Positions 1 to 64,000 of a stretch of 64,000 nt of DNA are shown here, piece by piece. Below the pieces are notes generated by a model. The model was given only the letters and a program-made list of their open reading frames with translations. It did no database searches and was not told the origin of the DNA. Source of the DNA: Mycobacterium sp. GTDB taxonomy: Bacteria; Actinomycetota; Actinomycetes; Mycobacteriales; Mycobacteriaceae. Within the stretch, counting starts at the first letter, position 1, and each line of letters begins with the position of its first letter. Made by a program: the position numbers and the translations under genes. The DNA lies in contig JAGQTU010000003.1 in assembly GCA_020438865.1 (NCBI GenBank), positions 62,001-126,000 on the forward strand. The letters run 5' to 3'.

Positions 1-17
1 ATGGTGGCATGCGGGTG

Positions 18-53
18 CGGGTACCCACGAGCGACACGCGGTGTGGGTACCCG
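18..53. repeat. 11-bp perfect inverted repeat
   Basis: CGGGTACCCAC (18-28) and GTGGGTACCCG (43-53) are exact reverse complements with a 14-bp loop. It lies just downstream of the minus-strand gene ending at 75. No T-run follows on that strand, so it could be a weak terminator or a protein-binding site. Confidence 0.5.
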
Positions 54-74
54 AGAAAATGTGAAAGCTGTGAC

Positions 75-263
75 TTAAGAGGCGACGATCTCCGGCAGCT
101 TCGCCAGGAGGAACGCCTGGATCGTCGGGTGGCCGCTCTGCTCCACGGCCAGGCGCAGCTTCTCCTCCTCCTGCGGCAACAGCCGGAACTTAACCTGGCG
201 AGTGCGCTGACGGTTCTCGACCCGGCGCTTCTTGGTGTTCTCGGTGACCGCGACCTCAGCCAT
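75..263 (-). CDS. Small ribbon-helix-helix-like protein
   Basis: A 62-residue basic protein. A lysine/arginine-rich start (residues 8-24) is followed by a short strand-like VKFRL and a helix-turn-helix-length segment (EEEKLRLAVEQSG...TIQAFLLAKL). That is the layout of MetJ/Arc-type ribbon-helix-helix or MobC-like plasmid proteins. Such proteins bind operators, partition sites or oriT, but nothing here says which. It diverges from the coiled-coil DNA-binding gene at 414; the shared 150-bp gap should hold both promoters. The family assignment rests on pattern only. Confidence 0.55.
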   Translation of the reverse strand: MAEVAVTENTKKRRVENRQRTRQVKFRLLPQEEEKLRLAVEQSGHPTIQAFLLAKLPEIVAS

Positions 264-413
264 GGAGTAGCCTTCCGATCAGAGCATGACACTTTGTGAA
301 CTGCTGTTTTGCACTGTGTAGCGCAAGTGTAGGGAGCGCCTACCATCAATGTGGGGACCCACTTCGGCGTGTCGGGAATCCTGATGTTGTTTAATTGTCG
401 CTAACAGCGCAAC

Positions 414-956
414 ATGCCTGATCAGCAAGTGCAACTGTGGAGAACAGAGGCGGCGATGGTGGGTAATCGGAGAGAGCCCGACCCGAATCGTCCATGCATC
501 AGCACCGGGGAGGCCGGCCGCGTCCTGCGGTGTCTGCCGATCACTGTCCGACGCCGAATCGAGCGTGGCGAACTCGAGGGCGGCCAGAAGCCCAGCGGTA
601 AGTGGTACGTCTACACCGACCAGGTCCCCGCAGCGGCCCTCGTCAGGGCACGGCTTGGGAACACCGGTGCGGATGATGCCGTCGCGGCATCCGAACGCCT
701 CGCTCGCGACAACGCCGAACTACGCGCCCAACTCGCCGAGCTCAAAGCCGAACGTGCCGAAGAGCGGGCCCGAACAGTCGCGGATCAGAACATCCAGCTC
801 ATCGCCGCCGTACAGGCGATGACCGAAGTGCTGGGCGAGTTCCAACAGGGCACCGAGCACTTCAAGTCCGGATCTGAGCGACTGTCGAATGTCGTCAGTG
901 CCCTACTCGAGACCATGGCCGCGTTCAACACACCCGACAGCCCCGAAGGACTCTGA
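414..956 (+). CDS. HTH plus coiled-coil DNA-binding protein (KfrA-like layout)
   Basis: 180 residues. Residues about 25-70 contain a helix-turn-helix/excisionase-like segment (STGEAGRVLRC, VRRRIERGEL, then a GKWYV wing) as in MerR/Xis-type domains. Residues about 90-165 form a long Ala/Glu/Arg-rich coiled coil. This order resembles plasmid KfrA-type and stability proteins. An in-frame ATG at 456 has a better upstream purine stretch (AGAGGCGG), so the true protein may be 166 residues. It diverges from the small gene at 75-263, and together they could be a partition or regulatory pair, though no ParA is visible. Confidence 0.6.
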   Translation: MPDQQVQLWRTEAAMVGNRREPDPNRPCISTGEAGRVLRCLPITVRRRIERGELEGGQKPSGKWYVYTDQVPAAALVRARLGNTGADDAVAASERLARDNAELRAQLAELKAERAEERARTVADQNIQLIAAVQAMTEVLGEFQQGTEHFKSGSERLSNVVSALLETMAAFNTPDSPEGL

Positions 957-1142
957 ACCCCACTCCCAGGAGAGCCTTCTCTGATCTCTAGTGGATGTGT
1001 GCTCAATCAAACGGAGGCCACGATGCCGCCTGTGCTGGCTGACGAGGTGGCCGTAACAACTCGGCTTGTCTGACAGCGTGAAACGAACCGGGAGCGCGCA
1101 TCCACCAGCCCCCGGGGCAACTTGTAGCGGAAGGCGTTGCGC

Positions 1143-2987
1143 ATGACGAGCAGTATCGGTGCCCAAGAACTCCAAAAAGGAGTCAGCAGCGTCCACGACG
1201 GGCTGATTGCAGCGGCGGGTCGGCTTCTTGTTCCGGTGCCGGCTACTCCGGCGAACCCCAGTAATCCGGATACGGATACGGCGCCTGATGTATACGGCGG
1301 GCCAGGAGTTCCCTCGCCTGGCAAGGTCACCGATTCTCAACCCAAACCGCCGCCGTACCCAGGTACCGACGGCGGATCGCCGTATGGCGCGCCCATAACT
1401 CAACACGGGGCGACGCCGCCTCCCTTGATCGGCTCGGGCGGTAACGGGGTACCGCAGGTCAGCCCGCCGGCCGGCGGCCCACTCGGAACCGCACCGCCGC
1501 CGCCACCGGGGTCAGGCGGGCTCTCGACGGGCGCTGGCCAGGCTGGTGAGGACTACAACACCAGCGGGACTCAGGTCCAGGGCCTCGATGACCGGCTCAC
1601 CCGAGAGATCAATGACGCGGTCGCGCAAAATCAGCAGGCCAGGGACAAGATCACCGCAATTTTGAGCGAGATGAAGACCTATCAGGCCGGGGTCGCCGGC
1701 TCGGGTGATCCGCTGGCGCTGAGCAACTACCAGAAGTACCTCAATGACAAGCTGGCCGCCGTCCAGCAGGTGCTCGATGATGCCCACGTCAATGCGACGG
1801 CCAAACAGCAGATCCTCAAAGACATCGCCGCGGAATACAAGACCTCCGGCCCCCCGAATCCGGCCCCGGCCGCAGCGGACCCAGCGGGGACGAGCGGGCA
1901 GGAGAGTCGGGCATCGGGCAGCGACCCGGCCTCGGACGGCACGTCGGGCTCAGGCGGGGACGCGTCGGGCAGCTCGGATGCCGGCCTGACGGATGTGGGG
2001 GCCGCCCAGGGCGGGGCAGCGCAGGGTCTGATGGACCCGTTCGCAGGCCTGGGCCCGATGCCTGGGATGAACCCGATGATGGGTGGGGGCCTCGGTGACG
2101 CGTTGGGCGCGCTCGGTGGATTGGGTGGATTGGGTGGATCGTTGGGAAGTTCGCTGGCCGGGCTGGGTGCGGCTCCGCTGAGCGCGTTGGGTCCGGCGCT
2201 GGGCAGTCTTGGGTCGCTGGGACAGCTGGGTGGCACCGGATTCACCGACCAGCCGGCGGCTGCGGTCAAGGACGCCGGGGCGTTTAAGGACGACAAACCG
2301 GCCGATCCGGTCGCTTCGAAGGATCCGGCGAGCGCTACCGCTGATACTGCGGCTGATAAGTCCTCTGACCCCTCCAAGGCGGACAAGCCGCTCGCGGCTG
2401 AGGCGGGCTTTAGGGACGACGGTGCCACCGGCGCCGGCGGGCAGGGCGGTACGGCCGAGCAGGCGGCGCGAGACACGGCCGCCGGCGACCCGGGTAAGGC
2501 AGCCCCCGCCGCCGCTCCGGCCAGCGCGCCGGGTGCCCCGACATCCCCGGCCGACGCCGCGAAGACGGTCACGCTGCCCGACGGCACTCCGGTCACCGCG
2601 CCAAATGAGCAGGTGGCCAACGCAACTCGTGCGGTTTTGGGAGGCCAAAGCGTCACCGATGCCTACAAGGCGCAGGGTGTCGATATTCCTCCACCGGGTG
2701 CGCCGGTGACCGCTCCTGTTGACCCGTCGCATCTGCAACCCGGCGACATTGCCCGATTCGAGTCGCGGCCTCCTGTGATGGCGTTGGGTAACGGCAAGAT
2801 CTGGATGGATGGCCAGGTGCAACCTCTCAGCGCTCTAGGGAGCAGCGGCGATTTCCTGGGCTGGAGCAAGCCCGCGGCTCCGACGGCGGTCAGCGCGCAT
2901 GCCGTCACCCCGCTGGCCCCGGCAATGCCGCCTGCTCCTGGCGGACCTTCGCCGTTGATCCCGCCTGGCAGTCCGAGACCGTCGTAG
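1143..2987 (+). CDS. Large Pro/Ala/Gly-rich ESX-associated (Esp-like) protein
   Basis: 614 residues from ATG 1143, preceded by GGAAGG eight bases upstream. A Pro/Gly-rich N-terminus is followed by a helical domain (about residues 135-230, ending in YQKYLNDKLAAVQQVLDDA) that resembles DUF4226-type domains of mycobacterial ESX loci. A long disordered stretch with GLGGLGG repeats follows. The C-terminal domain of about 115 residues (starting LPDGTPVTAP, containing HLQPGDIARF and later GDFLGW) is compact. It has no signal peptide. As first gene of the Esp-like run it is probably a secreted substrate or secretion accessory factor. Family assignment is tentative. Confidence 0.7.
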   Translation: MTSSIGAQELQKGVSSVHDGLIAAAGRLLVPVPATPANPSNPDTDTAPDVYGGPGVPSPGKVTDSQPKPPPYPGTDGGSPYGAPITQHGATPPPLIGSGGNGVPQVSPPAGGPLGTAPPPPPGSGGLSTGAGQAGEDYNTSGTQVQGLDDRLTREINDAVAQNQQARDKITAILSEMKTYQAGVAGSGDPLALSNYQKYLNDKLAAVQQVLDDAHVNATAKQQILKDIAAEYKTSGPPNPAPAAADPAGTSGQESRASGSDPASDGTSGSGGDASGSSDAGLTDVGAAQGGAAQGLMDPFAGLGPMPGMNPMMGGGLGDALGALGGLGGLGGSLGSSLAGLGAAPLSALGPALGSLGSLGQLGGTGFTDQPAAAVKDAGAFKDDKPADPVASKDPASATADTAADKSSDPSKADKPLAAEAGFRDDGATGAGGQGGTAEQAARDTAAGDPGKAAPAAAPASAPGAPTSPADAAKTVTLPDGTPVTAPNEQVANATRAVLGGQSVTDAYKAQGVDIPPPGAPVTAPVDPSHLQPGDIARFESRPPVMALGNGKIWMDGQVQPLSALGSSGDFLGWSKPAAPTAVSAHAVTPLAPAMPPAPGGPSPLIPPGSPRPS

Positions 2988-2997
2988 GGTTTGAGCC

Positions 2998-3297
2998 ATG
3001 CAGACGCAGACCGAGAGCCCCACGTATGTGGAGAGTTCCCGCGATGGGGCGGTCATGGTCGAGATTGACAGTGACGGCTTGGTCCAGCGCGTGCAGATCG
3101 AGCCGGAGGTCAACGCTGAGTGGACCGCCGAGGTGCTTGCTGAGCGGTTGTTCCACCTCTACACATTGGCCGTGATGAGAGCCCGCTGCGATCACTTGAA
3201 GCGGATGAATGAGGCCGGCGCGGATTTGCCGCCCAGCGATGCGTGGCCCAGCCAGGAGCAGGTCGCCGCCTATCGGGCCCGGTGGGTTACCTTTTGA
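2998..3297 (+). CDS. Small ESX-associated YbaB/EspL-like protein
   Basis: 99 residues, starting 10 bp after the upstream stop. The N-terminal half (MVEIDSDGLVQRVQIEPE) has the strand pattern of YbaB/EbfC-fold proteins, and the second half is helical with charged faces. EspL-type proteins of this fold are common beside ESX genes and are thought to act as cytosolic partners of Esp substrates. No catalytic motif is visible. The operon position suggests a chaperone or scaffold for the neighbouring Esp-like proteins; this is inference. Confidence 0.65.
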   Translation: MQTQTESPTYVESSRDGAVMVEIDSDGLVQRVQIEPEVNAEWTAEVLAERLFHLYTLAVMRARCDHLKRMNEAGADLPPSDAWPSQEQVAAYRARWVTF

Positions 3298-3388
3298 GGA
3301 GTCACCACTTGAGGTGGCTGCTGTAAGTGCGGGCCGCCCGTACCCTTGGGTTTTGGGACCATAAGGTCAGACAACAGGAGGGTTTGCC

Positions 3389-3694
3389 GTGGCGAAAGAT
3401 TTGTCGGTCGATGCCGATGCGTGGGAGGACCACGCCCGCTGGTGGGACGGTGAAAGCCGCCGCGCAGCCGAGGCGATGGATGTCTCCGAGGACACCCTGA
3501 CCGCCGCCCGCGGCGCGTTCGGCAAGTTGGGCGCCTCGACGGTGGGTGCGGCCTATGCCGAGGTGCTGGTGGCGCGCCGGGAAGCCGGCCAGCGGCTGGC
3601 GGCGTACGCACAGGGCGTCGCCGAGCACATCCGTCGGGATGTTCAGGGATACACCGACGTCGAGGCGGACGCCGCCCGCACGCTGTCGAACTGA
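3389..3694 (+). CDS. EspC-like (DUF2580/WXG100-like) T7SS substrate
   Basis: 101 residues from GTG 3389 with an excellent ACAGGAGGG ribosome site. It is entirely helical, with tryptophans near the first helix (DHARWWDGE) and a turn around AFGKLGAS. The C-terminus contains YTDVE, matching the YxxxD/E type VII export signal. Size and layout match EspC-family proteins, which form helical hairpins and are exported with a larger EspA/EspB-like partner. The next gene, 25 bp downstream, encodes such a large partner. Confidence 0.75.
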   Translation: MAKDLSVDADAWEDHARWWDGESRRAAEAMDVSEDTLTAARGAFGKLGASTVGAAYAEVLVARREAGQRLAAYAQGVAEHIRRDVQGYTDVEADAARTLSN

Positions 3695-3719
3695 TCCCGA
3701 ACCGGACTGTCCGCTACCC

Positions 3720-5408
3720 ATGCCTGCCTCTCTCAACGTCGATACCGACGGGGTTCGGGACGCTGCTGCGGCCACTGCCGCAGCCCCGGCGTCATCGGCG
3801 ACTCCGGCTGTCGCGGTGACGCCGTGCGCCGCTGACGCGGTGTCGGTGCAGATGGCGACGCGGTTGAGCGGAGCGGCTACGGCGCTGAATGCCGGCACGA
3901 TCGGGGTGCACGCGCGCGCGGCCGCGGCCGGGGAGCATTTGGCGGCCACCGCACAGTCCTACGACGCTCAGGACATTTCCGCGTCCCGCGTCCTGGCCCG
4001 CGGGGTGGCCGGAGGCGGGGGAGTGGTTCCGGTCGCCGCGATGGCAATCCCCGTCCATCCAGCTGCCCCGGCTCCGCCTGGTGTTCCAGCGGGAACGGAG
4101 CCGGTAACCGGAGTCCAGGCCAGCGCGCTGATTCACGGCGGCCCCGGAGCCGACGGATTCGACACTGCGGCAACGATTTTGGCGCACCATGCCGCTGATC
4201 TCGAGCGGTCAGCGGATAAGGTGCGAGCGGCGCGAAACACCTCTGAGTCCAGTTGGGCGTCATCGGCCGCAGACACCGTACAGAGTCACCTGCATCGGCT
4301 GGAGGCCGATTACGTCGCTCAGGCCGAGTCGGCTCGTCGCCTCGCCGGGCAGTTCCGCGCCCATGCCGACGATTACCGGCGCACCAAAGCGGCGATCCCA
4401 ACACCGCAGACGTTCGACACGCTCACGCAGCGCCTGAAGATGGCCGTCGCCGCCAACAACACCCCGCCGACTGTCGGGCTGTACGGGCCGTCAATCGCGG
4501 CCTTGCAGGGACAGCTCGCGGAGGCCAATCACACAGCCATGGCCGCCTACCAGCAATACCGGACCGCCGCTGTCGGCTCGTTGATTCCCGACGTGTCGGG
4601 CAATGGCCAGGGGAGTGCTGCTGATGGGTCGGATTCGGCGGATCAGGGCCCCGCCGAGGAACTCAGTGCGGCCGCTGCGGCCGACGCCGCCGCCGGGGGG
4701 GAGCTCCCCGGGACTGACACACTCTCGTCAGGTGCTGATCCAGCAGCCGCCGCGCTGGGAGGTGATCCCGGCAGCGAGTTGCTGAGCACGGTAGTCCCGG
4801 CGCTTTTGGGCGGCGTCACGGGTCTGGTCGGAGGGTTGGTGAGCGGCCTCGCCGCGGCCGGCCAGGGAGTCCAACAGGCCGGAACGCAACTCGTCGGCGG
4901 ACTCACCCAAGCCGCTACCTCAGCGGCCAATGCTGCGGCCGCTAAAGCGAACCTCCCCGATCTCGCGGCCGACTTCGGAGGTGACCCTGGGTCGCCCGAG
5001 CTGGGCGGTGCCGGTGATTTCGGCGGCGGCGGGGGAGACTTCCCCGGTGCCGGTGACTTCGGCGGCGGCGGTGACTACGGCGGAACCAGTCCGGCATCGC
5101 TGGCTGGGGGAGCCCCTGGCACGTTCCCGGCCGCTGCGCCGGTGACCGCAGCCCCGGCGACCTTCAGCGCGGGTGGGGCGTCGGCGCCAGCCGCGGCCGC
5201 CAGCGCTGGAGGACCCGGCATGATGCCACCGATGATGCCGATGGGGATGGGCGGCGCAGCAGCCGGGGCTGATGCCGACCGCCGGCTGTACCCCGAGCGG
5301 CGGCTGCGGGTCGAATCACCCGCGAACGCCGAGCCGGTCAAGGGACGCCGTGAGGCACGCAAGACACGCGCCAAGAGTGGCGAGGAAAACAGGGAGGGCA
5401 CGCAGTGA
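3720..5408 (+). CDS. Large PE/PPE-like Esp protein (EspA/EspB-like)
   Basis: 562 residues from ATG 3720; the longer reading frame upstream overlaps the EspC-like gene and is not used. An Ala-rich helical N-terminus resembles a PE/DUF2580 unit. A PPE/WXG-like helical block (residues about 150-280) follows, containing SWASSAADTV and the segment AAIPTPQTFDTLTQRLKMAV. The rest is low-complexity Ala/Gly with GAGDFGGGG repeats and a basic C-terminus. The helical block shares the PTPxxFD...RLxMAVAANN pattern with the gene at 10723-12087, so the two are paralogues. It is probably a secreted ESX substrate paired with the upstream EspC-like protein. Confidence 0.7.
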   Translation: MPASLNVDTDGVRDAAAATAAAPASSATPAVAVTPCAADAVSVQMATRLSGAATALNAGTIGVHARAAAAGEHLAATAQSYDAQDISASRVLARGVAGGGGVVPVAAMAIPVHPAAPAPPGVPAGTEPVTGVQASALIHGGPGADGFDTAATILAHHAADLERSADKVRAARNTSESSWASSAADTVQSHLHRLEADYVAQAESARRLAGQFRAHADDYRRTKAAIPTPQTFDTLTQRLKMAVAANNTPPTVGLYGPSIAALQGQLAEANHTAMAAYQQYRTAAVGSLIPDVSGNGQGSAADGSDSADQGPAEELSAAAAADAAAGGELPGTDTLSSGADPAAAALGGDPGSELLSTVVPALLGGVTGLVGGLVSGLAAAGQGVQQAGTQLVGGLTQAATSAANAAAAKANLPDLAADFGGDPGSPELGGAGDFGGGGGDFPGAGDFGGGGDYGGTSPASLAGGAPGTFPAAAPVTAAPATFSAGGASAPAAAASAGGPGMMPPMMPMGMGGAAAGADADRRLYPERRLRVESPANAEPVKGRREARKTRAKSGEENREGTQ

Positions 5409-5770
5409 CACCTGATGAGGAGGTTCAGCAGGTTCTCGACGCTGTTTCACAACTCCGCGCCCGCCACGCCGCCTTCACTGTCGCCTGCCAGGGAATCCAT
5501 GGTGACCAGTTCCACCCCGACGTCCAGGCCCGCTGGGACAACGAAGGCAACCTGCGGGGCATCGACATCGCTCCGAATGCGTTGCGGGACTACACCAATC
5601 TTGAGCTGGAAGACATCATCTCCGATGTCATGCGGCGTACCCGACTCGATGTTGGCGACAAGTTCCAGGCCCTCTTCGACAAGTACCTTGGATTTGACTC
5701 ACCCAGCTTCGACCCCGACATCCTGGGTGTCCCTATGGCACCGCTGCTGCGGACCATCGCCGGCCAGTGA
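5405..5770 (+). CDS. YbaB/EbfC-like small protein
   Basis: 121 residues from GTG 5405, which overlaps the upstream TGA (GTGA), so translation is probably coupled to the large Esp-like gene. The middle region (RWDNEGNLRGIDIAPNAL) has the strand-turn-strand of YbaB-fold proteins, followed by a helix LEDIISDVMRR. Like the 2998 gene it is plausibly a cytosolic binding partner of an Esp-like substrate. No enzymatic motif is seen. Confidence 0.65.
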   Translation: MTPDEEVQQVLDAVSQLRARHAAFTVACQGIHGDQFHPDVQARWDNEGNLRGIDIAPNALRDYTNLELEDIISDVMRRTRLDVGDKFQALFDKYLGFDSPSFDPDILGVPMAPLLRTIAGQ

Positions 5771-5874
5771 ACCCGCGAGACGAAGCGCTCGCCAACGCCG
5801 AAGCCGGACAGCCGATCTCGGCGGCGGAGGTCACCGCGATCGAGACCCTGCTCGCCGCGCTGGGCGGCCGGTGA
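5767..5874 (+). CDS. 35-residue micro-ORF, translationally coupled on both sides
   Basis: GTG 5767 overlaps the upstream stop (GTGA), and its own TGA at 5872-5874 overlaps the next ATG at 5874. The peptide begins MNPRDEALANAEAG and ends in a short helix IETLLAALGGR. Overlap at both ends suggests it is translated, either as a small helical protein or as a coupling cistron. Function unknown. Confidence 0.5.
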   Translation: MNPRDEALANAEAGQPISAAEVTAIETLLAALGGR

Positions 5875-6323
5875 TGGCCGGGCCGGTGCAGCCGCCGCAG
5901 CCGCCCTACGGGCCTCCCCCGTGGCCGATCAACCAGCCCCCGCATCCCAGCGGCTACCCGTACCCCTATCCCGGCGCCTACCCGCCGCCGCCCAACCCGC
6001 GGCGCGTCGAGTACGCGACGGCAATGCTTCTGTGGGCCGTACCCGCCGGCGTGCTGCCGCTGTTCTGGTTCTATTCGCTGTTCGCGATGATGGGCGTCGA
6101 CGTCTGCAGCAACACCTCCCCGTGCCAGTACGGCTTCATCTACGGCGCCTACGGAATGGGCTGGGCCGGCGCCGCCGTCGCAGCAATCGCCTCGTTCCTG
6201 GCGATTCGGAACGCTAAGAAGAGGGGCCGCCAGGCCTTGCCATGGGGGCTGGCCGGCGCTGTGGCGATGGTCGGCTGCGTCGTCGGGTGGTACCTGCTCT
6301 ACAAGGCCGGGCTGCCGTACTAG
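5874..6323 (+). CDS. Proline-rich three-helix membrane protein
   Basis: 149 residues from ATG 5874. About 45 residues of Pro/Tyr-rich cytosolic tail (PYPYPGAYPPPP) precede three predicted membrane segments (about 50-72, 85-110, 122-145). It is last in the Esp-like operon. Small Pro-rich membrane proteins recur in ESX-associated regions, and this could anchor or regulate the Esp proteins encoded upstream. No family is recognised with confidence. Confidence 0.65.
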   Translation: MAGPVQPPQPPYGPPPWPINQPPHPSGYPYPYPGAYPPPPNPRRVEYATAMLLWAVPAGVLPLFWFYSLFAMMGVDVCSNTSPCQYGFIYGAYGMGWAGAAVAAIASFLAIRNAKKRGRQALPWGLAGAVAMVGCVVGWYLLYKAGLPY

Positions 6324-6344
6324 CTCCTCCTCTCTCCCCTCCGG

Positions 6345-7733
6345 CTACGGCCGTGCCAGGTCACTGAACGTGACATAGGCCGACCGGTGAGCAAGTGAGA
6401 GGCGTACTGGGGCCGCTCCCGCCCGGTTTTTCGCCAGTGTGACCTCGACTTCGCCGGCGCGGGGATCGTCCGGTTCGTAGGCGTCGGGCCGGTGGAGCAG
6501 AAGCACAATGTCGGCGTCCTGCTCCAGGCTGCCCGAGTCGCGGAGGTCGGCCAGCATGGGCCTTTTGTCGTGGCGCTGTTCTGGTCCGCGGTTGAGCTGA
6601 GACAGCGCGACAATCGGGATTTCGAGTTCCTTGGCCAGAAGCTTGAGACCGCGGCTGAGATCGGACACTTCCTGCTGTCGGGACTCAAAACGCCGCCCGG
6701 ATGACATCAGTTGCAGGTAGTCGACCACGAGAAGCCGTAAACCGTTGCGTTGCTTGAGCCGCCGAGCTTTAGCGCGGATCTCGGTCAGGGTGAGGTTGGG
6801 GGAGTCGTCGATATAGAGCGGCGCGGAACTGAGGTCGCTCATGCGTGAGGCCAACCTGGCCCAGTCCTGGTCGGTCATTCGCCCTGCCCGCATGTCGGCC
6901 AGCCGGACTTTGGCGTCGGCGGCGAGCAGCCGCATTACGATCTCGGACTTGCTCATCTCAAGGGAAAAGATGACGCTAGGCAGTCCGTGCCGAATGGAGC
7001 AGGCCCGCAACACATCACATGCCATGATCGTCTTCCCGACGCCCGGCCTGGCCGCTATCAAGGTGAGCTGTCCCGGGTGCAGGCCGGTGGTGACTTCGTC
7101 AAGGTCTCGGTATCCGGTAGGTACGCCTTTGGCGAGGCCGCCGTTGGAGGCGATCGCGTCGATCTCGTCCATCGTGGTGGCGAGGAGCGCTTCGAGCGGA
7201 ACGCAGTCGCTTGCAGCACTTCGTTCGGTGACGTCGTAAATCTCGGCCTGGGCCCGGTCGACAACTTCGGTGACTTCCGCTCCTTCGGCACCGGCGTAGC
7301 CGTATTGCGCGACACGGGTTCCGGCCTCGACGAGGCGGCGCAAAATGGCCTTTTCGGCAACGATTCCGGCGTAGTAGCCGGCGTTGGCGGCGGTGGGGAC
7401 GGTGGCAATCAGGGTGTGCAAGTAGGGGGCGCCGCCGATGCGTCGGAGCAGGCCGTGGCGGTCGAGCTCGGCGGCGACAGTGACGGCGTCAGCGGGTTCC
7501 CCGCGGCCGTAGAGGTCGAGGATCGCGTCGTAGACATTTTGGTGAGCGGGTCGGTAGAAGTCGCCCGGGCGGAGGCGTTCCAGCACGTCGGCGACGGCGT
7601 CCTTGCTCAGCAGCATGCCGCCCAGCACCGATTGCTCGGCGGCCAGATCCTGTGGCGGCTGGCGGGGGGAATCCTCTGCGCGAGCAGCGTTGTCGCGGAG
7701 GTGGAGCGGGGGGAGATCGTTGACGAGGGCCAT
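6345..7733 (-). CDS. dnaB: Replicative DNA helicase, DnaB family
   Basis: 462 residues from ATG 7733. The N-terminal DnaB domain (AEQSVLGGML...) is followed by the RecA-like motor with Walker A ARPGVGKT (about residues 224-231) and Walker B VVDYLQLM (about 336). This hexameric 5'-3' helicase unwinds DNA at replication forks. The longer frame to 7877 overlaps the upstream gene, and the ATG used lies 8 bp after the rep-like stop, so the two are an operon. A helicase encoded beside an initiator means this replicon may load its own helicase instead of the host's. Confidence 0.9.
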   Translation of the reverse strand: MALVNDLPPLHLRDNAARAEDSPRQPPQDLAAEQSVLGGMLLSKDAVADVLERLRPGDFYRPAHQNVYDAILDLYGRGEPADAVTVAAELDRHGLLRRIGGAPYLHTLIATVPTAANAGYYAGIVAEKAILRRLVEAGTRVAQYGYAGAEGAEVTEVVDRAQAEIYDVTERSAASDCVPLEALLATTMDEIDAIASNGGLAKGVPTGYRDLDEVTTGLHPGQLTLIAARPGVGKTIMACDVLRACSIRHGLPSVIFSLEMSKSEIVMRLLAADAKVRLADMRAGRMTDQDWARLASRMSDLSSAPLYIDDSPNLTLTEIRAKARRLKQRNGLRLLVVDYLQLMSSGRRFESRQQEVSDLSRGLKLLAKELEIPIVALSQLNRGPEQRHDKRPMLADLRDSGSLEQDADIVLLLHRPDAYEPDDPRAGEVEVTLAKNRAGAAPVRLSLAHRSAYVTFSDLARP

Positions 7734-7741
7734 GGTCGGGT

Positions 7742-9037
7742 TCACTTTCTGAGCGAGGGGGCGACAGGGCGGCGGGCCGCGGGTGGGGGAGGGGAGGGGT
7801 TCATGGCCGCGTTCCCGTCCGGCGGGTAGCGGCGCTGGCGGCGGCGCTCGAACAACTCGGCCAGGATTTGGCGGCACTTCGCGTGACCGGGACCGTTGAG
7901 CGCGGCCCGGCCTGCATCGCGGGCCTTCTCGTGGTGGCGGTGCTCAGCGCGCGCCAGTGCTCGCTGGATGCGACGCTGGGCGAGTTCTTCGCGGACTCGG
8001 GCGTCGTCTGCGGCGGTGGGCCGCTCGTCCAGGGGGCCGTGGCTGGTGAGGATCGCGCCGAGCAGGCCGATTGGCTTGTGCGGATTGTCGGGGATGCTAT
8101 GTCCGGTTGCCAGCCAGTCGGTGATGAGCTGGTTGAGGTCTCGGGCGTTCCAACCGCGGCGGGCGGGGCCAGCCAGCAGCGTTGACCATGCTTCGGCGGA
8201 GTGTCTCCGCGCCCAGGGTGGCGCGTTGTCGTGGGCCCGCCAGGCCAGGGCCAGCCGGGTCCCCGCTTCGTCCGGGCCCACGCGCCGGCAGGCGCGCCGA
8301 CCGCGGCCCGAAGGGGTGCGGCGGGTAGTAACCACTCTCTGACGAGAGTTAAATCCTTTCAGGACCCTATCGGGTTGGGGTGTCATAGATGCGTTGTCGC
8401 GCAGGTCAATTGGGTTGTCGTGCAACACCCAGACCGAGGCCCAGCCGCGGCCGCGGTCACCGACGCGCCAGCTGGCCATCCGCTCGGTCAGTGTGCGCTG
8501 ACGGCCACGGAGCACCTCGGTGGCGACACCCAACAGGCGCAGGGCCTCATCGGCACGTTGCACCTGACGTAGTGAGAGCCCGGTCATTTCGACGAGGCGG
8601 GCGTTGGAAGGCCGGCAGTCCCGGCCAGTGCGGTGATCGGCGTGCGCCGCGCGTGCTGCCGCGACGGCCAACAGAGCGCTGCGGCTGATACCGCCGCTGC
8701 GCATTTGGGGGCGAATGTCTTTGTATCGCAGTTCGTATGCCGCGGGAACGGTGATGGTCAGCCAGTGCTCTCGTGATCTCCAGCAGGCGACGCCGCGATG
8801 GATTCCTTCGGGCAACTCCAGGACGACCCGTTGCGACGGCCGCCAGTCGCGGCAGGACCGTTCACCGCGCCGGGGCCGCCGCCGGGTTGTGGCGGAGACG
8901 GGCCGGGAGCGCAGGGTTCCTCGGCGGGGATTCGTCGAGGTGCAGCCGCGATAACTGCGCGGCGGCAAAAGGTTTGGGCGCCGCGGCGGTGCTGGACGCA
9001 CCTCAGGGCGTGCTTTAGTATTGAGGAGTCCTGACAC
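7742..9037 (-). CDS. Plasmid replication initiator-like protein
   Basis: 431 residues from GTG 9037, with GAGGGAG upstream. An Arg-rich N-terminal 65 residues leads into a conserved-looking core (LPEGIHRGVACWRS, LTITVPAAYELRY). A winged helix-turn-helix follows at about 145-185 (NARLVEMTGLSLRQVQRADE). The C-terminus is rich in Arg/His. The HTH, the position directly before dnaB, the antisense-RNA-like element over its start and the repeat array upstream together suggest a plasmid Rep protein. It is not close to the well-known pAL5000 RepA. It could otherwise be a helicase loader. Confidence 0.65.
   Translation of the reverse strand: MSGLLNTKARPEVRPAPPRRPNLLPPRSYRGCTSTNPRRGTLRSRPVSATTRRRPRRGERSCRDWRPSQRVVLELPEGIHRGVACWRSREHWLTITVPAAYELRYKDIRPQMRSGGISRSALLAVAAARAAHADHRTGRDCRPSNARLVEMTGLSLRQVQRADEALRLLGVATEVLRGRQRTLTERMASWRVGDRGRGWASVWVLHDNPIDLRDNASMTPQPDRVLKGFNSRQRVVTTRRTPSGRGRRACRRVGPDEAGTRLALAWRAHDNAPPWARRHSAEAWSTLLAGPARRGWNARDLNQLITDWLATGHSIPDNPHKPIGLLGAILTSHGPLDERPTAADDARVREELAQRRIQRALARAEHRHHEKARDAGRAALNGPGHAKCRQILAELFERRRQRRYPPDGNAAMNPSPPPPAARRPVAPSLRK
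8993..9021 (+). promoter_or_regulatory. Candidate sigma-70 promoter, antisense to rep
   Basis: TGGACG (8993-8998), a 17-bp spacer and TAGTAT (9016-9021) lie on the plus strand inside the 5' end of the minus-strand rep gene. Transcription would begin near 9028 and run across the rep start and leader. Confidence 0.4.
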
Positions 9038-9159
9038 GGACAACTCCCTCTCAAGGGCAGGCGCGTGGGTCGCCTGTAAGGGGCCGGCTGGTAACCGGCC
9101 TCGAACTCACACCGCGAATGCGAAGCCCTCGGGTCCACAGCCCGGGGGTATTCGCTTTT
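9028..9159 (+). ncRNA. Candidate antisense (counter-transcribed) RNA controlling rep
   Basis: About 130 nt between a plausible promoter (8993-9021) and a strong terminator hairpin (ending 9159), on the strand opposite rep. It covers the rep GTG (9037), its ribosome site and roughly 120 nt of leader. A second hairpin, GGCCGG (9082-9087)/CCGGCC (9095-9100), gives a two stem-loop RNA. This is the classic layout of copy-number control RNAs that pair with rep leader mRNA. No protein-coding frame is convincing here. Confidence 0.45.
9114..9159 (+). terminator. Rho-independent terminator of the antisense RNA
   Basis: GCGAAT (9114-9119) pairs with ATTCGC (9150-9155). Inside it CCCTCGGG (9126-9133) pairs with CCCGGGGG (9141-9148) through one G-T wobble, with a 7-nt loop. 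TTTT follows at 9156-9159. The T-run is only on the plus strand, so it terminates plus-strand transcription. Confidence 0.55.
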
Positions 9160-9293
9160 CGGGGCAAGACCCACGCGATCGTTTAGGTGAATGTCGGCTC
9201 AGCGCTAGGCGCTGAAGGTGGGATTCTTGATTGGCGTCACCGCCCTCTCTGCCGCTCGGGTGCCGATACGGGAACGAACTGGGGGAGTGGCGG

Positions 9294-9740
9294 TCAGGCG
9301 GCCGGCTGGCGGCGGCGCAGAAAGTGCTCGTCGGCTGCCAGCGGCTCGACGGGGACATCGCCGATCTCGGCCTGACGGCGCTCCTCGAATTGCCGCAGGA
9401 GGCGCTCGTAGACCGGCGTCAGCCGGCGGGCACGGTCACCCGGCAACTCGATGCCACCCCAGATTCCGTGGGTGGCCCGCACAGCGACCGCGTTGTAGGA
9501 GCACCGACCGCGGAACGGGCACGCCTGGCAGGCCATCACGGCCAGGTCCCGCCCGCCGATCTCGTTGCCGAACCACATCTCGATGTCGTTCTGGTCGACC
9601 GACTGGCAGGGCGTGGGCTCGTCAGATACAAAGAGCTTCACCCGCGGTCCGCGGTGTTCGGTCGGCGCCCCGACCGGCCGGCCCAATCGATAGTTGATGT
9701 CGTCGTCGACGTCGAGCGAAGGCAGAAAAGCTGTGGTCAT
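9294..9740 (-). CDS. WhiB-like iron-sulfur transcription factor
   Basis: 148 residues with the four WhiB cysteines C45, C71, C74 and C80 (C-Xn-C-X2-C-X5-C, bind a 4Fe-4S cluster) and the turn GIWGG at 92-96, followed by a basic tail. WhiB proteins regulate transcription, usually with a sigma factor, in response to redox or nitric oxide. AAGGGGAG lies just before ATG 9740. Its promoter region is the TTACCGG repeat array shared with the divergent HTH gene, which probably controls it. Plasmid-borne WhiB genes are common in actinobacteria. Confidence 0.92.
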   Translation of the reverse strand: MTTAFLPSLDVDDDINYRLGRPVGAPTEHRGPRVKLFVSDEPTPCQSVDQNDIEMWFGNEIGGRDLAVMACQACPFRGRCSYNAVAVRATHGIWGGIELPGDRARRLTPVYERLLRQFEERRQAEIGDVPVEPLAADEHFLRRRQPAA

Positions 9741-9761
9741 GGGGTCTCCCCTTTCTCCGAC

Positions 9762-9996
9762 TTACCGGTTCAGATCGGTAAGTTACCGGTCAAGTTACCG
9801 GAAATCTACCCCAAACGGTAAAAATCGGTAACTCGACACCGGCAACTTACCGGTTGCGGGCTGGGGGCGGTAACCGAGATGAGACCAAACAGCCAGTTCA
9901 AAGGTGTTATGGTGACCAAGTTCGCCGAGTCGTGAGGCCGCGAGATTTTTTCCCGGCGGACGGCTCGGAACCGGCAGGTTCCCGCCAAGTTACCGG
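9762..9996. promoter_or_regulatory. TTACCGG repeat array (operator or iterons)
   Basis: TTACCGG occurs at 9762, 9783, 9795, 9847 and 9990, and its reverse form CGGTAA at 9776, 9816 and 9826. Copies at 9776-9788 make a perfect palindrome CGGTAA-G-TTACCG. The array fills the gap between the divergent whiB-like and HTH genes. Its last copy (9990-9996) overlaps the region just before the HTH start, which fits autoregulation. Being beside rep/dnaB, it could also be the iteron part of a replication origin. Confidence 0.6.
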
Positions 9997-10020
9997 TTCA
10001 TGGGGCAGGATGAAGGCGAC

Positions 10021-10695
10021 ATGTCGATGCAACAGCTCGCTGGATGGGTGCGGGATCGCCGCGCCCAACTCGAGCTGACCCAGGAAGAGGTCGCGGCCCT
10101 CGGCCCGATGTCGGACAAGACGGTCCGCACTGTCGAGTCGGGGAGAGCTACCGGCCTGCGGCGACACACCAGGGCGGCGCTGGAGCGGGCGCTGCAATGG
10201 CAAACGGGCAGCGTGGTCGAGGCGATCGAGCATGGCCTCAAGCCGCAGCCCATCGCCGAGAAGACGCGGCCGTCCAAGCGGCGGGCCAATGCCGCACACG
10301 ACGCTGACGCGACACCGACGCAGTCCACCGCGCCGGCGGCGGAAGACTCGCTGGCCGACGTTGCGCCCTCGGCTACAGGGGACGATGCCGACGCGGGCCG
10401 CCCGCAGCCCGCAGCGCCCGTTGCGCCGGTTATCGAGACGGCATTCGTCAACGGGCCGGCTTCGGCCGGGGCGAGCTTCGCGGTAGCGCGTGCAGCGCTG
10501 AAACTTCGTAGCGCCGTTGGCCTTATGCGCGAAACCATGCCCGCATCACAGTTCGAGACGGCCTTGGCCGAACTGCTGGAGACCCAACGCGAAGCAGAGA
10601 TCGCTCTGAGTCAGGCGATGCAATGGATCGTCAATGACGACGCCAAGCGGCGTGAGGCAGGCCAACTGCTCTACGAGCTTCAACAACCGCTGTAG
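10021..10695 (+). CDS. Cro/CI-type HTH regulator
   Basis: 224 residues from ATG 10021, preceded by GAAGG; an in-frame ATG at 10000 would add seven residues but lies almost on the last operator copy. Residues about 1-60 form an XRE helix-turn-helix (WVRDRRAQLELTQEEVAAL, then TVRTVESG). An Ala/Pro linker and a C-terminal helical region follow. It probably binds the TTACCGG array and controls itself and the whiB-like gene, perhaps setting plasmid gene dosage. Confidence 0.75.
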   Translation: MSMQQLAGWVRDRRAQLELTQEEVAALGPMSDKTVRTVESGRATGLRRHTRAALERALQWQTGSVVEAIEHGLKPQPIAEKTRPSKRRANAAHDADATPTQSTAPAAEDSLADVAPSATGDDADAGRPQPAAPVAPVIETAFVNGPASAGASFAVARAALKLRSAVGLMRETMPASQFETALAELLETQREAEIALSQAMQWIVNDDAKRREAGQLLYELQQPL

Positions 10696-10722
10696 CGTCC
10701 CCGCTTACCGGCGGCGCCGGGC

Positions 10723-12087
10723 TCACCGGGCTTGGGGATAAGCCACATCCGGTGCCCAGAAACCGGGCAGGTACTCGATGTAGCCGTTGGGCGCCAACTG
10801 GCCGGCCGGAACCTGGATCACGTCGCGGACATCGACGGGCTGCTGCGGAGTCGGCCAAGGCTGAGCCGCGTCCAAGCCCTTGATCGACGGGGCCCACCGG
10901 CCGGGGCTGAGCTGCTCGTATCCGTTGGGGCCCAGGCCTTTCGGGGCGGTGGTCACCATGTCTGCGACATCGAGAGGGTGCTTTGCCGCACCGGGAGCGC
11001 TGCCGACGGGTAACCCGGGATCGGGGTAGTACAGGCCGGGTCCGATCTGCTTGGTCCCGTAAGGCGCCAGCTGTCCAGGCCCGACGTGGATCACCTTGTC
11101 CAGGTCCAGCCAGTAGCGAGGGTCCTTGCCGTGCGGCGGGTCTTGCGGCTTGGGCGATAGCGGAAGGTCGCCGCTGAGTTTCTGGATTCCGCTGTGCGGG
11201 TGCGGGGGAGGGGACTGGGGTTCACCGGCCACGTCGGGTCGGGCGGTGGCGGCGTACTCGCCGTAGCCCTGGACAGCCTTGGCGTTAAGGCTGGCGCGTT
11301 CGGCGACCAGTTGATTGATGACCGGGGTGTAGCGCCCCAGCGATCCGGGGGCGTTGTTGGCTGCCACCGCCATCCGCAGCCGTCGTTCGTTGTCGTCAAA
11401 CTCCTCTGGGGTGGGGACTGCGGATTTGGCTCGCGCGTAACTGTCCAGGTGACGGTCAATGGCGCTGGCCGCGGCACCGGCATGCTCGGCGTGACCGCCG
11501 TACCAGGTGCTCAGTTCTCGGATGCGCGCGCAGGCGTGCCCAGCGGCATCGGAGGACCAATGGTCTTCCACGTCGCTGGCCGCGCTCTGCAAGGCGGTGC
11601 TGGCGCTGTGCAGTTCGTCGGCGTGCGCACGTAACCAGGCTGCCGTGTCACTCAAGCCCGTGGTGCTGCTCTTGGCGTGAAGTAACTCGGCGATCGCCTT
11701 TCCATCCCCGGGGATGCCAGTCACCGCGGGAGCGGGAATCGGCGGAACTGTGAAGTCGGGCAGCGGGGGCAGCGACCCCGTGCCAGGGCGGGAGCCCACA
11801 CCGCCGGCACCGCCCAGCGCCGCGGCCGACGCGTCGTCGACCTCGGCGTAACTTGCGGCATCCGCGCTCAACCGCCCACCGTGATGTGCGGCGACCGCCG
11901 AGCCAAGTGCGCTGTTCGCGCTGACGGCCCCGGCGCGAGCAGCTAGCGTCGCGGCTATCGCGACCGATACCGGGTCCGCCGCCGCGGGATCCGCCGTCGC
12001 GGGCAGGCGGGTTGAATGCGACCCGGCCCCAGCAACCTGGCTACCTGCGGCTGCGACGGCATCAGGATCAATGCGTAGGGATACCAC
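10723..12087 (-). CDS. PE/PPE-like Esp protein with three C-terminal repeats
   Basis: 454 residues from GTG 12087, chosen because further upstream the frame runs into the divergent gene at 12247. The N-terminus (LRIDPDAVAAAGSQVAG) is PE/EspC-like. The centre is a PPE/WXG-like helical block (residues about 130-300, with HWSSDAAG and SAVPTPEEFDDNERRLRMAV) paralogous to the 3720 gene. The last 130 residues contain three copies of a motif near DVxDVIxVxxGQLAPxGYxxxxPGxW. It is the only Esp-like gene on the minus strand and is likely a secreted substrate. Confidence 0.65.
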   Translation of the reverse strand: MVSLRIDPDAVAAAGSQVAGAGSHSTRLPATADPAAADPVSVAIAATLAARAGAVSANSALGSAVAAHHGGRLSADAASYAEVDDASAAALGGAGGVGSRPGTGSLPPLPDFTVPPIPAPAVTGIPGDGKAIAELLHAKSSTTGLSDTAAWLRAHADELHSASTALQSAASDVEDHWSSDAAGHACARIRELSTWYGGHAEHAGAAASAIDRHLDSYARAKSAVPTPEEFDDNERRLRMAVAANNAPGSLGRYTPVINQLVAERASLNAKAVQGYGEYAATARPDVAGEPQSPPPHPHSGIQKLSGDLPLSPKPQDPPHGKDPRYWLDLDKVIHVGPGQLAPYGTKQIGPGLYYPDPGLPVGSAPGAAKHPLDVADMVTTAPKGLGPNGYEQLSPGRWAPSIKGLDAAQPWPTPQQPVDVRDVIQVPAGQLAPNGYIEYLPGFWAPDVAYPQAR

Positions 12088-12143
12088 CCCGTAAGCCCCG
12101 TTCTTTGCCCAGTTCAGCGTCGATTTCGCTGTCTCCAGCTTTC

Positions 12144-12161
12144 CAGGGTAGAGGGACCCTG
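12144..12161. promoter_or_regulatory. Inverted repeat in divergent promoter region
   Basis: CAGGGT (12144-12149) and ACCCTG (12156-12161) are reverse complements around a 6-bp centre, between the divergent genes starting at 12087 (minus) and 12247 (plus). It is a candidate operator; no regulator is assigned. Confidence 0.3.
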
Positions 12162-12246
12162 CCGCACTTGCTGCCACCCGGCAGCGAAGAACTCCCCAAT
12201 CGGAGGGCTGGCCGTAAGAAGTCCGACGCGGCCCAACACTGAAGGT

Positions 12247-12885
12247 ATGACAGGAGTGCACCCGGGCCAATTGACACCCAGGCCCACCGCCCGCACCGCC
12301 GCGACGGCACGCGACGAATGGGCGTGGTGGTGGGAACACGCGCGTACCGTCGCCCATCAGATCTCTCACGGCATCGCCCCGCCGACCGTCGCTGTCTGGG
12401 GTCCGGTCATGGAACCGGACGAGGTCGCCGTCATGACCGCCGAGGTCACCTACGCCCGCTTCTACGGCGGCGACGGCCACTACGAACGCACTGCCACCTA
12501 CCTTCTCGGCAGGCCCGCCCTGATGATCGGCGCTCTTGCCGCCACTACCGCGATCAACCACCGCCGCAGAGCCGTCGCCCGGCGCGACGCCGTTCCCACC
12601 TGGCGCGACGTACAGCACGCGCCGGTCATCGTCACCACCAAGCGCGTGCTGACGGCAACCGATGCCGGTTGGGAATCGGCCTGGTGGAACACGATCTGCG
12701 AGTTCCAGCCCGACCTCCCCTCTTGGACGCTGACCTTGGGTTTCGGGTCCGGATACTCACCGATGCGCCTGGCCGGTCCTGCCGCCCCCGCACTGTCGGT
12801 CTGGGCCGCCGCCGGCGTTCTCGGCCACCAATGGAGTGCCGATCCGCGTCTAGCTCCCCTTCTTGGAACCCGCGCGCGGCGCTGA
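12247..12885 (+). CDS. Conserved-type hypothetical protein, possible PH-like domain
   Basis: 212 residues. An N-terminal Trp-rich helical part (DEWAWWWEHARTVAHQ) and a middle hydrophobic segment (ALMIGALAATTAINHRRR) precede strands of the kind VIVTTKRVL, SAWWNTICEFQPD and WTLTLGFGSG. That pattern is like bacterial PH/GRAM-type small domains. It starts the plus-strand Esp-like block. I do not recognise a named family. Confidence 0.6.
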   Translation: MTGVHPGQLTPRPTARTAATARDEWAWWWEHARTVAHQISHGIAPPTVAVWGPVMEPDEVAVMTAEVTYARFYGGDGHYERTATYLLGRPALMIGALAATTAINHRRRAVARRDAVPTWRDVQHAPVIVTTKRVLTATDAGWESAWWNTICEFQPDLPSWTLTLGFGSGYSPMRLAGPAAPALSVWAAAGVLGHQWSADPRLAPLLGTRARR

Positions 12886-12932
12886 ATCTTGCCGTGGATG
12901 TAACTGGCCGCGCAGGCAGTTACCATCGAAGA

Positions 12933-13205
12933 ATGTCCACCGACAAGTTCGCTATGGAGCCAGAGGCGACCCTCAGTGGTCTGATGAGCGCCGGTCAGGA
13001 GCGTGCAGCCGCACTGGCGACCGGTTTGCCCGCCATCCAGGCCGGCAACTACACCGCCGGCTATGCGACCGCAGTTGAAGCCGTCCTTGCCGCCCACCAC
13101 GCCGCGCTCGCCGAGAAGACCGCGACGGGAACGGCCACTGCAGCGGCCTCTGTCGCCTCAACCGAGGCGGTCGAGAGCCAGTCAGCCGCGACCCTGTCGA
13201 CCTAG
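12933..13205 (+). CDS. Small helical WXG100/EspC-size protein
   Basis: 90 residues from ATG 12933. Ala-rich, with two helices (TLSGLMSAGQERAAALATGL and a stretch from VEAVLAAHHAALAEKT) and a disordered Ser/Ala tail. Size and composition resemble small ESX-associated helical-hairpin proteins, but it has no WxG and no clear YxxxD/E tail. It precedes a membrane protein and the large Esp-like gene in one run. Confidence 0.6.
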   Translation: MSTDKFAMEPEATLSGLMSAGQERAAALATGLPAIQAGNYTAGYATAVEAVLAAHHAALAEKTATGTATAAASVASTEAVESQSAATLST

Positions 13206-13224
13206 CTGACCCCGGAGCTTCGCG

Positions 13225-13785
13225 ATGACTAGCACCTGGACCCCGCCGCCTGGCCCACCTCCCGTGATGCCCGGCCCAGGAATGCCGCCCCCGCACAAGC
13301 CCAATGGGTCTAAGCGGGCGGCTATTGCCCTCAGCGCGGTCGCTGGCCTAGCCGCGGTCATCGCCGCCACCGCAGCGATCACCTACAGCGTCACTCGCCA
13401 GCCAGCAGCTTCCACCGGTTCAACCGCCTCCGTTGCCACCGCAACTGCTAGCCCTGAGCAGCAAGCCGCTGCGAAGAAGAGGGTCTGCGAATTGTTCGAC
13501 TCCGGGACCAAAGGACTAGCAGGCAAGGGCGGCGCACGTGTAGACGGACAGGTGAATGTCCCCGTGGTGCTTCGCATGGTGAATAGCGCATCGGCTGTGC
13601 AGAGTGCGCTGACTCCGGAGGTTCCGTCAGATGTTGACCAAGCAGCGCGTGAGTACGTCGCTCGGACCTTCGACCTGACAACCGAAGCGACAGGCGAGGG
13701 CAATATCGAGACCCTTAATCGGCTGAACGATGAGGCCATCAAGGCGATCGACTCGCTTGTCGGCGTCTGCAACCTGCCCCGGTAA
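13225..13785 (+). CDS. Pro-rich single-pass membrane protein with extracytoplasmic domain
   Basis: 186 residues. A 30-residue Pro-rich cytosolic N-terminus (PPPGPPPVMPGPG), one membrane helix (about 32-57) and a Ser/Thr linker lead to an outer helical domain with two cysteines (RVCELF and VGVCNL) that may pair. The domain resembles generic mycobacterial membrane-anchored proteins. Its TAA at 13783-13785 overlaps the next ATG (TAATG), so it is coupled to the large Esp-like gene. Confidence 0.7.
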   Translation: MTSTWTPPPGPPPVMPGPGMPPPHKPNGSKRAAIALSAVAGLAAVIAATAAITYSVTRQPAASTGSTASVATATASPEQQAAAKKRVCELFDSGTKGLAGKGGARVDGQVNVPVVLRMVNSASAVQSALTPEVPSDVDQAAREYVARTFDLTTEATGEGNIETLNRLNDEAIKAIDSLVGVCNLPR

Positions 13786-16472
13786 TGCCTGACGCCATTC
13801 ATTCCACCAACTCCAGCGCGACACCGAACGGCGCTGGGGGGCAAACGGTTTCGGCGGCCGAGCGGATGCTGCATATGTTGTCGACGGTCGCCGCGAGCGC
13901 TGCGGGTGACGGCTTCGATGCGGCAACGTGGACACCTGGGATGGGCGATGTGCCGCGCCCACACGGCCTCTTCACAATGGCGCTTCTCGGAGATCTATGG
14001 CCCACAGAGTCGGAGTCCTCACTGAAAGACACCGCGGGAGGCTTGAAGGGAAGGGCCGAGCGGCATGCCGACGCCGCCACGGCGGCCAAGGCCAATACCG
14101 ACAAGGTCTTCAATTCGGAGTGGACCGACGGGGCCGGCGCCGAAGCCGCCTACGCCCACTATCAGTCGGAGCACCAAGTTCACTACGCCCTGCACACGGC
14201 ATTGGATTCGGCTGGAAAAGGAACGGCTACTATCGCCGATAGCGTGGGTAAAGCCAAGCTGCACATGCGAACAGCTCATGACGCCGCCCATCAAGAAATC
14301 GAAGAAGCACTTCGGGCAACGCCAGCTGGTGGCATCGTCAATGTAGCGCCGATTCTGGCCAAGTACCGAGCCCAGATCCAGTCCTATTCAACAGAATTGC
14401 ACACGATCGTCGGCGACGAACTGGGCCTGTTCGGCGCTTCACACAATGTGCCGCCCCTGGCTCCAAGCGGAACGGGAAGCGACGCCAACGGGCACTCGAC
14501 GGACGGAAAGGATTCCCGCCACCCCGACAAGTCAACGAGCCAAGGCGGCAAGGGGGATCAAGCCGAAAGCGGTAAGCCCGCTGGCAATCAAGGAACGGCA
14601 CCCCCTGACCAAGGAGGAGAGTCACGCGACCCCGATCAGTCGACCGGCAATTCAACCAGCACCGGAGACCCCGGGCAGTCCGGCCTCCCGCCGGGATCGC
14701 GCAGTCCCGACGGATCGTCCGGCAGTCCGGTGGGCGACAAGACGCCGGGTGATATGCAGATGATGCCCGGCACTGCAGCAGGCAGTGTTCCCAGCCGGGC
14801 TCCAGATCCCTCAACAGCCGCCGGCGCGGCCAAATCCGCTGTCCCCCAGATGCCGTCACTTCCCTCGACCGGGGGTGGAGCGTCTAGTTCACCGCTGAGC
14901 GGTGCCGCGAGCAGTGGCGCGGGGCCGCTGGCCGGTTTGATGGGGCAGGGCCAGTTGGGGTCGGCTGGCTCCGGTAACTTGGGGTCGGCAGCGGGGCTGT
15001 CGAACCCCTCATCGCTGACGCAGTCGGCCGCGGTATCGGCGGCCTCGTCGTCGGTGGGCGACAGTATGGGTAAGGGTATCGCCGCCGGGTCGCAGGCGGC
15101 AGGCGGCGCGGGCGCTGGCGGCGGCGGAGCCGGTGGCGGTGGGGGACCGGCCGGACTTGGCCAGTTGGCGAAAGCGCCCTTAACGCCGTTGGTTCCACCG
15201 CTGAGTACCGCGAGTGCTCCGACCTCTGCGGCACCGGCATCGACCCCCGGTGCGGCAGCGCCACTGTCGGCGTCGTCCGCTCCGGCAGCGTCGTCAGGTT
15301 CGGGCGCTGGCGCGGGGGTGTCACCTGGGGCCGGGATGGGTGCAATGGCGCCGGCGGCAGCGCCGATGGGCATGCCTGCCGCGCCTGCCACGCCCGCGTC
15401 CCCTCCGACTGCCGGGGGTGGTCCGTCCGCTCCGCTGTCACCGTATGGTTCGGTGCTGCCTCCATCGTCGGCGACGCCGACGGCACCCCCGTCCGGGTCG
15501 GCGCCTGGGCCGTTGTCCTCGGGTGGAGCTGGCGCGGCGGCGGGTGCGGGCGGGGCAGCTGCCGCCGGCTTTGTTCCGGCGCTGAACGATTCGGCGGCAC
15601 GGTCCAACCGGGTGTCACGTGACGTTTCAATGTCCGACCTTGAGCTTGCCCGCGCGGCGGTCTCCGACTTGGCTGCGGCGTCGAGCGTGGTCTATCCGGT
15701 CCTCCAATGGGCCGTCGCTGTCGCCCGAGGCTCCTCGGGATTGCCGGAGTTGTGGGTGGCCACCAACGAAGGCAATGGGTTCATCCCGGCAGGGGTGTTC
15801 ATTCCTCGCGCTATGGCACTGGCTGCTCGATTCGACGCCGACTTCGATTTCCGATGGTTCGGGTGGACCCATCCCGCCGAGACGGCGGTGCGGGCGATCC
15901 AGGCACGCGGCGACACCGTGTCGGCCGTGGCGACCTCGTGGCCGCACGATTCAGATCTGGTCCGAGAGTTGACGCCCGACTTCGCGATCGGCGTGACACC
16001 CCGAGGGAATCCGTCAGAAGCGACCGCGGCCACGCTGACGCGGTCGCGCGCACACCGCCTGGAAACGCTGGATGCCTCACTGTTCCTCGACATGCAGCGC
16101 AGCGAGGACGTGGTCGTCGATAGCTATGCGCTCCTGGTCACCCAGGAGGCGGTGTTCAATGCGGGTCCCGAGCTGCCCGCAGTGGCGCAATCCGTTGCCA
16201 GAGGGATACTTTCACGTCACTGGCCCTCTGAGGCCGACTGGTCGGCGCTGGCCTCTGAGTATGAGGGGACAGTTCTCATGGCCTCAGCGCAGCGCCCGGG
16301 ACTCTTCGGCATCGAGGACCACACCCAGTTGGAGACGTATCGCACGGAGTTCATGCAGTGCCGTCGCATGGAGGTGCTGATGGCCTGGCGCGGCGGCAAC
16401 GTGGTCGACGTGATCTATGCGGCCCGCTGCGCCGGCGTGGCGTTGCCCCTCGCGGCCGTTGCCGGGTCGTAG
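13785..16472 (+). CDS. Large Esp-like protein with C-terminal domain resembling Rv3899c
   Basis: 895 residues. An N-terminal helical domain (residues about 1-215) resembles WXG/EspE-type proteins and contains SEWTDGAGAEAAYAHY. About 370 residues of Ser/Pro/Gly-rich disorder follow. The compact C-terminal domain (about 605-880; SDLELARAAVSDLAA, LPELWVATNEGNGFIPAGVF, FRWFGWTHPAETA) resembles the C-terminus of Rv3899c, which lies beside ESX-2 in M. tuberculosis (from memory). Probably an ESX-2-type accessory or substrate; the molecular role is unknown. Confidence 0.7.
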   Translation: MPDAIHSTNSSATPNGAGGQTVSAAERMLHMLSTVAASAAGDGFDAATWTPGMGDVPRPHGLFTMALLGDLWPTESESSLKDTAGGLKGRAERHADAATAAKANTDKVFNSEWTDGAGAEAAYAHYQSEHQVHYALHTALDSAGKGTATIADSVGKAKLHMRTAHDAAHQEIEEALRATPAGGIVNVAPILAKYRAQIQSYSTELHTIVGDELGLFGASHNVPPLAPSGTGSDANGHSTDGKDSRHPDKSTSQGGKGDQAESGKPAGNQGTAPPDQGGESRDPDQSTGNSTSTGDPGQSGLPPGSRSPDGSSGSPVGDKTPGDMQMMPGTAAGSVPSRAPDPSTAAGAAKSAVPQMPSLPSTGGGASSSPLSGAASSGAGPLAGLMGQGQLGSAGSGNLGSAAGLSNPSSLTQSAAVSAASSSVGDSMGKGIAAGSQAAGGAGAGGGGAGGGGGPAGLGQLAKAPLTPLVPPLSTASAPTSAAPASTPGAAAPLSASSAPAASSGSGAGAGVSPGAGMGAMAPAAAPMGMPAAPATPASPPTAGGGPSAPLSPYGSVLPPSSATPTAPPSGSAPGPLSSGGAGAAAGAGGAAAAGFVPALNDSAARSNRVSRDVSMSDLELARAAVSDLAAASSVVYPVLQWAVAVARGSSGLPELWVATNEGNGFIPAGVFIPRAMALAARFDADFDFRWFGWTHPAETAVRAIQARGDTVSAVATSWPHDSDLVRELTPDFAIGVTPRGNPSEATAATLTRSRAHRLETLDASLFLDMQRSEDVVVDSYALLVTQEAVFNAGPELPAVAQSVARGILSRHWPSEADWSALASEYEGTVLMASAQRPGLFGIEDHTQLETYRTEFMQCRRMEVLMAWRGGNVVDVIYAARCAGVALPLAAVAGS

Positions 16473-16491
16473 AACCGGGGTTCAGCCCTAC

Positions 16492-16791
16492 CTACCGACT
16501 GTCGGTGCCTCGGTAGATGCGCGGGTCGGCCGCCCCGGACAGGAGGCGGCAGTTCTCGCCGAGCGGCGGAGCGTAGGTGGTATGGCCGCACACGCACGCC
16601 CAACCGAGGTGGCCTCCACAGTTGCAGGGATGGTGGCCGATCAGACAGCGCCGTGGTCCGAGGACGTGGCCCGCGCCGCACCGCGTCGGCGGAACCACCA
16701 TCCAGCCGCCGGCCATGTAGGGCACGACATCCCCAACCTCAGCCACAGGATGACGGTACGACGAGCCCCCGACGGCCACGAGAAACAGCAT
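16492..16791 (-). CDS. Cysteine-rich, zinc-ribbon-like small protein
   Basis: 99 residues with Cys/His clusters RCGAGHVLGPRRC, GHHPCNCGGH, WACVCGH and NCRLLSG, which look like paired metal-binding knuckles. The end of the frame (YAPPLGENC) resembles small mycobacterial plasmid/phage-type proteins seen elsewhere. It is antiparallel to the ESX-associated genes on either side. The true start may be one of the later methionines. Possible roles are nucleic-acid binding or regulation; nothing is proven. Confidence 0.5.
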   Translation of the reverse strand: MLFLVAVGGSSYRHPVAEVGDVVPYMAGGWMVVPPTRCGAGHVLGPRRCLIGHHPCNCGGHLGWACVCGHTTYAPPLGENCRLLSGAADPRIYRGTDSR

Positions 16792-16797
16792 GTCAGT

Positions 16798-17286
16798 GTG
16801 GTCGCTGTAAGTCCGTGGTGCCGTTAGCGTTGGTGGGATGAGCGGATCGGTGGGGGCGTATGTCGCCCAGGTCGACCGCGCTTTGGGCAGTGGTCAAGCG
16901 TTGTATCCGGCCTCCATCAGCCCGGTCGGGGTGGCCACCGACCTGCCCCCATCACCTCCGCCGCCGCCAGGCAGCAGTGGCACCGCCGAGGGTGCCGATG
17001 CCGCGGGGGGCCGCTATCAGTCTCAGTGGCAGGCCGCCCGCGGTACCGATGGTCAGGCCAGTAGCGCGGCCTCGGCCGGGCAGGCCGAGGCCCAAGCCGG
17101 TCGGGCGGGGGCTAGCGGGGTGCGCGGGTCCGCCCAGGCTCAGGCCGCCGCGATCGCCCCAGCGACCGGGTCCCCGGCCGGGGTGAAGTTGTTGGTCTCG
17201 GCGATGGACGACAAGCTGGCTGCGATGCAGCGCCAACTGACCACCACCCAGGAACAAAACCGGCTCCTCGCCATCCGCATGCGGCA
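16798..17286 (+). repeat. 489-bp direct repeat, copy 1
   Basis: Nearly identical to 33957-34445 (constant offset 17159). I see only four mismatches, all silent in the shared reading frame. The repeat begins 40 bp before the ATG of the lysozyme-type hydrolase and ends at codon 150, exactly where the two proteins diverge. Confidence 0.9.
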
Positions 17287-17956
17287 ACTAGTGGGCGCAT
17301 ACGGCCAGATGGGCGGTGCTGGACCCGCGAGCGGGATGAGCGCGATGGGCGGAGGCGCAGGCATGCAAAGCCCTGCCGCTGCCATGCCCGGCCTAAGCGG
17401 CCTTGCGGCCGGGCCACTGTCGGGCCTCTCGACTGACCTCAACACCGTTCTGTCCCAAGCGCAATCCGCGTCACCAAGCGGCATCGCCGGCGCGGCTAAC
17501 GAAGTCGTTCGCGGCCCCGGAACGGGAACACCCCTTGGGCGCCTGACGGCTAACTCAAGTCCGCGGGAAGTAGCCGCCGCAATCATCAACGAGGCCCACC
17601 GACGCGGCTATTCGCCGCAGCAAACGGTGGCCATCCTGTCGACCGCAATGCAGGAATCAGGGCTTCGGCCGAACGCGGTATCGCCCAACCGGGCCTGGGT
17701 AGGTATCTTCCAACAGGACACCTCCTACCCCGGCCGCGGAAATCCCAACACCGCCATCGCCGAATTCTTCAATCGACTTGACATCAAGGGGGGAAGGTCT
17801 TCCCCGGAAATCTACAAAACGATATTCTGGTTGCAGCAGGCACCGGGCCACCCCTCGGCGGAATACGCGTATTCCCATGGGAGACAACACTATTTAGCGG
17901 AAATAATGTCGCAGGAAAGCCGAGCTGCGGCACTATACCGTTCCATCACCGCATAA
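16838..17956 (+). CDS. ESX-associated peptidoglycan hydrolase, lysozyme/transglycosylase type
   Basis: 372 residues. Residues 1-149 are a helical coiled-coil domain identical to that of the NlpC/P60 protein at 33997. A Gly/Met/Ala linker follows, and residues about 240-370 form a lytic-transglycosylase-like domain (STAMQESGL, probable catalytic Glu273; WVGIFQQD). It would cleave glycan strands so the secretion machine can cross the wall. There is no signal peptide, so export probably uses the ESX system itself, guided by the N-terminal domain. The catalytic end has lower GC than the repeat part. Confidence 0.8.
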   Translation: MSGSVGAYVAQVDRALGSGQALYPASISPVGVATDLPPSPPPPPGSSGTAEGADAAGGRYQSQWQAARGTDGQASSAASAGQAEAQAGRAGASGVRGSAQAQAAAIAPATGSPAGVKLLVSAMDDKLAAMQRQLTTTQEQNRLLAIRMRQLVGAYGQMGGAGPASGMSAMGGGAGMQSPAAAMPGLSGLAAGPLSGLSTDLNTVLSQAQSASPSGIAGAANEVVRGPGTGTPLGRLTANSSPREVAAAIINEAHRRGYSPQQTVAILSTAMQESGLRPNAVSPNRAWVGIFQQDTSYPGRGNPNTAIAEFFNRLDIKGGRSSPEIYKTIFWLQQAPGHPSAEYAYSHGRQHYLAEIMSQESRAAALYRSITA

Positions 17957-17963
17957 ATGGTGG

Positions 17964-18036
17964 TGCTGTAGGTTCCGCTTTTCGATGGCGGAATTCCGCT
18001 TTCGGTGGCGGAAGGATGGCGGATCCGCCGGAAAGC
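17964..18036. repeat. Tandem palindromes, copy 1 (TTCCGC/GCGGAA)
   Basis: TTCCGC (17973), GCGGAATTCCGC (17988-17999), GCGGAA (18008) and the palindrome GGCGGATCCGCC (18018-18029) form overlapping inverted repeats just upstream of the hydrolase gene. A degenerate copy lies after the gene at 19000-19072. Likely a regulator operator or a small repeated element. Confidence 0.55.
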
Positions 18037-18133
18037 GCTTAGAGCGTCTAGCTGAGCATTGACGATGGGCCTGTCCCAGGGCAACGCTAGAGATCCGGGG
18101 GCTATCACCACCAACGCGCGAACCTCTTGAGAG

Positions 18134-18919
18134 ATGTCAATGATTGAGGTCATCGAAAAGACTGCGTCTCCGGGGCGAACTCCGATTGTGTTCGTCCATG
18201 GCGCTTCAAGCTCAGCGGACGTATGGGATGGGAACTTTCTGGACTTCTTTGCGGAGCGCGGTTATCGCGCGATCGCGCTCAGTCTGCGAGGGCATGGTGC
18301 CAGTACCCTAACGCAACCCCTGAGGAGGGTTTCGATTGCGAACTACGTCGAGGACCTCACCGCGGTCGTCTCGGAAATTGCGCCGGCACCGGTGCTCATC
18401 GGCCACTCAACGGGATGCTGGGTGGTACTGAATTACATCGCACAGCAATACGTTCCGGCGGCGGTACTGATAGCGCCTGGTACGCCGCAGGGACTGCGCC
18501 GCTGGGCCTTCCGCGCGTTCCTGCGCCATCCGTGGCTGATGTTGCGATCCAACACCCTCGGTAATCCTGTCGATTTGTTTCATACCCCAGGATTAGCGCG
18601 CGAGATTCTCTTCGCGCCTAGCTGTCCAGACTCAGTTGTCGAGGCGTTCGTGTCTCGGCTGCAGCCGGAGAGCCCACGGGCCGCTAGGGATACGGTCAAG
18701 CCGCTGCCTTCTCCTTCCGCGATTTCGGCCCCCATGTTGGTAGTCGGGGCAGCCCAAGACGCTTCGCGCGTGGAGGAGGATGCAGCTGCTGTGGCCGCAC
18801 GCTACGGAGCCCAATTGGAGATCATCATGGGGGTGGGTCACGCCATGATGCTCGAACCCCGGTGGACGACGGCGGCCGAGCGAATCGCCAGCTGGCTGAG
18901 GGGGCAGGGAATCTCTTGA
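18134..18919 (+). CDS. Alpha/beta hydrolase
   Basis: 261 residues with the full alpha/beta-hydrolase pattern: VFVHG oxyanion segment near the start, nucleophile Ser92 in GHSTG, acid Asp209 (AAQDAS) and base His236 (GVGHAMM). Such enzymes hydrolyse esters, lactones or C-C bonds; the substrate cannot be read from sequence. It stands alone, with an operator-like repeat upstream and an intrinsic terminator downstream. It is the first gene of the chromosomal-looking cargo. Confidence 0.88.
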   Translation: MSMIEVIEKTASPGRTPIVFVHGASSSADVWDGNFLDFFAERGYRAIALSLRGHGASTLTQPLRRVSIANYVEDLTAVVSEIAPAPVLIGHSTGCWVVLNYIAQQYVPAAVLIAPGTPQGLRRWAFRAFLRHPWLMLRSNTLGNPVDLFHTPGLAREILFAPSCPDSVVEAFVSRLQPESPRAARDTVKPLPSPSAISAPMLVVGAAQDASRVEEDAAAVAARYGAQLEIIMGVGHAMMLEPRWTTAAERIASWLRGQGIS

Positions 18920-18930
18920 TAAGAGGAAAG

Positions 18931-18958
18931 GCCACTCGCCCGGGAGGGTGGCAATTTT
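18931..18958 (+). terminator. Intrinsic terminator after the hydrolase
   Basis: GCCACTC (18931-18937) pairs with GGGTGGC (18946-18952) through one G-T wobble, followed by AATTTT (18953-18958). It lies 11 bp after the hydrolase stop. Confidence 0.6.
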
Positions 18959-18999
18959 GCCGGAAGGTTCTTGGGGGCGGCTACGTAACTGTTAACCGT

Positions 19000-19072
19000 C
19001 AGTGGTGGTTCCGTTTTTCGGTGGCGGAGGACTCCGCTTTTGGCGGCGAAAGGATGGCGTATCCGGCGGAGC
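19000..19072. repeat. Tandem palindromes, copy 2 (degenerate)
   Basis: Aligns with 17964-18036 at an offset of 1036-1038 bp. TTCCGT (19009), GCGGAG (19024), ACTCCGC (19031) and GATGGCGTATCC (19053) match copy 1 with substitutions and a 2-bp indel. The rest of 18959-19224 holds no gene that I can support. Confidence 0.5.
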
Positions 19073-19224
19073 GAACCTTGACCCGCTCACTTTCACAATT
19101 CTTTCAGTGCGTAGATCAGCCGATGCATAGTTTGGCCGGCTTCGGCGCTTTCCTGGCGGTTCACGGGGTGCCACGATGGGTGAGTGGCTCCAACGGTGGG
19201 CCCATCCGACGGTGAGGTCCGGCC

Positions 19225-19752
19225 ATGACGGCTGGGTCGCTGATTTGTGTGCCCTGCGGTTCGGAGTTGGGCGCCAGCGACAGGTTCTGCGCGCAGTGCG
19301 GTGCGCCAGCCAGTGCGCCCGCTCGCGCGGCGGAACTTAAGCAGGTGACGGTGCTGTTCGCCGACGTGGTTCGGTCGATGGACGTCGCCGCGGTGGTTGG
19401 CCCGGAGCGGCTGCGGGACATCGTGGCGCGGCTGCTGGAGGTGTGCGCGGCGGTGGTGCGTCGTTACGGCGGCACGCTGGACAAGTTCACCGGTGACGGG
19501 ATCATGGCGGTGTTCGGGGCGCCAAAGGCGTTGGAGGATCACGCTTTGCGGGCGTGCCTGGCGGCACTGGCGATCCAGAGCGACGTCACGGTCCTCCGTG
19601 AGGAGGTGCAGCGCGGCGATCAGGTTGAACTCCAGCTGCGGATCGGGCTGAATTCGGGGCAGGTCGTTGCGGGGGATCTCGGCGCATCTACCTACACGGC
19701 GATCGGCGATCAGGTCGGCCGAAAGCCGACCCGATTACCCGGGACTTCGTGA
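19225..19752 (+). pseudogene. Truncated zinc-ribbon adenylate cyclase (class III)
   Basis: 175 residues. A four-cysteine zinc ribbon (CVPCG...CAQCG) is followed by a class III cyclase domain with both metal-binding segments (LFADVV; DKFTGDGIMAVFGAP) and GLNSGQVVAG. The domain stops abruptly after YTAIGDQVG and runs into ten unrelated residues. Full-length relatives continue through the rest of the cyclase domain and usually a large AAA/TPR-like region. It is therefore a 3'-truncated fragment and probably inactive. Confidence 0.8.
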
Positions 19753-19870
19753 CGCGTACGGCGAGTTCGCGCATCGCCTGGGATTTCAGGGACACATCGC
19801 AATGGCCGAGGCACTGCCATGACAGCCCGCCAAACAAGCCAGCCGTATCTGCAGAAGGAAGTGAAGGCAT

Positions 19871-20950
19871 GTGATGGATTCCTGGCTCTGTGTGAATCCG
19901 GTCGGTCCTGGGAAGGTTGCGGATCTGTCCGAGGAAGACCGCACGCATGCTGTCGCGCTCGACGCGCGCCGCGCAGGTGGCGACGACGTCGTCGGGCGTG
20001 GATGCGCCTTGCTGGTCAGCAACGACATCGAGGCGGTACCGGTCGGCAGGGTGGTGTACACCGGGATGCTTAACGCCCGCGGCACCTACGAATCCGATGT
20101 CACCGTCACCCGCACCGGCCTGCAGGAGTACCTCATCGTCTCCAGCGCGGCGACCACCGAGCGCGACAAGGACCACATCCGCAAGCACATGGCTCCGGGG
20201 TCGCAGGCGTGGCTGGTCGATGTCACCTCCGCCTACGCCGTCTTCGGCGTGATGGGACCCACATCGCGCGAGTTGCTGAGCCGACTGACCGACGCCGACC
20301 TGGACAACGAGGACTTCCCCTTCTCCACGTATCAGGAGATCTCACTGGGTTACGCCACAGTGCGGGCCACCCGGATCACCTACGTCGGCGAATTAGGTTG
20401 GGAAATCTACGTTCCCGCCGAGTTCGCGGTTGGGGTGTACGAAGACCTGCTGCGGGCCGGCGCGCCGTTGGGTGTGCAGCGCGGCGGCTATTACGCCATC
20501 GAGTCGCTGCGCCTGGAGAAGGGCTACCGTGCCTTCGGCCGGGAACTGAGCCCGCGAGAGAATCCGGTCGAGGCCGGTCTGTTGTTCGCCTGCAAACTCA
20601 AGACCGTCATCCCCTTCCTGGGCCGTGAAGCGGTGGAGAAAGCCAAAGCCGAGGGGCCACGAACCAGGTGTGTCGGCTTCGCCGTCGAATCCCCGGAAGC
20701 GATGCTGTGGGGCGGGGAGCTGATTCTGCGCGACGGCGCCGTCGCCGGGCAGGTCACCTCCTCGGCATGGGGCCAGCACACCGGAGCATGCGTCGGGCTC
20801 GGATACCTGCGGGACGCCGGCGGTTCAGTGATCGACGCCGGGTGGATCAGGGCGGGCAGCTACCAGGTCGATGTCGGCGGCCAGCTCTACCCGATCTCGG
20901 TGTCACTCACGCCCATCTACGACCCCGCCAACGAGAGAGTCCGCGGCTGA
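19871..20950 (+). pseudogene. GcvT-domain remnant of a dimethylglycine/sarcosine dehydrogenase-like gene
   Basis: 359-codon frame. From about residue 55 (VPVGRVVYTGMLNARG) to the end it reads as an intact GcvT folate-binding domain plus its C-terminal barrel (NPVEAGLLFACKLK, GYLRDAG). Residues before that do not fit, and no FAD-binding domain is present. Relatives are usually much longer flavoproteins that demethylate N-methyl glycines. The 5' part was lost at a junction with the truncated cyclase gene about 120 bp upstream. Confidence 0.65.
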
Positions 20951-21049
20951 CCCCGTTTCGTCACCCGCGGCTCTCCACTCCTTGAGAGCAGCACTCCTAG
21001 AAGGTAACTGGGCGCCTACAATCGGCTGATCGACACGCACGACGCACCT

Positions 21050-21346
21050 TTGCCGCCGCCCGGAGTGACCTGGACCGGCGAGTGGGATGCCGATCACGGC
21101 GACCGCGTCTACGGCACCGACGCCGTAGCGATCGGCAACGCGGCCGCTCTGCTGACCGGCATCCAACATCGCAACGGGACCACCGTCAGCGGCATCGCCT
21201 TGCGTGTACGGGGAAGCATCATCCCCGGGCCGCCGCACGCAGCCGTCGTCACCGACCTCACGCCGGCCCAAGCCCGAGAACTCGCCGACCTCCTCGTCGA
21301 GCTCGCCCACCGGGCCGAGAAGCTGGACGGCCTGCGGTCCGGCTGA
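21050..21346 (+). CDS. Small conserved-type hypothetical protein
   Basis: 98 residues from TTG 21050 (no ATG is available; GTG 21065 is an alternative). It reads as one small domain with strands TVSGIALRVRGSII and HAAVVTDLT and a final helix LADLLVELAHRAEKL. Codon bias is typical of the region. I do not recognise it. Confidence 0.5.
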   Translation: MPPPGVTWTGEWDADHGDRVYGTDAVAIGNAAALLTGIQHRNGTTVSGIALRVRGSIIPGPPHAAVVTDLTPAQARELADLLVELAHRAEKLDGLRSG

Positions 21347-21567
21347 GTGATGCTCAGGTCGCTACCGGCAACGGCGCGACTTGGCGTGACTGCGGGCCGA
21401 AGTGCTCGTCAGTACGACCGCTCGCCCCAGCGCTTCTTCGCGTCATGTACTCCGTTCGGGGACAACAGGGTCATCCCCCAGAGCGGCCGTCCGGCGGACA
21501 CTCGCCACCAGCCACATCCCTGAGAGTGGTTCGTACAAGCTTTGATCCACCCGAGGAGTTGAGGACC

Positions 21568-21879
21568 ATGAAGAGCATCACGATCATCACCGAGCAGGTG
21601 TCGGCGAAAGCCTTGGCCGCGGCTATGCCGACCACCGGCGTCGCCTCGGTGTTCGTGAACCCAAATCCCGCTGCCACACCGCGTGACCACCGGTCGATGG
21701 AGAGCTACCAGGCGCTGCGCAATCCCCGGCGCTTCCGCCCCGATTACCGGATCGACGTTGTCGTCGACGACGACGCCGTGGACGCGGTCTTCGACGGGGT
21801 CTCCTTCGCCTACGGCGCAGGGTTGTTCACCGATGCGGAAATGTGGGTGAATCAAACCGCCCCGGCGGCGGCCGCCTGA
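21568..21879 (+). CDS. PII-like small signalling protein
   Basis: 103 residues from ATG 21568, with GAGGAG upstream. It starts MKSITIITEQVSAKAL and carries a basic loop (NPAATPRDHRSMES), then YRIDVVVDDDAVDAVFDGV. This matches the beta-alpha-beta arrangement of PII-superfamily proteins, which bind nucleotides or metabolites and regulate transporters. The T-loop is short and there is no adjacent transporter of the usual type, so the target is unknown. Confidence 0.6.
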   Translation: MKSITIITEQVSAKALAAAMPTTGVASVFVNPNPAATPRDHRSMESYQALRNPRRFRPDYRIDVVVDDDAVDAVFDGVSFAYGAGLFTDAEMWVNQTAPAAAA

Positions 21880-21972
21880 CGGTAACTGTGACGTCGCCGC
21901 CGGAACCGTCGACGTGCGGGATGGCCTTGGGTAGCGTCGAGGCCTCACCGACTTCCGGCCTGCGAGGCGCGA

Positions 21973-22215
21973 ATGACATCTTTCCCCTACGCCCGTACCG
22001 TCGTGCTCGCCGTCGGGGCGGCCGCCGTACTCACCATCCTCCTCAACCTCCGCCTGCACGATTGGCCGGCGGCACTCAATGTGGCGACCGTCGGTGTCTT
22101 CGAAGTCATTACCCTGGTTCTCGCGGTGCGGGCACTGGTGCGCTGGATCATCAACCGGCGCAGGCCCGACGATGATCCGCCGGGCTACCAGAAGGACTTC
22201 GGCTTGGCCGCCTGA
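21973..22215 (+). CDS. Small two-helix membrane protein
   Basis: 80 residues with two hydrophobic helices (about 8-26 and 38-58) and a charged tail (NRRRPDDDPPGYQKD). No family recognised. Confidence 0.5.
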   Translation: MTSFPYARTVVLAVGAAAVLTILLNLRLHDWPAALNVATVGVFEVITLVLAVRALVRWIINRRRPDDDPPGYQKDFGLAA

Positions 22216-22329
22216 CGGCACACCGCCACCGGCCGGGAAGCGGTACACGCCGTTGTCTCGCCCCGCCCGGTGGGTCCCGATCCGGCGAATCTGCCTCAGT
22301 TGGGCTGCTGCGTAGGGGATTTCGGACCG

Positions 22330-22716
22330 CTAGGCGGTCACGATCTGTCCGTCGCGAACCGCCACCGGCCGCGACGCCAGCGGAGCGGTGGCCGGCCCCT
22401 GGAGCACGCTGCCGTCGAGGCCGAACTTGCTCCCATGACAGGGGCAGACGATGCTGTCGTTCTTCACCGCGACCGCGCAGCCGAGGTGTGTGCACCGCGC
22501 GGAGAAGCCCTTGAAAACCCCCGGGCTGGGCTGGGTGATGAGGATGCCGTCGACGACTTTCGCCTCTCCCACGTCTGCCGCGGGGGTCAGCGTCTGGCCG
22601 GCGGCGGGGGTCGCGGGCTGTGCCGGGGAGTCGGTGGACTTCCCGCAGGCGGCGCGCGCAGAACGCCAACGGCGTAGGCGCGTCCTGACCGCGCCAGACT
22701 GGGAGCGTGCACGCAT
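22330..22716 (-). CDS. Rieske [2Fe-2S] protein with a damaged N-terminus
   Basis: 128-codon frame. The C-terminal 90 residues form a complete Rieske domain with CTHLGC and CPCHGSKF, which bind a 2Fe-2S cluster through two Cys and two His. Relatives carry a Tat/lipoprotein signal ending in AAC; here only RAACGKS remains and the upstream residues are not hydrophobic. The start region also overlaps the divergent permease (22707). The signal peptide is probably lost, so export and function are doubtful. Confidence 0.7.
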   Translation of the reverse strand: MRARSQSGAVRTRLRRWRSARAACGKSTDSPAQPATPAAGQTLTPAADVGEAKVVDGILITQPSPGVFKGFSARCTHLGCAVAVKNDSIVCPCHGSKFGLDGSVLQGPATAPLASRPVAVRDGQIVTA

Positions 22717-23510
22717 CGCAACCCGTCATCGGTCCCGCGCTGGCCATCGTCTGCATCCTGATGGTGACGGCCGCCGCGCTGGTCTACCGCTTCGCCGCGC
22801 TGGGATCGGCGTGGACGGTGCCCCGAGCGGCGCTGCGCGCGGTGGCGCAGTTGGCGGCGGTCGCCGGCGTACTGGCCGCGGCGATGAGCCGGCTCTGGTC
22901 CTCGGCGCTGGTGCTCGCGGTCATGTTCGTCGTCGCCGCGGCGACGGCGGCGCGGCGCAGCCAGGCCCACCAGGGTTCGTGGTGGCTGGCCGGATCGGTC
23001 GGTATCGGGCTGCTCTCGGTGCTGCCGCTGCTGCTGCTGTCAGGGGTTGTCCCTCTCGACGGCGTCGCGATCGTGCCGGTTGCCGGCAGCGTTCTCGGCG
23101 CGACGATGACCGCGACGGCGGTGGCCGCCCGACGGGCCCTGGACACCCTGGGCCTGCGGGCCGGCGAGGTGGAGGCGGCGCTGAGTCTGGGATTCAGCGA
23201 CCGAGCCGCGCGGATGGAGGTCATCGGCCGCTCCGCCGCCGATGCTCTGCTTCCCAACGTCGATCAGGCCCGCACGGTCGGTGTCGTGACGCTGCCCGGT
23301 GCCTTCGTCGGAGTCCTGCTCAGCACCGGCTCGCCGCTACAGGCCGGCGCCGTGCAGATCCTGATCCTGATCGCCATCCTGTTGGCGCAGACCTGCGCGG
23401 TCGCCACGACCATCGAACTCGTCGCCCGCGGTGCACTTACCCGCGACCCGGGAGTTCGCCCCGAGCCCCGCGCCCAGCCATGGCGGAGGGCGAAGATTCA
23501 GGCCCGGTGA
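22707..23510 (+). CDS. FetB/UPF0014-family membrane permease
   Basis: 267 residues from GTG 22707 with about seven membrane helices. It contains the family signature around GATMTATAVAARRA, the cytosolic EVEAALSLGFS segment and TVGVVTLPGAFVGVLL. FetB-type permeases normally work with the FetA ATPase in iron/metal export. No ATPase gene is adjacent, so it may be orphaned. A short basic tail follows the last helix. The region 23511-23748 downstream holds nothing I can support. Confidence 0.8.
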   Translation: MHASQPVIGPALAIVCILMVTAAALVYRFAALGSAWTVPRAALRAVAQLAAVAGVLAAAMSRLWSSALVLAVMFVVAAATAARRSQAHQGSWWLAGSVGIGLLSVLPLLLLSGVVPLDGVAIVPVAGSVLGATMTATAVAARRALDTLGLRAGEVEAALSLGFSDRAARMEVIGRSAADALLPNVDQARTVGVVTLPGAFVGVLLSTGSPLQAGAVQILILIAILLAQTCAVATTIELVARGALTRDPGVRPEPRAQPWRRAKIQAR

Positions 23511-23748
23511 TGTCGCCCAAGGCCTGCGGAGGATCGGCGATCTACTCTCGGATTGACGGACACCGTCCCAGGCTTACCCTGCAGCACAACCGAATTCACA
23601 ACGGTTTGACAGGCGGCGTGGCCGTTGATAACGACACCGTGACGCCACCGCCTGGCCGTACCCTACGGCGCGCCTGGCCCCTTACGCTGCGATCCAGACA
23701 CGCGGCTACCGATGGCGGCGGGCCCCACCAACGAGGAGTTATCCACCC

Positions 23749-23817
23749 ATGTCCCGACGCACGATCACCGTCGCCTGCACAGCGGCGCTCGCGTTCGCCG
23801 ATCTGACGGTCAGCTAG
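23749..23817 (+). pseudogene. Signal-peptide fragment 1
   Basis: A 22-codon frame from ATG 23749 with CGAGGAG upstream reads as a signal peptide (MSRRTITVACTAALAFADL) and then stops. It looks like the 5' end of a secreted-protein gene whose body is missing. Confidence 0.4.
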
Positions 23818-23826
23818 GACTCCGGC

Positions 23827-23922
23827 ATGGTCGAGATCACGCGACGAAATGTCCTTATCGGCGCCGCGGCGGCGGCACCGTTGGCCGCTTGCCGTCAGTT
23901 CATGTTCCACGGTTCGCCGTAG
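23827..23922 (+). pseudogene. Signal-peptide fragment 2 (Tat lipoprotein start)
   Basis: A 31-codon frame encodes a twin-arginine, lipobox-type signal (TRRNVLIGAAAAAPLAAC). Directly after the lipobox Cys the DNA becomes the 3' end of the opposite-strand MspA-type gene. This is a recombination junction near 23890-23897. Confidence 0.5.
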
Positions 23923-24546
23923 GTGGTGACCGTTTCGCCGGACTTGGAGATGAGTCGGGCGAAGGGACGCAGCAAGACGCCGCCGGCGGCTCCGGTGACG
24001 CTGCCGTGGGCGTTCGACACGGCGACCGCGCCGTGAGGCCCGGTGACATCGACGGAAAACGTCGCCACCTCCTGCACCCCCGGACCCGTTTCCGAGGTCG
24101 GCACTGATCGAGAGCCCGGGGAAGAGGTTCGGGGTGATGACGCTGCCCAGAGGGTTGAGTCCAAACGGACTCAGGTTCGCCTTGTCGAGCAGGATGTTGG
24201 GCGTCGTGTAGCTGAAGTTTATGCCGACACCCAGTGAGTACGGGAACCCCACCTGATAACCGAGTTCCAATGTGCCCGCAAAGTTTTCGGCTCCGGGCCC
24301 GATCACGTCGTAGATCGCCCGCCCGGAATGGAACCATTCGCGGGTCAGCCGGTTGCGGTCCAGGGGTGCGACACCGTCGAGGAAGGTGTCCCATTGCGCG
24401 ACCTTCAACGTATTGCCGGAGTTGTCCATCTGGGTCATTTGGTTATCCAGCGCCGCCGACGCCGGCGACGTGGCGGCCGGCATGAGGAGAGCCGCGCCGC
24501 AGAAGATAGCGGCGGCGATTCGGCACGGGCGAAATTTCATTCTCAC
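23895..24546 (-). pseudogene. MspA-family porin, disrupted by a 1-base frameshift
   Basis: A signal peptide (about residues 1-31) is followed by a recognisable MspA-type mature protein (LDNQMTQMDNSGNTLKVAQW, then GVGINFSYTTPNILL). The frame breaks after SADLGNG, where an extra base sits in the C-run at 24085-24087. The remaining C-terminus continues in another frame (EVATFSVDV, then LLRPFARLI, ending in GEPWNMN) to a stop at 23895. MspA proteins form octameric outer-membrane channels. It is a recent pseudogene or a sequencing error. Confidence 0.88.
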
Positions 24547-24603
24547 ACCTTAAAAAAACGAGCTTGGGGGCCGCTTTATGGGGACTTGTGGAATTGCTGT
24601 GTG

Positions 24604-25380
24604 TCAGAACTTCTCGATCTTGACGGCCTGATCCCGTTGTGGCGGTTGGCCTTCCGTCACGGTGAGGATGAGCCCGACGCCTTTGGCGAAGAACTTGTGC
24701 TCGGCGGGAGCGCTGGGCTCGAGCATGTCGGCGTCTTTGGTGACGACGAGATCGCGCGCCGCGCCGGTGAGCGGGGTGGTGTCGGCGCCGTGCAGATCGA
24801 CCACCTCGCCGGTGTCCTCGGCGACACCCTTGGCGTACTCTTGGCGGAACTTGTCACCCACCTGGGGGCTGCCGGGCATCACGATTCCCGGCAGCGCCCC
24901 GTCCACACCGGCCTCGAATGAGCCTGCGGTGTCGACCTTTCCGTCGGCGAACTCCTTGGTCTGTTCCCCGAAGTACCAGACGCTGCCATCGCGGGCCTGG
25001 GCGAACCAGTCAAAGGTGTCCTCGGTCTGCTCGCCGTCGACCGAGACGCTGTCATGGACGACGACGGTCTTCACGCCCATCACGGTCTTTGTGTCGCGGG
25101 TGACCTCGGTGACGGTGCGCTGCTTGCCGTCCGGCGTATCGGCCTCGTAGATCATCCGGGTGCCGGGGACCATCGGCATATACGGATTGTCGATCGTGGT
25201 ACTGAAGTCCGCGGGATCGATCTTCGGGGCGTACGGATCGGTGATGCTCAGCGCTGCGCGGGTGCCGGGCGCCGCGGCGGACGTGGACGATTGGGTGGTC
25301 GACGACGGCGTGGTGCTCGAGCTGCAGGCGGTGAGCACGGCGGCCACCGCAAGGCAGGGAATCCAGTGGAATTTCCTCAT
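24604..25380 (-). CDS. Secreted lipoprotein, unknown function
   Basis: 258 residues from ATG 25380. The lipoprotein signal ends at LTAC (cysteine about residue 19), followed by a Ser/Thr-rich linker. The mature part has a beta-rich pattern (MVPGTRMIYEADTPDGK, WYFGEQTKEF, KFRQEYAKGVAEDTGEV). It ends 3 bp before the membrane gene upstream and is its operon partner. Proteins of this look often sit beside two-component systems in mycobacteria; the role is unknown. Confidence 0.75.
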   Translation of the reverse strand: MRKFHWIPCLAVAAVLTACSSSTTPSSTTQSSTSAAAPGTRAALSITDPYAPKIDPADFSTTIDNPYMPMVPGTRMIYEADTPDGKQRTVTEVTRDTKTVMGVKTVVVHDSVSVDGEQTEDTFDWFAQARDGSVWYFGEQTKEFADGKVDTAGSFEAGVDGALPGIVMPGSPQVGDKFRQEYAKGVAEDTGEVVDLHGADTTPLTGAARDLVVTKDADMLEPSAPAEHKFFAKGVGLILTVTEGQPPQRDQAVKIEKF

Positions 25381-25382
25381 GG

Positions 25383-26630
25383 TCAGCTCAATACATGTCG
25401 TAGGTCGGTCAGGGCCTGGGTCTCGGTGGCGGGGTCGGGTGTGCCGGCGCGCACGGCCTTGAGCACCGTGTCGATCTTGCCGTCCAGGAACGACCACGCT
25501 GTCTCGTTCATCGGCTGCAGCCGTGATTGCGCGTCGTCCCAACCGGTTTCGAGATCCTTGATGCGGGCCTTGGCGCCCTCTTGATCGCCCGCGGAGACCT
25601 TGGCGAGGGTGTCGGTCACGATGGTGCGGAAGTTCTGCAGGTCCTCGGCGGGGAAGGCCTTGGTGACCTCGCCCGTGGGCAACGATTCGACCACCGGCCC
25701 GGATGGAGCCTCGGCTAGCGCCGGCGAGGTGCCGTGCGGCTGCGCCGAAGCCCACGTGAGCAGTGCGGCGGTGCCGACGGCGAGGGCGGCGAAGTATCCG
25801 AGCATCACCCGTTCCCGCGGGTGCGCCACGTGAACGGGCCGTTCGACCTCGGGGTCGTTGATGACGTCGGCGCGGGTGCGGGTCAGGTAGACGACCGTGG
25901 CCAGAATCGCCGCGAGGAACAGCACGCTGGTGCCGGCGGTGCCCAGGCCCAGGCCGCCCTCGGCGCCGGTCCGGGCCAGCCAGTCACCCAGGTTCGCGCC
26001 CAGCGGGCGAGTGAGGATGTAGGCCAGCCAGAACGCCAGCACGGGGTTGGCGCCCAGCCGCCAGCCGATCGCGATGGCGGCGATCAGTCCGGCGGGCAGC
26101 AGCACCGCGACTCCGGGCTGCCAGCCGGTGAGTTCCAGCGTCCAGTCGCCGACGGCGGTGCCCAGGGCGAAGGTGACCAGGATCGCCAGCCAGTAGAACC
26201 CCTCGCGGGGGGTGGTGACGATGCTGTGGATCGACAGCGTGCGCTCACGGGCGTACCAGATGCCGAACACCACGGCGAGGATCGCCGTGAACACCGCGCT
26301 GCTGACCGCCAGCGGCACACCCAGTGAGTCGGTGAGGATATCGGTGTAGAGGGTGCCGGTGACGCTGAGCACGACGACGGTCAACCAGTACACGAACGGC
26401 ACGTACTTGCGCAGACTCATCTGCCAGGCGAGCACCGCCGCCAGCACGACGGTGAAGATGACGGTGGTGTTCTTCAGGCCGAACCCGAGGGTGGTGGCGA
26501 TCCAGTCGGCGAAGCTCTCACCAACGGTGGTGCACAGGATCTTGATGATCCAGAACCAGAGGGTGACCTCGGGGACCTTGGACAGCATGCGACGCGCGGA
26601 GGCCTCACGGTTGATCGTCATGGCGCACAT
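25383..26630 (-). CDS. COG4705-type integral membrane protein
   Basis: 415 residues from ATG 26630 (26621 is an alternative). About ten membrane helices in two similar halves; each half contains a GD/GxxxxDW motif (GESFADW, GTAVGDW, GANLGDW). This matches the uncharacterised COG4705 family. The last 100 residues form an extracytoplasmic helical domain. It is transcribed divergently from the small secreted protein and response regulator. Confidence 0.75.
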   Translation of the reverse strand: MCAMTINREASARRMLSKVPEVTLWFWIIKILCTTVGESFADWIATTLGFGLKNTTVIFTVVLAAVLAWQMSLRKYVPFVYWLTVVVLSVTGTLYTDILTDSLGVPLAVSSAVFTAILAVVFGIWYARERTLSIHSIVTTPREGFYWLAILVTFALGTAVGDWTLELTGWQPGVAVLLPAGLIAAIAIGWRLGANPVLAFWLAYILTRPLGANLGDWLARTGAEGGLGLGTAGTSVLFLAAILATVVYLTRTRADVINDPEVERPVHVAHPRERVMLGYFAALAVGTAALLTWASAQPHGTSPALAEAPSGPVVESLPTGEVTKAFPAEDLQNFRTIVTDTLAKVSAGDQEGAKARIKDLETGWDDAQSRLQPMNETAWSFLDGKIDTVLKAVRAGTPDPATETQALTDLRHVLS

Positions 26631-26753
26631 GGTTACCAATCGGCGCTGAGTATTCGCTGAGGGGACAACCTCAGCGCTTTCACAGGACCGCTTCACACAC
26701 TGGCGGGGGTAGGCGCCGCACCGGCGCCGGACGAATCAGTCGAGAGGAATACC

Positions 26754-26951
26754 GTGACGTCGAGAAAGAAGATCGCCACCGTCGTTGCCGGGGCGACCAT
26801 CGTGCTAGGAGCCGCCGGCGTGGCCGGCCTGGCCTACCAGGGTGAAATGCCGGGAACGTTGTTCGGGCACGGGCAGTCCCAGCAGGGACCGGACACCCCG
26901 GGTGTCCCCGACCTGCCCGAGCCGGGTGACACACCGGATGCCGGCGACTGA
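26754..26951 (+). CDS. Small exported acidic protein
   Basis: 65 residues from GTG 26754 with GAGAGGA upstream. A signal-anchor (about residues 6-28) leads to a Pro/Asp-rich tail (DLPEPGDTPDAGD). It lies directly ahead of the response regulator and is probably co-transcribed. Function unknown. Confidence 0.55.
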   Translation: MTSRKKIATVVAGATIVLGAAGVAGLAYQGEMPGTLFGHGQSQQGPDTPGVPDLPEPGDTPDAGD

Positions 26952-27030
26952 CGCGCTCGTATCCTTCGGTGCTGGGGGCGGTGTTGCGCTGCCCTCAGCA
27001 CCGGCCTTCGTCCCCGAGGAGCAACCAGCG

Positions 27031-27714
27031 ATGAGAGTGCTCGTCGTCGAGGACGAACCACGGCTGGCCAACACGCTGGCGGTGGGTCTGGGGGCCGAGG
27101 GCTTCGTCGTCGTCACCGCCGACAACGGCACCGATGGTCTGTGGCGTGCCACCGAGGAGACCTTCGACCTGGTGGTGCTCGACATCATGCTGCCCGGGCT
27201 CAGCGGCTACGAGGTGCTGCGGCGTATGCGCGCTCAGGGCGTGTGGACTCCGGTGCTGATGCTCACCGCCAAGGACGGCGAGTACGACGAGGCCGATGCC
27301 TTCGACCTCGGCGCCGACGACTACCTCACCAAGCCGTTCTCCTTCGTCGTGCTGACCGCGCGACTGCGCGCGCTGATGCGCCGCGGGGCACCGGAGCGCC
27401 CGGCGGTTCTCGGCGTCGGCGATCTCACCCTCGATCCCGCCCGGCGAGTGGTCCACCGCGGCGGTACACCGATCAGCCTGACTCCCCGTGAGTTCGGACT
27501 GCTGGAGTACCTGCTGCGTAACCAGGACAACGCCGTCACGAAAAGCCAGATCCTGCAACATGTCTGGGACTCCAACTACAGCGGGCCGGACAATGTGGTG
27601 GAGGTCTACATGGGGTATCTGCGCCGCAAGATCGACACCCCGTTCGGCACCAACACGATCCACACCGTGCGCGGGGTGGGCTACCGCATCGACTCGTCCG
27701 ACACGGGCAGCTGA
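27031..27714 (+). CDS. OmpR/PhoB-type response regulator
   Basis: 227 residues from ATG 27031, with CCGAGGAG upstream. The receiver domain has acidic pocket EDE, phospho-acceptor Asp51 (VVLDIMLPG) and conserved Thr/Lys (MLTAKD, TKPF). The C-terminal winged helix ends VRGVGYRI. It should bind promoters of the surrounding operon when phosphorylated by the kinase encoded on the opposite strand. The two genes overlap tail to tail by 34 bp, an uncommon arrangement. Confidence 0.93.
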   Translation: MRVLVVEDEPRLANTLAVGLGAEGFVVVTADNGTDGLWRATEETFDLVVLDIMLPGLSGYEVLRRMRAQGVWTPVLMLTAKDGEYDEADAFDLGADDYLTKPFSFVVLTARLRALMRRGAPERPAVLGVGDLTLDPARRVVHRGGTPISLTPREFGLLEYLLRNQDNAVTKSQILQHVWDSNYSGPDNVVEVYMGYLRRKIDTPFGTNTIHTVRGVGYRIDSSDTGS

Positions 27715-29054
27715 ACGACGATCGCCGCACCACCCTGGGGGCTGTCGCGCACCGTGACGCTGCCGTTGTGGGCGGCAACGATCTCCGCCACGATCGCCAG
27801 GCCGAGTCCGCTGCCCCCACTGGACCGCGAGCGATCGGAGTCCAGGCGCACGAAGCGTTCGAACACCCGCGCCCGCTCCCCATCCGGTATGCCGGGCCCG
27901 TCGTCGCTGACGATCAGCGTAGCCGTGCCACCGGCGGCGCGCAGCGACACCTCGACGCGGCTGCGGCAGTGGCGCACCGCGTTCTCCAGCAGGTTGCGGA
28001 GCACTCGTGCGAGAGCCTGCGGATCGCCGGACACACGGACGGGGACGACGCCCGTCAAAACGCTGTGTACGGACGAGGCGGCAACGCGCGTAACCTCCTG
28101 TGCCACAACGTCATCGAGGTCGACGTCCTCGCGCCGCACCGGAATCCCGAGTTCGTCGGCGCGCGCCAACAGCAGCAGATCGTCGATCAACGACCGCATC
28201 CGGTTGGCCTCCGGCAGCAGCGCGTTGTCGACGAGTTCCAGCTTGAGCAACTCTGGATGCGCCGCACCGACCTCCAGTGCGGAGATGATGGTGCTCAACG
28301 GGCTGCGCAACTCGTGTGAAGCGTCACCGACGAACCGCCGCTGCGCGGCGTGCCCGGCGTCGATGCGTGCCAGCATGTCGTTCATCGTCACCGCCAGCGC
28401 GGCGATCTCGTCACGATGCGCGGGCACCGCGACGCGCTCGGACAGGTCATGGCTGCTGATCTCCGCCACCTGCGCGCGTATGGCCTCCACCGACTTCAGT
28501 GATCGGCGGACGAGAACGAAGGTGGCGGCCGCCGCGCCGGCAACAACGACCGGCATCGCCGCCGCCAGCAGCAGCGCCACGCGCCACACCGTCGTCTCTC
28601 CCGGATCGGTCCTGGCACCCACCAATACGGTGTATTGGCCCGCGGGCTGCGAGCTCACCCGCACGTCGACGCCGTCCACGGTCGCGCTTCGCTGCGTGCC
28701 GGCACGATCGATCAACGGGATTCGCGGCCCTCCGTCGGAGGCCCGGACCACCGCACCGGAGGGATCGACAACCTGAATCACGCCGATCTGTGCGTCGGTC
28801 AGCAACAGCTGACTGTCCAACTCCCGCGGTGAATCCCCCTGTAACCCGACGGCGACGTCGCGGGCACGCCGGTCCGCCGCGGCGTCCACGTCGGCCAGGA
28901 CCTGTGCGTGGAGGATCCCGATCACGGCCGCCCCCACCGAGAGGAAGGCCAGCAGCACCACCAAGCCGGCCGCGAGTGCCGAACGCATCGGGATGCCCCA
29001 GGTCGCCGGATGCAGCCAGGCTGCGCGACCGGAGTCCGGCGCATCCGCAGTCAT
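27681..29054 (-). CDS. Membrane sensor histidine kinase
   Basis: 457 residues from ATG 29054. It has a first membrane helix (about 25-48), an extracytoplasmic sensor of about 100 residues, a second helix (about 150-175) and HAMP. The kinase core carries His247 (DASHELRSPLS), N-box NLLENAVRH, DDGPGIPD and GSGLGLAIV. It is the likely partner of the response regulator whose 3' end it overlaps. The stimulus is unknown; the flanking UppP, porin and lipoprotein genes suggest envelope stress. Confidence 0.92.
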   Translation of the reverse strand: MTADAPDSGRAAWLHPATWGIPMRSALAAGLVVLLAFLSVGAAVIGILHAQVLADVDAAADRRARDVAVGLQGDSPRELDSQLLLTDAQIGVIQVVDPSGAVVRASDGGPRIPLIDRAGTQRSATVDGVDVRVSSQPAGQYTVLVGARTDPGETTVWRVALLLAAAMPVVVAGAAAATFVLVRRSLKSVEAIRAQVAEISSHDLSERVAVPAHRDEIAALAVTMNDMLARIDAGHAAQRRFVGDASHELRSPLSTIISALEVGAAHPELLKLELVDNALLPEANRMRSLIDDLLLLARADELGIPVRREDVDLDDVVAQEVTRVAASSVHSVLTGVVPVRVSGDPQALARVLRNLLENAVRHCRSRVEVSLRAAGGTATLIVSDDGPGIPDGERARVFERFVRLDSDRSRSSGGSGLGLAIVAEIVAAHNGSVTVRDSPQGGAAIVVQLPVSDESMR

Positions 29055-29194
29055 CGGGCCATTCTCACCTTTGGTCAACCTGATCCGGCCGAGCCTGACC
29101 GAACGGCGCTGAAGAACCGCTGAGAACGATTGGCTTGCGCGGCAACCGTCTGCCACGGTGTACCCGACACACCGAAGAAAGGCGCCCCCTGGTC

Positions 29195-30121
29195 GTGACC
29201 GCTGACCTCAGCTACGCCGAAGCCGTCATCGTCGGATTGTTCCAGGGTGTCACCGAACTCTTCCCCGTCTCCAGCCTCGGCCATTCGGTTCTGATTCCCG
29301 CCCTCGTCGGTGGGCGGTGGGCGCAAGACCTCAACGTCTCCACGCCGGAGTCCCCCTACCTGGCCTTCATCGTCGGGTTGCATGTCGCCACCGCGATCGC
29401 ACTGCTGCTCTTCTTCTGGCGCGACTGGCTGGTGATCATCGGAGGCTTCTTCAGCTCCCTTCGACACCGCCGGATCACCACGCGCCCCGAACGGCTCGCG
29501 TGGCTGATCGTCCTCGCCACGATCCCGGTCGGCCTTTCCGGCCTCGCCCTCGAACACCTGTTCCGCACAACCCTCGGCAAACCCATTCCAGCTGCGGCGT
29601 TCCTGGTAGTCAACGGTGCCATCCTGCTTCTAGGCGAACGTCAGCGGCGTGCAGCGCCGGTGCCGGCGAATGCACTGTCCGCCAATGCTTCTGGGACCGA
29701 CGACCGATCCACGCTCGGTAACGCGGTGGACGACCGGCTCGCAGACCAGACCGTCAAACAAGGTGTCCTGATCGGCTGCGCCCAGATCCTCGCGCTACTG
29801 CCGGGCATCAGCCGGTCCGGCATCACGATGGTCGCGGGCTTGCTGCGCGGACTCTCCCACGAGGAGGCGGCGCGGTTCTCATTTCTGCTCGCCACGCCGA
29901 TCATCCTCGCCGCAGGTCTGTTCAAGGTGCCCGACCTGTTCGGGCCCCTGGGCGACGGCATTCACGGCCAGGTGCTCGCCGGTGGCATCGCGTCGTTCAT
30001 CGCCGCTTACCTTTCGGTCCGCTTCCTGACCAAGTATTTCGAGACCCGCACGCTGACGCCGTTCGCGATCTACTGCCTCGCACTCGGCGGCATCGGCCTG
30101 TTGTGGCTCACGCTGCGCTGA
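29195..30121 (+). CDS. uppP: Undecaprenyl-diphosphatase
   Basis: 308 residues from GTG 29195, polytopic. The family signatures are present: GVTELFPVSSLGH near the N-terminus (usual form EGxTEFLPISSxGH) and PGISRSG in the second half. UppP recycles the C50/C55 lipid carrier used for peptidoglycan and can give bacitracin resistance. A hydrophilic insertion around residues 150-190 separates the halves. It is divergent from the histidine kinase gene. Confidence 0.9.
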   Translation: MTADLSYAEAVIVGLFQGVTELFPVSSLGHSVLIPALVGGRWAQDLNVSTPESPYLAFIVGLHVATAIALLLFFWRDWLVIIGGFFSSLRHRRITTRPERLAWLIVLATIPVGLSGLALEHLFRTTLGKPIPAAAFLVVNGAILLLGERQRRAAPVPANALSANASGTDDRSTLGNAVDDRLADQTVKQGVLIGCAQILALLPGISRSGITMVAGLLRGLSHEEAARFSFLLATPIILAAGLFKVPDLFGPLGDGIHGQVLAGGIASFIAAYLSVRFLTKYFETRTLTPFAIYCLALGGIGLLWLTLR

Positions 30122-30136
30122 CTACGCTGAGGGCCG

Positions 30137-30901
30137 ATGGCAGCATTCGGCAGGGACACCACCACCGACGAGGTGCTCGCAGGACTGGACCTTTCAGGCC
30201 GTCATGTGGTGATCACCGGCGCGGCCGGTGGACTCGGCCGGGAGAGTGCACGCGCGATGGCGGCCCACGGCGCCTCGGTCACGGTGACGGCCCGCGACCG
30301 GCGGCGGGCGCAAAACGCCGTCAGCGAGTTGCGTCAGCTGGTGCCGGGCGGGCGTTTCGACGCGGGAGTCGTTGACCTGGGCGACTTTTCGTCGATTCGC
30401 TCCTTCACCGACGGGTTCCTCGCCGACCACGATGCCATCGATGTGCTCATCAACAACGCCGGGGTGATGGCTTGCCCGTTCGGCCATACCGTCGACGGCT
30501 TCGAGACCCAGTTCGGCACCAACCACCTCGGGCATTTTCTCCTCACGGCCCGACTCGCCCCCGCTCTGCTGCGAGGTGAGTCGCCGCGGGTGGTGACCCT
30601 CTCCTCGGCCGGGCACTCGCGCGCCGACGTCGACCTGGCGGACCCCAACTTCACAACGACGCCCTACAACGCCTGGATCGCCTACGGCAGGTCGAAGTCC
30701 GCCAACGCGCTGTTCGCGCGGGAATTGGCTCGACGCGCCGGGCCCGCCGGTGTGTTGTCGTTCTCGGTGCACCCGGGCGCCATCGTGACCGAACTGGGCC
30801 GCCACCTGACTGAGGAACTGCTGATCGACGTCATCAACGACACCCGGCAGCGCAGCGCGGCGGCAGCACGTACGTACGTACCACTATTTCCCCACCGCTG
30901 A
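30137..30901 (+). pseudogene. Short-chain dehydrogenase, C-terminus clipped
   Basis: 254 residues. NAD(P)-binding TGAAGGLG, NNAG, catalytic Ser (LSSAGH) and YGRSK are all intact. Relatives of this oxidoreductase group are usually about 300-320 residues. Here the frame leaves the family pattern after INDTRQRSAAA and ends in unrelated residues, so the substrate-side C-terminus is missing. It marks the right edge of the chromosomal-looking cargo. Confidence 0.65.
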
Positions 30902-31078
30902 ATCTTGGTACCCGCCTCAGCACGGACGGCGTCCTTTCGCAGGGCATCGCTGAGGGTGGCATCAGCAGTGAGCGTTGTGTTGCGGTGACATCGTCGAGGA
31001 TGCGTGAAATGGTGGTGGGGTGGTGCGCTGTTGGTGTGTTTTTGTAGGAGCGATTGCTGCTGCTCTTCTTCTTGTCTT

Positions 31079-32005
31079 CTAGAGGGTCCAATCGGGGCCG
31101 ATCTTTGGTGCTCGCTTCTGACCACCGGTGTCCCATGCGCGGCTGGTGGGCCATTCGCCGTAGAAGGCGACCAGAGCTTCGTCGGGCCAAGTGTCGGTAG
31201 CGGTGTCGCCGAGTCCCATCGCATGAGCGACGTCCCGGGAGCGGTCGAACGCGGCCATACGCTCGGGATGATTGTCGCCGTAGGAGGTGGGGCACTCCTG
31301 TCCGGGCGTTGCTCGACACCGTGGGCAAGTCACTCGCTGCCCGAACACGCGACGGCGTCCAGTTCGGTCGAATGCTTGCCACGGTGAGGGGGCGATGCCG
31401 ATCAGCACGTCGTACCCGAGAGATGGATCAGATTCCATGTGCATTCCGAGCTCGACGATTCGGCCGTCGAGCGGGTGGTAGGGATTGTCCGGATAGGTGC
31501 GGCCCAGTAGCGGATCGAGCGCGTCAATCGTCGGTTTCCACAGCGGTAGCCAGCCCCGATTGCCGATGACGAAGGACAGTTCCAGTCTGACGGGTACGCC
31601 GTCGGGAAGCATCTGCGCACCCGCCTCATAGACGGCGGCTTTGATTTCATCTTTGAACGCGTTTTTTTCCACCGATGCAGTGGTTCTCACCATGAGCACC
31701 TGTTCTGGTGGAGATGCCACCCGGGCATCGGCAATTCGGACATACGAGCGCTGCTGGGCGTCGCGCTGTTTGGTAGCCCACACCGAGACGAGGTAGGGAT
31801 TCTTGAGTTCGTTGGCGATGGGGTGTGCGTAGTTGTCCAGGTCCGCCACGTCGGACAATAGATCCCGGGAGTGTGGCGTCCCGACGTCGATTCGCAGGGC
31901 CCATGGTCGGTCCGAAATCCGAACGGCCGCAACGAGTTCTGTGGTGTCGGCGACGTATGCGCGCAGTCGGACTTGTTCGGGATCGCTGTTGGCGTTCCGC
32001 GACAT
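31079..32005 (-). CDS. Hypothetical protein with RusA-like core and zinc finger
   Basis: 308 residues from ATG 32005 (332 if started at 32077). The centre (VRLELSFVIGNRG, LWKPTIDALDPLLG, GRIVELGMHM) resembles RusA-type Holliday-junction nucleases in spacing, though I do not see all their acidic residues. The C-terminal part has a CPRCRATPGQECP...H zinc-finger motif of the type common in mycobacteriophage and plasmid proteins. It is probably plasmid or phage derived; the enzyme role is uncertain. Confidence 0.55.
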   Translation of the reverse strand: MSRNANSDPEQVRLRAYVADTTELVAAVRISDRPWALRIDVGTPHSRDLLSDVADLDNYAHPIANELKNPYLVSVWATKQRDAQQRSYVRIADARVASPPEQVLMVRTTASVEKNAFKDEIKAAVYEAGAQMLPDGVPVRLELSFVIGNRGWLPLWKPTIDALDPLLGRTYPDNPYHPLDGRIVELGMHMESDPSLGYDVLIGIAPSPWQAFDRTGRRRVFGQRVTCPRCRATPGQECPTSYGDNHPERMAAFDRSRDVAHAMGLGDTATDTWPDEALVAFYGEWPTSRAWDTGGQKRAPKIGPDWTL

Positions 32006-32301
32006 TGGCCGGGGGGTTTGCCGCAGTTGCAAAGGTTGGTTGTCGGGGCAGGAATACCAGCGCACCCGACCAACCATAGAGCCGAGTCGCGACGCAGGTT
32101 TCGGTTCAGGGTTCAGCCCAGCAGCAATGCGGGCGAGCAGCTTCCCCCCTAAGGGAAGCTGTTGAAGAGCAACGCCCAGCGGCGCCGCGGTCCGTTGATT
32201 CCGGATGACTGGGGTAGGCGGTCCCTGCTCCTTTACACCGCTGCGAACGACTGGTCCTGTTTGGGCTGCAAGTGTCGGGTTGGCTGGCTACGCTGCCGCC
32301 C

Positions 32302-32655
32302 ATGTACCGGGGGAGATCGTTGATTGTTGCGTCGGCTGTGGTTGTCGGCCTGTTGGTCGCACCACCGGCTCATGCTGATGACACGCAGGACCAGATCTAT
32401 CTGACGTCGTTGGGGAACCGCGGGGTCAGTTGCGCCTCGCTGCCGGGTTGCGGCGGAAATGATCAGCTGTTGGGCTTGGGTCAGGCGCTGTGCAAAGACA
32501 TGGCCATCAGGTTCGACCCCGCGTTAGAGGCCAACTCCTTGATCGCGAACCAAGGGTTCACCAAAGAGCAGGCCGCGGTGGTGGTCGGTTCTGCGATCGG
32601 CGCGTATTGCCCGCAGTTCCTGGGGGCCCTTCACCAGCAAGCGGCAGGGAACTAG
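32302..32655 (+). CDS. Secreted DUF732-type protein
   Basis: 117 residues from ATG 32302 with a clear signal peptide cleaved near AHADD. The mature domain has cysteines in VSCASLPGCGG and LCKDMA, a final AYCPQF and the pattern of DUF732 proteins, which are abundant in mycobacteria and of unknown function. Confidence 0.8.
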   Translation: MYRGRSLIVASAVVVGLLVAPPAHADDTQDQIYLTSLGNRGVSCASLPGCGGNDQLLGLGQALCKDMAIRFDPALEANSLIANQGFTKEQAAVVVGSAIGAYCPQFLGALHQQAAGN

Positions 32656-32666
32656 CGGGCGCGCCG

Positions 32667-33313
32667 TTAGGGCTGCTGCGCGCCAGCCCGGTACTTGTTG
32701 ACCTGGGCCTCTAGCAGACTCATGACTTCGTTGGCGTTTGCGTTGAGCAACCCGCCACCGCCGGTGTTGAGAGGACAGGCCCGACGACGGCGAAGAATTG
32801 GAGGAGGCCGGTGTCGCCGGCGGTGATTTTGATCCCGAGGGAGCCTTCGCCGACTTTGGGTGCGGACATGGGGGCGTACGTGCTTTGGACCCCGTTGTAG
32901 GTCTCGCCGGTACAGGTCTTGAGGGCATTGGCTAATGCGTCGAAGGATGCCTTGGCTTGATCGGCGTTGGCGTACTGGCGCAGCCCCAGGCTGAGGTACT
33001 CGGCGGACATGCCGCCGCCTTTGGTGAAGTCGCGACGAACGCGGACGCTCTCCTCGAAAGGCGGTGGGTAGTCGCAGAACGTCTTCGACGGACCCTCGGC
33101 GGCGGGTGGGTCTTGGCTGTAGCCCGGGGGGAGGTCCTGCAGGTCCAGGAGGGCCTTGGCGAGTTCCTCCTTGGGCAGGATGCGGTAGGCCGGCGCGGCG
33201 GCGGTGGTGGCTGTCAGCGCAGCGGGGCTGCCGCTAGATTGCGATGTTCCGCTGTGGCCGCAGCCAGCGACCAGTAAAACAACCAAGCCGAGACTCGCCA
33301 GGGCACGTCCCAT
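32667..33313 (-). pseudogene. PknH-sensor-like lipoprotein, frameshifted near its 3' end
   Basis: Starts at ATG 33313 with a lipoprotein signal (VVLLVAGCGHS). The mature part (PKEELAKALLDLQDLPPGY...) resembles the extracellular sensor domain of PknH-type kinases and LpqN-like lipoproteins. The original frame ends at 32720. If one base is added near 32764-32775, translation continues GGGGLLNANANEVMSLLEAQ to a stop at 32667, restoring the family's final helix. Hence a recent frameshift or a base-calling error. Confidence 0.7.
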
Positions 33314-33430
33314 CAGATTCCCCCCGTCGCTAGTACGCCAGCGCATCTGAAGAAGGCCCGCCAACACGACGGTCCCCTTTAATGCCGTCACCGCGGCCGG
33401 CCAAGCACCTGGTGATCCTATTCTGTCCCT

Positions 33431-33910
33431 ATGGACGCAGCGCGGTACGTCGACCAGATCGACCGTGTGCTGGCTGCGGCGTGCGGTCTGTTGCCACCGC
33501 CGGACGGCACCTTAGCCAACCTCGACCACCCGCCAGCCCCGGCGGACATTCCCGAGGGCCGAAGCGGTCTAGCGAGTGCGGCCGCGGCGGCCGCAGAGCG
33601 CTACCAATCGGCAGGGGAGCGGGTCCGGGCAACACATGACGGGGCTTCCGGCGCTGTTGAAGGCGCCTTGGAGGCGGCTCGGGAGGCGGCCCGCACCGCA
33701 GAGGGCATTCGCAGTGCCGCTCAGGTACGGGCTGCGGCCCTTCTGCCGGTCGCGAACACACCCGCCGGGCTACGAACGCTCGTGGACACGATGGCGTCTT
33801 CGCTGGCATCCATGCAGAACCTTCTGAGCAGCACAAGAGCGCAGATGGGCACCTCAGCAGGGGAGATACGCCGCCACAGCGGGGACTGGCGCGGCATTTT
33901 GGACACCTGA
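33431..33910 (+). CDS. Stand-alone relative of the hydrolase N-terminal domain
   Basis: 159 residues. The start (YVDQIDRVLAAACGLLPPP) and helical layout follow the same scheme as the shared domain of the two hydrolases (YVAQVDRALGSGQALYP), but the sequence is diverged and no catalytic domain follows. It lies 86 bp upstream of the NlpC/P60 hydrolase. It may be an accessory partner that forms a coiled coil with the hydrolases, or a diverged duplicate. Confidence 0.65.
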   Translation: MDAARYVDQIDRVLAAACGLLPPPDGTLANLDHPPAPADIPEGRSGLASAAAAAAERYQSAGERVRATHDGASGAVEGALEAAREAARTAEGIRSAAQVRAAALLPVANTPAGLRTLVDTMASSLASMQNLLSSTRAQMGTSAGEIRRHSGDWRGILDT

Positions 33911-33956
33911 TCACCCGGGGAGTGCCTGGCAGCAAACTTTGGCTCCCGTCTCGGAC

Positions 33957-34445
33957 GTGGTCGCTGTAAGTCCGTGGTGCCGTTAGCGTTGGTGGGATGA
34001 GCGGATCGGTGGGGGCGTATGTCGCCCAGGTCGACCGCGCTTTGGGCAGTGGTCAAGCGTTGTATCCGGCCTCCATCAGCCCGGTCGGGGTGGCCACCGA
34101 CCTGCCCCCATCACCTCCGCCGCCGCCAGGCAGCAGTGGCACCGCCGAGGGTGCCGATGCCGCGGGGGGCCGCTATCAGTCTCAGTGGCAGGCCGCCCGC
34201 GGTACCGACGGTCAGGCCAGTAGCGCGGCCTCGGCCGGGCAGGCCGAGGCCCAAGCCGGCCGGGCGGGGGCTAGCGGGGTGCGCGGGTCCGCCCAGGCTC
34301 AGGCCGCCGCGATCGCCCCAGCGACCGGGTCCCCGGCCGGGGTGAAGTTGTTGGTCTCGGCGATGGACGACAAGCTGGCCGCGATGCAGCGCCAACTGAC
34401 CACCACCCAGGAACAAAACCGGCTTCTCGCCATCCGCATGCGGCA
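33957..34445 (+). repeat. 489-bp direct repeat, copy 2
   Basis: Second copy of the 16798-17286 repeat. It covers the 40 bp upstream of the NlpC/P60 gene and its first 149 codons. The encoded segments are identical in protein sequence; the few base differences are silent. The sequences on either side of the two copies are unrelated. Confidence 0.9.
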
Positions 34446-35052
34446 GGTGGCGATGGCCTATCGGATGGGCGGGATGGGAGGTATGTCTCGCGGGATGTCG
34501 CCGATGATCGGCGCTGGGGTCAATGCCGGCATGGGCATGGCAAGTCCGGCATTGGGCAGCATGGGACAGCTCGGCGGCGGTTTGGGATCGACGGTGTCTT
34601 CGGCGATGTCTCCGTTCGCGCAGGCCGGATCGTGGGCGTCGCCGAGCTCGGCCGGCCTTGACCGCATCTTCGGCAGCGAGGGACGCGGCTCTGACGCTGG
34701 GCAACGGGCCGTCCAGTTCGCCCGAACCAAGTTGGGCCTGCCCTACATCTGGGGTGCGACCGGACCTCGGGCGTATGACTGTTCGGGTTTGGTGCAGGCG
34801 GCTTACCGGGCGGCGGGCATTGGGTTGCCTCGCACCACTTATCAGATGATTCATGTCGGTCAGCCGGTGTCCCGATCGGACATACGCCCCGGTGACCTCA
34901 TTTTGAGCAATTTCAGTGCCCCGGGCCGGCCTGAGCACGTACAGCTGGCGATCTCCTCGTCGATGGTGATCGAGGCACCACGTCCCGGCGGGCACGTCCA
35001 GATCTCGAGCATTCCGTCCGGCCCGATCGCCGTTCGCCGGATCGCGCGTTAG
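33997..35052 (+). CDS. ESX-associated NlpC/P60 peptidoglycan endopeptidase
   Basis: 351 residues. Residues 1-149 are the shared helical domain; a Met/Gly/Ala linker follows. Residues about 235-345 form an NlpC/P60 domain with catalytic Cys262 (YDCSGL), His314 (EHVQLAI) and probable third residue His333. It would cut peptidoglycan stem peptides. It lacks a signal peptide and lies immediately upstream of eccB, so it is probably exported by, and helps install, this ESX system. Confidence 0.85.
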   Translation: MSGSVGAYVAQVDRALGSGQALYPASISPVGVATDLPPSPPPPPGSSGTAEGADAAGGRYQSQWQAARGTDGQASSAASAGQAEAQAGRAGASGVRGSAQAQAAAIAPATGSPAGVKLLVSAMDDKLAAMQRQLTTTQEQNRLLAIRMRQVAMAYRMGGMGGMSRGMSPMIGAGVNAGMGMASPALGSMGQLGGGLGSTVSSAMSPFAQAGSWASPSSAGLDRIFGSEGRGSDAGQRAVQFARTKLGLPYIWGATGPRAYDCSGLVQAAYRAAGIGLPRTTYQMIHVGQPVSRSDIRPGDLILSNFSAPGRPEHVQLAISSSMVIEAPRPGGHVQISSIPSGPIAVRRIAR

Positions 35053-35069
35053 ATGGGAAGGGAATAGGG

Positions 35070-36602
35070 GTGGCGCAGCACAACGCGATGACACCGCCAG
35101 GCGAGGACCCGCGGCGCACAGGCCGCGGTTTGGGGTTGGCGACCCGCGTCCAGGTCGCCGCTCACTCGTTCATGGCCCGGCGTGCAGACCTGGGCCTCAC
35201 CCGCCGACGGGTGCGCATGGAATCCGACCCGGGCCGTCGTGAGTCGATGGCGATCATCGGCTCCATCACCTTGACCGCGGTCATCTGTCTCGCCGCACTG
35301 TTCTGGAGCTTTTTGCGACCTGCCGGCTCGGCAGGACAGGCCTCCATCATCGCCGACCAGAAGACCGGTGCGCTCTATGTGCGCGTCGGCCAGACGCTGT
35401 ATCCCGCGTTGAATCTGGCCAGTGCCCGACTGATCGCCGGTCAGGCCGATAACCCGGTTCGGGTGCGGCGCAGCGAGATTGACGGGATGGCGCGCGGACC
35501 GTTGGTGGGTATCCCGGGTGCGCCGTCGATGCTGGACGCGACCTCGCCGACGACCTCATCATGGCTGGTCTGCGACGCGGTGACCAAGACGTTCGGCGTG
35601 AACGCCCCCGAACCGGTGGCGGTGACCGTGATCGACGGTCAGCCTGAGCTGTCCGAGCGCCGCAGGACGCTGCAGCCAAACGATGCGCTGCTGCTGCGCT
35701 ACGACAACAGCGTCTGGTTGATCCGAGAGGGCCGGCGCTCGCGGGTGGATCCGGCTCAACGCCCGGTGTTGTTGGCGCTGGGGGTTTCCGACTCGGCCCT
35801 AGCAGCGGCGCGCACGATGAGCCAAGCGTTGTTCGACGCGATCCCGGTCGGCCCGTCGCTGACCGTTCCGGTGATTCCCGGCGCGGGAACACCAGCCGGT
35901 TTCCCGGGCGCTCCCGGCCCGGTGGGCACCGTGGTGAGCACACCGCAGGTCGGGGGACAAACCACGTACTCAGTGGTGCTCCCGGCAGGCATGCAGGAAG
36001 TCACTCCGATCGTGGCCCAGATCGTGGAAAACGCCAACCGTGCTGGGGCGGCGGTGCCGGTGGTCGCTGGCCCACAACTGGCCGCGCTTCCCGCGGTGAC
36101 GACCCTAGATGTGTCCGGCTATCCCGATGCGCCGCTGAATATCGTTGATAATCAGGAGAATCCGGCGACCTGCTGGTGGTGGAAGAAAGCCGATGGTGAG
36201 GACCGAGCCAGCATCGACATCATCTCGGGGGCATCCATTCCTATCCCTGAGGACCAGGTCGACAAAGCGGTGGAGCTGGTCAACGCCGAACGCAGCCCCG
36301 CCCAGGCCAATAAGGTCTTCTTCGGCCCGGACTACGCCAATTACGTGATTACGACCGGCAATGACGAGACCGCCTCAAGCCAGGAGACCCTGTGGTGGGT
36401 GTCGGACTCGGGGGCCCGCTTCGGTGTTCCCCGCGATGAGGAAACCCTGCGCGCCTTGGGGTTCAGCACACCGCCGAAGCCTGCACCCTGGTCGGTCCTG
36501 CGCCTTCTCGCCCCGGGGCCGGCGCTGACGAAGGCTGGAGCCTTGGTTCGTCACGACACATTGCCGGCCAACGCCGGTGGGAAACTGGAGCAGCCGAAAT
36601 GA
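35070..36602 (+). CDS. eccB: EccB, ESX membrane-complex component
   Basis: 510 residues from GTG 35070 with GGGAAGGG upstream. A cytosolic N-terminus of about 60 residues, one membrane helix (about 60-82) and a large periplasmic repeat domain. Two cysteines (WLVCDA and PATCWW) are placed to form the disulfide usual in EccB. Its TGA overlaps the eccC ATG (ATGA). It opens the ESX core, whose order eccB-eccC-PE-PPE-esx-esx-espG-espI-eccD-mycP-eccE-eccA matches chromosomal ESX-2. Confidence 0.95.
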   Translation: MAQHNAMTPPGEDPRRTGRGLGLATRVQVAAHSFMARRADLGLTRRRVRMESDPGRRESMAIIGSITLTAVICLAALFWSFLRPAGSAGQASIIADQKTGALYVRVGQTLYPALNLASARLIAGQADNPVRVRRSEIDGMARGPLVGIPGAPSMLDATSPTTSSWLVCDAVTKTFGVNAPEPVAVTVIDGQPELSERRRTLQPNDALLLRYDNSVWLIREGRRSRVDPAQRPVLLALGVSDSALAAARTMSQALFDAIPVGPSLTVPVIPGAGTPAGFPGAPGPVGTVVSTPQVGGQTTYSVVLPAGMQEVTPIVAQIVENANRAGAAVPVVAGPQLAALPAVTTLDVSGYPDAPLNIVDNQENPATCWWWKKADGEDRASIDIISGASIPIPEDQVDKAVELVNAERSPAQANKVFFGPDYANYVITTGNDETASSQETLWWVSDSGARFGVPRDEETLRALGFSTPPKPAPWSVLRLLAPGPALTKAGALVRHDTLPANAGGKLEQPK

Positions 36603-39600
36603 AACTGGGGTTTCCGCGGTCACAGCCCGGCAGCGTCAAGCCGCCGACCGAGATCAAACCCGAAGCTGTCGGACTTCCGGCCCCATTGAAAGTCCCCCCG
36701 CCAGAACCGAAGCCGTGGTGGATTGTTGTGGTGGCGGTCGGCGTCGTCGGCATCGTCGTGGGCATGGTGGTGGTGTCGTTTGCCTCGGGCGCGAGGACCT
36801 TCAATGGGGCGTATTCGATCTTTCCGCTGATGATCATCTTCGGCGTGGTGAGCATGCTGTTCGGCGGCCGGTTCGGCGGCGGCCAGCAGATGAGCCGCGG
36901 CAAGATGGACGCGCTGCGAGCCCGATTCATGTTGGTGCTCGATGATCTGCGCGAGCGGGTGGGCCGCGCCGCCGACGCTTTGGACACCAATTACCGCTGG
37001 TATCACCCTCCGGTGGACACCCTGGAAGCGGCTTTGGGCGGCCCGCGGATGTGGGAGCGCTCTCCGACGGGCAAGGACTCCTGGTTCGGGGTGGCCCGCG
37101 TCGGGGTGGGCATGACGGCCTTGACCGAAGCCGAGGCGGTGGTGTTCTCCGAACCCCAGGACATGCCGACCGAGATCGAGATGGAGCCGGCCACCGGAAA
37201 GGCGTTGCAGGAGTTCGTCCGCTACCAAAGTGTCTGCTACGGCACCCCGGCACTGATTTCGCTGCTTGTGGAACCGGGTTATCGCCTCGACGGCGAGCGC
37301 GATCACCTACTGGCGTTGATACGGGCGGTGCTGGCCCAGTTGACGTTCTCCCACGGGCCCGACCATCTGCGGCTGATCGTGGTGACTGACGACGAGCAGG
37401 AGTGGGACTGGGTCAAATGGCTTCCGCACGCGGGGGATCCGAAGATCGAGGACGCCGCCGGGCCGGTGCGCATGGTGTACACCTCGGTCGGCGATTTCGC
37501 CAATGCCCAGTTCGATGCGGTGCTCAAAGGCCGCGACGCGTTCCGGCCCCGCCATGCCGCCGTGCATGAACCGGTCTCACCGATGCCGCACACCGTGGTT
37601 GTCGCCGACATCGACGACAACAGCGGGTGGCAGCAGCTCGTCGGGGCCCTCGGGGTGGAGGGTGTGACGTTCTTCGATCTGCGCGGGGGAGTTCCGCCGT
37701 GCCGCGGTGGGTCGCGGATGCTGCGGATCGGGCAGGACGCCGTGGTCCAGGCTGTCCCGCGCGACGGCCAGACCTGGGCGGCCTACGAGGAAGACGGTCT
37801 CACCTTTTTCGCCCTGGCCGATCAGCTGTCCCGCGAGGACGCGGAGCGCTTCGCCATGCACATGGCGCGATGGCGGTTGACCGAGGCCTACGAAATTGGC
37901 GATGTGGCTGAGGATCTCACCATCGGCAGACCCCGCGATATTCTGGCCTACTGGGGAATCACTGACCCCGCGCACATCGATTTCCCGAAGCTGTGGGCGC
38001 AGCACTCCGACATCAATTCTCCTGAGCGCCTGCGGATTCCGTTCGGCAATCGCACCGATACCGGCGAGCTCGTTCTGCTGGACATGAAGGACATGAATCA
38101 GGGGGGCGACGGCCCTCATGGCGTGCTCTCGGGCACCACGGGATCGGGAAAGACCACCGCGCTCCGCACGCTCATCACCTCCATTTTTCTCGGGCACCCG
38201 CCGGAGAACGTGCAGGTTGTACTTGCCGACTGCAAGGGCGGCGCCGGGGTCAAGCCCTTTGAGGGCTGCCCGCATGTCAGCCATGTCATCACCGACTTGG
38301 AGAAGGATCAGGGCGGGCTGATGGACCGCTTCATCGACGCGCTCTGGGGGGAGATCTCCCGCCGCAAGCAGATCTGCGACTCGGTGGACGCCGACGACGC
38401 CGAGCACTACAACATCATTCGGGAGAAGGAGGCCCGCAAGGGCAACATGCTTCCCCCGCTGCCGGCGCTCATCGTGGTCATCGACGAGTTCAAGGAACTG
38501 TTTCGCATCAAGCAGTCGGCCCCCGAGGTCCTCGACCAGATCGGCCGTCAGGGACGCTCCTACTGGGTGCATATGTTGATGGCGTCCCAGGACATCGACA
38601 GCCGCGCTGAGAAACTCTTGGAGAACGTGGGCTACCGGATGGTGCTGCGCGCCAACACCCCCGCCAGCGCCGCCGCCGCCGGCGTGCCGCAGGCGGTGAA
38701 TCTGCCCCGCGAGGTCGGCGTTGGGTATCTGCGCACAGGTGCGGCGGAGAAGCTGCTGAAGTTCAAGGTGGAAAGCCTCTGGCGGGAGTACCGGAAGCGC
38801 CGCGACAGTGACGAGCAGGAGACTGTGGTAGCCACCGCGGGCGTGGATTACCTTGAGCCGCAACTGTTCACCACCGCCTTCTTGCCGCTTCCTGAGTCCA
38901 TCACCAGCATTGGTGACCATCCGGCCGAAGCCGCCGCTGAGGCCGCCTCCGTGGATCGTGGCCTGGAAGGCGTTGCGGGCATTGACGGCGAAGCCGACCG
39001 CAATGGGCAGGGCAGCGGTGACGGTGAGGACGAGGACCCCTCGACCCCGACGGTCGGGTTGGTGATCCGCGATCAGTTGCGTCAGATCGACTTTGAGCCG
39101 TTCCGGTTGTGGTGCCCGCCGTTGGATGAGCCGCTGCCGATCGACGCGGTGGTGCAGATGTACCGGGGCAAGCCGTGGACACAGGATTACGGCACCCCGG
39201 GCGATCTGGTATTCCCGATCGGCATCATCGACCGCCCTTACAAGCAGGACCAGCAGCCGCAGTTGGTCAACGCCGCCGGGGAAGGCGCCAACGTGATGGT
39301 CGTGGGCGGCAACGGGTCCGGCAAGACCACGACGCTGCAGAGCCTGGTGTGCTCGGCTGCCTTGACTCACACCCCCGAGGCGGTCCAGTTCTACATCCTG
39401 GCGTTGGGTTCTCCGGCGCTGGGATCGGTCGCGGAACTGCCGCATGTGGGTTCGGTGGCCTACGCCCTTGACGAAGACGGTATCCGCCGGACCGTCGCTG
39501 AGTTGATGGAGCTGCTGGCCTCGCGTCAGCGCAGCTTCCCGCAGTGCGGCGTCAACGGTGTCGAGCAGTTCCGCCGGCGCAAGTTCGGCGACGAGCCCGG

Positions 39601-40897
39601 GCCGGTGCCCGACGATCCCTACGGCGATGTGTTCCTGGTCATCGACGACTTCAAGGCCTTGACTGAGGACACCTCCACCATCCGCGGCCGCGAGGCGATC
39701 GTCGCCCAGATCAGCACACTGATCTTGCAGGGCCGAAGCTACGGCATCCACGTCATGGTGTCGGTGCTGCGGGAGAACAACTTGCCGCTGGGTGCGCGGC
39801 ATGCCTTCCCGTCGCGGATCGAGTTGAAGCTGGCCGCCGACATCGACTCCCAGAACGTCAAAGCCCGTGAGGCGGCGAAGGTTCCGGTCGGACGACCCGG
39901 TCGGGGGATGGTCGCGCAGAACTACCCGCGTGAGGGTGTCGAGCCAGTCGGTCTGCACACGATGACCGCCCGCCCGGCGTTGTCGGGCACGCCGAGCGAG
40001 GTGTTCGACTCCTCCAGCGTGGTCGCGGCGGTGCGCCGTGTCGCGTCCGGCTACAACCCGGCTCCCTCCGTGCGCCGCCTGCCCGACGCGCTGTCGTTGG
40101 CAGACCTGCGAACCCTGGCCCGCACCACCAGCAGCGGCTCACCGTTGGCCTCAGTGCTATGGGGGATGGACGAGTTCGCCCGCCCGGTCAGCTTCGACGG
40201 CCCACACCTGTTGGTCACCGGCCAAGCCAAATGCGGCCGGACGACCCTGTGCCGCACAGTGCTCTCCGAGATCGCGCGTGTGTATGCCCCCGGGGCCGAC
40301 GCCGCGATCCCCGATCCGGCCGATCCGCGCGAACGGGCTCAGGTCTGGCTGGTGACTCCGCGCCGGGAGCTGCTCCAGGAACTCGGCGGCGACTTCCTGC
40401 AGGGCTGGGCCTACCAGCCCGACGGGATCAAAGCCCTAATGACCGACTTGGCCGCCCGGCTGGCCGAACGAGCTCCCGCGCCTGGATTGTCACTGGAGGA
40501 GAGCTTGGCCCACCAATGGTCGGGGCCGCGGATGTTCCTCATCATCGACGACGCCGAACGGCTCGGCAGCGGGGCGTTCGACTCCCCGCTGGACGTGCGC
40601 GCCCCCAACGGGATGACCATGGCACAACTGGTCGCCGGAGCCAGCGACGTCGGCCTGCATGTGCTCTACACGCGTTCGTTCGGCACCTGGATCAACGGTC
40701 AGAGAGCAGACCCGGTCATCGCAACGATGGTTCAAGCAAACGCACCGCTCCTCATGATGGACAGCAACCCCGACCCCGGATTCATCATCGGCCGATTCCG
40801 AGGTCACGCCATGCCTCGTGGCCGTGGCCTGCTGATTTCCTCGTCAGAGTCGGCCCGCTACACCCAAGTCGCCATCCCGTCAGGAGGTCAGAATTGA
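36599..40897 (+). CDS. eccC: EccC, FtsK/SpoIIIE-type secretion ATPase (unsplit)
   Basis: 1432 residues in one chain, unlike ESX-1 where EccC is split. Two membrane helices (about 40-95) are followed by three ATPase domains. D1 has GTTGSGKTT (about 512) with VVIDEF; D2 has GGNGSGKTTT (about 902) with LVIDDF; D3 has GQAKCGRTT (about 1206) with LIIDDA. In D3 the Walker A lysine is arginine, so this domain may bind substrate without hydrolysing ATP. EccC recognises Esx-type export signals and drives secretion. Confidence 0.96.
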   Translation: MKLGFPRSQPGSVKPPTEIKPEAVGLPAPLKVPPPEPKPWWIVVVAVGVVGIVVGMVVVSFASGARTFNGAYSIFPLMIIFGVVSMLFGGRFGGGQQMSRGKMDALRARFMLVLDDLRERVGRAADALDTNYRWYHPPVDTLEAALGGPRMWERSPTGKDSWFGVARVGVGMTALTEAEAVVFSEPQDMPTEIEMEPATGKALQEFVRYQSVCYGTPALISLLVEPGYRLDGERDHLLALIRAVLAQLTFSHGPDHLRLIVVTDDEQEWDWVKWLPHAGDPKIEDAAGPVRMVYTSVGDFANAQFDAVLKGRDAFRPRHAAVHEPVSPMPHTVVVADIDDNSGWQQLVGALGVEGVTFFDLRGGVPPCRGGSRMLRIGQDAVVQAVPRDGQTWAAYEEDGLTFFALADQLSREDAERFAMHMARWRLTEAYEIGDVAEDLTIGRPRDILAYWGITDPAHIDFPKLWAQHSDINSPERLRIPFGNRTDTGELVLLDMKDMNQGGDGPHGVLSGTTGSGKTTALRTLITSIFLGHPPENVQVVLADCKGGAGVKPFEGCPHVSHVITDLEKDQGGLMDRFIDALWGEISRRKQICDSVDADDAEHYNIIREKEARKGNMLPPLPALIVVIDEFKELFRIKQSAPEVLDQIGRQGRSYWVHMLMASQDIDSRAEKLLENVGYRMVLRANTPASAAAAGVPQAVNLPREVGVGYLRTGAAEKLLKFKVESLWREYRKRRDSDEQETVVATAGVDYLEPQLFTTAFLPLPESITSIGDHPAEAAAEAASVDRGLEGVAGIDGEADRNGQGSGDGEDEDPSTPTVGLVIRDQLRQIDFEPFRLWCPPLDEPLPIDAVVQMYRGKPWTQDYGTPGDLVFPIGIIDRPYKQDQQPQLVNAAGEGANVMVVGGNGSGKTTTLQSLVCSAALTHTPEAVQFYILALGSPALGSVAELPHVGSVAYALDEDGIRRTVAELMELLASRQRSFPQCGVNGVEQFRRRKFGDEPGPVPDDPYGDVFLVIDDFKALTEDTSTIRGREAIVAQISTLILQGRSYGIHVMVSVLRENNLPLGARHAFPSRIELKLAADIDSQNVKAREAAKVPVGRPGRGMVAQNYPREGVEPVGLHTMTARPALSGTPSEVFDSSSVVAAVRRVASGYNPAPSVRRLPDALSLADLRTLARTTSSGSPLASVLWGMDEFARPVSFDGPHLLVTGQAKCGRTTLCRTVLSEIARVYAPGADAAIPDPADPRERAQVWLVTPRRELLQELGGDFLQGWAYQPDGIKALMTDLAARLAERAPAPGLSLEESLAHQWSGPRMFLIIDDAERLGSGAFDSPLDVRAPNGMTMAQLVAGASDVGLHVLYTRSFGTWINGQRADPVIATMVQANAPLLMMDSNPDPGFIIGRFRGHAMPRGRGLLISSSESARYTQVAIPSGGQN

Positions 40898-40984
40898 TAG
40901 CTGCAGCAAATAAGATTGGTTATGCCTGGCAAACGTCAGGTACGCTGTGTCCAGCACCACAACACGGGGAGGTATAGGGACGTC

Positions 40985-41287
40985 ATGAGCTTCTTTTCAG
41001 TGGAACCCGCGGAGATGACCGCCGGTGCGGCGACCATGATGGGACTCGGGTCGGCGATGACCGGAGCGAGCGCCGCAGCAGCCGCACCCACCATGGGTGT
41101 CATCCCCCCGGGCCTGGAAGAGACCAGCGCCCTGCTGGCGGCGTCGTTGTCCACCCACGGCGCGGTGTATCAGGCCGCCGCCATGGTGGCCGACATGTTC
41201 CATCAGCTGGCGGCGGTGAACCTGGCGACCAACGGGGCCGGGTACGAGGCGGTCGACGTCGCCGCGGCCACCGGCGCCCTGCTGTAA
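40985..41287 (+). CDS. PE family protein
   Basis: 100 residues from ATG 40985 with GGGGAGG upstream. Typical PE hairpin, starting MSFFSVEPAEMTAGA and containing the IPPGLEETSALLAA turn. The export signal YEAVD (YxxxD/E) lies near the C-terminus. It has no extra domain. It is paired with the PPE gene 30 bp downstream; PE/PPE dimers bind EspG and are secreted by the ESX machine. The 87-bp gap before it may hold a separate promoter. Confidence 0.93.
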   Translation: MSFFSVEPAEMTAGAATMMGLGSAMTGASAAAAAPTMGVIPPGLEETSALLAASLSTHGAVYQAAAMVADMFHQLAAVNLATNGAGYEAVDVAAATGALL

Positions 41288-41317
41288 GGGGTTTTCCCGC
41301 TTGACGGGGAGTGCACC

Positions 41318-42556
41318 GTGACCTTGCCTGCCTTGGCGCCGCCGGACTACGCGGTGTTGCCGCCGGAGATCAACTCGGGACGGATTTATGCCGGCCCGGG
41401 CTCGACCTCGCTGGCGGCATCGGCCGCGGCGTGGCAGGCGCTTGCCGCACAACTCGGCTCAACCGCAGCGGCCTTCCAGGCTGTGGTCAACGGGTTGGCC
41501 GCCGGCGCCTGGCAAGGACCGTCCTCGGCGAGCATGGCCGCCGCCGCTGCACCGTACGTCGCCTGGATGACTGCCACCGCAGGCCAAGCCGAACAGGCTG
41601 CCGCCGCCTCAGCACAGGCCGCCTCGGCTTTCGAGACCGCACGGGCCGGGGTGATCCCGCCACCGGTCATCGAACTGAACCGCAACACCTTGGAAACCTT
41701 GATCGCCACCAATTTCCTGGGCGTGAACACTCCTGCCATCGCCGCAACGGAGGCCGCCTACCAGGAGTTCTGGGCGCAGGACGCCTCGGTGATGTACGCC
41801 TACTCCGCCGATGCCGCGGCGCTGACCGGGTCATTGGTGCCGTTCACCCCACCGCCGCCCATGACCGATCCGGCAGGGTTGGCCGGCCAGGCCGCGGCAG
41901 TGGCACAGGCCAGCGGGCAAGCGGCCGGTCAAGCCGGCCAGCAGGCAGCCATGGTCTCCCAGGAGACGTCGTCGCTGCCGGGCGGGATGGACGCCCAAAC
42001 GATGCTGACCATGGGCCCCCAACTGATGTCGGTCGTCCCGCAACTATTGCAAGGCCTGGCCCAACCGGCCATGCAGGCCTTCAGCGGGCCGTTGCAGGGC
42101 GTGGGCCAATTCCAGTCCCTGCTGAGTCCCTTCATGTCGATGGCGTCCAACCCGTCGATGATGGGCGGCGCCCTAGGTGCCGTCGAGTCGGCCCCGCTGA
42201 TGACCGCGGCCGGCATCGGCGGCGGCGGGTTCGGATCGCTCGCTGCGGGGTTAGGCGGTGGAGGCATCGGCGGCCTGGGTGGTGCAGGGCTCGGCCCGAT
42301 CTCCGCAGGACTGGGCGGGGTGGGCCGCATCGGCGGTCTATCGGTACCGGCGAGCTGGGCGGCGGGCGCGCAGACCGGCGCCAACGCACCCGTACTGACC
42401 GCGGCCCGCGCCGCGGCCTCAGCGGCCCCGGCCAGTGTTGGCGGCAGCCCAGGGGTGGCTCCGATGAACGGCATGGGCAGCGCTCGCGAATCGTCCGGCA
42501 GCGACGCGGGACCGCGCTACGGAACGCCGGTTCGCGTCCTGCCGAGGCCACGCTAA
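41318..42556 (+). CDS. PPE family protein (SVP-type)
   Basis: 412 residues from GTG 41318. The N-terminal 180-residue PPE domain has PPEINSGRIYAGPGS and a WxG turn (AWQGPSS). The remainder is Ala/Gly/Met-rich and contains GGLSVPASWA, the GxxSVPxxW signature of the SVP subfamily, and ends PVRVLPRPR. Its hydrophobic helix tip should be covered by EspG before export. It is the partner of the upstream PE protein. Confidence 0.93.
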   Translation: MTLPALAPPDYAVLPPEINSGRIYAGPGSTSLAASAAAWQALAAQLGSTAAAFQAVVNGLAAGAWQGPSSASMAAAAAPYVAWMTATAGQAEQAAAASAQAASAFETARAGVIPPPVIELNRNTLETLIATNFLGVNTPAIAATEAAYQEFWAQDASVMYAYSADAAALTGSLVPFTPPPPMTDPAGLAGQAAAVAQASGQAAGQAGQQAAMVSQETSSLPGGMDAQTMLTMGPQLMSVVPQLLQGLAQPAMQAFSGPLQGVGQFQSLLSPFMSMASNPSMMGGALGAVESAPLMTAAGIGGGGFGSLAAGLGGGGIGGLGGAGLGPISAGLGGVGRIGGLSVPASWAAGAQTGANAPVLTAARAAASAAPASVGGSPGVAPMNGMGSARESSGSDAGPRYGTPVRVLPRPR

Positions 42557-42600
42557 TGGCCGGCAGCACTGCCTGGCAGGCAGCCCCAAAAAGGGGGGAG

Positions 42601-42651
42601 TGGACTGGTTAATCGCCCAAGAAGACGGTGGCAGCAATAAGTCCCAGTCCA
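42601..42651 (+). promoter_or_regulatory. Inverted repeat ahead of esxB
   Basis: TGGACTGG (42601-42608) and CCAGTCCA (42644-42651) are exact reverse complements in the 179-bp gap between PPE and esxB. The hairpin could end part of the upstream transcript or protect the esx message, which is often more abundant than its neighbours. Confidence 0.35.
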
Positions 42652-42735
42652 CCTGATACTCGAGATACACAACAAAATACGAGCCCGCCAGCAACTCAGC
42701 CCGGGCCACACTGAGACACAAGGAGCAACTCTTCC

Positions 42736-43029
42736 ATGAGCTTGATGACCGATCCGCACGAGATGCGCAGCTATTCCACGAAGTTCCGCGGCCACGCCGA
42801 CGAAATCCTCGCCGAGGCCACCCGCGCCTTCGCGTCGTCGCAGAACATCTCCGGCGCCGGCTGGAACGGCCTGGCGAACACCGCGTCGTTCGACACCATG
42901 ACCGACCTGAACCGCGCGTTCAAGAACATCCACGACATGATGCAGTTCACCAGCGACAACCTCGCCCGCAGCGCGGACGCCTACGAGGCCAACGAGCAGG
43001 ACGCGGCCTCCAAGCTGAAGAACGTCTAA
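42736..43029 (+). CDS. esxB: EsxB/CFP-10-like WXG100 protein
   Basis: 97 residues, helix-turn-helix with WNG in the turn (AGWNGLA) and YEANE at the C-terminus, a YxxxD/E export signal. It therefore takes the CFP-10 role: it dimerises with the next protein and carries the signal recognised by EccC. CAAGGAG lies upstream. Symbol given by role, not by orthology to ESX-1. Confidence 0.92.
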   Translation: MSLMTDPHEMRSYSTKFRGHADEILAEATRAFASSQNISGAGWNGLANTASFDTMTDLNRAFKNIHDMMQFTSDNLARSADAYEANEQDAASKLKNV

Positions 43030-43068
43030 GACCCGATTCCCTCTCACAGAGAAAGAGACTCAATACAC

Positions 43069-43356
43069 ATGAGCATCACCTGGCATTACGGAGACGTCGC
43101 CCAGCACGCCTCCACCATCGGCAACTCGACGGCCAACCTGGAAGCCGTCCACAAGGCCATCATGGCCGACGTGCAAGCGTGCGCTGAGTTCTGGCAGTCC
43201 CAGGGCCAGGGCGTCTTCGACCAGTTCGTCAACGACCTCAACCGCAACTTCGCCGTCATCGCCGAGTCGATGGGCAATCACGGCACCAGCGTTTCCTCGA
43301 CTCTGGGTAACACCCAGGAGCACGACCACATGGTCGGGCAGTCCTGGAGCGTCTGA
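43069..43356 (+). CDS. esxA: EsxA/ESAT-6-like WXG100 protein
   Basis: 95 residues, same hairpin fold. The turn reads FWQSQGQGVF, so the usual WxG is WQS here. It lacks a YxxxD/E tail and is expected to travel as the heterodimer partner of the upstream protein. A stem-loop at 43392-43430 follows. Confidence 0.9.
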   Translation: MSITWHYGDVAQHASTIGNSTANLEAVHKAIMADVQACAEFWQSQGQGVFDQFVNDLNRNFAVIAESMGNHGTSVSSTLGNTQEHDHMVGQSWSV

Positions 43357-43391
43357 CCGCCGAACAACCGGTCGTCAATCGCGACTAAGTC

Positions 43392-43430
43392 CTAGCGGCG
43401 GCATCCGAGGAAATCGGTTGCCGCCGTTAG
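43392..43430 (+). terminator. Stem-loop between esxA and espG
   Basis: CTAG-CGGCGGCA (43392-43403) pairs with TGCCGCCG-TTAG (43419-43430), leaving a 15-nt loop. Only a weak T-stretch (CTTTG) follows, so it is an attenuator or RNA-stabilising hairpin more than a strong terminator. It would raise esxBA mRNA relative to espG. Confidence 0.4.
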
Positions 43431-43463
43431 GCTTTGAGCCGCCTTCGCAGAGGAGTTACAACC

Positions 43464-44378
43464 GTGCCCACCGACAACCACACCGTGACCGGCCCGGCCC
43501 ACGTCAATGTCGACGCACTGTGGCTGCTGCAGGCCCTATGCGGGATCGGCCGGTTGGCCCCCGAGCTGCGGGCACGGCCCTACGGTGCAGCCCGTACCAA
43601 CGAATGGCTCGACCAGCACCCCGGCGTGGACAGCCTTCGGGAAGCCGGCTTGGTCGACGCCGACGGCGCGGTTCTGCCCGACCTCGCCAGCCGCTTGTCG
43701 GTGCTCACCGCGCCGGACGTGGAAGTGGTGATGGTGGTCTCCCGCGGCCGGATCGAGTGGGAGGCAGAGAAAGTCGCCGACCCGTCGACCTGGCGTGCAG
43801 TGCCCGACAACCAGTTGCGGGTGGTGCTCGCGCGCCGAGACGGGCGCTGGGTCTCGGCCGCGCGCGCCGCCGAGGACATCACCATCGACACCATCCCCGA
43901 CGAGGCCGGCGTAGGAGATCCGCCCTGGCTTGCGGCTACGCTGCTCGCCCTGCTCGACAGCGCCCATCCTTCCGAGCCGTCGCGGATCACTCCGATCAAT
44001 GTTCCTGCTGACCAACTGATTTCAGTGGCCGCCGAGCGCGCCGCGGGAGCTGGAGTCGGTCAGGCCGGATTGCGCGAGTTGGGACTTCGGGGAGCGGCGT
44101 TGACCGAATTGGCGGAAGTGCTCGACCATCCCACCGCCGAAGCCGTCCTTTACGCCCGCGTCTATGACGACGCCGAAACCCGTTCGGCCACTGGTGCGCT
44201 CGACATACGCGCGACCGATGCCGGCCGGGTAGCGATCTACCGCCTGGCCGCGGTTCGGGGCTCCGACCAGGAGTGGATGACCATCGCGCCGGCCACCCTC
44301 GGACAGACCGAAGCCGGTATCAAGGCGGTGTTGAGCAGCCTCAACATCCGCAACTGGGCTGAGCACACCCGCTTCTGA
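43464..44378 (+). CDS. espG: EspG, PE/PPE-specific chaperone
   Basis: 304 residues from GTG 43464 with AGAGGAG upstream. It starts with the strand/helix pattern of EspG (VDALWLLQALCGIGRLAPEL) and has a central EVVMVVSRGRIEWE sheet and C-terminal DIRATDAGRVAIYRL. EspG proteins bind the helical tip of PPE proteins in the cytosol and keep the PE/PPE dimer soluble. Specificity is expected for the PE/PPE pair at 40985-42556. Confidence 0.9.
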   Translation: MPTDNHTVTGPAHVNVDALWLLQALCGIGRLAPELRARPYGAARTNEWLDQHPGVDSLREAGLVDADGAVLPDLASRLSVLTAPDVEVVMVVSRGRIEWEAEKVADPSTWRAVPDNQLRVVLARRDGRWVSAARAAEDITIDTIPDEAGVGDPPWLAATLLALLDSAHPSEPSRITPINVPADQLISVAAERAAGAGVGQAGLRELGLRGAALTELAEVLDHPTAEAVLYARVYDDAETRSATGALDIRATDAGRVAIYRLAAVRGSDQEWMTIAPATLGQTEAGIKAVLSSLNIRNWAEHTRF

Positions 44379-44509
44379 AAAGAGCGCCGCAGCAATGGTC
44401 CTAACGGCGTCCGAATGCATGTTCGGTTACTGGTCGTAAGCCGCAAACGCCGCACCTAGAATTGCAACTACCAACCGTGTCAGACAACTACAGAACCAGG
44501 GGAAACCCG

Positions 44510-45808
44510 ATGGATCCGAATTTCCAGAGTCGATATCTGGAGAGCACCGACGAGGCCGGCGAGACCGCTGATCCGCTGGCCGAGCCGCAGATGCCGCCGA
44601 CGCCCACCCTTGATGACCCGTCCGTGGCCGAGCCGATGGCGTCCTATCGGCCCGAGGACCAGTACACCGAAATCTTGCCCGCTGTTCCGGCGGCGCCACC
44701 CCACCGACATGCCGCCGAACCCGCCGCTCGATCCGCACCGCCCGCGGCCGCGGCGCAGTGGGGAACACGGCCGGCAGCAACCCCACCCGCGGTCGCACCC
44801 CGCGCCCCTGCGGTGCGCCCGCAACGCGACTGGAATCCCTCCCCGGTCGGGGGGTCTGCCCGGACGTCGACCTTCCAGACCGGCAGCGCCATCCTGCGCG
44901 TCGAGGACGTCGCCCAGCCTCGCAAGCTGCCCCCCGAGATGGGTTGGCGCAAGACGGTGTACGTCGGCAGCGGCAAGCTGGTCAACCTCGGCGCCGGACC
45001 CGCCGAGTTGGAGTTGCGCGCCAACATCGACGCGATCACCGCCAACATCCCGGGGAACTACACGATCGCGGTGGTCTCCATGAAAGGCGGCGTGGGCAAG
45101 ACCCGCGTCACCGCTGGGCTGGGCACCGTCTACGCCAACTACCGCACCGAGCCGGTGATCTCTCTGGACGCCAACCCCACCTACGGCAACCTCGGTCGCC
45201 TCGTGGATCCATCGGCGACGGCGACCGTCCGGGAGTTCATGAGCGACGATCAGGTGACGACCTATCCCATGGCCCGCTCCTACACCGGAAAGAACCGGCA
45301 GGGCTTGGAAGTGCTGCCCGGCAACCAGAACGTGGCCAACCCGATGGTGTTGACCGACGATTTGTTCAACGCCGTCATCGCGCGAGCCCGCCAGTTCTAC
45401 CAGCTAGCGTTGATCGACTGCGGCCCACATATTGAGCACCGGGTGATGCGCAGCGTGCTTTCCCAGGCCGACGCCCTGGTGATCGTCGGCACGATGGGCT
45501 TCGACGGCGCGGCCGCCGCTGAGACCACGCTGGACTGGTTGGATGCCCGCAATAGCCACGAGCTGCTGCGCCGATCGGTGGTGGTGCTCAACGACGGTCA
45601 CAACAACGCCGATAGCGAGTTTCTGTCCACGGTGGAGAAGAGTCTGTCGCCGCGGGTGGGGGCCGTGAAGAGCATCCCCTTCGATAAACACCTGCGCGAC
45701 AGCCACACCCTCGATTTCACTGCGCTGCAGAAGCGCACCCGGCTCGCATTCATTGATCTCGCGGCCTGGCTGGCGAAGGGATTCACCGGCAACGTGGGTG
45801 CGCGGTGA
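44510..45808 (+). CDS. espI: EspI-like MinD-type ATPase with Pro-rich N-terminus
   Basis: 432 residues from ATG 44510 with AGGGGAAA upstream. The first 130 residues are Pro/Ala-rich. A ParA/MinD-like ATPase follows with the deviant Walker A KGGVGKT (about 191-198) and IDCGPH as the switch-like segment. EspI-type proteins modulate ESX secretion according to cellular ATP. Its stop overlaps the eccD GTG. It occupies the place of Rv3888c in ESX-2. Confidence 0.88.
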   Translation: MDPNFQSRYLESTDEAGETADPLAEPQMPPTPTLDDPSVAEPMASYRPEDQYTEILPAVPAAPPHRHAAEPAARSAPPAAAAQWGTRPAATPPAVAPRAPAVRPQRDWNPSPVGGSARTSTFQTGSAILRVEDVAQPRKLPPEMGWRKTVYVGSGKLVNLGAGPAELELRANIDAITANIPGNYTIAVVSMKGGVGKTRVTAGLGTVYANYRTEPVISLDANPTYGNLGRLVDPSATATVREFMSDDQVTTYPMARSYTGKNRQGLEVLPGNQNVANPMVLTDDLFNAVIARARQFYQLALIDCGPHIEHRVMRSVLSQADALVIVGTMGFDGAAAAETTLDWLDARNSHELLRRSVVVLNDGHNNADSEFLSTVEKSLSPRVGAVKSIPFDKHLRDSHTLDFTALQKRTRLAFIDLAAWLAKGFTGNVGAR

Positions 45809-47385
45809 CCTCCCTGCAACCCGTCTCAGCGGAGGCAGAGCCTCTAGGGGAGCCGCAAGCCAAGGCCGGCCACCGGGTTCTGGTGGGGCTGATGGCCGGC
45901 GAGGCGATGCTGGGCATCCGCATGGATGCGGTCGCCGCGATCGGTATGCAGATCTCGGCGCTGGTGGACCTGGTCAACGGCCGTCTTGTCGAGGTCAACC
46001 GCCCCCGGCTGGCTCCGCCGCAGGCCGAGGGGGGCACCGCTAAGCGGGGCCGATGGGCGATCTGCTGGGTGGACGGCACTCCGCTGCGCAGCAACCGGTC
46101 CCTGCAGGACCAGGGCGTGCTCGACGGAACCCGGCTGTGGCTGCGTTTCGTCGAGGATGACGAGGCTCGCATCCCGGTCATCGAGCACGTCACCTCCGCG
46201 ATCCCGGCCGAGCTGCGCAAGCGCTGGCCCGCAGTCTCCCCGGCCTGGGCGTCCCGGGTTGCGATGACGTTGGTGAGCGTCGGTGTTCTCGCGGCGCTGG
46301 GACTGCTGGTCCGGTGGCGCAACCAGCACCACGACTGGCTGGCAGCCGCCGTAGGCATCAGTATCGCGGTCGGCCTGCTGGCCGCCGCGACGGTGATCCT
46401 GCTGCGCCCAGACACCAACACCGATCTGGCTCAACCGGCCCACGGCCGGGGGCGAACCTTCCGGCTTCTTGCCGAGGTGTTGCGGCTCAACGGAATTGCC
46501 GCGCTCGCCGTCGGCATCGGAGCGGCCGTTCCCGGGCCACTGGGCGCACCCCAGGTCGCCCTGGCCAGCGCGGTGCTGCTGGCCGCCGCCGCGTTGAGCC
46601 TGCGATTCGTCGGCGGCCCACTGGCTCTGTGCACCGCCGTGATCGTGGTGGGCATCGCCACCCTGAGCGCTGGGCTGGCGCGCATGATCCTGATGACCTC
46701 GGCGACGACACTGCTGTGCTGCGCCCTTCTCGCGGTCACCCTGGCGATCAAGAAGACACCGTCGCTGGCGCGGTGGGCCGCTCGACTGCGCCTACCGGTG
46801 TTTCCATCGGCGTCGGGCCGCTGGGTCTTTGAGACCCGCGCCGATCTCCCGGCGGCGGTCGTGGTGGCCGGGGGCGAGGACCCCGCACTAGACGGCCCCA
46901 AATCGGTGCGCGAGACGATTTTGGCGACCGACCGAGCCCGCAACATCATCACCGGACTGCTCACCGGCTTGGGAGCCCTGCTGGTGGTGTGCTGCGGATG
47001 GCTGTGCGATCCCACGCGCGACCAGCGGTGGTTGGCGGTGGCGCTCGCGCTCACCCTGAGTGGAGCCGTCCTGCTGCACGCCCGCGGCTATGAAGACCGC
47101 ACACACGCCACGATCCTGGCAGTCAGCGCTGTAGCGGTCGTGATCGTGCTGGCGGTGCGGTTCGCTGTGCAGTTGCACAGTGCTGCAGCGGTTTTGGCAG
47201 CCTGCGCCACGCTGGTGCTTGTCCCGGTGGCAGGTCTGATCATGGCCGCTGTTGTACCGAACACCATCTACAACCCGGCGTTCAAGCTGACCGTTGAATG
47301 GGTCGGCTACGCCCTGTTCTTCGCGGCCTTCCCGCTGGCGTTCTGGCTCATGGGGGTCTTCGCCGCTATCCGGTATCGGGCATGA
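45805..47385 (+). CDS. eccD: EccD, ESX membrane channel component
   Basis: 526 residues from GTG 45805, overlapping the upstream TGA (GTGA). An N-terminal ubiquitin-like domain (about 20-115; LMAGEAMLGIRMDAVAA, with VDGTPLRSNRSL) precedes about eleven membrane helices. EccD dimers line the inner-membrane core of the secretion complex with EccB, EccC and EccE. Its stop overlaps the mycP ATG (ATGA), so eccD, mycP and eccE are translationally coupled. Confidence 0.95.
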   Translation: MTSLQPVSAEAEPLGEPQAKAGHRVLVGLMAGEAMLGIRMDAVAAIGMQISALVDLVNGRLVEVNRPRLAPPQAEGGTAKRGRWAICWVDGTPLRSNRSLQDQGVLDGTRLWLRFVEDDEARIPVIEHVTSAIPAELRKRWPAVSPAWASRVAMTLVSVGVLAALGLLVRWRNQHHDWLAAAVGISIAVGLLAAATVILLRPDTNTDLAQPAHGRGRTFRLLAEVLRLNGIAALAVGIGAAVPGPLGAPQVALASAVLLAAAALSLRFVGGPLALCTAVIVVGIATLSAGLARMILMTSATTLLCCALLAVTLAIKKTPSLARWAARLRLPVFPSASGRWVFETRADLPAAVVVAGGEDPALDGPKSVRETILATDRARNIITGLLTGLGALLVVCCGWLCDPTRDQRWLAVALALTLSGAVLLHARGYEDRTHATILAVSAVAVVIVLAVRFAVQLHSAAAVLAACATLVLVPVAGLIMAAVVPNTIYNPAFKLTVEWVGYALFFAAFPLAFWLMGVFAAIRYRA

Positions 47386-49052
47386 ACCCACGGAGTGGCC
47401 TGCAACGTGTCTCAGCGGTAGGTGCGGCGACGGCATTGGTGGCGATGTCCACCCTCTGTGGGACGCCGACCGCCGCGGCGGTGGAACCGCCGACGATCGA
47501 CCCCGCCGCTCTGCCGCCCGACGGCCAGCCCGCACCGGCGCAGGCGATGCGGCAGGGGGCGCAGTGCACACGGGTAGGAACACTGCCCGGCACCGACTAC
47601 CGGGTGCAGCCGAAATACATGGATCTGCTGAACCTGCCCGACGCCTGGAAGTTCGGCCGCGGCGCCGGGGTTACGGTGGCCCTGATTGATACCGGCGTCA
47701 GCCCGCATCCTCGGCTGCCGACCTTGGTCGGCGGCGGGGACTACATCGAGGGCGGGGACGGGCTGACCGACTGCGACGCCCACGGCACCTGGATCGCGAG
47801 TTTGATCGCGGCCTGGCCCAATGACGGCAATTCCCCGCCACCTCCGCCCCGGGAGGGTCAACCGCTGCCCTCCCCGCCGGGAGACACGCCACCGCCCGCC
47901 GACGACGGGGGCCAGCAGCCCGCCGCACCGCCTCCGCCGCCACCACCGCCGACCGGGGGGCCGGCCGCGCTGACGACCACTGACGCCGTCCCCGGCGTTG
48001 AACCCGCCGCGATGGCCCCAGCGCCCCTGCCGGAGGCTCCCGCCCCCGGCTCCGATCAACCGGCCGCCCCGCCGCCGTGGCCGCCGCCGGACGCCTTCTC
48101 CGGTATTGCCCCGGAGGTCAAGCTCATCTCGATCCGGCAGTCGTCGCTGGCCTGGAGCCCCGAGGGGGCTTACGGCGATCCCGATCCGGTCACCCGCCGC
48201 AAGGCTGGCGATGTGGCCACCATGGCTTCCGCGATCGTGCACGCGGCGAACATGGGCGCGAAGGTCATCAACATCAGTGAGGTGTCCTGCATGCCGGCCA
48301 CCAAGATCGTCGACCAGCGGGCGCTGGGCGCGGCGATCCGCTACGCGGCCGTGGACAAGGACGCGGTGATCGTTGCGGCCGCCGGCAACCTGCGCGGCGT
48401 TGGCGACAGCGATTGCAAGCAGAATCCCCTCAACAATCCGCTCACCCCCGACGATCCGCGCAACTGGGCCGGGGTGACAACCGTGGTTACACCGGCCTGG
48501 TTTTCCGACTACGTCCTGACTGTCGGCGCGGTCAATGCTGCCGGAAACCCGTTGCCCGACCTGAGTATTGCCGGGCCGTGGGTGGGGATCGCCGCACCGG
48601 GCACCGACGTCATGTCCTTGTCGCCGCGGGATGCCGGACTGATCAACGCCGAGGAGGACCGCGAGCAGCAACTTGTCGCCCCGGCGGGGACGAGCTTTTC
48701 GGCGGCAATCGTGTCGGGCACCGCGGCCCTAGTGCGGGCGAAGTTTCCGAATCTGACCGCGCACCAGGTCATCAATCGCCTGATCGCCACGGCCCGGCCT
48801 CCTGCGGCCGGGGTGGATAACGAAGTCGGTCATGGCATCGTGGATCCCGTCGCCGCATTGACCTACGACCTGCCGGCCGGTGAACCGCTGCCTCCGCAGA
48901 ACCGGTCCTCCCCGCTGGTGTTGCCGCCCCCACCGCCACCGCGCGACATGACGCCGGTGTGGGTGGCCCTCGGTGGGGTTGCCGCGGTGGGGGTCCTGGC
49001 GATGGGCACGGTCGGCTTGTCGGCATTGTTGAGGGAGAGGAGGGGCCGCTGA
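47382..49052 (+). CDS. mycP: MycP mycosin, subtilisin-like ESX protease
   Basis: 556 residues from ATG 47382. Signal peptide, catalytic Asp near 103 (ALIDTGV), His near 134 (DAHGTW), oxyanion Asn (AAAGNL) and Ser near 438 (GTSFSAAIVSG), then a C-terminal membrane helix. It is about 100 residues longer than typical mycosins because of a Pro-rich insertion (about residues 150-240) just after the active-site His. MycP is needed for ESX complex stability and trims some substrates. It overlaps eccD and eccE by ATGA/TGATG. Confidence 0.95.
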   Translation: MNPRSGLQRVSAVGAATALVAMSTLCGTPTAAAVEPPTIDPAALPPDGQPAPAQAMRQGAQCTRVGTLPGTDYRVQPKYMDLLNLPDAWKFGRGAGVTVALIDTGVSPHPRLPTLVGGGDYIEGGDGLTDCDAHGTWIASLIAAWPNDGNSPPPPPREGQPLPSPPGDTPPPADDGGQQPAAPPPPPPPPTGGPAALTTTDAVPGVEPAAMAPAPLPEAPAPGSDQPAAPPPWPPPDAFSGIAPEVKLISIRQSSLAWSPEGAYGDPDPVTRRKAGDVATMASAIVHAANMGAKVINISEVSCMPATKIVDQRALGAAIRYAAVDKDAVIVAAAGNLRGVGDSDCKQNPLNNPLTPDDPRNWAGVTTVVTPAWFSDYVLTVGAVNAAGNPLPDLSIAGPWVGIAAPGTDVMSLSPRDAGLINAEEDREQQLVAPAGTSFSAAIVSGTAALVRAKFPNLTAHQVINRLIATARPPAAGVDNEVGHGIVDPVAALTYDLPAGEPLPPQNRSSPLVLPPPPPPRDMTPVWVALGGVAAVGVLAMGTVGLSALLRERRGR

Positions 49053-50650
49053 TGCGCGCGAAATCCCCACTGGGGGTATCTGCATCCTGGCCTCGCTGGG
49101 CCGCTGCTTTCGTCACTGTGACGGGGATCCTGTATCTGGGAAGCCTTTTTCGCGGCCCAGGTCCGATGTGGGGTGCGATCGTCTCAGCCGTAGCCGCCGC
49201 AGTCCTCATCGTTGTGACCTGGCGGCTACTGCCGTTGACGTCGGTGCTGCGTCGCCGCCTCTCGCCGGCCCGTCCGCGCCCAGCACTGCTGGACACCACC
49301 GCGCCGGCTGACATTGCCCCGCTGTGGGATAACACTCCGGCCGCGGTGCGCGCCGTCGGGGACGACGTGGTGGCCGTTTTAGCCATCGAGGGGCCCGACA
49401 ACCCGCCGTCGGTGTTCGACCGCAATCGGGTGGAGTCGGCGACGTTCATCCCACTGGACGCTTTGGCGGTGGCGCTGCGCCAGTTCGATGTTCGTCTCTC
49501 AGGCATTGACGTCCTGAGTGTGGGCCGCCGACGCGCCTCCCGCGCGCACCACCCGTACGCGGCCACCTACACGGGCATGATCGGCGATCACGCCGCGATG
49601 GGTCAGCGCCGCAGCTGGTGTGTGCTGCGCATGAACCGCATCCAGAACGCGACAGCGATAGCGAGCCGCGATTCGGTGGCCTCCACGCTGGCCGCCTGCG
49701 CCGCCCGCCTGGCCGCGGAGCTCTCGGGCCGCAAGATCACCGCGCGGATGCTCGATGCCGCCGAGCTGGCCGACGTCGATCTGCTGCTGGGCGCCGGAAT
49801 CGGTGCCGAGCCGCGGCCGGGGTGGGGCGATCTGCGTCATGGCGCGGGATCGGTTAGTGCCTACTGGATGACCCCGAAGGACATCACGACCGAAAACCTC
49901 GACCGGATCTGGGTTCCTGACAGCGACTCCACGGCGGTCGCGGTGCAGTTGCGCCCCACTGAGGACGGAGGCGCCGAGGTAGGGGTGATCGTGCGGTACT
50001 CCACCCCGACCCCGCTGGCCGCGCCGCCCGTCGATGGGCTCAACCCGTTGTCAGGCCGACACGATCTTGCCGTGAGGGCGGGGCTGGCCGACGCACCGGA
50101 TCCGCAGCTGCGTGTTCCGCACCGCCGGGTGGGCGACGATGAGGACATCCATGTTCCCCTCGGCGCGACGGGAATCCTGTTGGGAAGCTTGCCCTCTGGG
50201 CATCCGCTTCTGATGAACTTGGCGGCAGCCTCGCCCCTGGAGTCCTCGACGGTCACCGTCGCCGGCGAGTTGGCGCTGCTGGTTCAGGTGGCGCTGCGCA
50301 GCGCGGCGATCGGGTACCAGGTCATGGTTGTCTCGGCCCAGCCGGATCGCTGGCGCGATGCGACTGCCACCGGCCTGCAGATCATCACGGCGGGGGCATC
50401 CCTTCCTACTGAGGGGCCGCCCGTCATGGTCATCTACGACACTCCTGGCGCGGCAGGAACTCTCGGCGGACCGGCTCCGGCGATCACCCTACGTGCGGTG
50501 CGACCGGCCGGCGCCAGCATCGCCGATGTGCACCTCGAACAGGAATCGCCCGACACCGCCACGGTGCGCACCGCAGGGTTTTCCACCCGGATCACGATCG
50601 ACGTCAATCCGGAACGCAATCTCATCAAACACGGCCCTCGGGCCGCCTGA
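49052..50650 (+). CDS. eccE: EccE, ESX membrane-complex component
   Basis: 532 residues from ATG 49052, overlapping the mycP stop, with GGGAGAGGAGGGG upstream. Two N-terminal membrane helices (about 10-50) and a large cytosolic domain, the usual EccE form. It sits at the outside of the EccB/C/D core. EccE is the least conserved core protein, so the call relies on position and topology. Confidence 0.9.
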   Translation: MRAKSPLGVSASWPRWAAAFVTVTGILYLGSLFRGPGPMWGAIVSAVAAAVLIVVTWRLLPLTSVLRRRLSPARPRPALLDTTAPADIAPLWDNTPAAVRAVGDDVVAVLAIEGPDNPPSVFDRNRVESATFIPLDALAVALRQFDVRLSGIDVLSVGRRRASRAHHPYAATYTGMIGDHAAMGQRRSWCVLRMNRIQNATAIASRDSVASTLAACAARLAAELSGRKITARMLDAAELADVDLLLGAGIGAEPRPGWGDLRHGAGSVSAYWMTPKDITTENLDRIWVPDSDSTAVAVQLRPTEDGGAEVGVIVRYSTPTPLAAPPVDGLNPLSGRHDLAVRAGLADAPDPQLRVPHRRVGDDEDIHVPLGATGILLGSLPSGHPLLMNLAAASPLESSTVTVAGELALLVQVALRSAAIGYQVMVVSAQPDRWRDATATGLQIITAGASLPTEGPPVMVIYDTPGAAGTLGGPAPAITLRAVRPAGASIADVHLEQESPDTATVRTAGFSTRITIDVNPERNLIKHGPRAA

Positions 50651-50678
50651 CTCGGCAACCCGAGGGGAGAGGATGACC

Positions 50679-52535
50679 ATGACCAGCGTGGGCGCGGCGG
50701 CGACTGAGGCCGCCCGCAACGCCTTCGCCCGGGGCCTTCTGGCCTCCGGGGTGTCGGTGAACGGGCTGATGGCAAGCAACAACCCGGAGGCGGCGTCGCG
50801 GCTGTTCAGCCAGGCGACCGAACTCGACCCCGGCATGTGCGATGCGTGGCTGGCCCGCGTGGTGGCCGGGGACGACAGTGTCGCAGCATTGCAGGGCGCA
50901 TGGCAGTCCCGGGAGACCCTGGGGTGGGAGACCCGCCGGTTATCGGTGCCGGCCGCGCAGTTCTGCGCCAGGGTCTCCGACGGCTTGTTCGTCCTTTTGG
51001 AAGTCACCTCGCAAAGCAGCCTGGGTGCGGCGCTGGCGGTCGCGTTGGCTCGCGAAGGCCGCTACCGCGAGGCCGACACCTTGCTCAAGCAGGTCCGCCC
51101 CGGCGACCCTTTTGACGCCGATCTGCACACCTACGCCGAGGGTGTTCTGCATTTCCGCACCCAGCGGTGGCCGGATGTGTTGCGCCTGTTTGCCGCCGAT
51201 AAGCGTTGGCGCAAGCCGGTTTACGGCGCGGCGGCAACGGCGATGGCGACTACCGCCTTGGCCTCATTGGGAGTGTTCGAGGATGCGTTTCGCCGCGCGA
51301 AGGACACCGTGGATGTCGACTTGGTACCGTCCGCGACCACGATCGCGCTCTACACCCAGGCGATGTGCCTGCGGCACCTGGGCAAGGCTGAGGAAGCCAA
51401 CCAGCTGCTGCGGCGGGTGTATTCGCGGGATGCGAAGTTCACCCCGGCCCGGGAGGCCCTTGATGATCCCGGCCGTCGACTGGTGCTGACCAACCCCGAA
51501 ACCATTGAGGCGCGCACCGACCCCTGGGATGCCGATTCCGCGCCGAACCCCAAGCAGGCTGAAGCGGCCAAGAATGCGGTGGAGGCCAACCGATTCCTGG
51601 CTGAAGGAGAAGCGGAGCTGGAAGCCATGCTCGGCATGGAGCAGGCCAAAAAGCAAGTCAAGATGATCCGGGCCACCACGAAGGTCAACGCCGCCCGCGA
51701 GAAGGTCGGCTTGCCGGTCTCGGTGACCTCCCGGCACACACTGCTGGTGGGTCCGCCCGGATGCGGCAAGACCACGGTGGCCCGATCGTTGACCAAACAA
51801 CTGTGCGGCCTGGGGGTGCTTCGTCGCCCGACGGTGGAGGAGACCAATAAGTCCCGCCTCATCGGTGAGCACCTCGGGGAGACGGAAAATGCCACGCGTG
51901 CATTGCTGGAAGGGGCTCTCGGCGGCGCGGTGTTCATCGACGAGATGCACAACCTCCACGACCCGGGCTATTCCAAGGGAGATCCCTACGGCACGGCGAT
52001 CATCGAAACCCTGCTGCCGTTCATGGAGAACCACCGCGACGATCTAGTGGTGTTCGGCGCCGGGTACCCCAAGGCGATGGAGCGCATGCTGACGGCCAAC
52101 CAGGGGTTGCGCCGCCGGTTCGCGACGACGATCGTCTTTGAGTCCTACAACCCCGACGAACTCTGGAAGCTGACCGCGTTGATGGCGGCGCAGGATGAGG
52201 ACATCGTCGATCCCGAGGCCGAAGCTGTGCTGCTGCCGGCGTTCTCGCACTACTACAACGAGGAGTCGCTGACACCCGAAGGTGACGTGATCCGCGGTAT
52301 CGACTGGCTGGGCAACGCCGGCTTCGTGCGCAATGTCATCGAGAAGGCCCGCGACCACCGCAACGCTCGACTCTACGAAGGCGACGATCTTGACGCCCTG
52401 TTGTCGGCCGAGGAGGTCGATCTTAACGACGAAGCCCTGATCCGACGCCTCCGCGAGTTGACTGCTGCAGACTTCGCTGAAGGGTTGGCCTCAGCGGTGG
52501 CCGACGCCAAGAACCGTCCACAAGAAGCCCTCTGA
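50679..52535 (+). CDS. eccA: EccA, AAA+ ESX cytosolic ATPase
   Basis: 618 residues from ATG 50679; ATG 50673 is in frame but lies directly on the GGGGAGAGG ribosome site. The N-terminal 290 residues are TPR-like helical repeats. The AAA+ motor (CbxX/CfqX type) has GPPGCGKTT (about 357) and AVFIDEMH (about 417). EccA is thought to release EspG from PE/PPE substrates. It closes the ESX locus; the following 206 bp hold no gene. Confidence 0.95.
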   Translation: MTSVGAAATEAARNAFARGLLASGVSVNGLMASNNPEAASRLFSQATELDPGMCDAWLARVVAGDDSVAALQGAWQSRETLGWETRRLSVPAAQFCARVSDGLFVLLEVTSQSSLGAALAVALAREGRYREADTLLKQVRPGDPFDADLHTYAEGVLHFRTQRWPDVLRLFAADKRWRKPVYGAAATAMATTALASLGVFEDAFRRAKDTVDVDLVPSATTIALYTQAMCLRHLGKAEEANQLLRRVYSRDAKFTPAREALDDPGRRLVLTNPETIEARTDPWDADSAPNPKQAEAAKNAVEANRFLAEGEAELEAMLGMEQAKKQVKMIRATTKVNAAREKVGLPVSVTSRHTLLVGPPGCGKTTVARSLTKQLCGLGVLRRPTVEETNKSRLIGEHLGETENATRALLEGALGGAVFIDEMHNLHDPGYSKGDPYGTAIIETLLPFMENHRDDLVVFGAGYPKAMERMLTANQGLRRRFATTIVFESYNPDELWKLTALMAAQDEDIVDPEAEAVLLPAFSHYYNEESLTPEGDVIRGIDWLGNAGFVRNVIEKARDHRNARLYEGDDLDALLSAEEVDLNDEALIRRLRELTAADFAEGLASAVADAKNRPQEAL

Positions 52536-52741
52536 CCGGGACGTCTTCGAATACCTGACTAAAACCCTGGCGAGGCGCGATTTCAGCGGTTTCTTGGACG
52601 TCCTGGTGCCGTGGTCGGCGTCGCGACGGTGGGCGTCGTGTAGTCGAGTCCGGCGGGTGCGAGTGTATCGGGCATGACAATGGCCACGCGACGCGTGGGC
52701 GTCCGTGGGCAGCCTGGGGCCGTTCGTTGTGGTGGCCGGCG

Positions 52742-54163
52742 TTAGGCTGCTCGCTCGTCGGGGTGTCGTCGTCGGTGCAGGTAGGCTGCGATTGCGTTGC
52801 GGCCCAAAGCGAATCCGAGCATCACGGTGAGCTGACGGACGGCGGTGTAGGCGATCATGCGCCCGCCGTAGAGGGTGCGGTCGAGGGTGTTGTTCAAGCT
52901 TTCGGAGTCTTCGCGCCAGCCATAGCAGCGGTCGTAGACGCTGTCGCCGTCGTCGGTTTTGATGTGCTGGCGCAGGTGCTCGGCCCGGTTGTAGCCGCGC
53001 TTGCGGTCGCCGTCGGTGGTGTCGATGCGCTGGCGGTGCACGGTGCCACATGAGGGAGTTGCGAACTCGATGTACCAGCGGTGGCTGCCGTCGGCGTTGC
53101 GGCGGGAGAAGATCTTGCCGACCGGGCACGCCTGCAGGTGCTTTTCTCCGGTGTCGAGGATCTGGCGCTCGCAAATACGGCCATCTTCGGTCCACAGGTC
53201 GTGCACCTCGCCGCATGGACAGGCAAGGGGTGCGAGCGCGGCGGGTTTGCGGGTGCCGTCATGGATCGGTGAGAGGACGGAGAGGCCGCGTTTCATGGCG
53301 TGGTCGATGTGGGTGCCGCGGAACGCGCCGTCGTAGCACACCCCGTCGCAGCGGACGTCGGGGTCGGCGACGACGCGGTCGATCATGTCGATGGCGACGC
53401 GGGCTTCGCCGCCGTAGCCTTTGCCGGCGGGCACGGGTGCGATGTCGAGGATGACGCGGTTGTTGCGGATGGTGTCCGGGCGGGTGGCGAGCATGGCGAA
53501 CTTGATGCCGTAGCGGAACTCGCTGTCCTCCTCGCCGTTTTGCACTTCGATGCCGGCGTGGATGCGGCGTCCGCCCTGTTCGGCCCACCGGTCGGCGGTG
53601 GCCTTACGCACTGGTGCGGCCACCACAGTGCCATCGCCCACGACGAATTGCCCACGGGCGGGGTTGGTGTGCGAGACAGGCGCGGTGTGGGCCAGGCACC
53701 CGAGTTCAGTGGCCAGCCGGCGGGCGAGCGGCCGAAACGCGTTGAGCAGCTCGTTGGCGTGGTCGTCGAGCAACCGTTGGGCGTAGTTGTGGTGCCAGCG
53801 CTGCGGTGGACGTCGGGGTGGTCTTGGTGCGCTGTGGGTTGCGGCGTGGTGGCGGATGGTGCGCCAGTAGGCGGGGTGGGCCATGGCGCGGGCGGCCTTG
53901 CTGTGTGAGCCGAGCACCCCGGCTAGCGCCTTGTGCAGCACGTGCACCCACGGCGGGTAGTGCGGGCGTCGGCCCGGAGTTCCCGCCTCGTGGACGGGAA
54001 GGATCGCGGCGAGTTGATAGATGACCTCGTGGGAGGCGACGGCTTCGATGGTGTCGATCTCGAGCAGTGTGAGGTCCACGGGGGTTTCGAGCTTGTGCAG
54101 CCGGCGCTGCTCGATGCGCTCGGCCCCATAAGCCGGCGTCGGCGCGGCGCTGCCGTGTTTCAT
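52742..54163 (-). CDS. DDE-type transposase
   Basis: 473 residues from ATG 54163. Likely catalytic residues are Asp177 (VVGDGTVV), Asp278 (VCYDGAFRG) and a Glu in WREDSESLNN (418 or 421), spaced as in RNase H-fold transposases. A CxC zinc-binding insert (ACPCGEVH) and basic ends are present. It resembles IS1182/IS1380-type enzymes in motif style, but I cannot place it in a named family. Translation is coupled to the upstream recombinase-like gene. Confidence 0.7.
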   Translation of the reverse strand: MKHGSAAPTPAYGAERIEQRRLHKLETPVDLTLLEIDTIEAVASHEVIYQLAAILPVHEAGTPGRRPHYPPWVHVLHKALAGVLGSHSKAARAMAHPAYWRTIRHHAATHSAPRPPRRPPQRWHHNYAQRLLDDHANELLNAFRPLARRLATELGCLAHTAPVSHTNPARGQFVVGDGTVVAAPVRKATADRWAEQGGRRIHAGIEVQNGEEDSEFRYGIKFAMLATRPDTIRNNRVILDIAPVPAGKGYGGEARVAIDMIDRVVADPDVRCDGVCYDGAFRGTHIDHAMKRGLSVLSPIHDGTRKPAALAPLACPCGEVHDLWTEDGRICERQILDTGEKHLQACPVGKIFSRRNADGSHRWYIEFATPSCGTVHRQRIDTTDGDRKRGYNRAEHLRQHIKTDDGDSVYDRCYGWREDSESLNNTLDRTLYGGRMIAYTAVRQLTVMLGFALGRNAIAAYLHRRRHPDERAA

Positions 54164-55113
54164 GGTGCGCCGCCCGGGTCGTGCCAGGTGTAGCCGATGA
54201 GGGCGGCGGTGGTGTCCAGCGAGGGTGAGCCGATGAGGTGGGCGGCGTCTTCGATGCGGCCGGTGCGGTCGAATTCGCGGCGTGCGGCGTAGGCGGTCAG
54301 CGAGGTGGGGCGTATCCCGTTGTCGTCGGATAGTCCGGCGCGGGTGAGGATGTCGCGCACGGTGACGCACACGCGGGCTTGTTTGTGGGCGTTGCTGCCG
54401 TGTGCGCCGGTGCACAGCATTGGCGGGTGAGCGCCGCCAGGGAGTGGGTCGGTGAGGTGGGCGGCGCGTTCGGTGAGCACCCGCACCGACCAGCTGTCGA
54501 GCCGCAGTATCCGGGGGCGATGCTTGCTCGACCCGTGCGCCCACACCGTCGCGGCCTGCGGGTCGATGTCGGCGGCGCTGATGTGGCCCAGCTCGGCGGT
54601 GTGCGCGCCCGCGAGCAGCAGCGCGGCGGTGGCGGCGTGCCGGGTTGGGGTGGCGTGTTCGGAGAACAGCCGCACGAGTGCGGCTTCGTCATCAGACAGG
54701 GGTCGCTGCGCTGACGATGTGCGGGCGGGGACGTCGATGTCGGTGGTGGGGTCATCGAGGGTGAGCTGCAGCCGGCGGGCGGTGCGGTAGAACGCGCGCA
54801 GCGCGGCGCGTCGGTTGTGCATGGTCGCCACCGCCGCCTGCGACACGATGCCGTGTCGGGTGCGGCCTTTGGCGGCAACGAATTTCGCGACCAGCCCTGG
54901 ATCGACGTCGGCCAGGGTACTGACGTCGTGCGCGGCGGCGTAGCGGGCGAACCGCCGGATCAGCAACCCGAACTTGTCGAGGGTCTGTGCTGCCAGCACT
55001 CCGTCGCCGATCCAGGCGCCGGTCACGGCCGCCACCGCGGCGCTCAAGCTGTCGTCAGCCATGGCCGGCCCCCAGCCCAGCGGCAACAGCAACTGCCCGC
55101 CGGCGGTTACCAT
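54160..55113 (-). CDS. Tyrosine-recombinase-like protein with degenerate active site
   Basis: 317 residues from ATG 55113. An N-terminal SAM-like helical domain (about 25-115) precedes a C-terminal integrase-fold domain. The first catalytic Arg is replaced (His171 in AGAHTAELGHI) and box II lacks HxxR (TSLTAYAARREF), although Lys/Arg at 197-199 and a terminal Tyr308 (GYTW) remain. It may bind DNA without cleaving it, acting as a partner of the coupled transposase. It overlaps that gene by 4 bp. Confidence 0.65.
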   Translation of the reverse strand: MVTAGGQLLLPLGWGPAMADDSLSAAVAAVTGAWIGDGVLAAQTLDKFGLLIRRFARYAAAHDVSTLADVDPGLVAKFVAAKGRTRHGIVSQAAVATMHNRRAALRAFYRTARRLQLTLDDPTTDIDVPARTSSAQRPLSDDEAALVRLFSEHATPTRHAATAALLLAGAHTAELGHISAADIDPQAATVWAHGSSKHRPRILRLDSWSVRVLTERAAHLTDPLPGGAHPPMLCTGAHGSNAHKQARVCVTVRDILTRAGLSDDNGIRPTSLTAYAARREFDRTGRIEDAAHLIGSPSLDTTAALIGYTWHDPGGAP

Positions 55114-55148
55114 GATTTGGCGCCTTTGATAGTCGGTTGTTCATGCCG

Positions 55149-55193
55149 CCCCTCTCCGTATCGGTGCATGTATGCACCACTTGACCAGAGGGG
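55149..55193. promoter_or_regulatory. Nested palindrome between divergent recombinase and HTH genes
   Basis: GGTGCAT-GT-ATGCACC (55163-55178) is a perfect palindrome. Around it CCCCTCT (55149-55155) and AGAGGGG (55187-55193) are also reverse complements. It lies between starts at 55113 (minus) and 55242 (plus) and is a likely operator for the HTH protein encoded at 55242. Confidence 0.5.
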
Positions 55194-55241
55194 TCTGACA
55201 GGTTGCCCATCCGCGGCGGGGCTGCGGGATAGGGTGGGCCT

Positions 55242-55598
55242 ATGCCGCGCAGCAACGGCGACAAGCCGCCGATCAGCTACGTGCTCCGTGGTAGTTGGCC
55301 GACCGCCGACATGACACCCGATGCCCCCCCGTCGGCGGCCGCCGCGCAACACCTGGCCCGCACGCTGAGGGCGGCGATGGCCGAGACCGCGACCGGTCAG
55401 CGGGCACTGGCCGTGGCCAGCGGGGTTGCACACACCACCATCGGACGCATCCTGGCGGGCACCGTCTTGTGCGACATCGGCTCGCTGGCTCGCCTGGAAC
55501 ACGCCGTGGGCCAGCGGCTGTGGCCCGAACACCCCGACGTCGCCACCCACCGGCGCTCCGACCGTAAACCGACCGCCCACCATCGCGATGCCGTCTGA
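55242..55598 (+). CDS. XRE-like HTH regulator
   Basis: 118 residues from ATG 55242. The central part (TGQRALAVASGVAHTTIGRILAG, residues about 50-75) is a helix-turn-helix of the XRE type; the ends are Pro/Arg-rich. Divergent from the recombinase/transposase pair across the nested palindrome, it probably represses that pair. Confidence 0.7.
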   Translation: MPRSNGDKPPISYVLRGSWPTADMTPDAPPSAAAAQHLARTLRAAMAETATGQRALAVASGVAHTTIGRILAGTVLCDIGSLARLEHAVGQRLWPEHPDVATHRRSDRKPTAHHRDAV

Positions 55599-55660
55599 CA
55601 CATGAGGCAGGTTACAGCAGTGTCATTTGGTTGTGCCGTAACCGAAACCGCGTGTTGCGC

Positions 55661-55689
55661 TTGACTCGTGTTCCACGCGCCGCAACAAT
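55661..55689 (+). promoter_or_regulatory. Candidate promoter for the 55744 operon
   Basis: TTGACT (55661-55666), a 17-bp spacer and AACAAT (55684-55689). A GC-alternating palindromic stretch of CGCGCG units follows before the start at 55744. Confidence 0.35.
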
Positions 55690-55743
55690 GGGTCTCGCGC
55701 GCGCACGCGCGCGTCAGCGTAACCGGGGAGTGGGTGTGAGGCC

Positions 55744-56349
55744 ATGGCCAAGACCAGCAAGTCGCTGATCGACCTGATCGAGATCGCCGCCACACGGCAC
55801 GACGGGGCGTCCGGACGCCGCCTGGCCGAGCTAGCACAGCGCGCCGGCCACGATATCTCGCATGCCACGCTGAATCGGCTGCGGCAGGGCACCTACGCCA
55901 CCCGCCCGTCGGATGCGTCGATTCGGGCGATCGCGTATCTGGCCGACGTGTCGGAGAACGTCGCGTTCGCAGCGGCGGGGGTGAGCGCCCCGGCTGCTGT
56001 GGTGTATCAGGCTCCGGCCGAGGCGCAGCGGATGACGACCCGACAGCGCAAGGCGCTCGACGAGCTGATCCGCGCGTTCGCCGCCGGCGACACACCGGCA
56101 CCGGGCGCGGGGCTCGACTTTGGCCGGCTGCTGGCCGCGCGGGAGCGTCTCACTACCGCGTTGACCGCCGCGGGTGAGCACGTCGCGGCCGACCGGCTGG
56201 TCGAAGCGGCGCGCGAGGCGGTGGCCGGCATCGACGAGGTGATCGACGCCGTGTTCGCCGCCGCGAGCGACCAGGACCCCGCCGACGATGGATCGCTGAC
56301 GGATTTCACGGGATTGAGCACGGATCACCCCGTCCGCGCGGTCGGATAG
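55744..56349 (+). CDS. XRE-type HTH regulator of an accessory module
   Basis: 201 residues. Residues about 8-80 carry a helix-turn-helix (SGRRLAELAQRAGHDISHAT, then LNRLRQGTYATRPSDASIRA) of the type found on phages and mobile islands, followed by SENVAFAAAGV. The C-terminal half is helical. It is first of three same-strand genes and is the likely regulator of the two unfamiliar genes that follow. Confidence 0.75.
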   Translation: MAKTSKSLIDLIEIAATRHDGASGRRLAELAQRAGHDISHATLNRLRQGTYATRPSDASIRAIAYLADVSENVAFAAAGVSAPAAVVYQAPAEAQRMTTRQRKALDELIRAFAAGDTPAPGAGLDFGRLLAARERLTTALTAAGEHVAADRLVEAAREAVAGIDEVIDAVFAAASDQDPADDGSLTDFTGLSTDHPVRAVG

Positions 56350-56383
56350 AGGCAACAGGCCGCGCGGCAGGAGGGGCAATGGT

Positions 56384-56932
56384 GTGATTCCGGAGTTGGA
56401 CCCATCCGGTGGGCTACTGCCGCCCGGCCGCTACCGGGCCAGCCGGGCCGAGGTATACGAGCGATTCGTCAACGGGCGCGGCGAGCACCGCCAGCGGGTA
56501 TGGCGGGACTGGGAGTCGGCGACGAGCCTGTTGGGCCGCCACGTGCACGTCAACGCCTGCTGGCTCTACGGGCGGTTCCTGTCCGATGAGCCCGAACCTG
56601 AGGTGGTGTCGTGTGTGTATTGGGCCGAGGACCTGGAGTTGTCCAAAGCCCACCTGGACCCGGCCAGCGCCAACATCCTGCGGGCGTTCGCCCAGCGCGC
56701 GACGCTGCGTCGCGTTGTCGGAGTGCGGGTGGATACTTCTGTCGTCGCCTGGCACTGCCAACCCGACACCGAAATCGAGGACCGCTACCTGCCCCCGTAT
56801 TGGGAGCGACGAGGCCGGGTCGATGATTACCTGCAGCGAATGCGTTCTGGCCCAACAGGTTCGCCCCCGGCGCGCCCGGACGCGCTGCCACGCTGCGGAT
56901 ATGTGGAGGTGATCGTCGATGACTACCAGTGA
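56384..56932 (+). CDS. Possible DUF6932-like (nucleotidyltransferase-fold) protein
   Basis: 182 residues from GTG 56384 with CAGGAGGGG upstream. The start (GGLLPPGRYRASRAEVYERF) matches the LPPGxH...EVxxRF opening I associate with DUF6932 proteins. The segment ACWLYGRFLSDEPEPEVVSC sits where GSF...DxD would be in nucleotidyltransferases, but Ser and both Asp are missing. It may be a non-catalytic member or a different fold. It overlaps the next gene by 14 bp, so the two are coupled. Confidence 0.5.
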   Translation: MIPELDPSGGLLPPGRYRASRAEVYERFVNGRGEHRQRVWRDWESATSLLGRHVHVNACWLYGRFLSDEPEPEVVSCVYWAEDLELSKAHLDPASANILRAFAQRATLRRVVGVRVDTSVVAWHCQPDTEIEDRYLPPYWERRGRVDDYLQRMRSGPTGSPPARPDALPRCGYVEVIVDDYQ

Positions 56933-57905
56933 GGATGACATCGACCGGATGCAGGCGGCGATCCTGGCGGCGATGACCGACGACGACACACCAGCCTGGA
57001 CTACGCCCGATGACTTGTCTCGCATCAGCGTCGAGGCCCTGATCGCCGACGACACCCTGGGGCGAACGTTGCCGTCGCGTGGCAGCATCCGCCTCAGCGG
57101 CGACGGCGTCACCGGGGCGTCGGCGCGGGTGTCCGAGGTCGCCCGGGTGATGGCCGGATTTCAACGCCTGGCCACCGCGGTCGGGGCTGCCCACCAGGGT
57201 GATAAGGCGCTGGGACGCCAACCCAACGCCGAGGTGCGCCGCCGCACCGACTTGCTGTTGCGAGCCTCACCCGGGCCCGGATCGATCATTTTGACCCTCA
57301 CCCCGGCAACCTCACCGATCACCGAAACCGGCCACGGCGACGGCAAGGTCGGCATGTTCGCCGAACTGGAAACCGACGATCAGTTGCTCGACACCGCGAT
57401 CGGCGCGGCCATCGAGGTGTTCGCCGCCGGCAACGACATCGGGCCCAGCCCGGCACAATCGCGGTTCGTCCAACAGCTCGCCGAGATGGGCCCGCGTACC
57501 GCCTCAGCGGTACGCGACTTGTCCAAAACACTGGACCGTGCCGGATTCGACGTCGACATCGACTGGCAGCAGCCATTCCGCGCCACCCGCCGCGTCACCG
57601 TGTCGGCAACGGCCGCCGCCTACATCGCCGCCACCGTCGAAAACGCCAACCTCGACGAACAACCCGTCCAAATTACCGGCGAATACCTCACCGTCAGCGC
57701 CGTCTCCTCCTGGCTCATCCAACAAGACGACGGAGACACCGTCACCGTGAAGCTCGGAGAAATCAACAAAGACGACACACGCGGACTCGCTGTGGGTGAC
57801 CGAGTCCGTATCGACGCGCTGATGAAAGTCGAAACCACCCCCGGCGGTGCGGTCAAAACCACCTACACCGCCCACGCGGTTCACCGCCTCGGTAATCCTG
57901 GGTGA
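56919..57905 (+). CDS. Unknown 328-residue partner protein
   Basis: 328 residues starting inside the previous gene. The N-terminal part has acidic helices (SEDDIDRMQAAILAAMTDDD). The middle is helical/strand (VSEVARVMAGFQRLATAVG, then SIILTLTPATSP). The last 80 residues are beta-rich (ITGEYLTVSAVSSWLIQQ, VKLGEINKDD, TYTAHAVHRL), like a small beta-barrel. No enzyme motif is seen. With the DUF6932-like gene and HTH gene it forms a three-gene module that may be a toxin-antitoxin or defence unit. Confidence 0.55.
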   Translation: MTTSEDDIDRMQAAILAAMTDDDTPAWTTPDDLSRISVEALIADDTLGRTLPSRGSIRLSGDGVTGASARVSEVARVMAGFQRLATAVGAAHQGDKALGRQPNAEVRRRTDLLLRASPGPGSIILTLTPATSPITETGHGDGKVGMFAELETDDQLLDTAIGAAIEVFAAGNDIGPSPAQSRFVQQLAEMGPRTASAVRDLSKTLDRAGFDVDIDWQQPFRATRRVTVSATAAAYIAATVENANLDEQPVQITGEYLTVSAVSSWLIQQDDGDTVTVKLGEINKDDTRGLAVGDRVRIDALMKVETTPGGAVKTTYTAHAVHRLGNPG

Positions 57906-60900
57906 CACTCGTGCTGGTGGCTAGCGCGAGGGTGTGGGTGTGTGTGTTGGGCCACCAGCTGGCGTGGCGCAGGAGCGTGGCGATAGCGGGGACGGTCAGG
58001 GTGCGCACCAAGAAGGTGTCCAGGAGCAGTCCGCAGCCGATGATGAGGCCGGCTTGGATCATGATGGCCACCGAGCCGGCCATGAGGCCGAACATGCTGG
58101 CCGCGAAGATCAGGCCCGCCGAGGTGATGACGGAGCCGGTGCGGGCGACGGTGCGGAGCACGCCGACGCGGATGTTGCGTCCTGATTCTTCGCGTAGCCG
58201 GGATACCAGGAGCATGTTGTAGTCGGCGCCGACGGCGACCAGGATGACGAACGCCAGCAAGGGCACTGGCCAGGCGATCGGGTAGCCCAGTCCCCATTGG
58301 AAAATCAGCACGCCGATGCCCAGCGAGGCCAGGTAGTTGAGCACGACGGTTCCCAGCAGGTAGAGCGGTGCCAGTACGGCGCGCAGCAGTAGTACCAGGA
58401 TGAGGCCGACGATGAGCAGGGTAGCGATGGCCAGTTGGGCGAAGTCCGCGCGTAGCAGGCGTTGGATGTCGGAGTTCACGGCGGGAAATCCGGCAATCGA
58501 CATGGTGGCGTGGGCCAGGGCGGTGTTGGGGCGGGCGGCGTCGGCGACCTCGGTGATCTGGTGGGCGAGGTGGGTGGCCTCGGCGCTGTAGGGGTCGAGG
58601 TTGGATTCGACGGCAAAGCGTGCGGTTTTGCCGTCGGCGGACAGGAAATGCCTTGCCACGTCGCTGAATTGGCGGTTTTCGAAGATGTTGGCGGGTAGGT
58701 AGAAGCCGCTGGCGGCATCGGAGTGGGCGCTGGCGCGCGCGGAGTTGTGCAGCGCGGTGGCGATCTGGCTCATCCCGGACAGCATGTCGATGTTGCTGTC
58801 GGCCAGGGTGTGCACCCCGGTCGCCAGTGCCTGGGCGCCGGCGGCGAGTTGGCTGATGCCGTCTTGGAGGCGGCGGATATTACCGGCGAGGTCCGAGGGG
58901 TTGCCGCGGGTTCCGGCGGGGCTGTCCAGCGTGCTGAGCGTGGATTGGATTGCGGTGAGGGTGCCGGTGACGGTGGCGTCGGTGGCGGGGTTGTAGCGGT
59001 CGCCGAGGTCGGCGACCTGGGTGAAAAAGCCGTTGTCGCGCAGGCTTACCAGGGCGTGGACTTGGTCGCGGATCTGGGCGCACTGCGCGGTGGTGGCACA
59101 CCAGGGGGAGGCGTTGAGGGTGTCGGCGAGGGGGTCGAGGGCGGTGACGGCGTTTTGGGCTTGCTCGGCCAGTGGGCGCAGCCCGGGGCCGGACTGGATG
59201 GCTTGGTCGACGGCGGGGGCGCTTGCAGACAGGTCGCGCAGCAGGGGTCGCAACGGTGCGGCGCGGGTTCCCGCGGACGGGGTGTGGGTGAGGATCGCGG
59301 CCAGTGGGCTCAGGGCGCTGCGCAACGTGGTGTCGAGTTGGGCCAGTCCGGCGGCGAGTTGGTCGGCGCCGTCGGTGAGTTTGGCGAGATCGCCCTTTCG
59401 GGTGTTGCCGTCGGCGACGGCCCCGGCCAGTGTGTCGCCGATTTGAGCGTTCTGCCAGGACAGTTGAGCTTGTTCGAGTCGCGCGCCGGTGGGGCGGGTG
59501 ACTCCGGATACTTTGGTGACACCGGGGATTTGGGCGACGCGGGCGGCCATTTCGTCGAGATCGGCCAGCGCTTTGCCGGTGCGCATGTCGGTGGGGTTTT
59601 CTACGACAAGAAACTCGGTGATCACCGTGTCTTTGCCGAAGTGGCGGTCCAGCAGGTGGTAGCCCTGGTTGCTGGCGGTGCTGTCGGGTTGGCCTTTGCG
59701 GTCGTCGTAGCTGATTTTGATCGTCGCGGCGACCGCGGACAACGCGAGCAGGATGGCCAGGCTGGCGATCAGCAGCGGCAGGGGCCGGCGTACCACCGCG
59801 ACGGCGATGCTGTTCCAGTAGCGGCGGGTCCGGTCGGATTTCGGTTCGCCGATGCCTCTTGTGGCGGCCAGCGCCAGCACCGGTGGCAGTAGCGTGACGG
59901 TGGCGGCGAACCCGACGAAGACGGCGACCGCGCAGGCTGGCCCGAGCGCGGCGAACACGCTCAGCCGGGCGAACACCATGGTTAAGAACGCGAACGCGAC
60001 GGTGGCCGCTGAGGCCAGGATCACCCGGCCGATGCTGGCGGTGGCGTGGATGACGGCGTGGTCGGCAGGCATCTGGGCGCGGCGCTGCTCGTGGTAGCGG
60101 CTGATCAGAAACACCGTGTAGTCGGTGCCTGCGCCGAGCAGGATCGCGGTCATGAACGCCACGGTGAACTGGGAGACGGGCATGCCGCTTTGGCCCAGCG
60201 CTGAGAGCACCCCGCGGCCCACGGCCAGGCTTACCCCGATCACCAACAGCGGCAGCAGCGCGGTGAACACCGACCGGTACACGATCAGCAGGATCAACGC
60301 GATCAGCCCGACCGTGGCGATCGAGATCAGCAGCAGGTCGTGCTCGGCGGAGTCGATCATGTCGCTGAACGTCGTCGGCGGGCCCGTCACGGACGCCGTG
60401 ACGGATGAGCCGGTGAACACGTTCGCCACGATGTGGCGAACGGCCTGCACGGATTCCGCGGCGGTGGGATCGCCCAGCGTGCCGGCCACGCCTACCGGCA
60501 GATACCACGCTTTGCCGTCGCGGCTGACCGCCTGGGTCGCGGTGACCGGGTCGGCCAGCAGATTTTGCACCAGCAAGACGTGGCCGGTGTCGGCGCGCAG
60601 CCGCGACACCAGCTGCTCGTAGCGTTGTCGCGCCGGGGGAGTCAACCCGGCGGGGTCTTCCATCGCAACGAACACCATCGTCTTGGAACCCTTCTCACCG
60701 AAGGCGTCGCTCATCCGGTCCACGGTTTGAAACGACGGAACATCGCGTGGAAGAAGGTTCACCGATTGCTCACGCACCACGGTCTCCAACTGCGGAAACA
60801 GCATCGCCAGCAGCACGGCCGCACCCCGCCACCCCCCGATCACCAGCGCTTTATGCCGCACGGTAAACGCTGCCAGGATTGCCAACCCGGCGCTGCATTC

Positions 60901-60987
60901 GCTGGATCCAGCTGAATCGGCCGGACGGCCGCTACGTGAGAGAAGTGCCGTCGCGGCGCCCGAAAAGTCCGAAGAACCGTCGGTCAC
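57853..60987 (-). CDS. MmpL/RND-family transporter without MmpS partner
   Basis: 1044 residues from GTG 60987, which lies 5 nt after GGAGG. Twelve predicted membrane helices, two large periplasmic loops and the RND Asp-Tyr motifs GAGTDYTVF and GADYNML in both halves. The second loop is long and coiled (DGADQLAAGLAQLD, GAQALATGVHTLAD). MmpL proteins export lipids or siderophores. Its 3' end overlaps the 328-residue gene by 53 bp, tail to tail. Confidence 0.9.
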   Translation of the reverse strand: MTDGSSDFSGAATALLSRSGRPADSAGSSECSAGLAILAAFTVRHKALVIGGWRGAAVLLAMLFPQLETVVREQSVNLLPRDVPSFQTVDRMSDAFGEKGSKTMVFVAMEDPAGLTPPARQRYEQLVSRLRADTGHVLLVQNLLADPVTATQAVSRDGKAWYLPVGVAGTLGDPTAAESVQAVRHIVANVFTGSSVTASVTGPPTTFSDMIDSAEHDLLLISIATVGLIALILLIVYRSVFTALLPLLVIGVSLAVGRGVLSALGQSGMPVSQFTVAFMTAILLGAGTDYTVFLISRYHEQRRAQMPADHAVIHATASIGRVILASAATVAFAFLTMVFARLSVFAALGPACAVAVFVGFAATVTLLPPVLALAATRGIGEPKSDRTRRYWNSIAVAVVRRPLPLLIASLAILLALSAVAATIKISYDDRKGQPDSTASNQGYHLLDRHFGKDTVITEFLVVENPTDMRTGKALADLDEMAARVAQIPGVTKVSGVTRPTGARLEQAQLSWQNAQIGDTLAGAVADGNTRKGDLAKLTDGADQLAAGLAQLDTTLRSALSPLAAILTHTPSAGTRAAPLRPLLRDLSASAPAVDQAIQSGPGLRPLAEQAQNAVTALDPLADTLNASPWCATTAQCAQIRDQVHALVSLRDNGFFTQVADLGDRYNPATDATVTGTLTAIQSTLSTLDSPAGTRGNPSDLAGNIRRLQDGISQLAAGAQALATGVHTLADSNIDMLSGMSQIATALHNSARASAHSDAASGFYLPANIFENRQFSDVARHFLSADGKTARFAVESNLDPYSAEATHLAHQITEVADAARPNTALAHATMSIAGFPAVNSDIQRLLRADFAQLAIATLLIVGLILVLLLRAVLAPLYLLGTVVLNYLASLGIGVLIFQWGLGYPIAWPVPLLAFVILVAVGADYNMLLVSRLREESGRNIRVGVLRTVARTGSVITSAGLIFAASMFGLMAGSVAIMIQAGLIIGCGLLLDTFLVRTLTVPAIATLLRHASWWPNTHTHTLALATSTSVTQDYRGGEPRGRCRWF

Positions 60988-60999
60988 CCGCACCTCCAC

Positions 61000-61372
61000 G
61001 ATTAGGGAGACTATCAGTATCGCTACGCTACTAGGAGTATCACGGTGCGCGCGAGGTCACGCGACGATTCACTTGCCGCTTCACCTCGCCGATCAACTCG
61101 CCGCGTTACTGGCACATCCCGCGTCCCGCCCGGGACGCGAGCTATCAGCGGTGTGAGGGGCTGACTCGCCAGATAGCATCCAGCACCTGGCGACGGTTGC
61201 CGACTGGTTTCAACGACATGGTAGGCGACCGTGAGGCGATGCAGCGTGGCGCGCGCAGCGTAAGCAGGCACTGACGACGTTGCTGTCGGCGCGGCACCGC
61301 GGAACGGTTCGCCAAGGCCCGCCGTCTGGCGCTGCCGCGTACCCGGTTGGGCTCGGCTAAGTCAGCAACACC
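61000..61372. other. Intergenic region, no supported gene
   Basis: Between the divergently placed MmpL start and the stop of the XRE gene at 61373. GATACT repeats at both ends of a TAGCGTAGC core (61007-61042) may be the MmpL operator. Short frames here lack convincing features; part may be a decayed regulator gene. Confidence 0.4.
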
Positions 61373-62161
61373 TCAATTGAAAACAAAGGCTGGCTCCTGC
61401 TTTCTTCTGTGCACCACGAGAAATTGTCCAGGCGCACTCGCGGCAGAAAGTAGCTCGTAATCAAACTCAAGCTCACCGCGGTCACGATGCCTCAGCCGTT
61501 TGACCTTACGGTCGCAGACATCAATGTCGTGACTTTCCCACATCCGGACGAAGTCGTCGCTCTTGTCGGAAAGTTCGTGGATGATCTCGGCCACATCTGG
61601 CTGGTCGATATCAACTCCCACGATGCGGTGCAGGATGGCAATAGCTGTTTTGGCATATGACTCCCAGTTGACCCAGAGGTTTTTCGCTTCTGGATCTAAG
61701 AAAAGTAGGCGCAGGATATTTTCAGTTATCTTAAATTCATCGAAGAACAGTGATGCCTGGACGTTTTTGGCCAGGACGTCGCAGCGACGGTTCACGATGT
61801 AGGCGGGACCGAGTGTCCACGACTGCATGAGAAGCAGCAGATACTCCACCGGGGCTTGCTGCGAGCCAGATGTCCACCGCCATCGGTGGTGTGGAATCGC
61901 GAGATCGTGCAAATACGCGGCCTCGTCCGCAGACAGGCAAAGCGCGGCGACCAAGGCGTTCAAGACCTGGACGGACGGGTGTTTTTCTCGTCCCTGTTCC
62001 AACCGGGCGTAGTAGTCGGCGCTGATTCCGGCCCGCGCGGCCACCTCTTCACGGCGCAACCCCGGGGTTCGTCGCCGTCGCGCAAACTCCCCATCGTGGC
62101 CCTGGCACGGCGCCATTGCCTCGCGACGTGCACGAAGGAATCCTCCCAGTGTCGTCGCCAC
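61373..62161 (-). CDS. XRE regulator with MmyB-like sensor domain
   Basis: 262 residues. An N-terminal helix-turn-helix (GLRREEVAARAGISADYYARLE) precedes a MmyB-like ligand-binding domain (PAYIVNRRCDVLAKN, LFLDPEAKNLWVNWE, RGELEFDYELLSA). Such regulators sense small molecules, possibly fatty acids. It lies between two RND transporter units, one on each strand, and probably controls the mmpS-mmpL operon that starts about 290 bp away. Confidence 0.88.
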   Translation of the reverse strand: MATTLGGFLRARREAMAPCQGHDGEFARRRRTPGLRREEVAARAGISADYYARLEQGREKHPSVQVLNALVAALCLSADEAAYLHDLAIPHHRWRWTSGSQQAPVEYLLLLMQSWTLGPAYIVNRRCDVLAKNVQASLFFDEFKITENILRLLFLDPEAKNLWVNWESYAKTAIAILHRIVGVDIDQPDVAEIIHELSDKSDDFVRMWESHDIDVCDRKVKRLRHRDRGELEFDYELLSAASAPGQFLVVHRRKQEPAFVFN

Positions 62162-62455
62162 GAAGTGATGCTACCGCCGGCGTTTTCCTGGGTGTCGCAC
62201 TCCTAGGTAAACGTCGGCCATTCCTGTGCCCGCCGCCGTCGGGCATCATGTGCTGGCGGGGCATGCATCGATCGGTTGCGTCCGACGCCGTCCCGCGAGT
62301 CCGCGGCGATGGAGTGGCATTGTGCAGATGCGGTGCGGGCGCTCCCTTCCAAGTGGGTATGACGAGAGATCGGCGATCCGCTCACGATGTTGCGCGAAGC
62401 CCCGACGGGTTAGCGGAAAGATTTGGGCTCCGGTCGGCCGTCGAGATGGGTTGTG

Positions 62456-62881
62456 ATGGTAGGGCTTCTCAAGGGGATGTGGATTCCGCTGGTCATCGCG
62501 GCGGTGGTGATGGTGGGTGGTTTTGTCGCCTATCGGTTGCACGGAATCTTTGGTTCGCACCGCCTTTCGGCAGCCGGCCAGGTCGAAGCGATTGAGCCGA
62601 TCAACGTCAAGCGGGTGACCTACGAGGTTTTCGGTCCTGCGGGCACGGCAGGCCACGTCAACTATTTGGACGCGGACGCCCAGCCGCAGGGGGCGAACTT
62701 CGCCACGCTGCCCTGGTCGTTCACCGTGACCACGACCCTGCCGGGAGTCTTCGCGGCTGTGGTCGCCCAAGGCGATAGCCCGACGATCGGTTGCCGCATA
62801 GTCGTCGACGGCCGGGTCAAAGACGCGGAGTCCAGCAGCAACCTGAACGCGCAGACCTTTTGCCTGGACAAGGCCGCATGA
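62456..62881 (+). CDS. mmpS: MmpS family accessory protein
   Basis: 141 residues from ATG 62456. One membrane helix (about 7-30) and a periplasmic domain (KRVTYEVFGPAGTAGHVNYLD, LPWSFTVTTT, CRIVVDGRV) typical of MmpS. Its TGA overlaps the mmpL ATG (ATGA). MmpS assists MmpL in export of lipids or siderophores. The 294-bp region before it, up to 62162, holds no other gene. Confidence 0.92.
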   Translation: MVGLLKGMWIPLVIAAVVMVGGFVAYRLHGIFGSHRLSAAGQVEAIEPINVKRVTYEVFGPAGTAGHVNYLDADAQPQGANFATLPWSFTVTTTLPGVFAAVVAQGDSPTIGCRIVVDGRVKDAESSSNLNAQTFCLDKAA

Positions 62882-64000
62882 GCGGCGATCACGTCCACGG
62901 GTCGTTGCTGTCGCGGGCGATCCACCGGCTGGCGGTGCCAATCATCGTGGGCTGGCTGGGGCTCACCGTCGTCGTCTTCGTCGCCGCGCCGAACCTACAA
63001 GTGGTCGAACGCGACAACACGGTGGCCTTGTTGCCCCCGGACGCCCCGTCGCTGGTCGCGATGAAGCGCATGGGCAAGGTATTTCACGAGTTCGACTCCG
63101 ACAGCGTCGCCATGGTGGTGTTAGTCGGCGACCAGCCGCTGGGAGCCGAGGCGCGCCGCTTCTACGACGGCCTGGTGCGCGACATCGAACACGACACCCA
63201 TCATGTCCAGCACGTGCAGAACTATTGGGGCGATCTGATCACGGCGGCGGGCAACCAGAGCGCCGACAGCAAGGCCGCCTACGTGCAGGTGAACCTCGCT
63301 GGCGACCAGGGCACGACCTTGGCGGACGAGTCGGTGCACGCGGTCGAGGACCTGGTGGCGCACTCGCACCCGCCGCCGGGGATCAAGGCGTACGTCACCG
63401 GGCAGGCGCCGCAGACCACCGACACCACCGAGGCCGGCGACAAGAGTATGGGCCAACGTGTCGCGATAACAATCGTCGTCGCCGCGATCATGCTGCTCAT
63501 CGTCTATCGGTCCATCACCACGGTCCTGCTTGTGCTCGTCGTGGTGTTCGTCGAACTCGGCGTTGCGCGGGGAGTCGTCGCGGCGATCGGGAACTTTCAT
63601 GTCATGGGGTTCACGACGTTCGCCGTCAGCCTGCTCATGTCGCTGGTCATAGCCGCGGGGACGGATTACGCGATATTTTTCATCGGCCGCTATCACGAGG
63701 CGCGCCACGCTGGCCAGAACCGCCAGACGGCGTTTTACACCACCTATCGTGGGGTGGCCCACGTCGTCTTGGGCTCGGGTCTCACCGTTGCCGGAGCGAT
63801 GCTGTGCCTGCGGTTGACGCGGCTGCCCTATTTGAACACGCTGGCGATTCCCTGCGCGATCGGGCTGCTCGTCGTGATTGCCGCCTCGCTCACCCTGGTT
63901 CCGGCCGTCCTCGTCGCGGGGGGTCGCGTCGGTCTGCTCGAGCCGAAACGGCCGAGCAACGTGCGCGGGTGGCGGCGAATAGGTGCCGCGGTCGTGCGCT
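62878..64000 (+). CDS. mmpL: MmpL family transporter (partial, runs off window)
   Basis: ATG 62878 overlaps the mmpS stop, and the frame stays open to the window end (374 codons seen). The start has a membrane helix (VPIIVGWLGLTVVVFVAAPN), then a periplasmic loop with QVVERDNTVALLPPDAPS and helices carrying the RND motif AGTDYAIFFIGRYHEAR. This is the canonical MmpL N-terminal half, distinct from the solo transporter at 57853. It is driven by proton flow and probably exports a lipid with its MmpS partner. Confidence 0.93.
   Translation, partial: MSGDHVHGSLLSRAIHRLAVPIIVGWLGLTVVVFVAAPNLQVVERDNTVALLPPDAPSLVAMKRMGKVFHEFDSDSVAMVVLVGDQPLGAEARRFYDGLVRDIEHDTHHVQHVQNYWGDLITAAGNQSADSKAAYVQVNLAGDQGTTLADESVHAVEDLVAHSHPPPGIKAYVTGQAPQTTDTTEAGDKSMGQRVAITIVVAAIMLLIVYRSITTVLLVLVVVFVELGVARGVVAAIGNFHVMGFTTFAVSLLMSLVIAAGTDYAIFFIGRYHEARHAGQNRQTAFYTTYRGVAHVVLGSGLTVAGAMLCLRLTRLPYLNTLAIPCAIGLLVVIAASLTLVPAVLVAGGRVGLLEPKRPSNVRGWRRIGAAVVR

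What the first reader, a model, noticed from the sequence alone, without database searches (positions are those of the whole stretch)
16798..34445. Two peptidoglycan hydrolases share an identical N-terminal domain but carry unrelated catalytic domains
Seen: residues 1-149 of the lysozyme-type (16838) and NlpC/P60 (33997) proteins are identical, and the DNA differs at about four silent positions over 489 bp. After codon 150 they are unrelated. One cuts glycan, the other peptides. Inference: a common docking or export domain delivers two complementary wall-cutting activities to the same secretion machine, and the DNA is kept identical by gene conversion.
Basis: partly seen in the sequence, partly recalled or inferred. 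Interest (0 to 1): 0.78.

Follow-up and report, generated by a model that had tools for sequence, protein, structure and literature searches.

The report
Twin wall-cutters with one copied tag
Plasmids of mycobacteria carry pairs of wall-cutting enzymes whose cutting parts differ and resemble those of phages, while their front part and its apparent promoter are repeatedly copied from one gene to the other, so that both wear the same tag although the tag differs from plasmid to plasmid.

Summary
In detail: window 16798-17286 and 33957-34445 differ at 4 of 489 bases, all silent, and residues 1-150 of the two hydrolases are identical. It is not an assembly artefact: complete plasmids show the same. 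In 35 systems, the window's included, I compared 37 hydrolase pairs: N-domain DNA is at least 98% identical in 19, 90-98% in 11, 80-90% in 4, lower in 3. Between plasmids the domain differs widely, and more than EccB in 88 of 91 comparisons. The N-domain tree follows the plasmid, not the catalytic partner. This is concerted evolution by recombination. The copied block holds a promoter-like leader, the N domain and a linker. Catalytic parts are interchangeable (four types), and all four have phage tail or endolysin relatives. Glycan-plus-peptide pairing is usual, not universal. pMyong1 looks like a deletion by crossover between such repeats. That the N domain docks both enzymes on the ESX machine is likely but not shown; its predicted fold is a long helical hairpin without a clear match.

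The parts
16798..17286 (+). repeat copy 1: leader, N domain of hydrolase 1
   Evidence: 99.2% identical to copy 2 over 489 bp
33957..34445 (+). repeat copy 2: leader, N domain of hydrolase 2
16838..17956 (+). hydrolase 1 gene, 372 aa: N domain + lysozyme/transglycosylase-like domain (type LTA, about 17471-17953)
   Evidence: PF18013 below cut-off; PHROG endolysin family 700; 57% to mycobacteriophage lysin A
33997..35052 (+). hydrolase 2 gene, 351 aa: N domain + NlpC/P60 domain (about 34735-35019)
   Evidence: PF00877 E 2e-19
33431..33910 (+). SA: stand-alone diverged copy of the N domain, 159 aa, not homogenised
   Evidence: 56 of 137 aligned columns identical to the N domain; own branch in the tree
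16825..16830 (+). TAGCGT, -10-like hexamer 7 nt before the ATG of hydrolase 1 (inference: leaderless promoter)
   Evidence: sequence; motif statistics over 70 leaders
33984..33989 (+). the same hexamer before hydrolase 2
13785..16472 (+). large protein, 895 aa, called EspB-like here (my label); lies upstream of hydrolase 1 in many relatives
   Evidence: WXG100_2 23.8 bits, cut-off 27; homologues in 24 of 33 loci of the window's type examined, some of which are short stretches or separate loci of one system
35070..36602 (+). EccB
   Evidence: TIGR03919, 472.6 bits
36599..40897 (+). EccC
   Evidence: TIGR03924/TIGR03925 over cut-off
18134..32077 (.). stretch between the two hydrolases with unrelated genes; its counterpart varies from 1.2 kb start-to-start (pMK12478) to tens of kb in relatives
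   Evidence: for content; for spacings

Best explanation
On ESX-bearing mycobacterial plasmids two (once three) wall hydrolases are built on one shared chassis, a promoter-like leader, a helical N domain and a linker, with interchangeable phage-like catalytic domains. SHOWN by sequence comparison: recurrent homologous recombination between the chassis copies (gene conversion, and in one case what looks like a crossover with deletion) keeps them alike inside a plasmid, while the chassis diverges between plasmids faster than EccB. INFERRED: the N domain is a common tag that brings both enzymes to the plasmid's own ESX machine, so that two kinds of wall bond are opened at one spot for assembly of the secretion/conjugation apparatus; the shared promoter keeps their doses matched; conversion lets both copies follow a fast-changing partner together.
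For: 37 pairs, 19 at 98% DNA identity or more. N-domain tree sorted by plasmid; one clade of all LT N domains rejected, AU p 3e-64. Old catalytic orthologues, for example M. rufum vs M. crocinum 83% and 79% aa with 32% and 44% identity at four-fold sites, beside 100% and 99% silent identity of the two N domains inside each plasmid. Concordant site patterns, 31 of 36 comparisons without a gene-specific site. The tract ends before the catalytic match in 31 of 35 pairs; in the other 4 my M15 query included linker. Identity does not follow spacing: 99.6% at 44.7 kb (G522), 86.9% at 1.8 kb (L029). Promoter-like hexamer inside the block in 39 of 70 leaders, shuffled mean 4.4 and maximum 10. EccB within 4 kb downstream in 22 of 25 loci. 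SA not homogenised and no other repeat of 150 bp or more at 95% in 9 loci. N more divergent than EccB in 88 of 91, than the peptidase domain in 44 of 51 comparisons.
Against: Three pairs are clearly diverged, and UC10 vs D4bin10 shows 25 gene-specific to 4 concordant sites, so identity is not strictly required. pMyong1 lacks hydrolase 1, and the P60 gene is interrupted by an insertion in 2 of 7 further plasmids fetched, so each enzyme is dispensable at least for plasmid persistence. Fold comparison gives no stand-out relative. No binding, secretion or activity data. For the distant clade II an EccB nearby was shown only for G197 (about 17 kb away); the window's EccB/EccC found nothing in the other clade II stretches.
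Confidence: 0.62

Rival explanations
1. Neutral homogenisation: long, nearly identical repeats on one plasmid convert each other; sameness of the tag has no function of its own, and the domain is only a secretion signal or linker.
For: Tract and identity vary from 74% to 100% between systems; diverged pairs survive.
Against: The pattern recurs in plasmids that differ by about half in the domain, the tract holds a promoter-like leader and stops before the catalytic domain; SA beside it is not homogenised, though its divergence may itself prevent recombination.
Confidence: 0.25
2. Recent independent grafting: in each lineage the chassis was newly copied onto a second catalytic domain, without repeated conversion.
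For: Catalytic partners do change: M. aquaticum has LTB on an N domain grouping with those that carry LTA in WUMAC-067 and M. wolinskyi.
Against: The same catalytic pair in the same order is old in the LTB/P60, LTA/P60 and LTB/M15 groups, yet N domains match inside each plasmid.
Confidence: 0.07
3. Active shuffling device: the repeats serve to delete, restore or exchange catalytic cassettes, and near-identity is a by-product.
For: pMyong1 carries the upstream flank of the LT gene before P60 at 14 of 14 informative sites, then a mosaic; material between the repeats varies widely.
Against: No recombinase or conserved crossover site was seen at the ends, but I ran no dedicated search; pMyong1-type records were the only deletion of this kind noticed.
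Confidence: 0.05
4. Assembly artefact of the window.
For: Draft contigs of several relatives end in or next to the homologous stretch (L011, L013, L018, L021, L023, L024, L036).
Against: The copies differ at 4 sites; records labelled complete (M. rufum, M. crocinum, pMK12478) show the same arrangement.
Confidence: 0.01

Closest known systems
EssH, dedicated cell-wall hydrolase of the S. aureus type VIIb system (PMC13059805; abstract and its N-terminal-domain section seen)
   Same: A wall hydrolase serving a type VII system, with an N-terminal domain without recognised features that is needed besides catalysis; copurifies with the core complex (abstract).
   Different: EssH is single, Sec-secreted with a CHAP domain and belongs to a type VIIb system; here two or three hydrolases share a homogenised N domain without an obvious signal peptide (no tool run for that) beside a type VIIa-like ESX locus.
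VirB1-type lytic transglycosylases of type IV secretion (PMC12857230, passages)
   Same: Local peptidoglycan opening for a conjugation machine.
   Different: Other context and N domain; here paired with a peptidase.
Catalytic domains of phage tape-measure proteins and endolysins (PHROGs and phage records)
   Same: All four catalytic types have relatives there: LTA 57% to lysin A, M15-type 54% and LTB about 40% to tape-measure proteins, P60 about 40% to endolysins or minor tail proteins.
   Different: The N domain has no phage match at E <= 0.01; LTB's phage hits are mostly streptococcal and staphylococcal phages (305 of 340 records), so no recent mycobacteriophage origin is shown for it.
DUF4226 (PF10774)
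   Same: Distant similarity: clade II hydrolases reach 14.8-17.2 bits (cut-off 23.5), the 619-aa open frame at window 1128-2984 reaches 26 bits.
   Different: The window's N domain itself has no match up to E 0.1.

Membership tests
Concerted evolution / gene conversion of paralogues | Paralogues more alike within than between replicons, silent sites included | tested here: met
Concerted evolution / gene conversion of paralogues | Duplication older than the split of the replicons compared | tested here: met
   catalytic orthologues of both genes in M. rufum, M. crocinum, G522; likewise in the kansasii-type and LTB/M15 groups
NlpC/P60 (PF00877) | Score above the curated cut-off | tested here: met
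   hydrolase 2, 69.9 bits, cut-off 23
Phage_lysozyme2 (PF18013) / SLT (PF01464) | Score above the curated cut-off | tested here: not met
   hydrolase 1, 24.2 (cut-off 28.2) and 15.9 bits (21.3); endolysin likeness by PHROG 700 E 5e-23 and lysin A 57%
DUF4226 (PF10774) | Score above the curated cut-off | tested here: not met
   no match for the window's N domain; clade II below cut-off
T7SS substrate helical hairpins (WXG100, PE/PPE, EspB) | Fold match that stands out from unrelated helical chains | tested here: inconclusive
Dedicated T7SS wall hydrolase (EssH-like role) | Gene lies in a type VII locus | tested here: met
   EccB within 4 kb downstream in 22 of 25 relatives, and in the window
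Dedicated T7SS wall hydrolase (EssH-like role) | Needed for secretion; binds the core complex through its N domain | not testable with these tools
   needs experiments
M15 / LAS metallopeptidases (for the M15-type domain of relatives) | Match to a curated family model | tested here: not met
   no Pfam or NCBIfam match; the label rests on a recalled motif

The most novel reading that the evidence does not exclude
ESX plasmids use one gene-conversion-locked chassis (promoter plus docking domain) as a socket into which phage-derived wall-drilling domains are plugged in varying combinations, giving the plasmid's secretion/mating apparatus its own matched two-blade drill. The fast, lockstep divergence of the tag would make it a plasmid-specific zip code that keeps co-resident ESX systems apart.
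Probability: 0.35. Interest if true: 0.78.

Novelty: new variant of a known kind. Interest (0 to 1): 0.64.

Why it matters
How type VII systems and mycobacterial conjugation get through peptidoglycan is, to my knowledge, open for mycobacteria; the passages I saw name VirB1 for type IV systems and EssH for the staphylococcal system. Two hydrolases locked to one tag by recombination, next to eccB on conjugative-type plasmids, are direct candidates and offer a comparative test: the tag's partner should show the same fast, plasmid-specific divergence. It is also a clear bacterial case of concerted evolution of part of a gene, with the promoter-like leader inside the copied tract.

Tried and rejected
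Rejected: assembly artefact (complete plasmids agree); recent independent grafting as the general account (old catalytic pairs); dependence on spacing; general homogenisation of all paralogues (self-comparison of 9 loci, which found besides the hydrolase repeat only a 177-bp repeat at 81% in L007 and a 718-bp one at 85.5% in L065; SA not homogenised).

Led nowhere: Pfam for the N domain (NCBIfam matches of hydrolase 2 lie outside it, and hydrolase 1 had none); PDB sequence search with alignment A3, one hit under 0.001 (a CFA/I fimbrial fusion construct, E 1e-4, no stretch passing on its own) and weaker ones that I take for composition matches; fold search of the N domain, no E <= 0.001, no stand-out row; PDB search for LTA, mostly antibody chains, a muramidase at E 0.054 and an SH3b-domain protein at 0.032. 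The second structure job (whole hydrolase 1, single sequence) came back poor, mean pLDDT 46, and was not used. Of 7 further plasmid stretches fetched, 6 are of the pMK12478 type and practically identical to it here (4 intact, 2 with an insertion in the P60 gene) and 1 is of the pMyong1 type, so they gave no further conversion evidence. I expected two enzyme types in one tape-measure protein: PHROG profile positions suggest it (phrog_9228, 6090, 4197), but in the 3 tape-measure proteins checked by blastp only one type was found in each. One clade of all SA copies was rejected (p 0.024): two group with the kansasii-type branch, one (L029_SA) sits apart on a long branch.

Rows dropped: before the 37 pairs, loci with one hydrolase in the fetched stretch (L032, L105, L109, L110, L122, L123, L125, L127-L130, L133), loci without a typed catalytic part, and M. 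wolinskyi, whose contig ends inside the repeat (99.5% over 410 nt). In one search, 82 plasmid comparisons were run and only the 36 with over 60% invariant sites were printed. The pairs are not independent: rufum/PSTR-4-N, rhodesiae/vinylchloridicum and G666/G513 are near-duplicates, G650/G576 close. I fetched a selection of the places listed, whose list was cut; searches scored 9 candidates per genome, so tallies are lower bounds. Not in print: searches in the held library listed no title or abstract describing this pair; PMC4791881 has no mention of hydrolase, transglycosylase or NlpC; Ummels et al. 2014 is not held.
Full report
WHAT IS THERE. The window is bases 62001-126000 of contig C302 (190,650 bp) of a draft genome whose nearest relatives in the searches are mycobacteria. 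The contig carries a TrwC relaxase and an ESX locus: EccB 35070, EccC 36599, an ESAT-6-like gene at 42736, EccD 45805, EccA 50328. The two genes encode a lysozyme/transglycosylase-like protein and an NlpC/P60 protein. A third, diverged copy of the domain (SA) stands alone at 33431-33910.

RELATIVES. A protein search of the plasmid collection found 14 records. Regions of M. rufum, M. crocinum, pMK12478 and pMyong1 show hydrolase genes and SA upstream of eccB and eccC, with variable material between; in pMK12478 SA comes before hydrolase 1, and pMyong1 lacks hydrolase 1. A scan of genome contigs gave 29 loci. Searches of whole genomes gave matches in 9 of 401 (family draw, E <= 0.001), 68 of 396 (genus draw, E <= 1e-6) and 10 of 397 genomes in 2 of 85 genera (order draw, E <= 1e-7). 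The domain is thus nearly confined to the window's own genus in these draws. A second, distant clade of paired hydrolases exists (for example G197, G447, G501, G635).

THE PAIRS. In 35 systems, the window's included, I compared 37 within-system hydrolase pairs. DNA identity of the homologous tract is 98% or more in 19, 90-98% in 11, 80-90% in 4 and lower or undetected in 3 (M. aquaticum failed my register filter there and has 78.7% over 450 nt). The tract begins 18-130 nt before the domain start found by the profile, except in G636a where only an inner part matches, and ends before the catalytic match in 31 of 35 pairs; in the other 4, all with the M15 query that included linker, it overlaps that query. 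Catalytic types combine: LTA+P60, LTB+P60, LTB+M15-type, M15-type+P60, and three enzymes in G445. 32 of 37 pairs join a glycan-cutter type with a peptide-cutter type; 5 join two peptide-cutter types. 'M15-type' is my label from a recalled motif; no Pfam or NCBIfam model matched. LTA and LTB as glycan-cutters rest on weak lysozyme/SLT profile matches and phage relatives.

CONCERTED EVOLUTION. In the tree of 39 N domains leaves group mainly by plasmid, and a single clade of LT N domains is rejected (AU p 3e-64); in the rhodesiae/UC10/D4bin10 group the three LT copies do group together. Between M. rufum and M. crocinum both catalytic domains are old orthologues (83% and 79% aa; 32% and 44% identity at four-fold sites), while the N domains of the two genes are 100% and 99% identical at such sites inside each plasmid. 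Of the 36 plasmid comparisons shown (of 82 run; the more divergent ones were filtered out), 31 have no gene-specific site; the other five are UC10/D4bin10 (4 concordant, 25 gene-specific), rhodesiae/UC10 (1, 4), rhodesiae/D4bin10 (10, 2), G517/G661 (61, 9) and G650/G576 (12, 4). Homogenisation is therefore episodic. The SA paralogue is not homogenised. In self-comparisons of 9 loci of 16-64 kb no other repeat over 150 bp at 95% or more was found.

CROSSOVER. pMyong1 has no LT gene. Its P60 gene carries the upstream flank of the LT gene of pMK12478 at 14 of 14 informative sites, then alternates between the two parental types (2 P60-type sites, then 1 LT, 2 P60, 1 LT, 1 P60). This is what a crossover between the repeats would leave, with pMK12478 as stand-in for the ancestor.

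LEADER. 39 of 70 hydrolase leaders hold TANNNT 6-7 nt before a start codon, against a mean of 4.4 and a maximum of 10 in 200 shuffles (leaders of a pair are not independent, and the shuffles keep base make-up only). From general knowledge of leaderless mycobacterial promoters (recalled) I read this as a shared promoter inside the copied block; no transcript data were seen.

RATE. Over 91 comparisons of 14 systems the N domain averages 54% identity and EccB 70%; N is below EccB in 88. Over 51 comparisons with a shared peptidase type, N is below the catalytic domain in 44. The SA copies average 38%.

CATALYTIC ORIGIN. LTA matches mycobacteriophage lysin A at 57% (453 phage records at E <= 1e-5), the M15-type domain tape-measure proteins at 54% (717), LTB tape-measure proteins at about 40% (340, mostly streptococcal and staphylococcal phages), P60 endolysin or minor tail proteins at about 40% (401); the N domain matches no phage record at E <= 0.01. 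The direction of transfer was not tested.

VERDICT. The wider pattern, a chassis locked within plasmids, fast-changing between them and fitted with phage-like cutters, is the real finding.

Noticed in passing
window 18134-32077: Cargo between the two repeats: alpha/beta hydrolase, GcvT-like protein, response regulator and histidine kinase, BacA/UppP, short-chain dehydrogenase; parts are 75-77% identical to Rhodococcus and Embleya plasmid records.
   Followed up: partly
window 1128-2984: 619-aa open frame with a DUF4226 match (26 bits, cut-off 23.5); distant kin of the N domain.
   Followed up: partly
L115 6236-9695 (G445): Three hydrolases in a row (LTB, P60, M15-type) with the N domain: 99.5% DNA identity between two, about 95-96% to the third.
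   Followed up: partly
L139 3715-4955; L140 2757-4183: Insertion elements interrupt the P60 hydrolase gene in pMAC109a and in an M. chimaera plasmid that otherwise match pMK12478 here.
   Followed up: no
L012 10798-12270; L016 downstream of 11035: In M. rhodesiae the match to the LT catalytic domain is split by about 1.5 kb and no EccB lies in the 9.4 kb after the P60 gene: a decaying system, in which the N domains are 94% identical.
   Followed up: partly
L065 14959-16390 (G267): Tandem duplication of 718 bp at 85.5% identity, of the small gene that lies before the EspB-like gene.
   Followed up: no
L067 6813-7806 (G000 contig C313): Two adjacent DUF4226 matches on another contig of the own genome (115 and 73 bits).
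   Followed up: no
window 31079-32077, minus strand: 332-aa protein with a phage zinc-finger match over cut-off and a TIR_2 match far below its cut-off.
   Followed up: no
L025 versus L009 and L010: M. aquaticum has an LTB catalytic domain on an N domain that groups with those carrying LTA in WUMAC-067 and M. wolinskyi: a likely catalytic swap.
   Followed up: partly
G197:C1 2437826 and 2472159: Clade II pair on the main contig, 34 kb apart with identical N-domain DNA over the domain, inside a stretch with ParA-like and very large helicase-like open frames; EccB about 17 kb away.
   Followed up: partly
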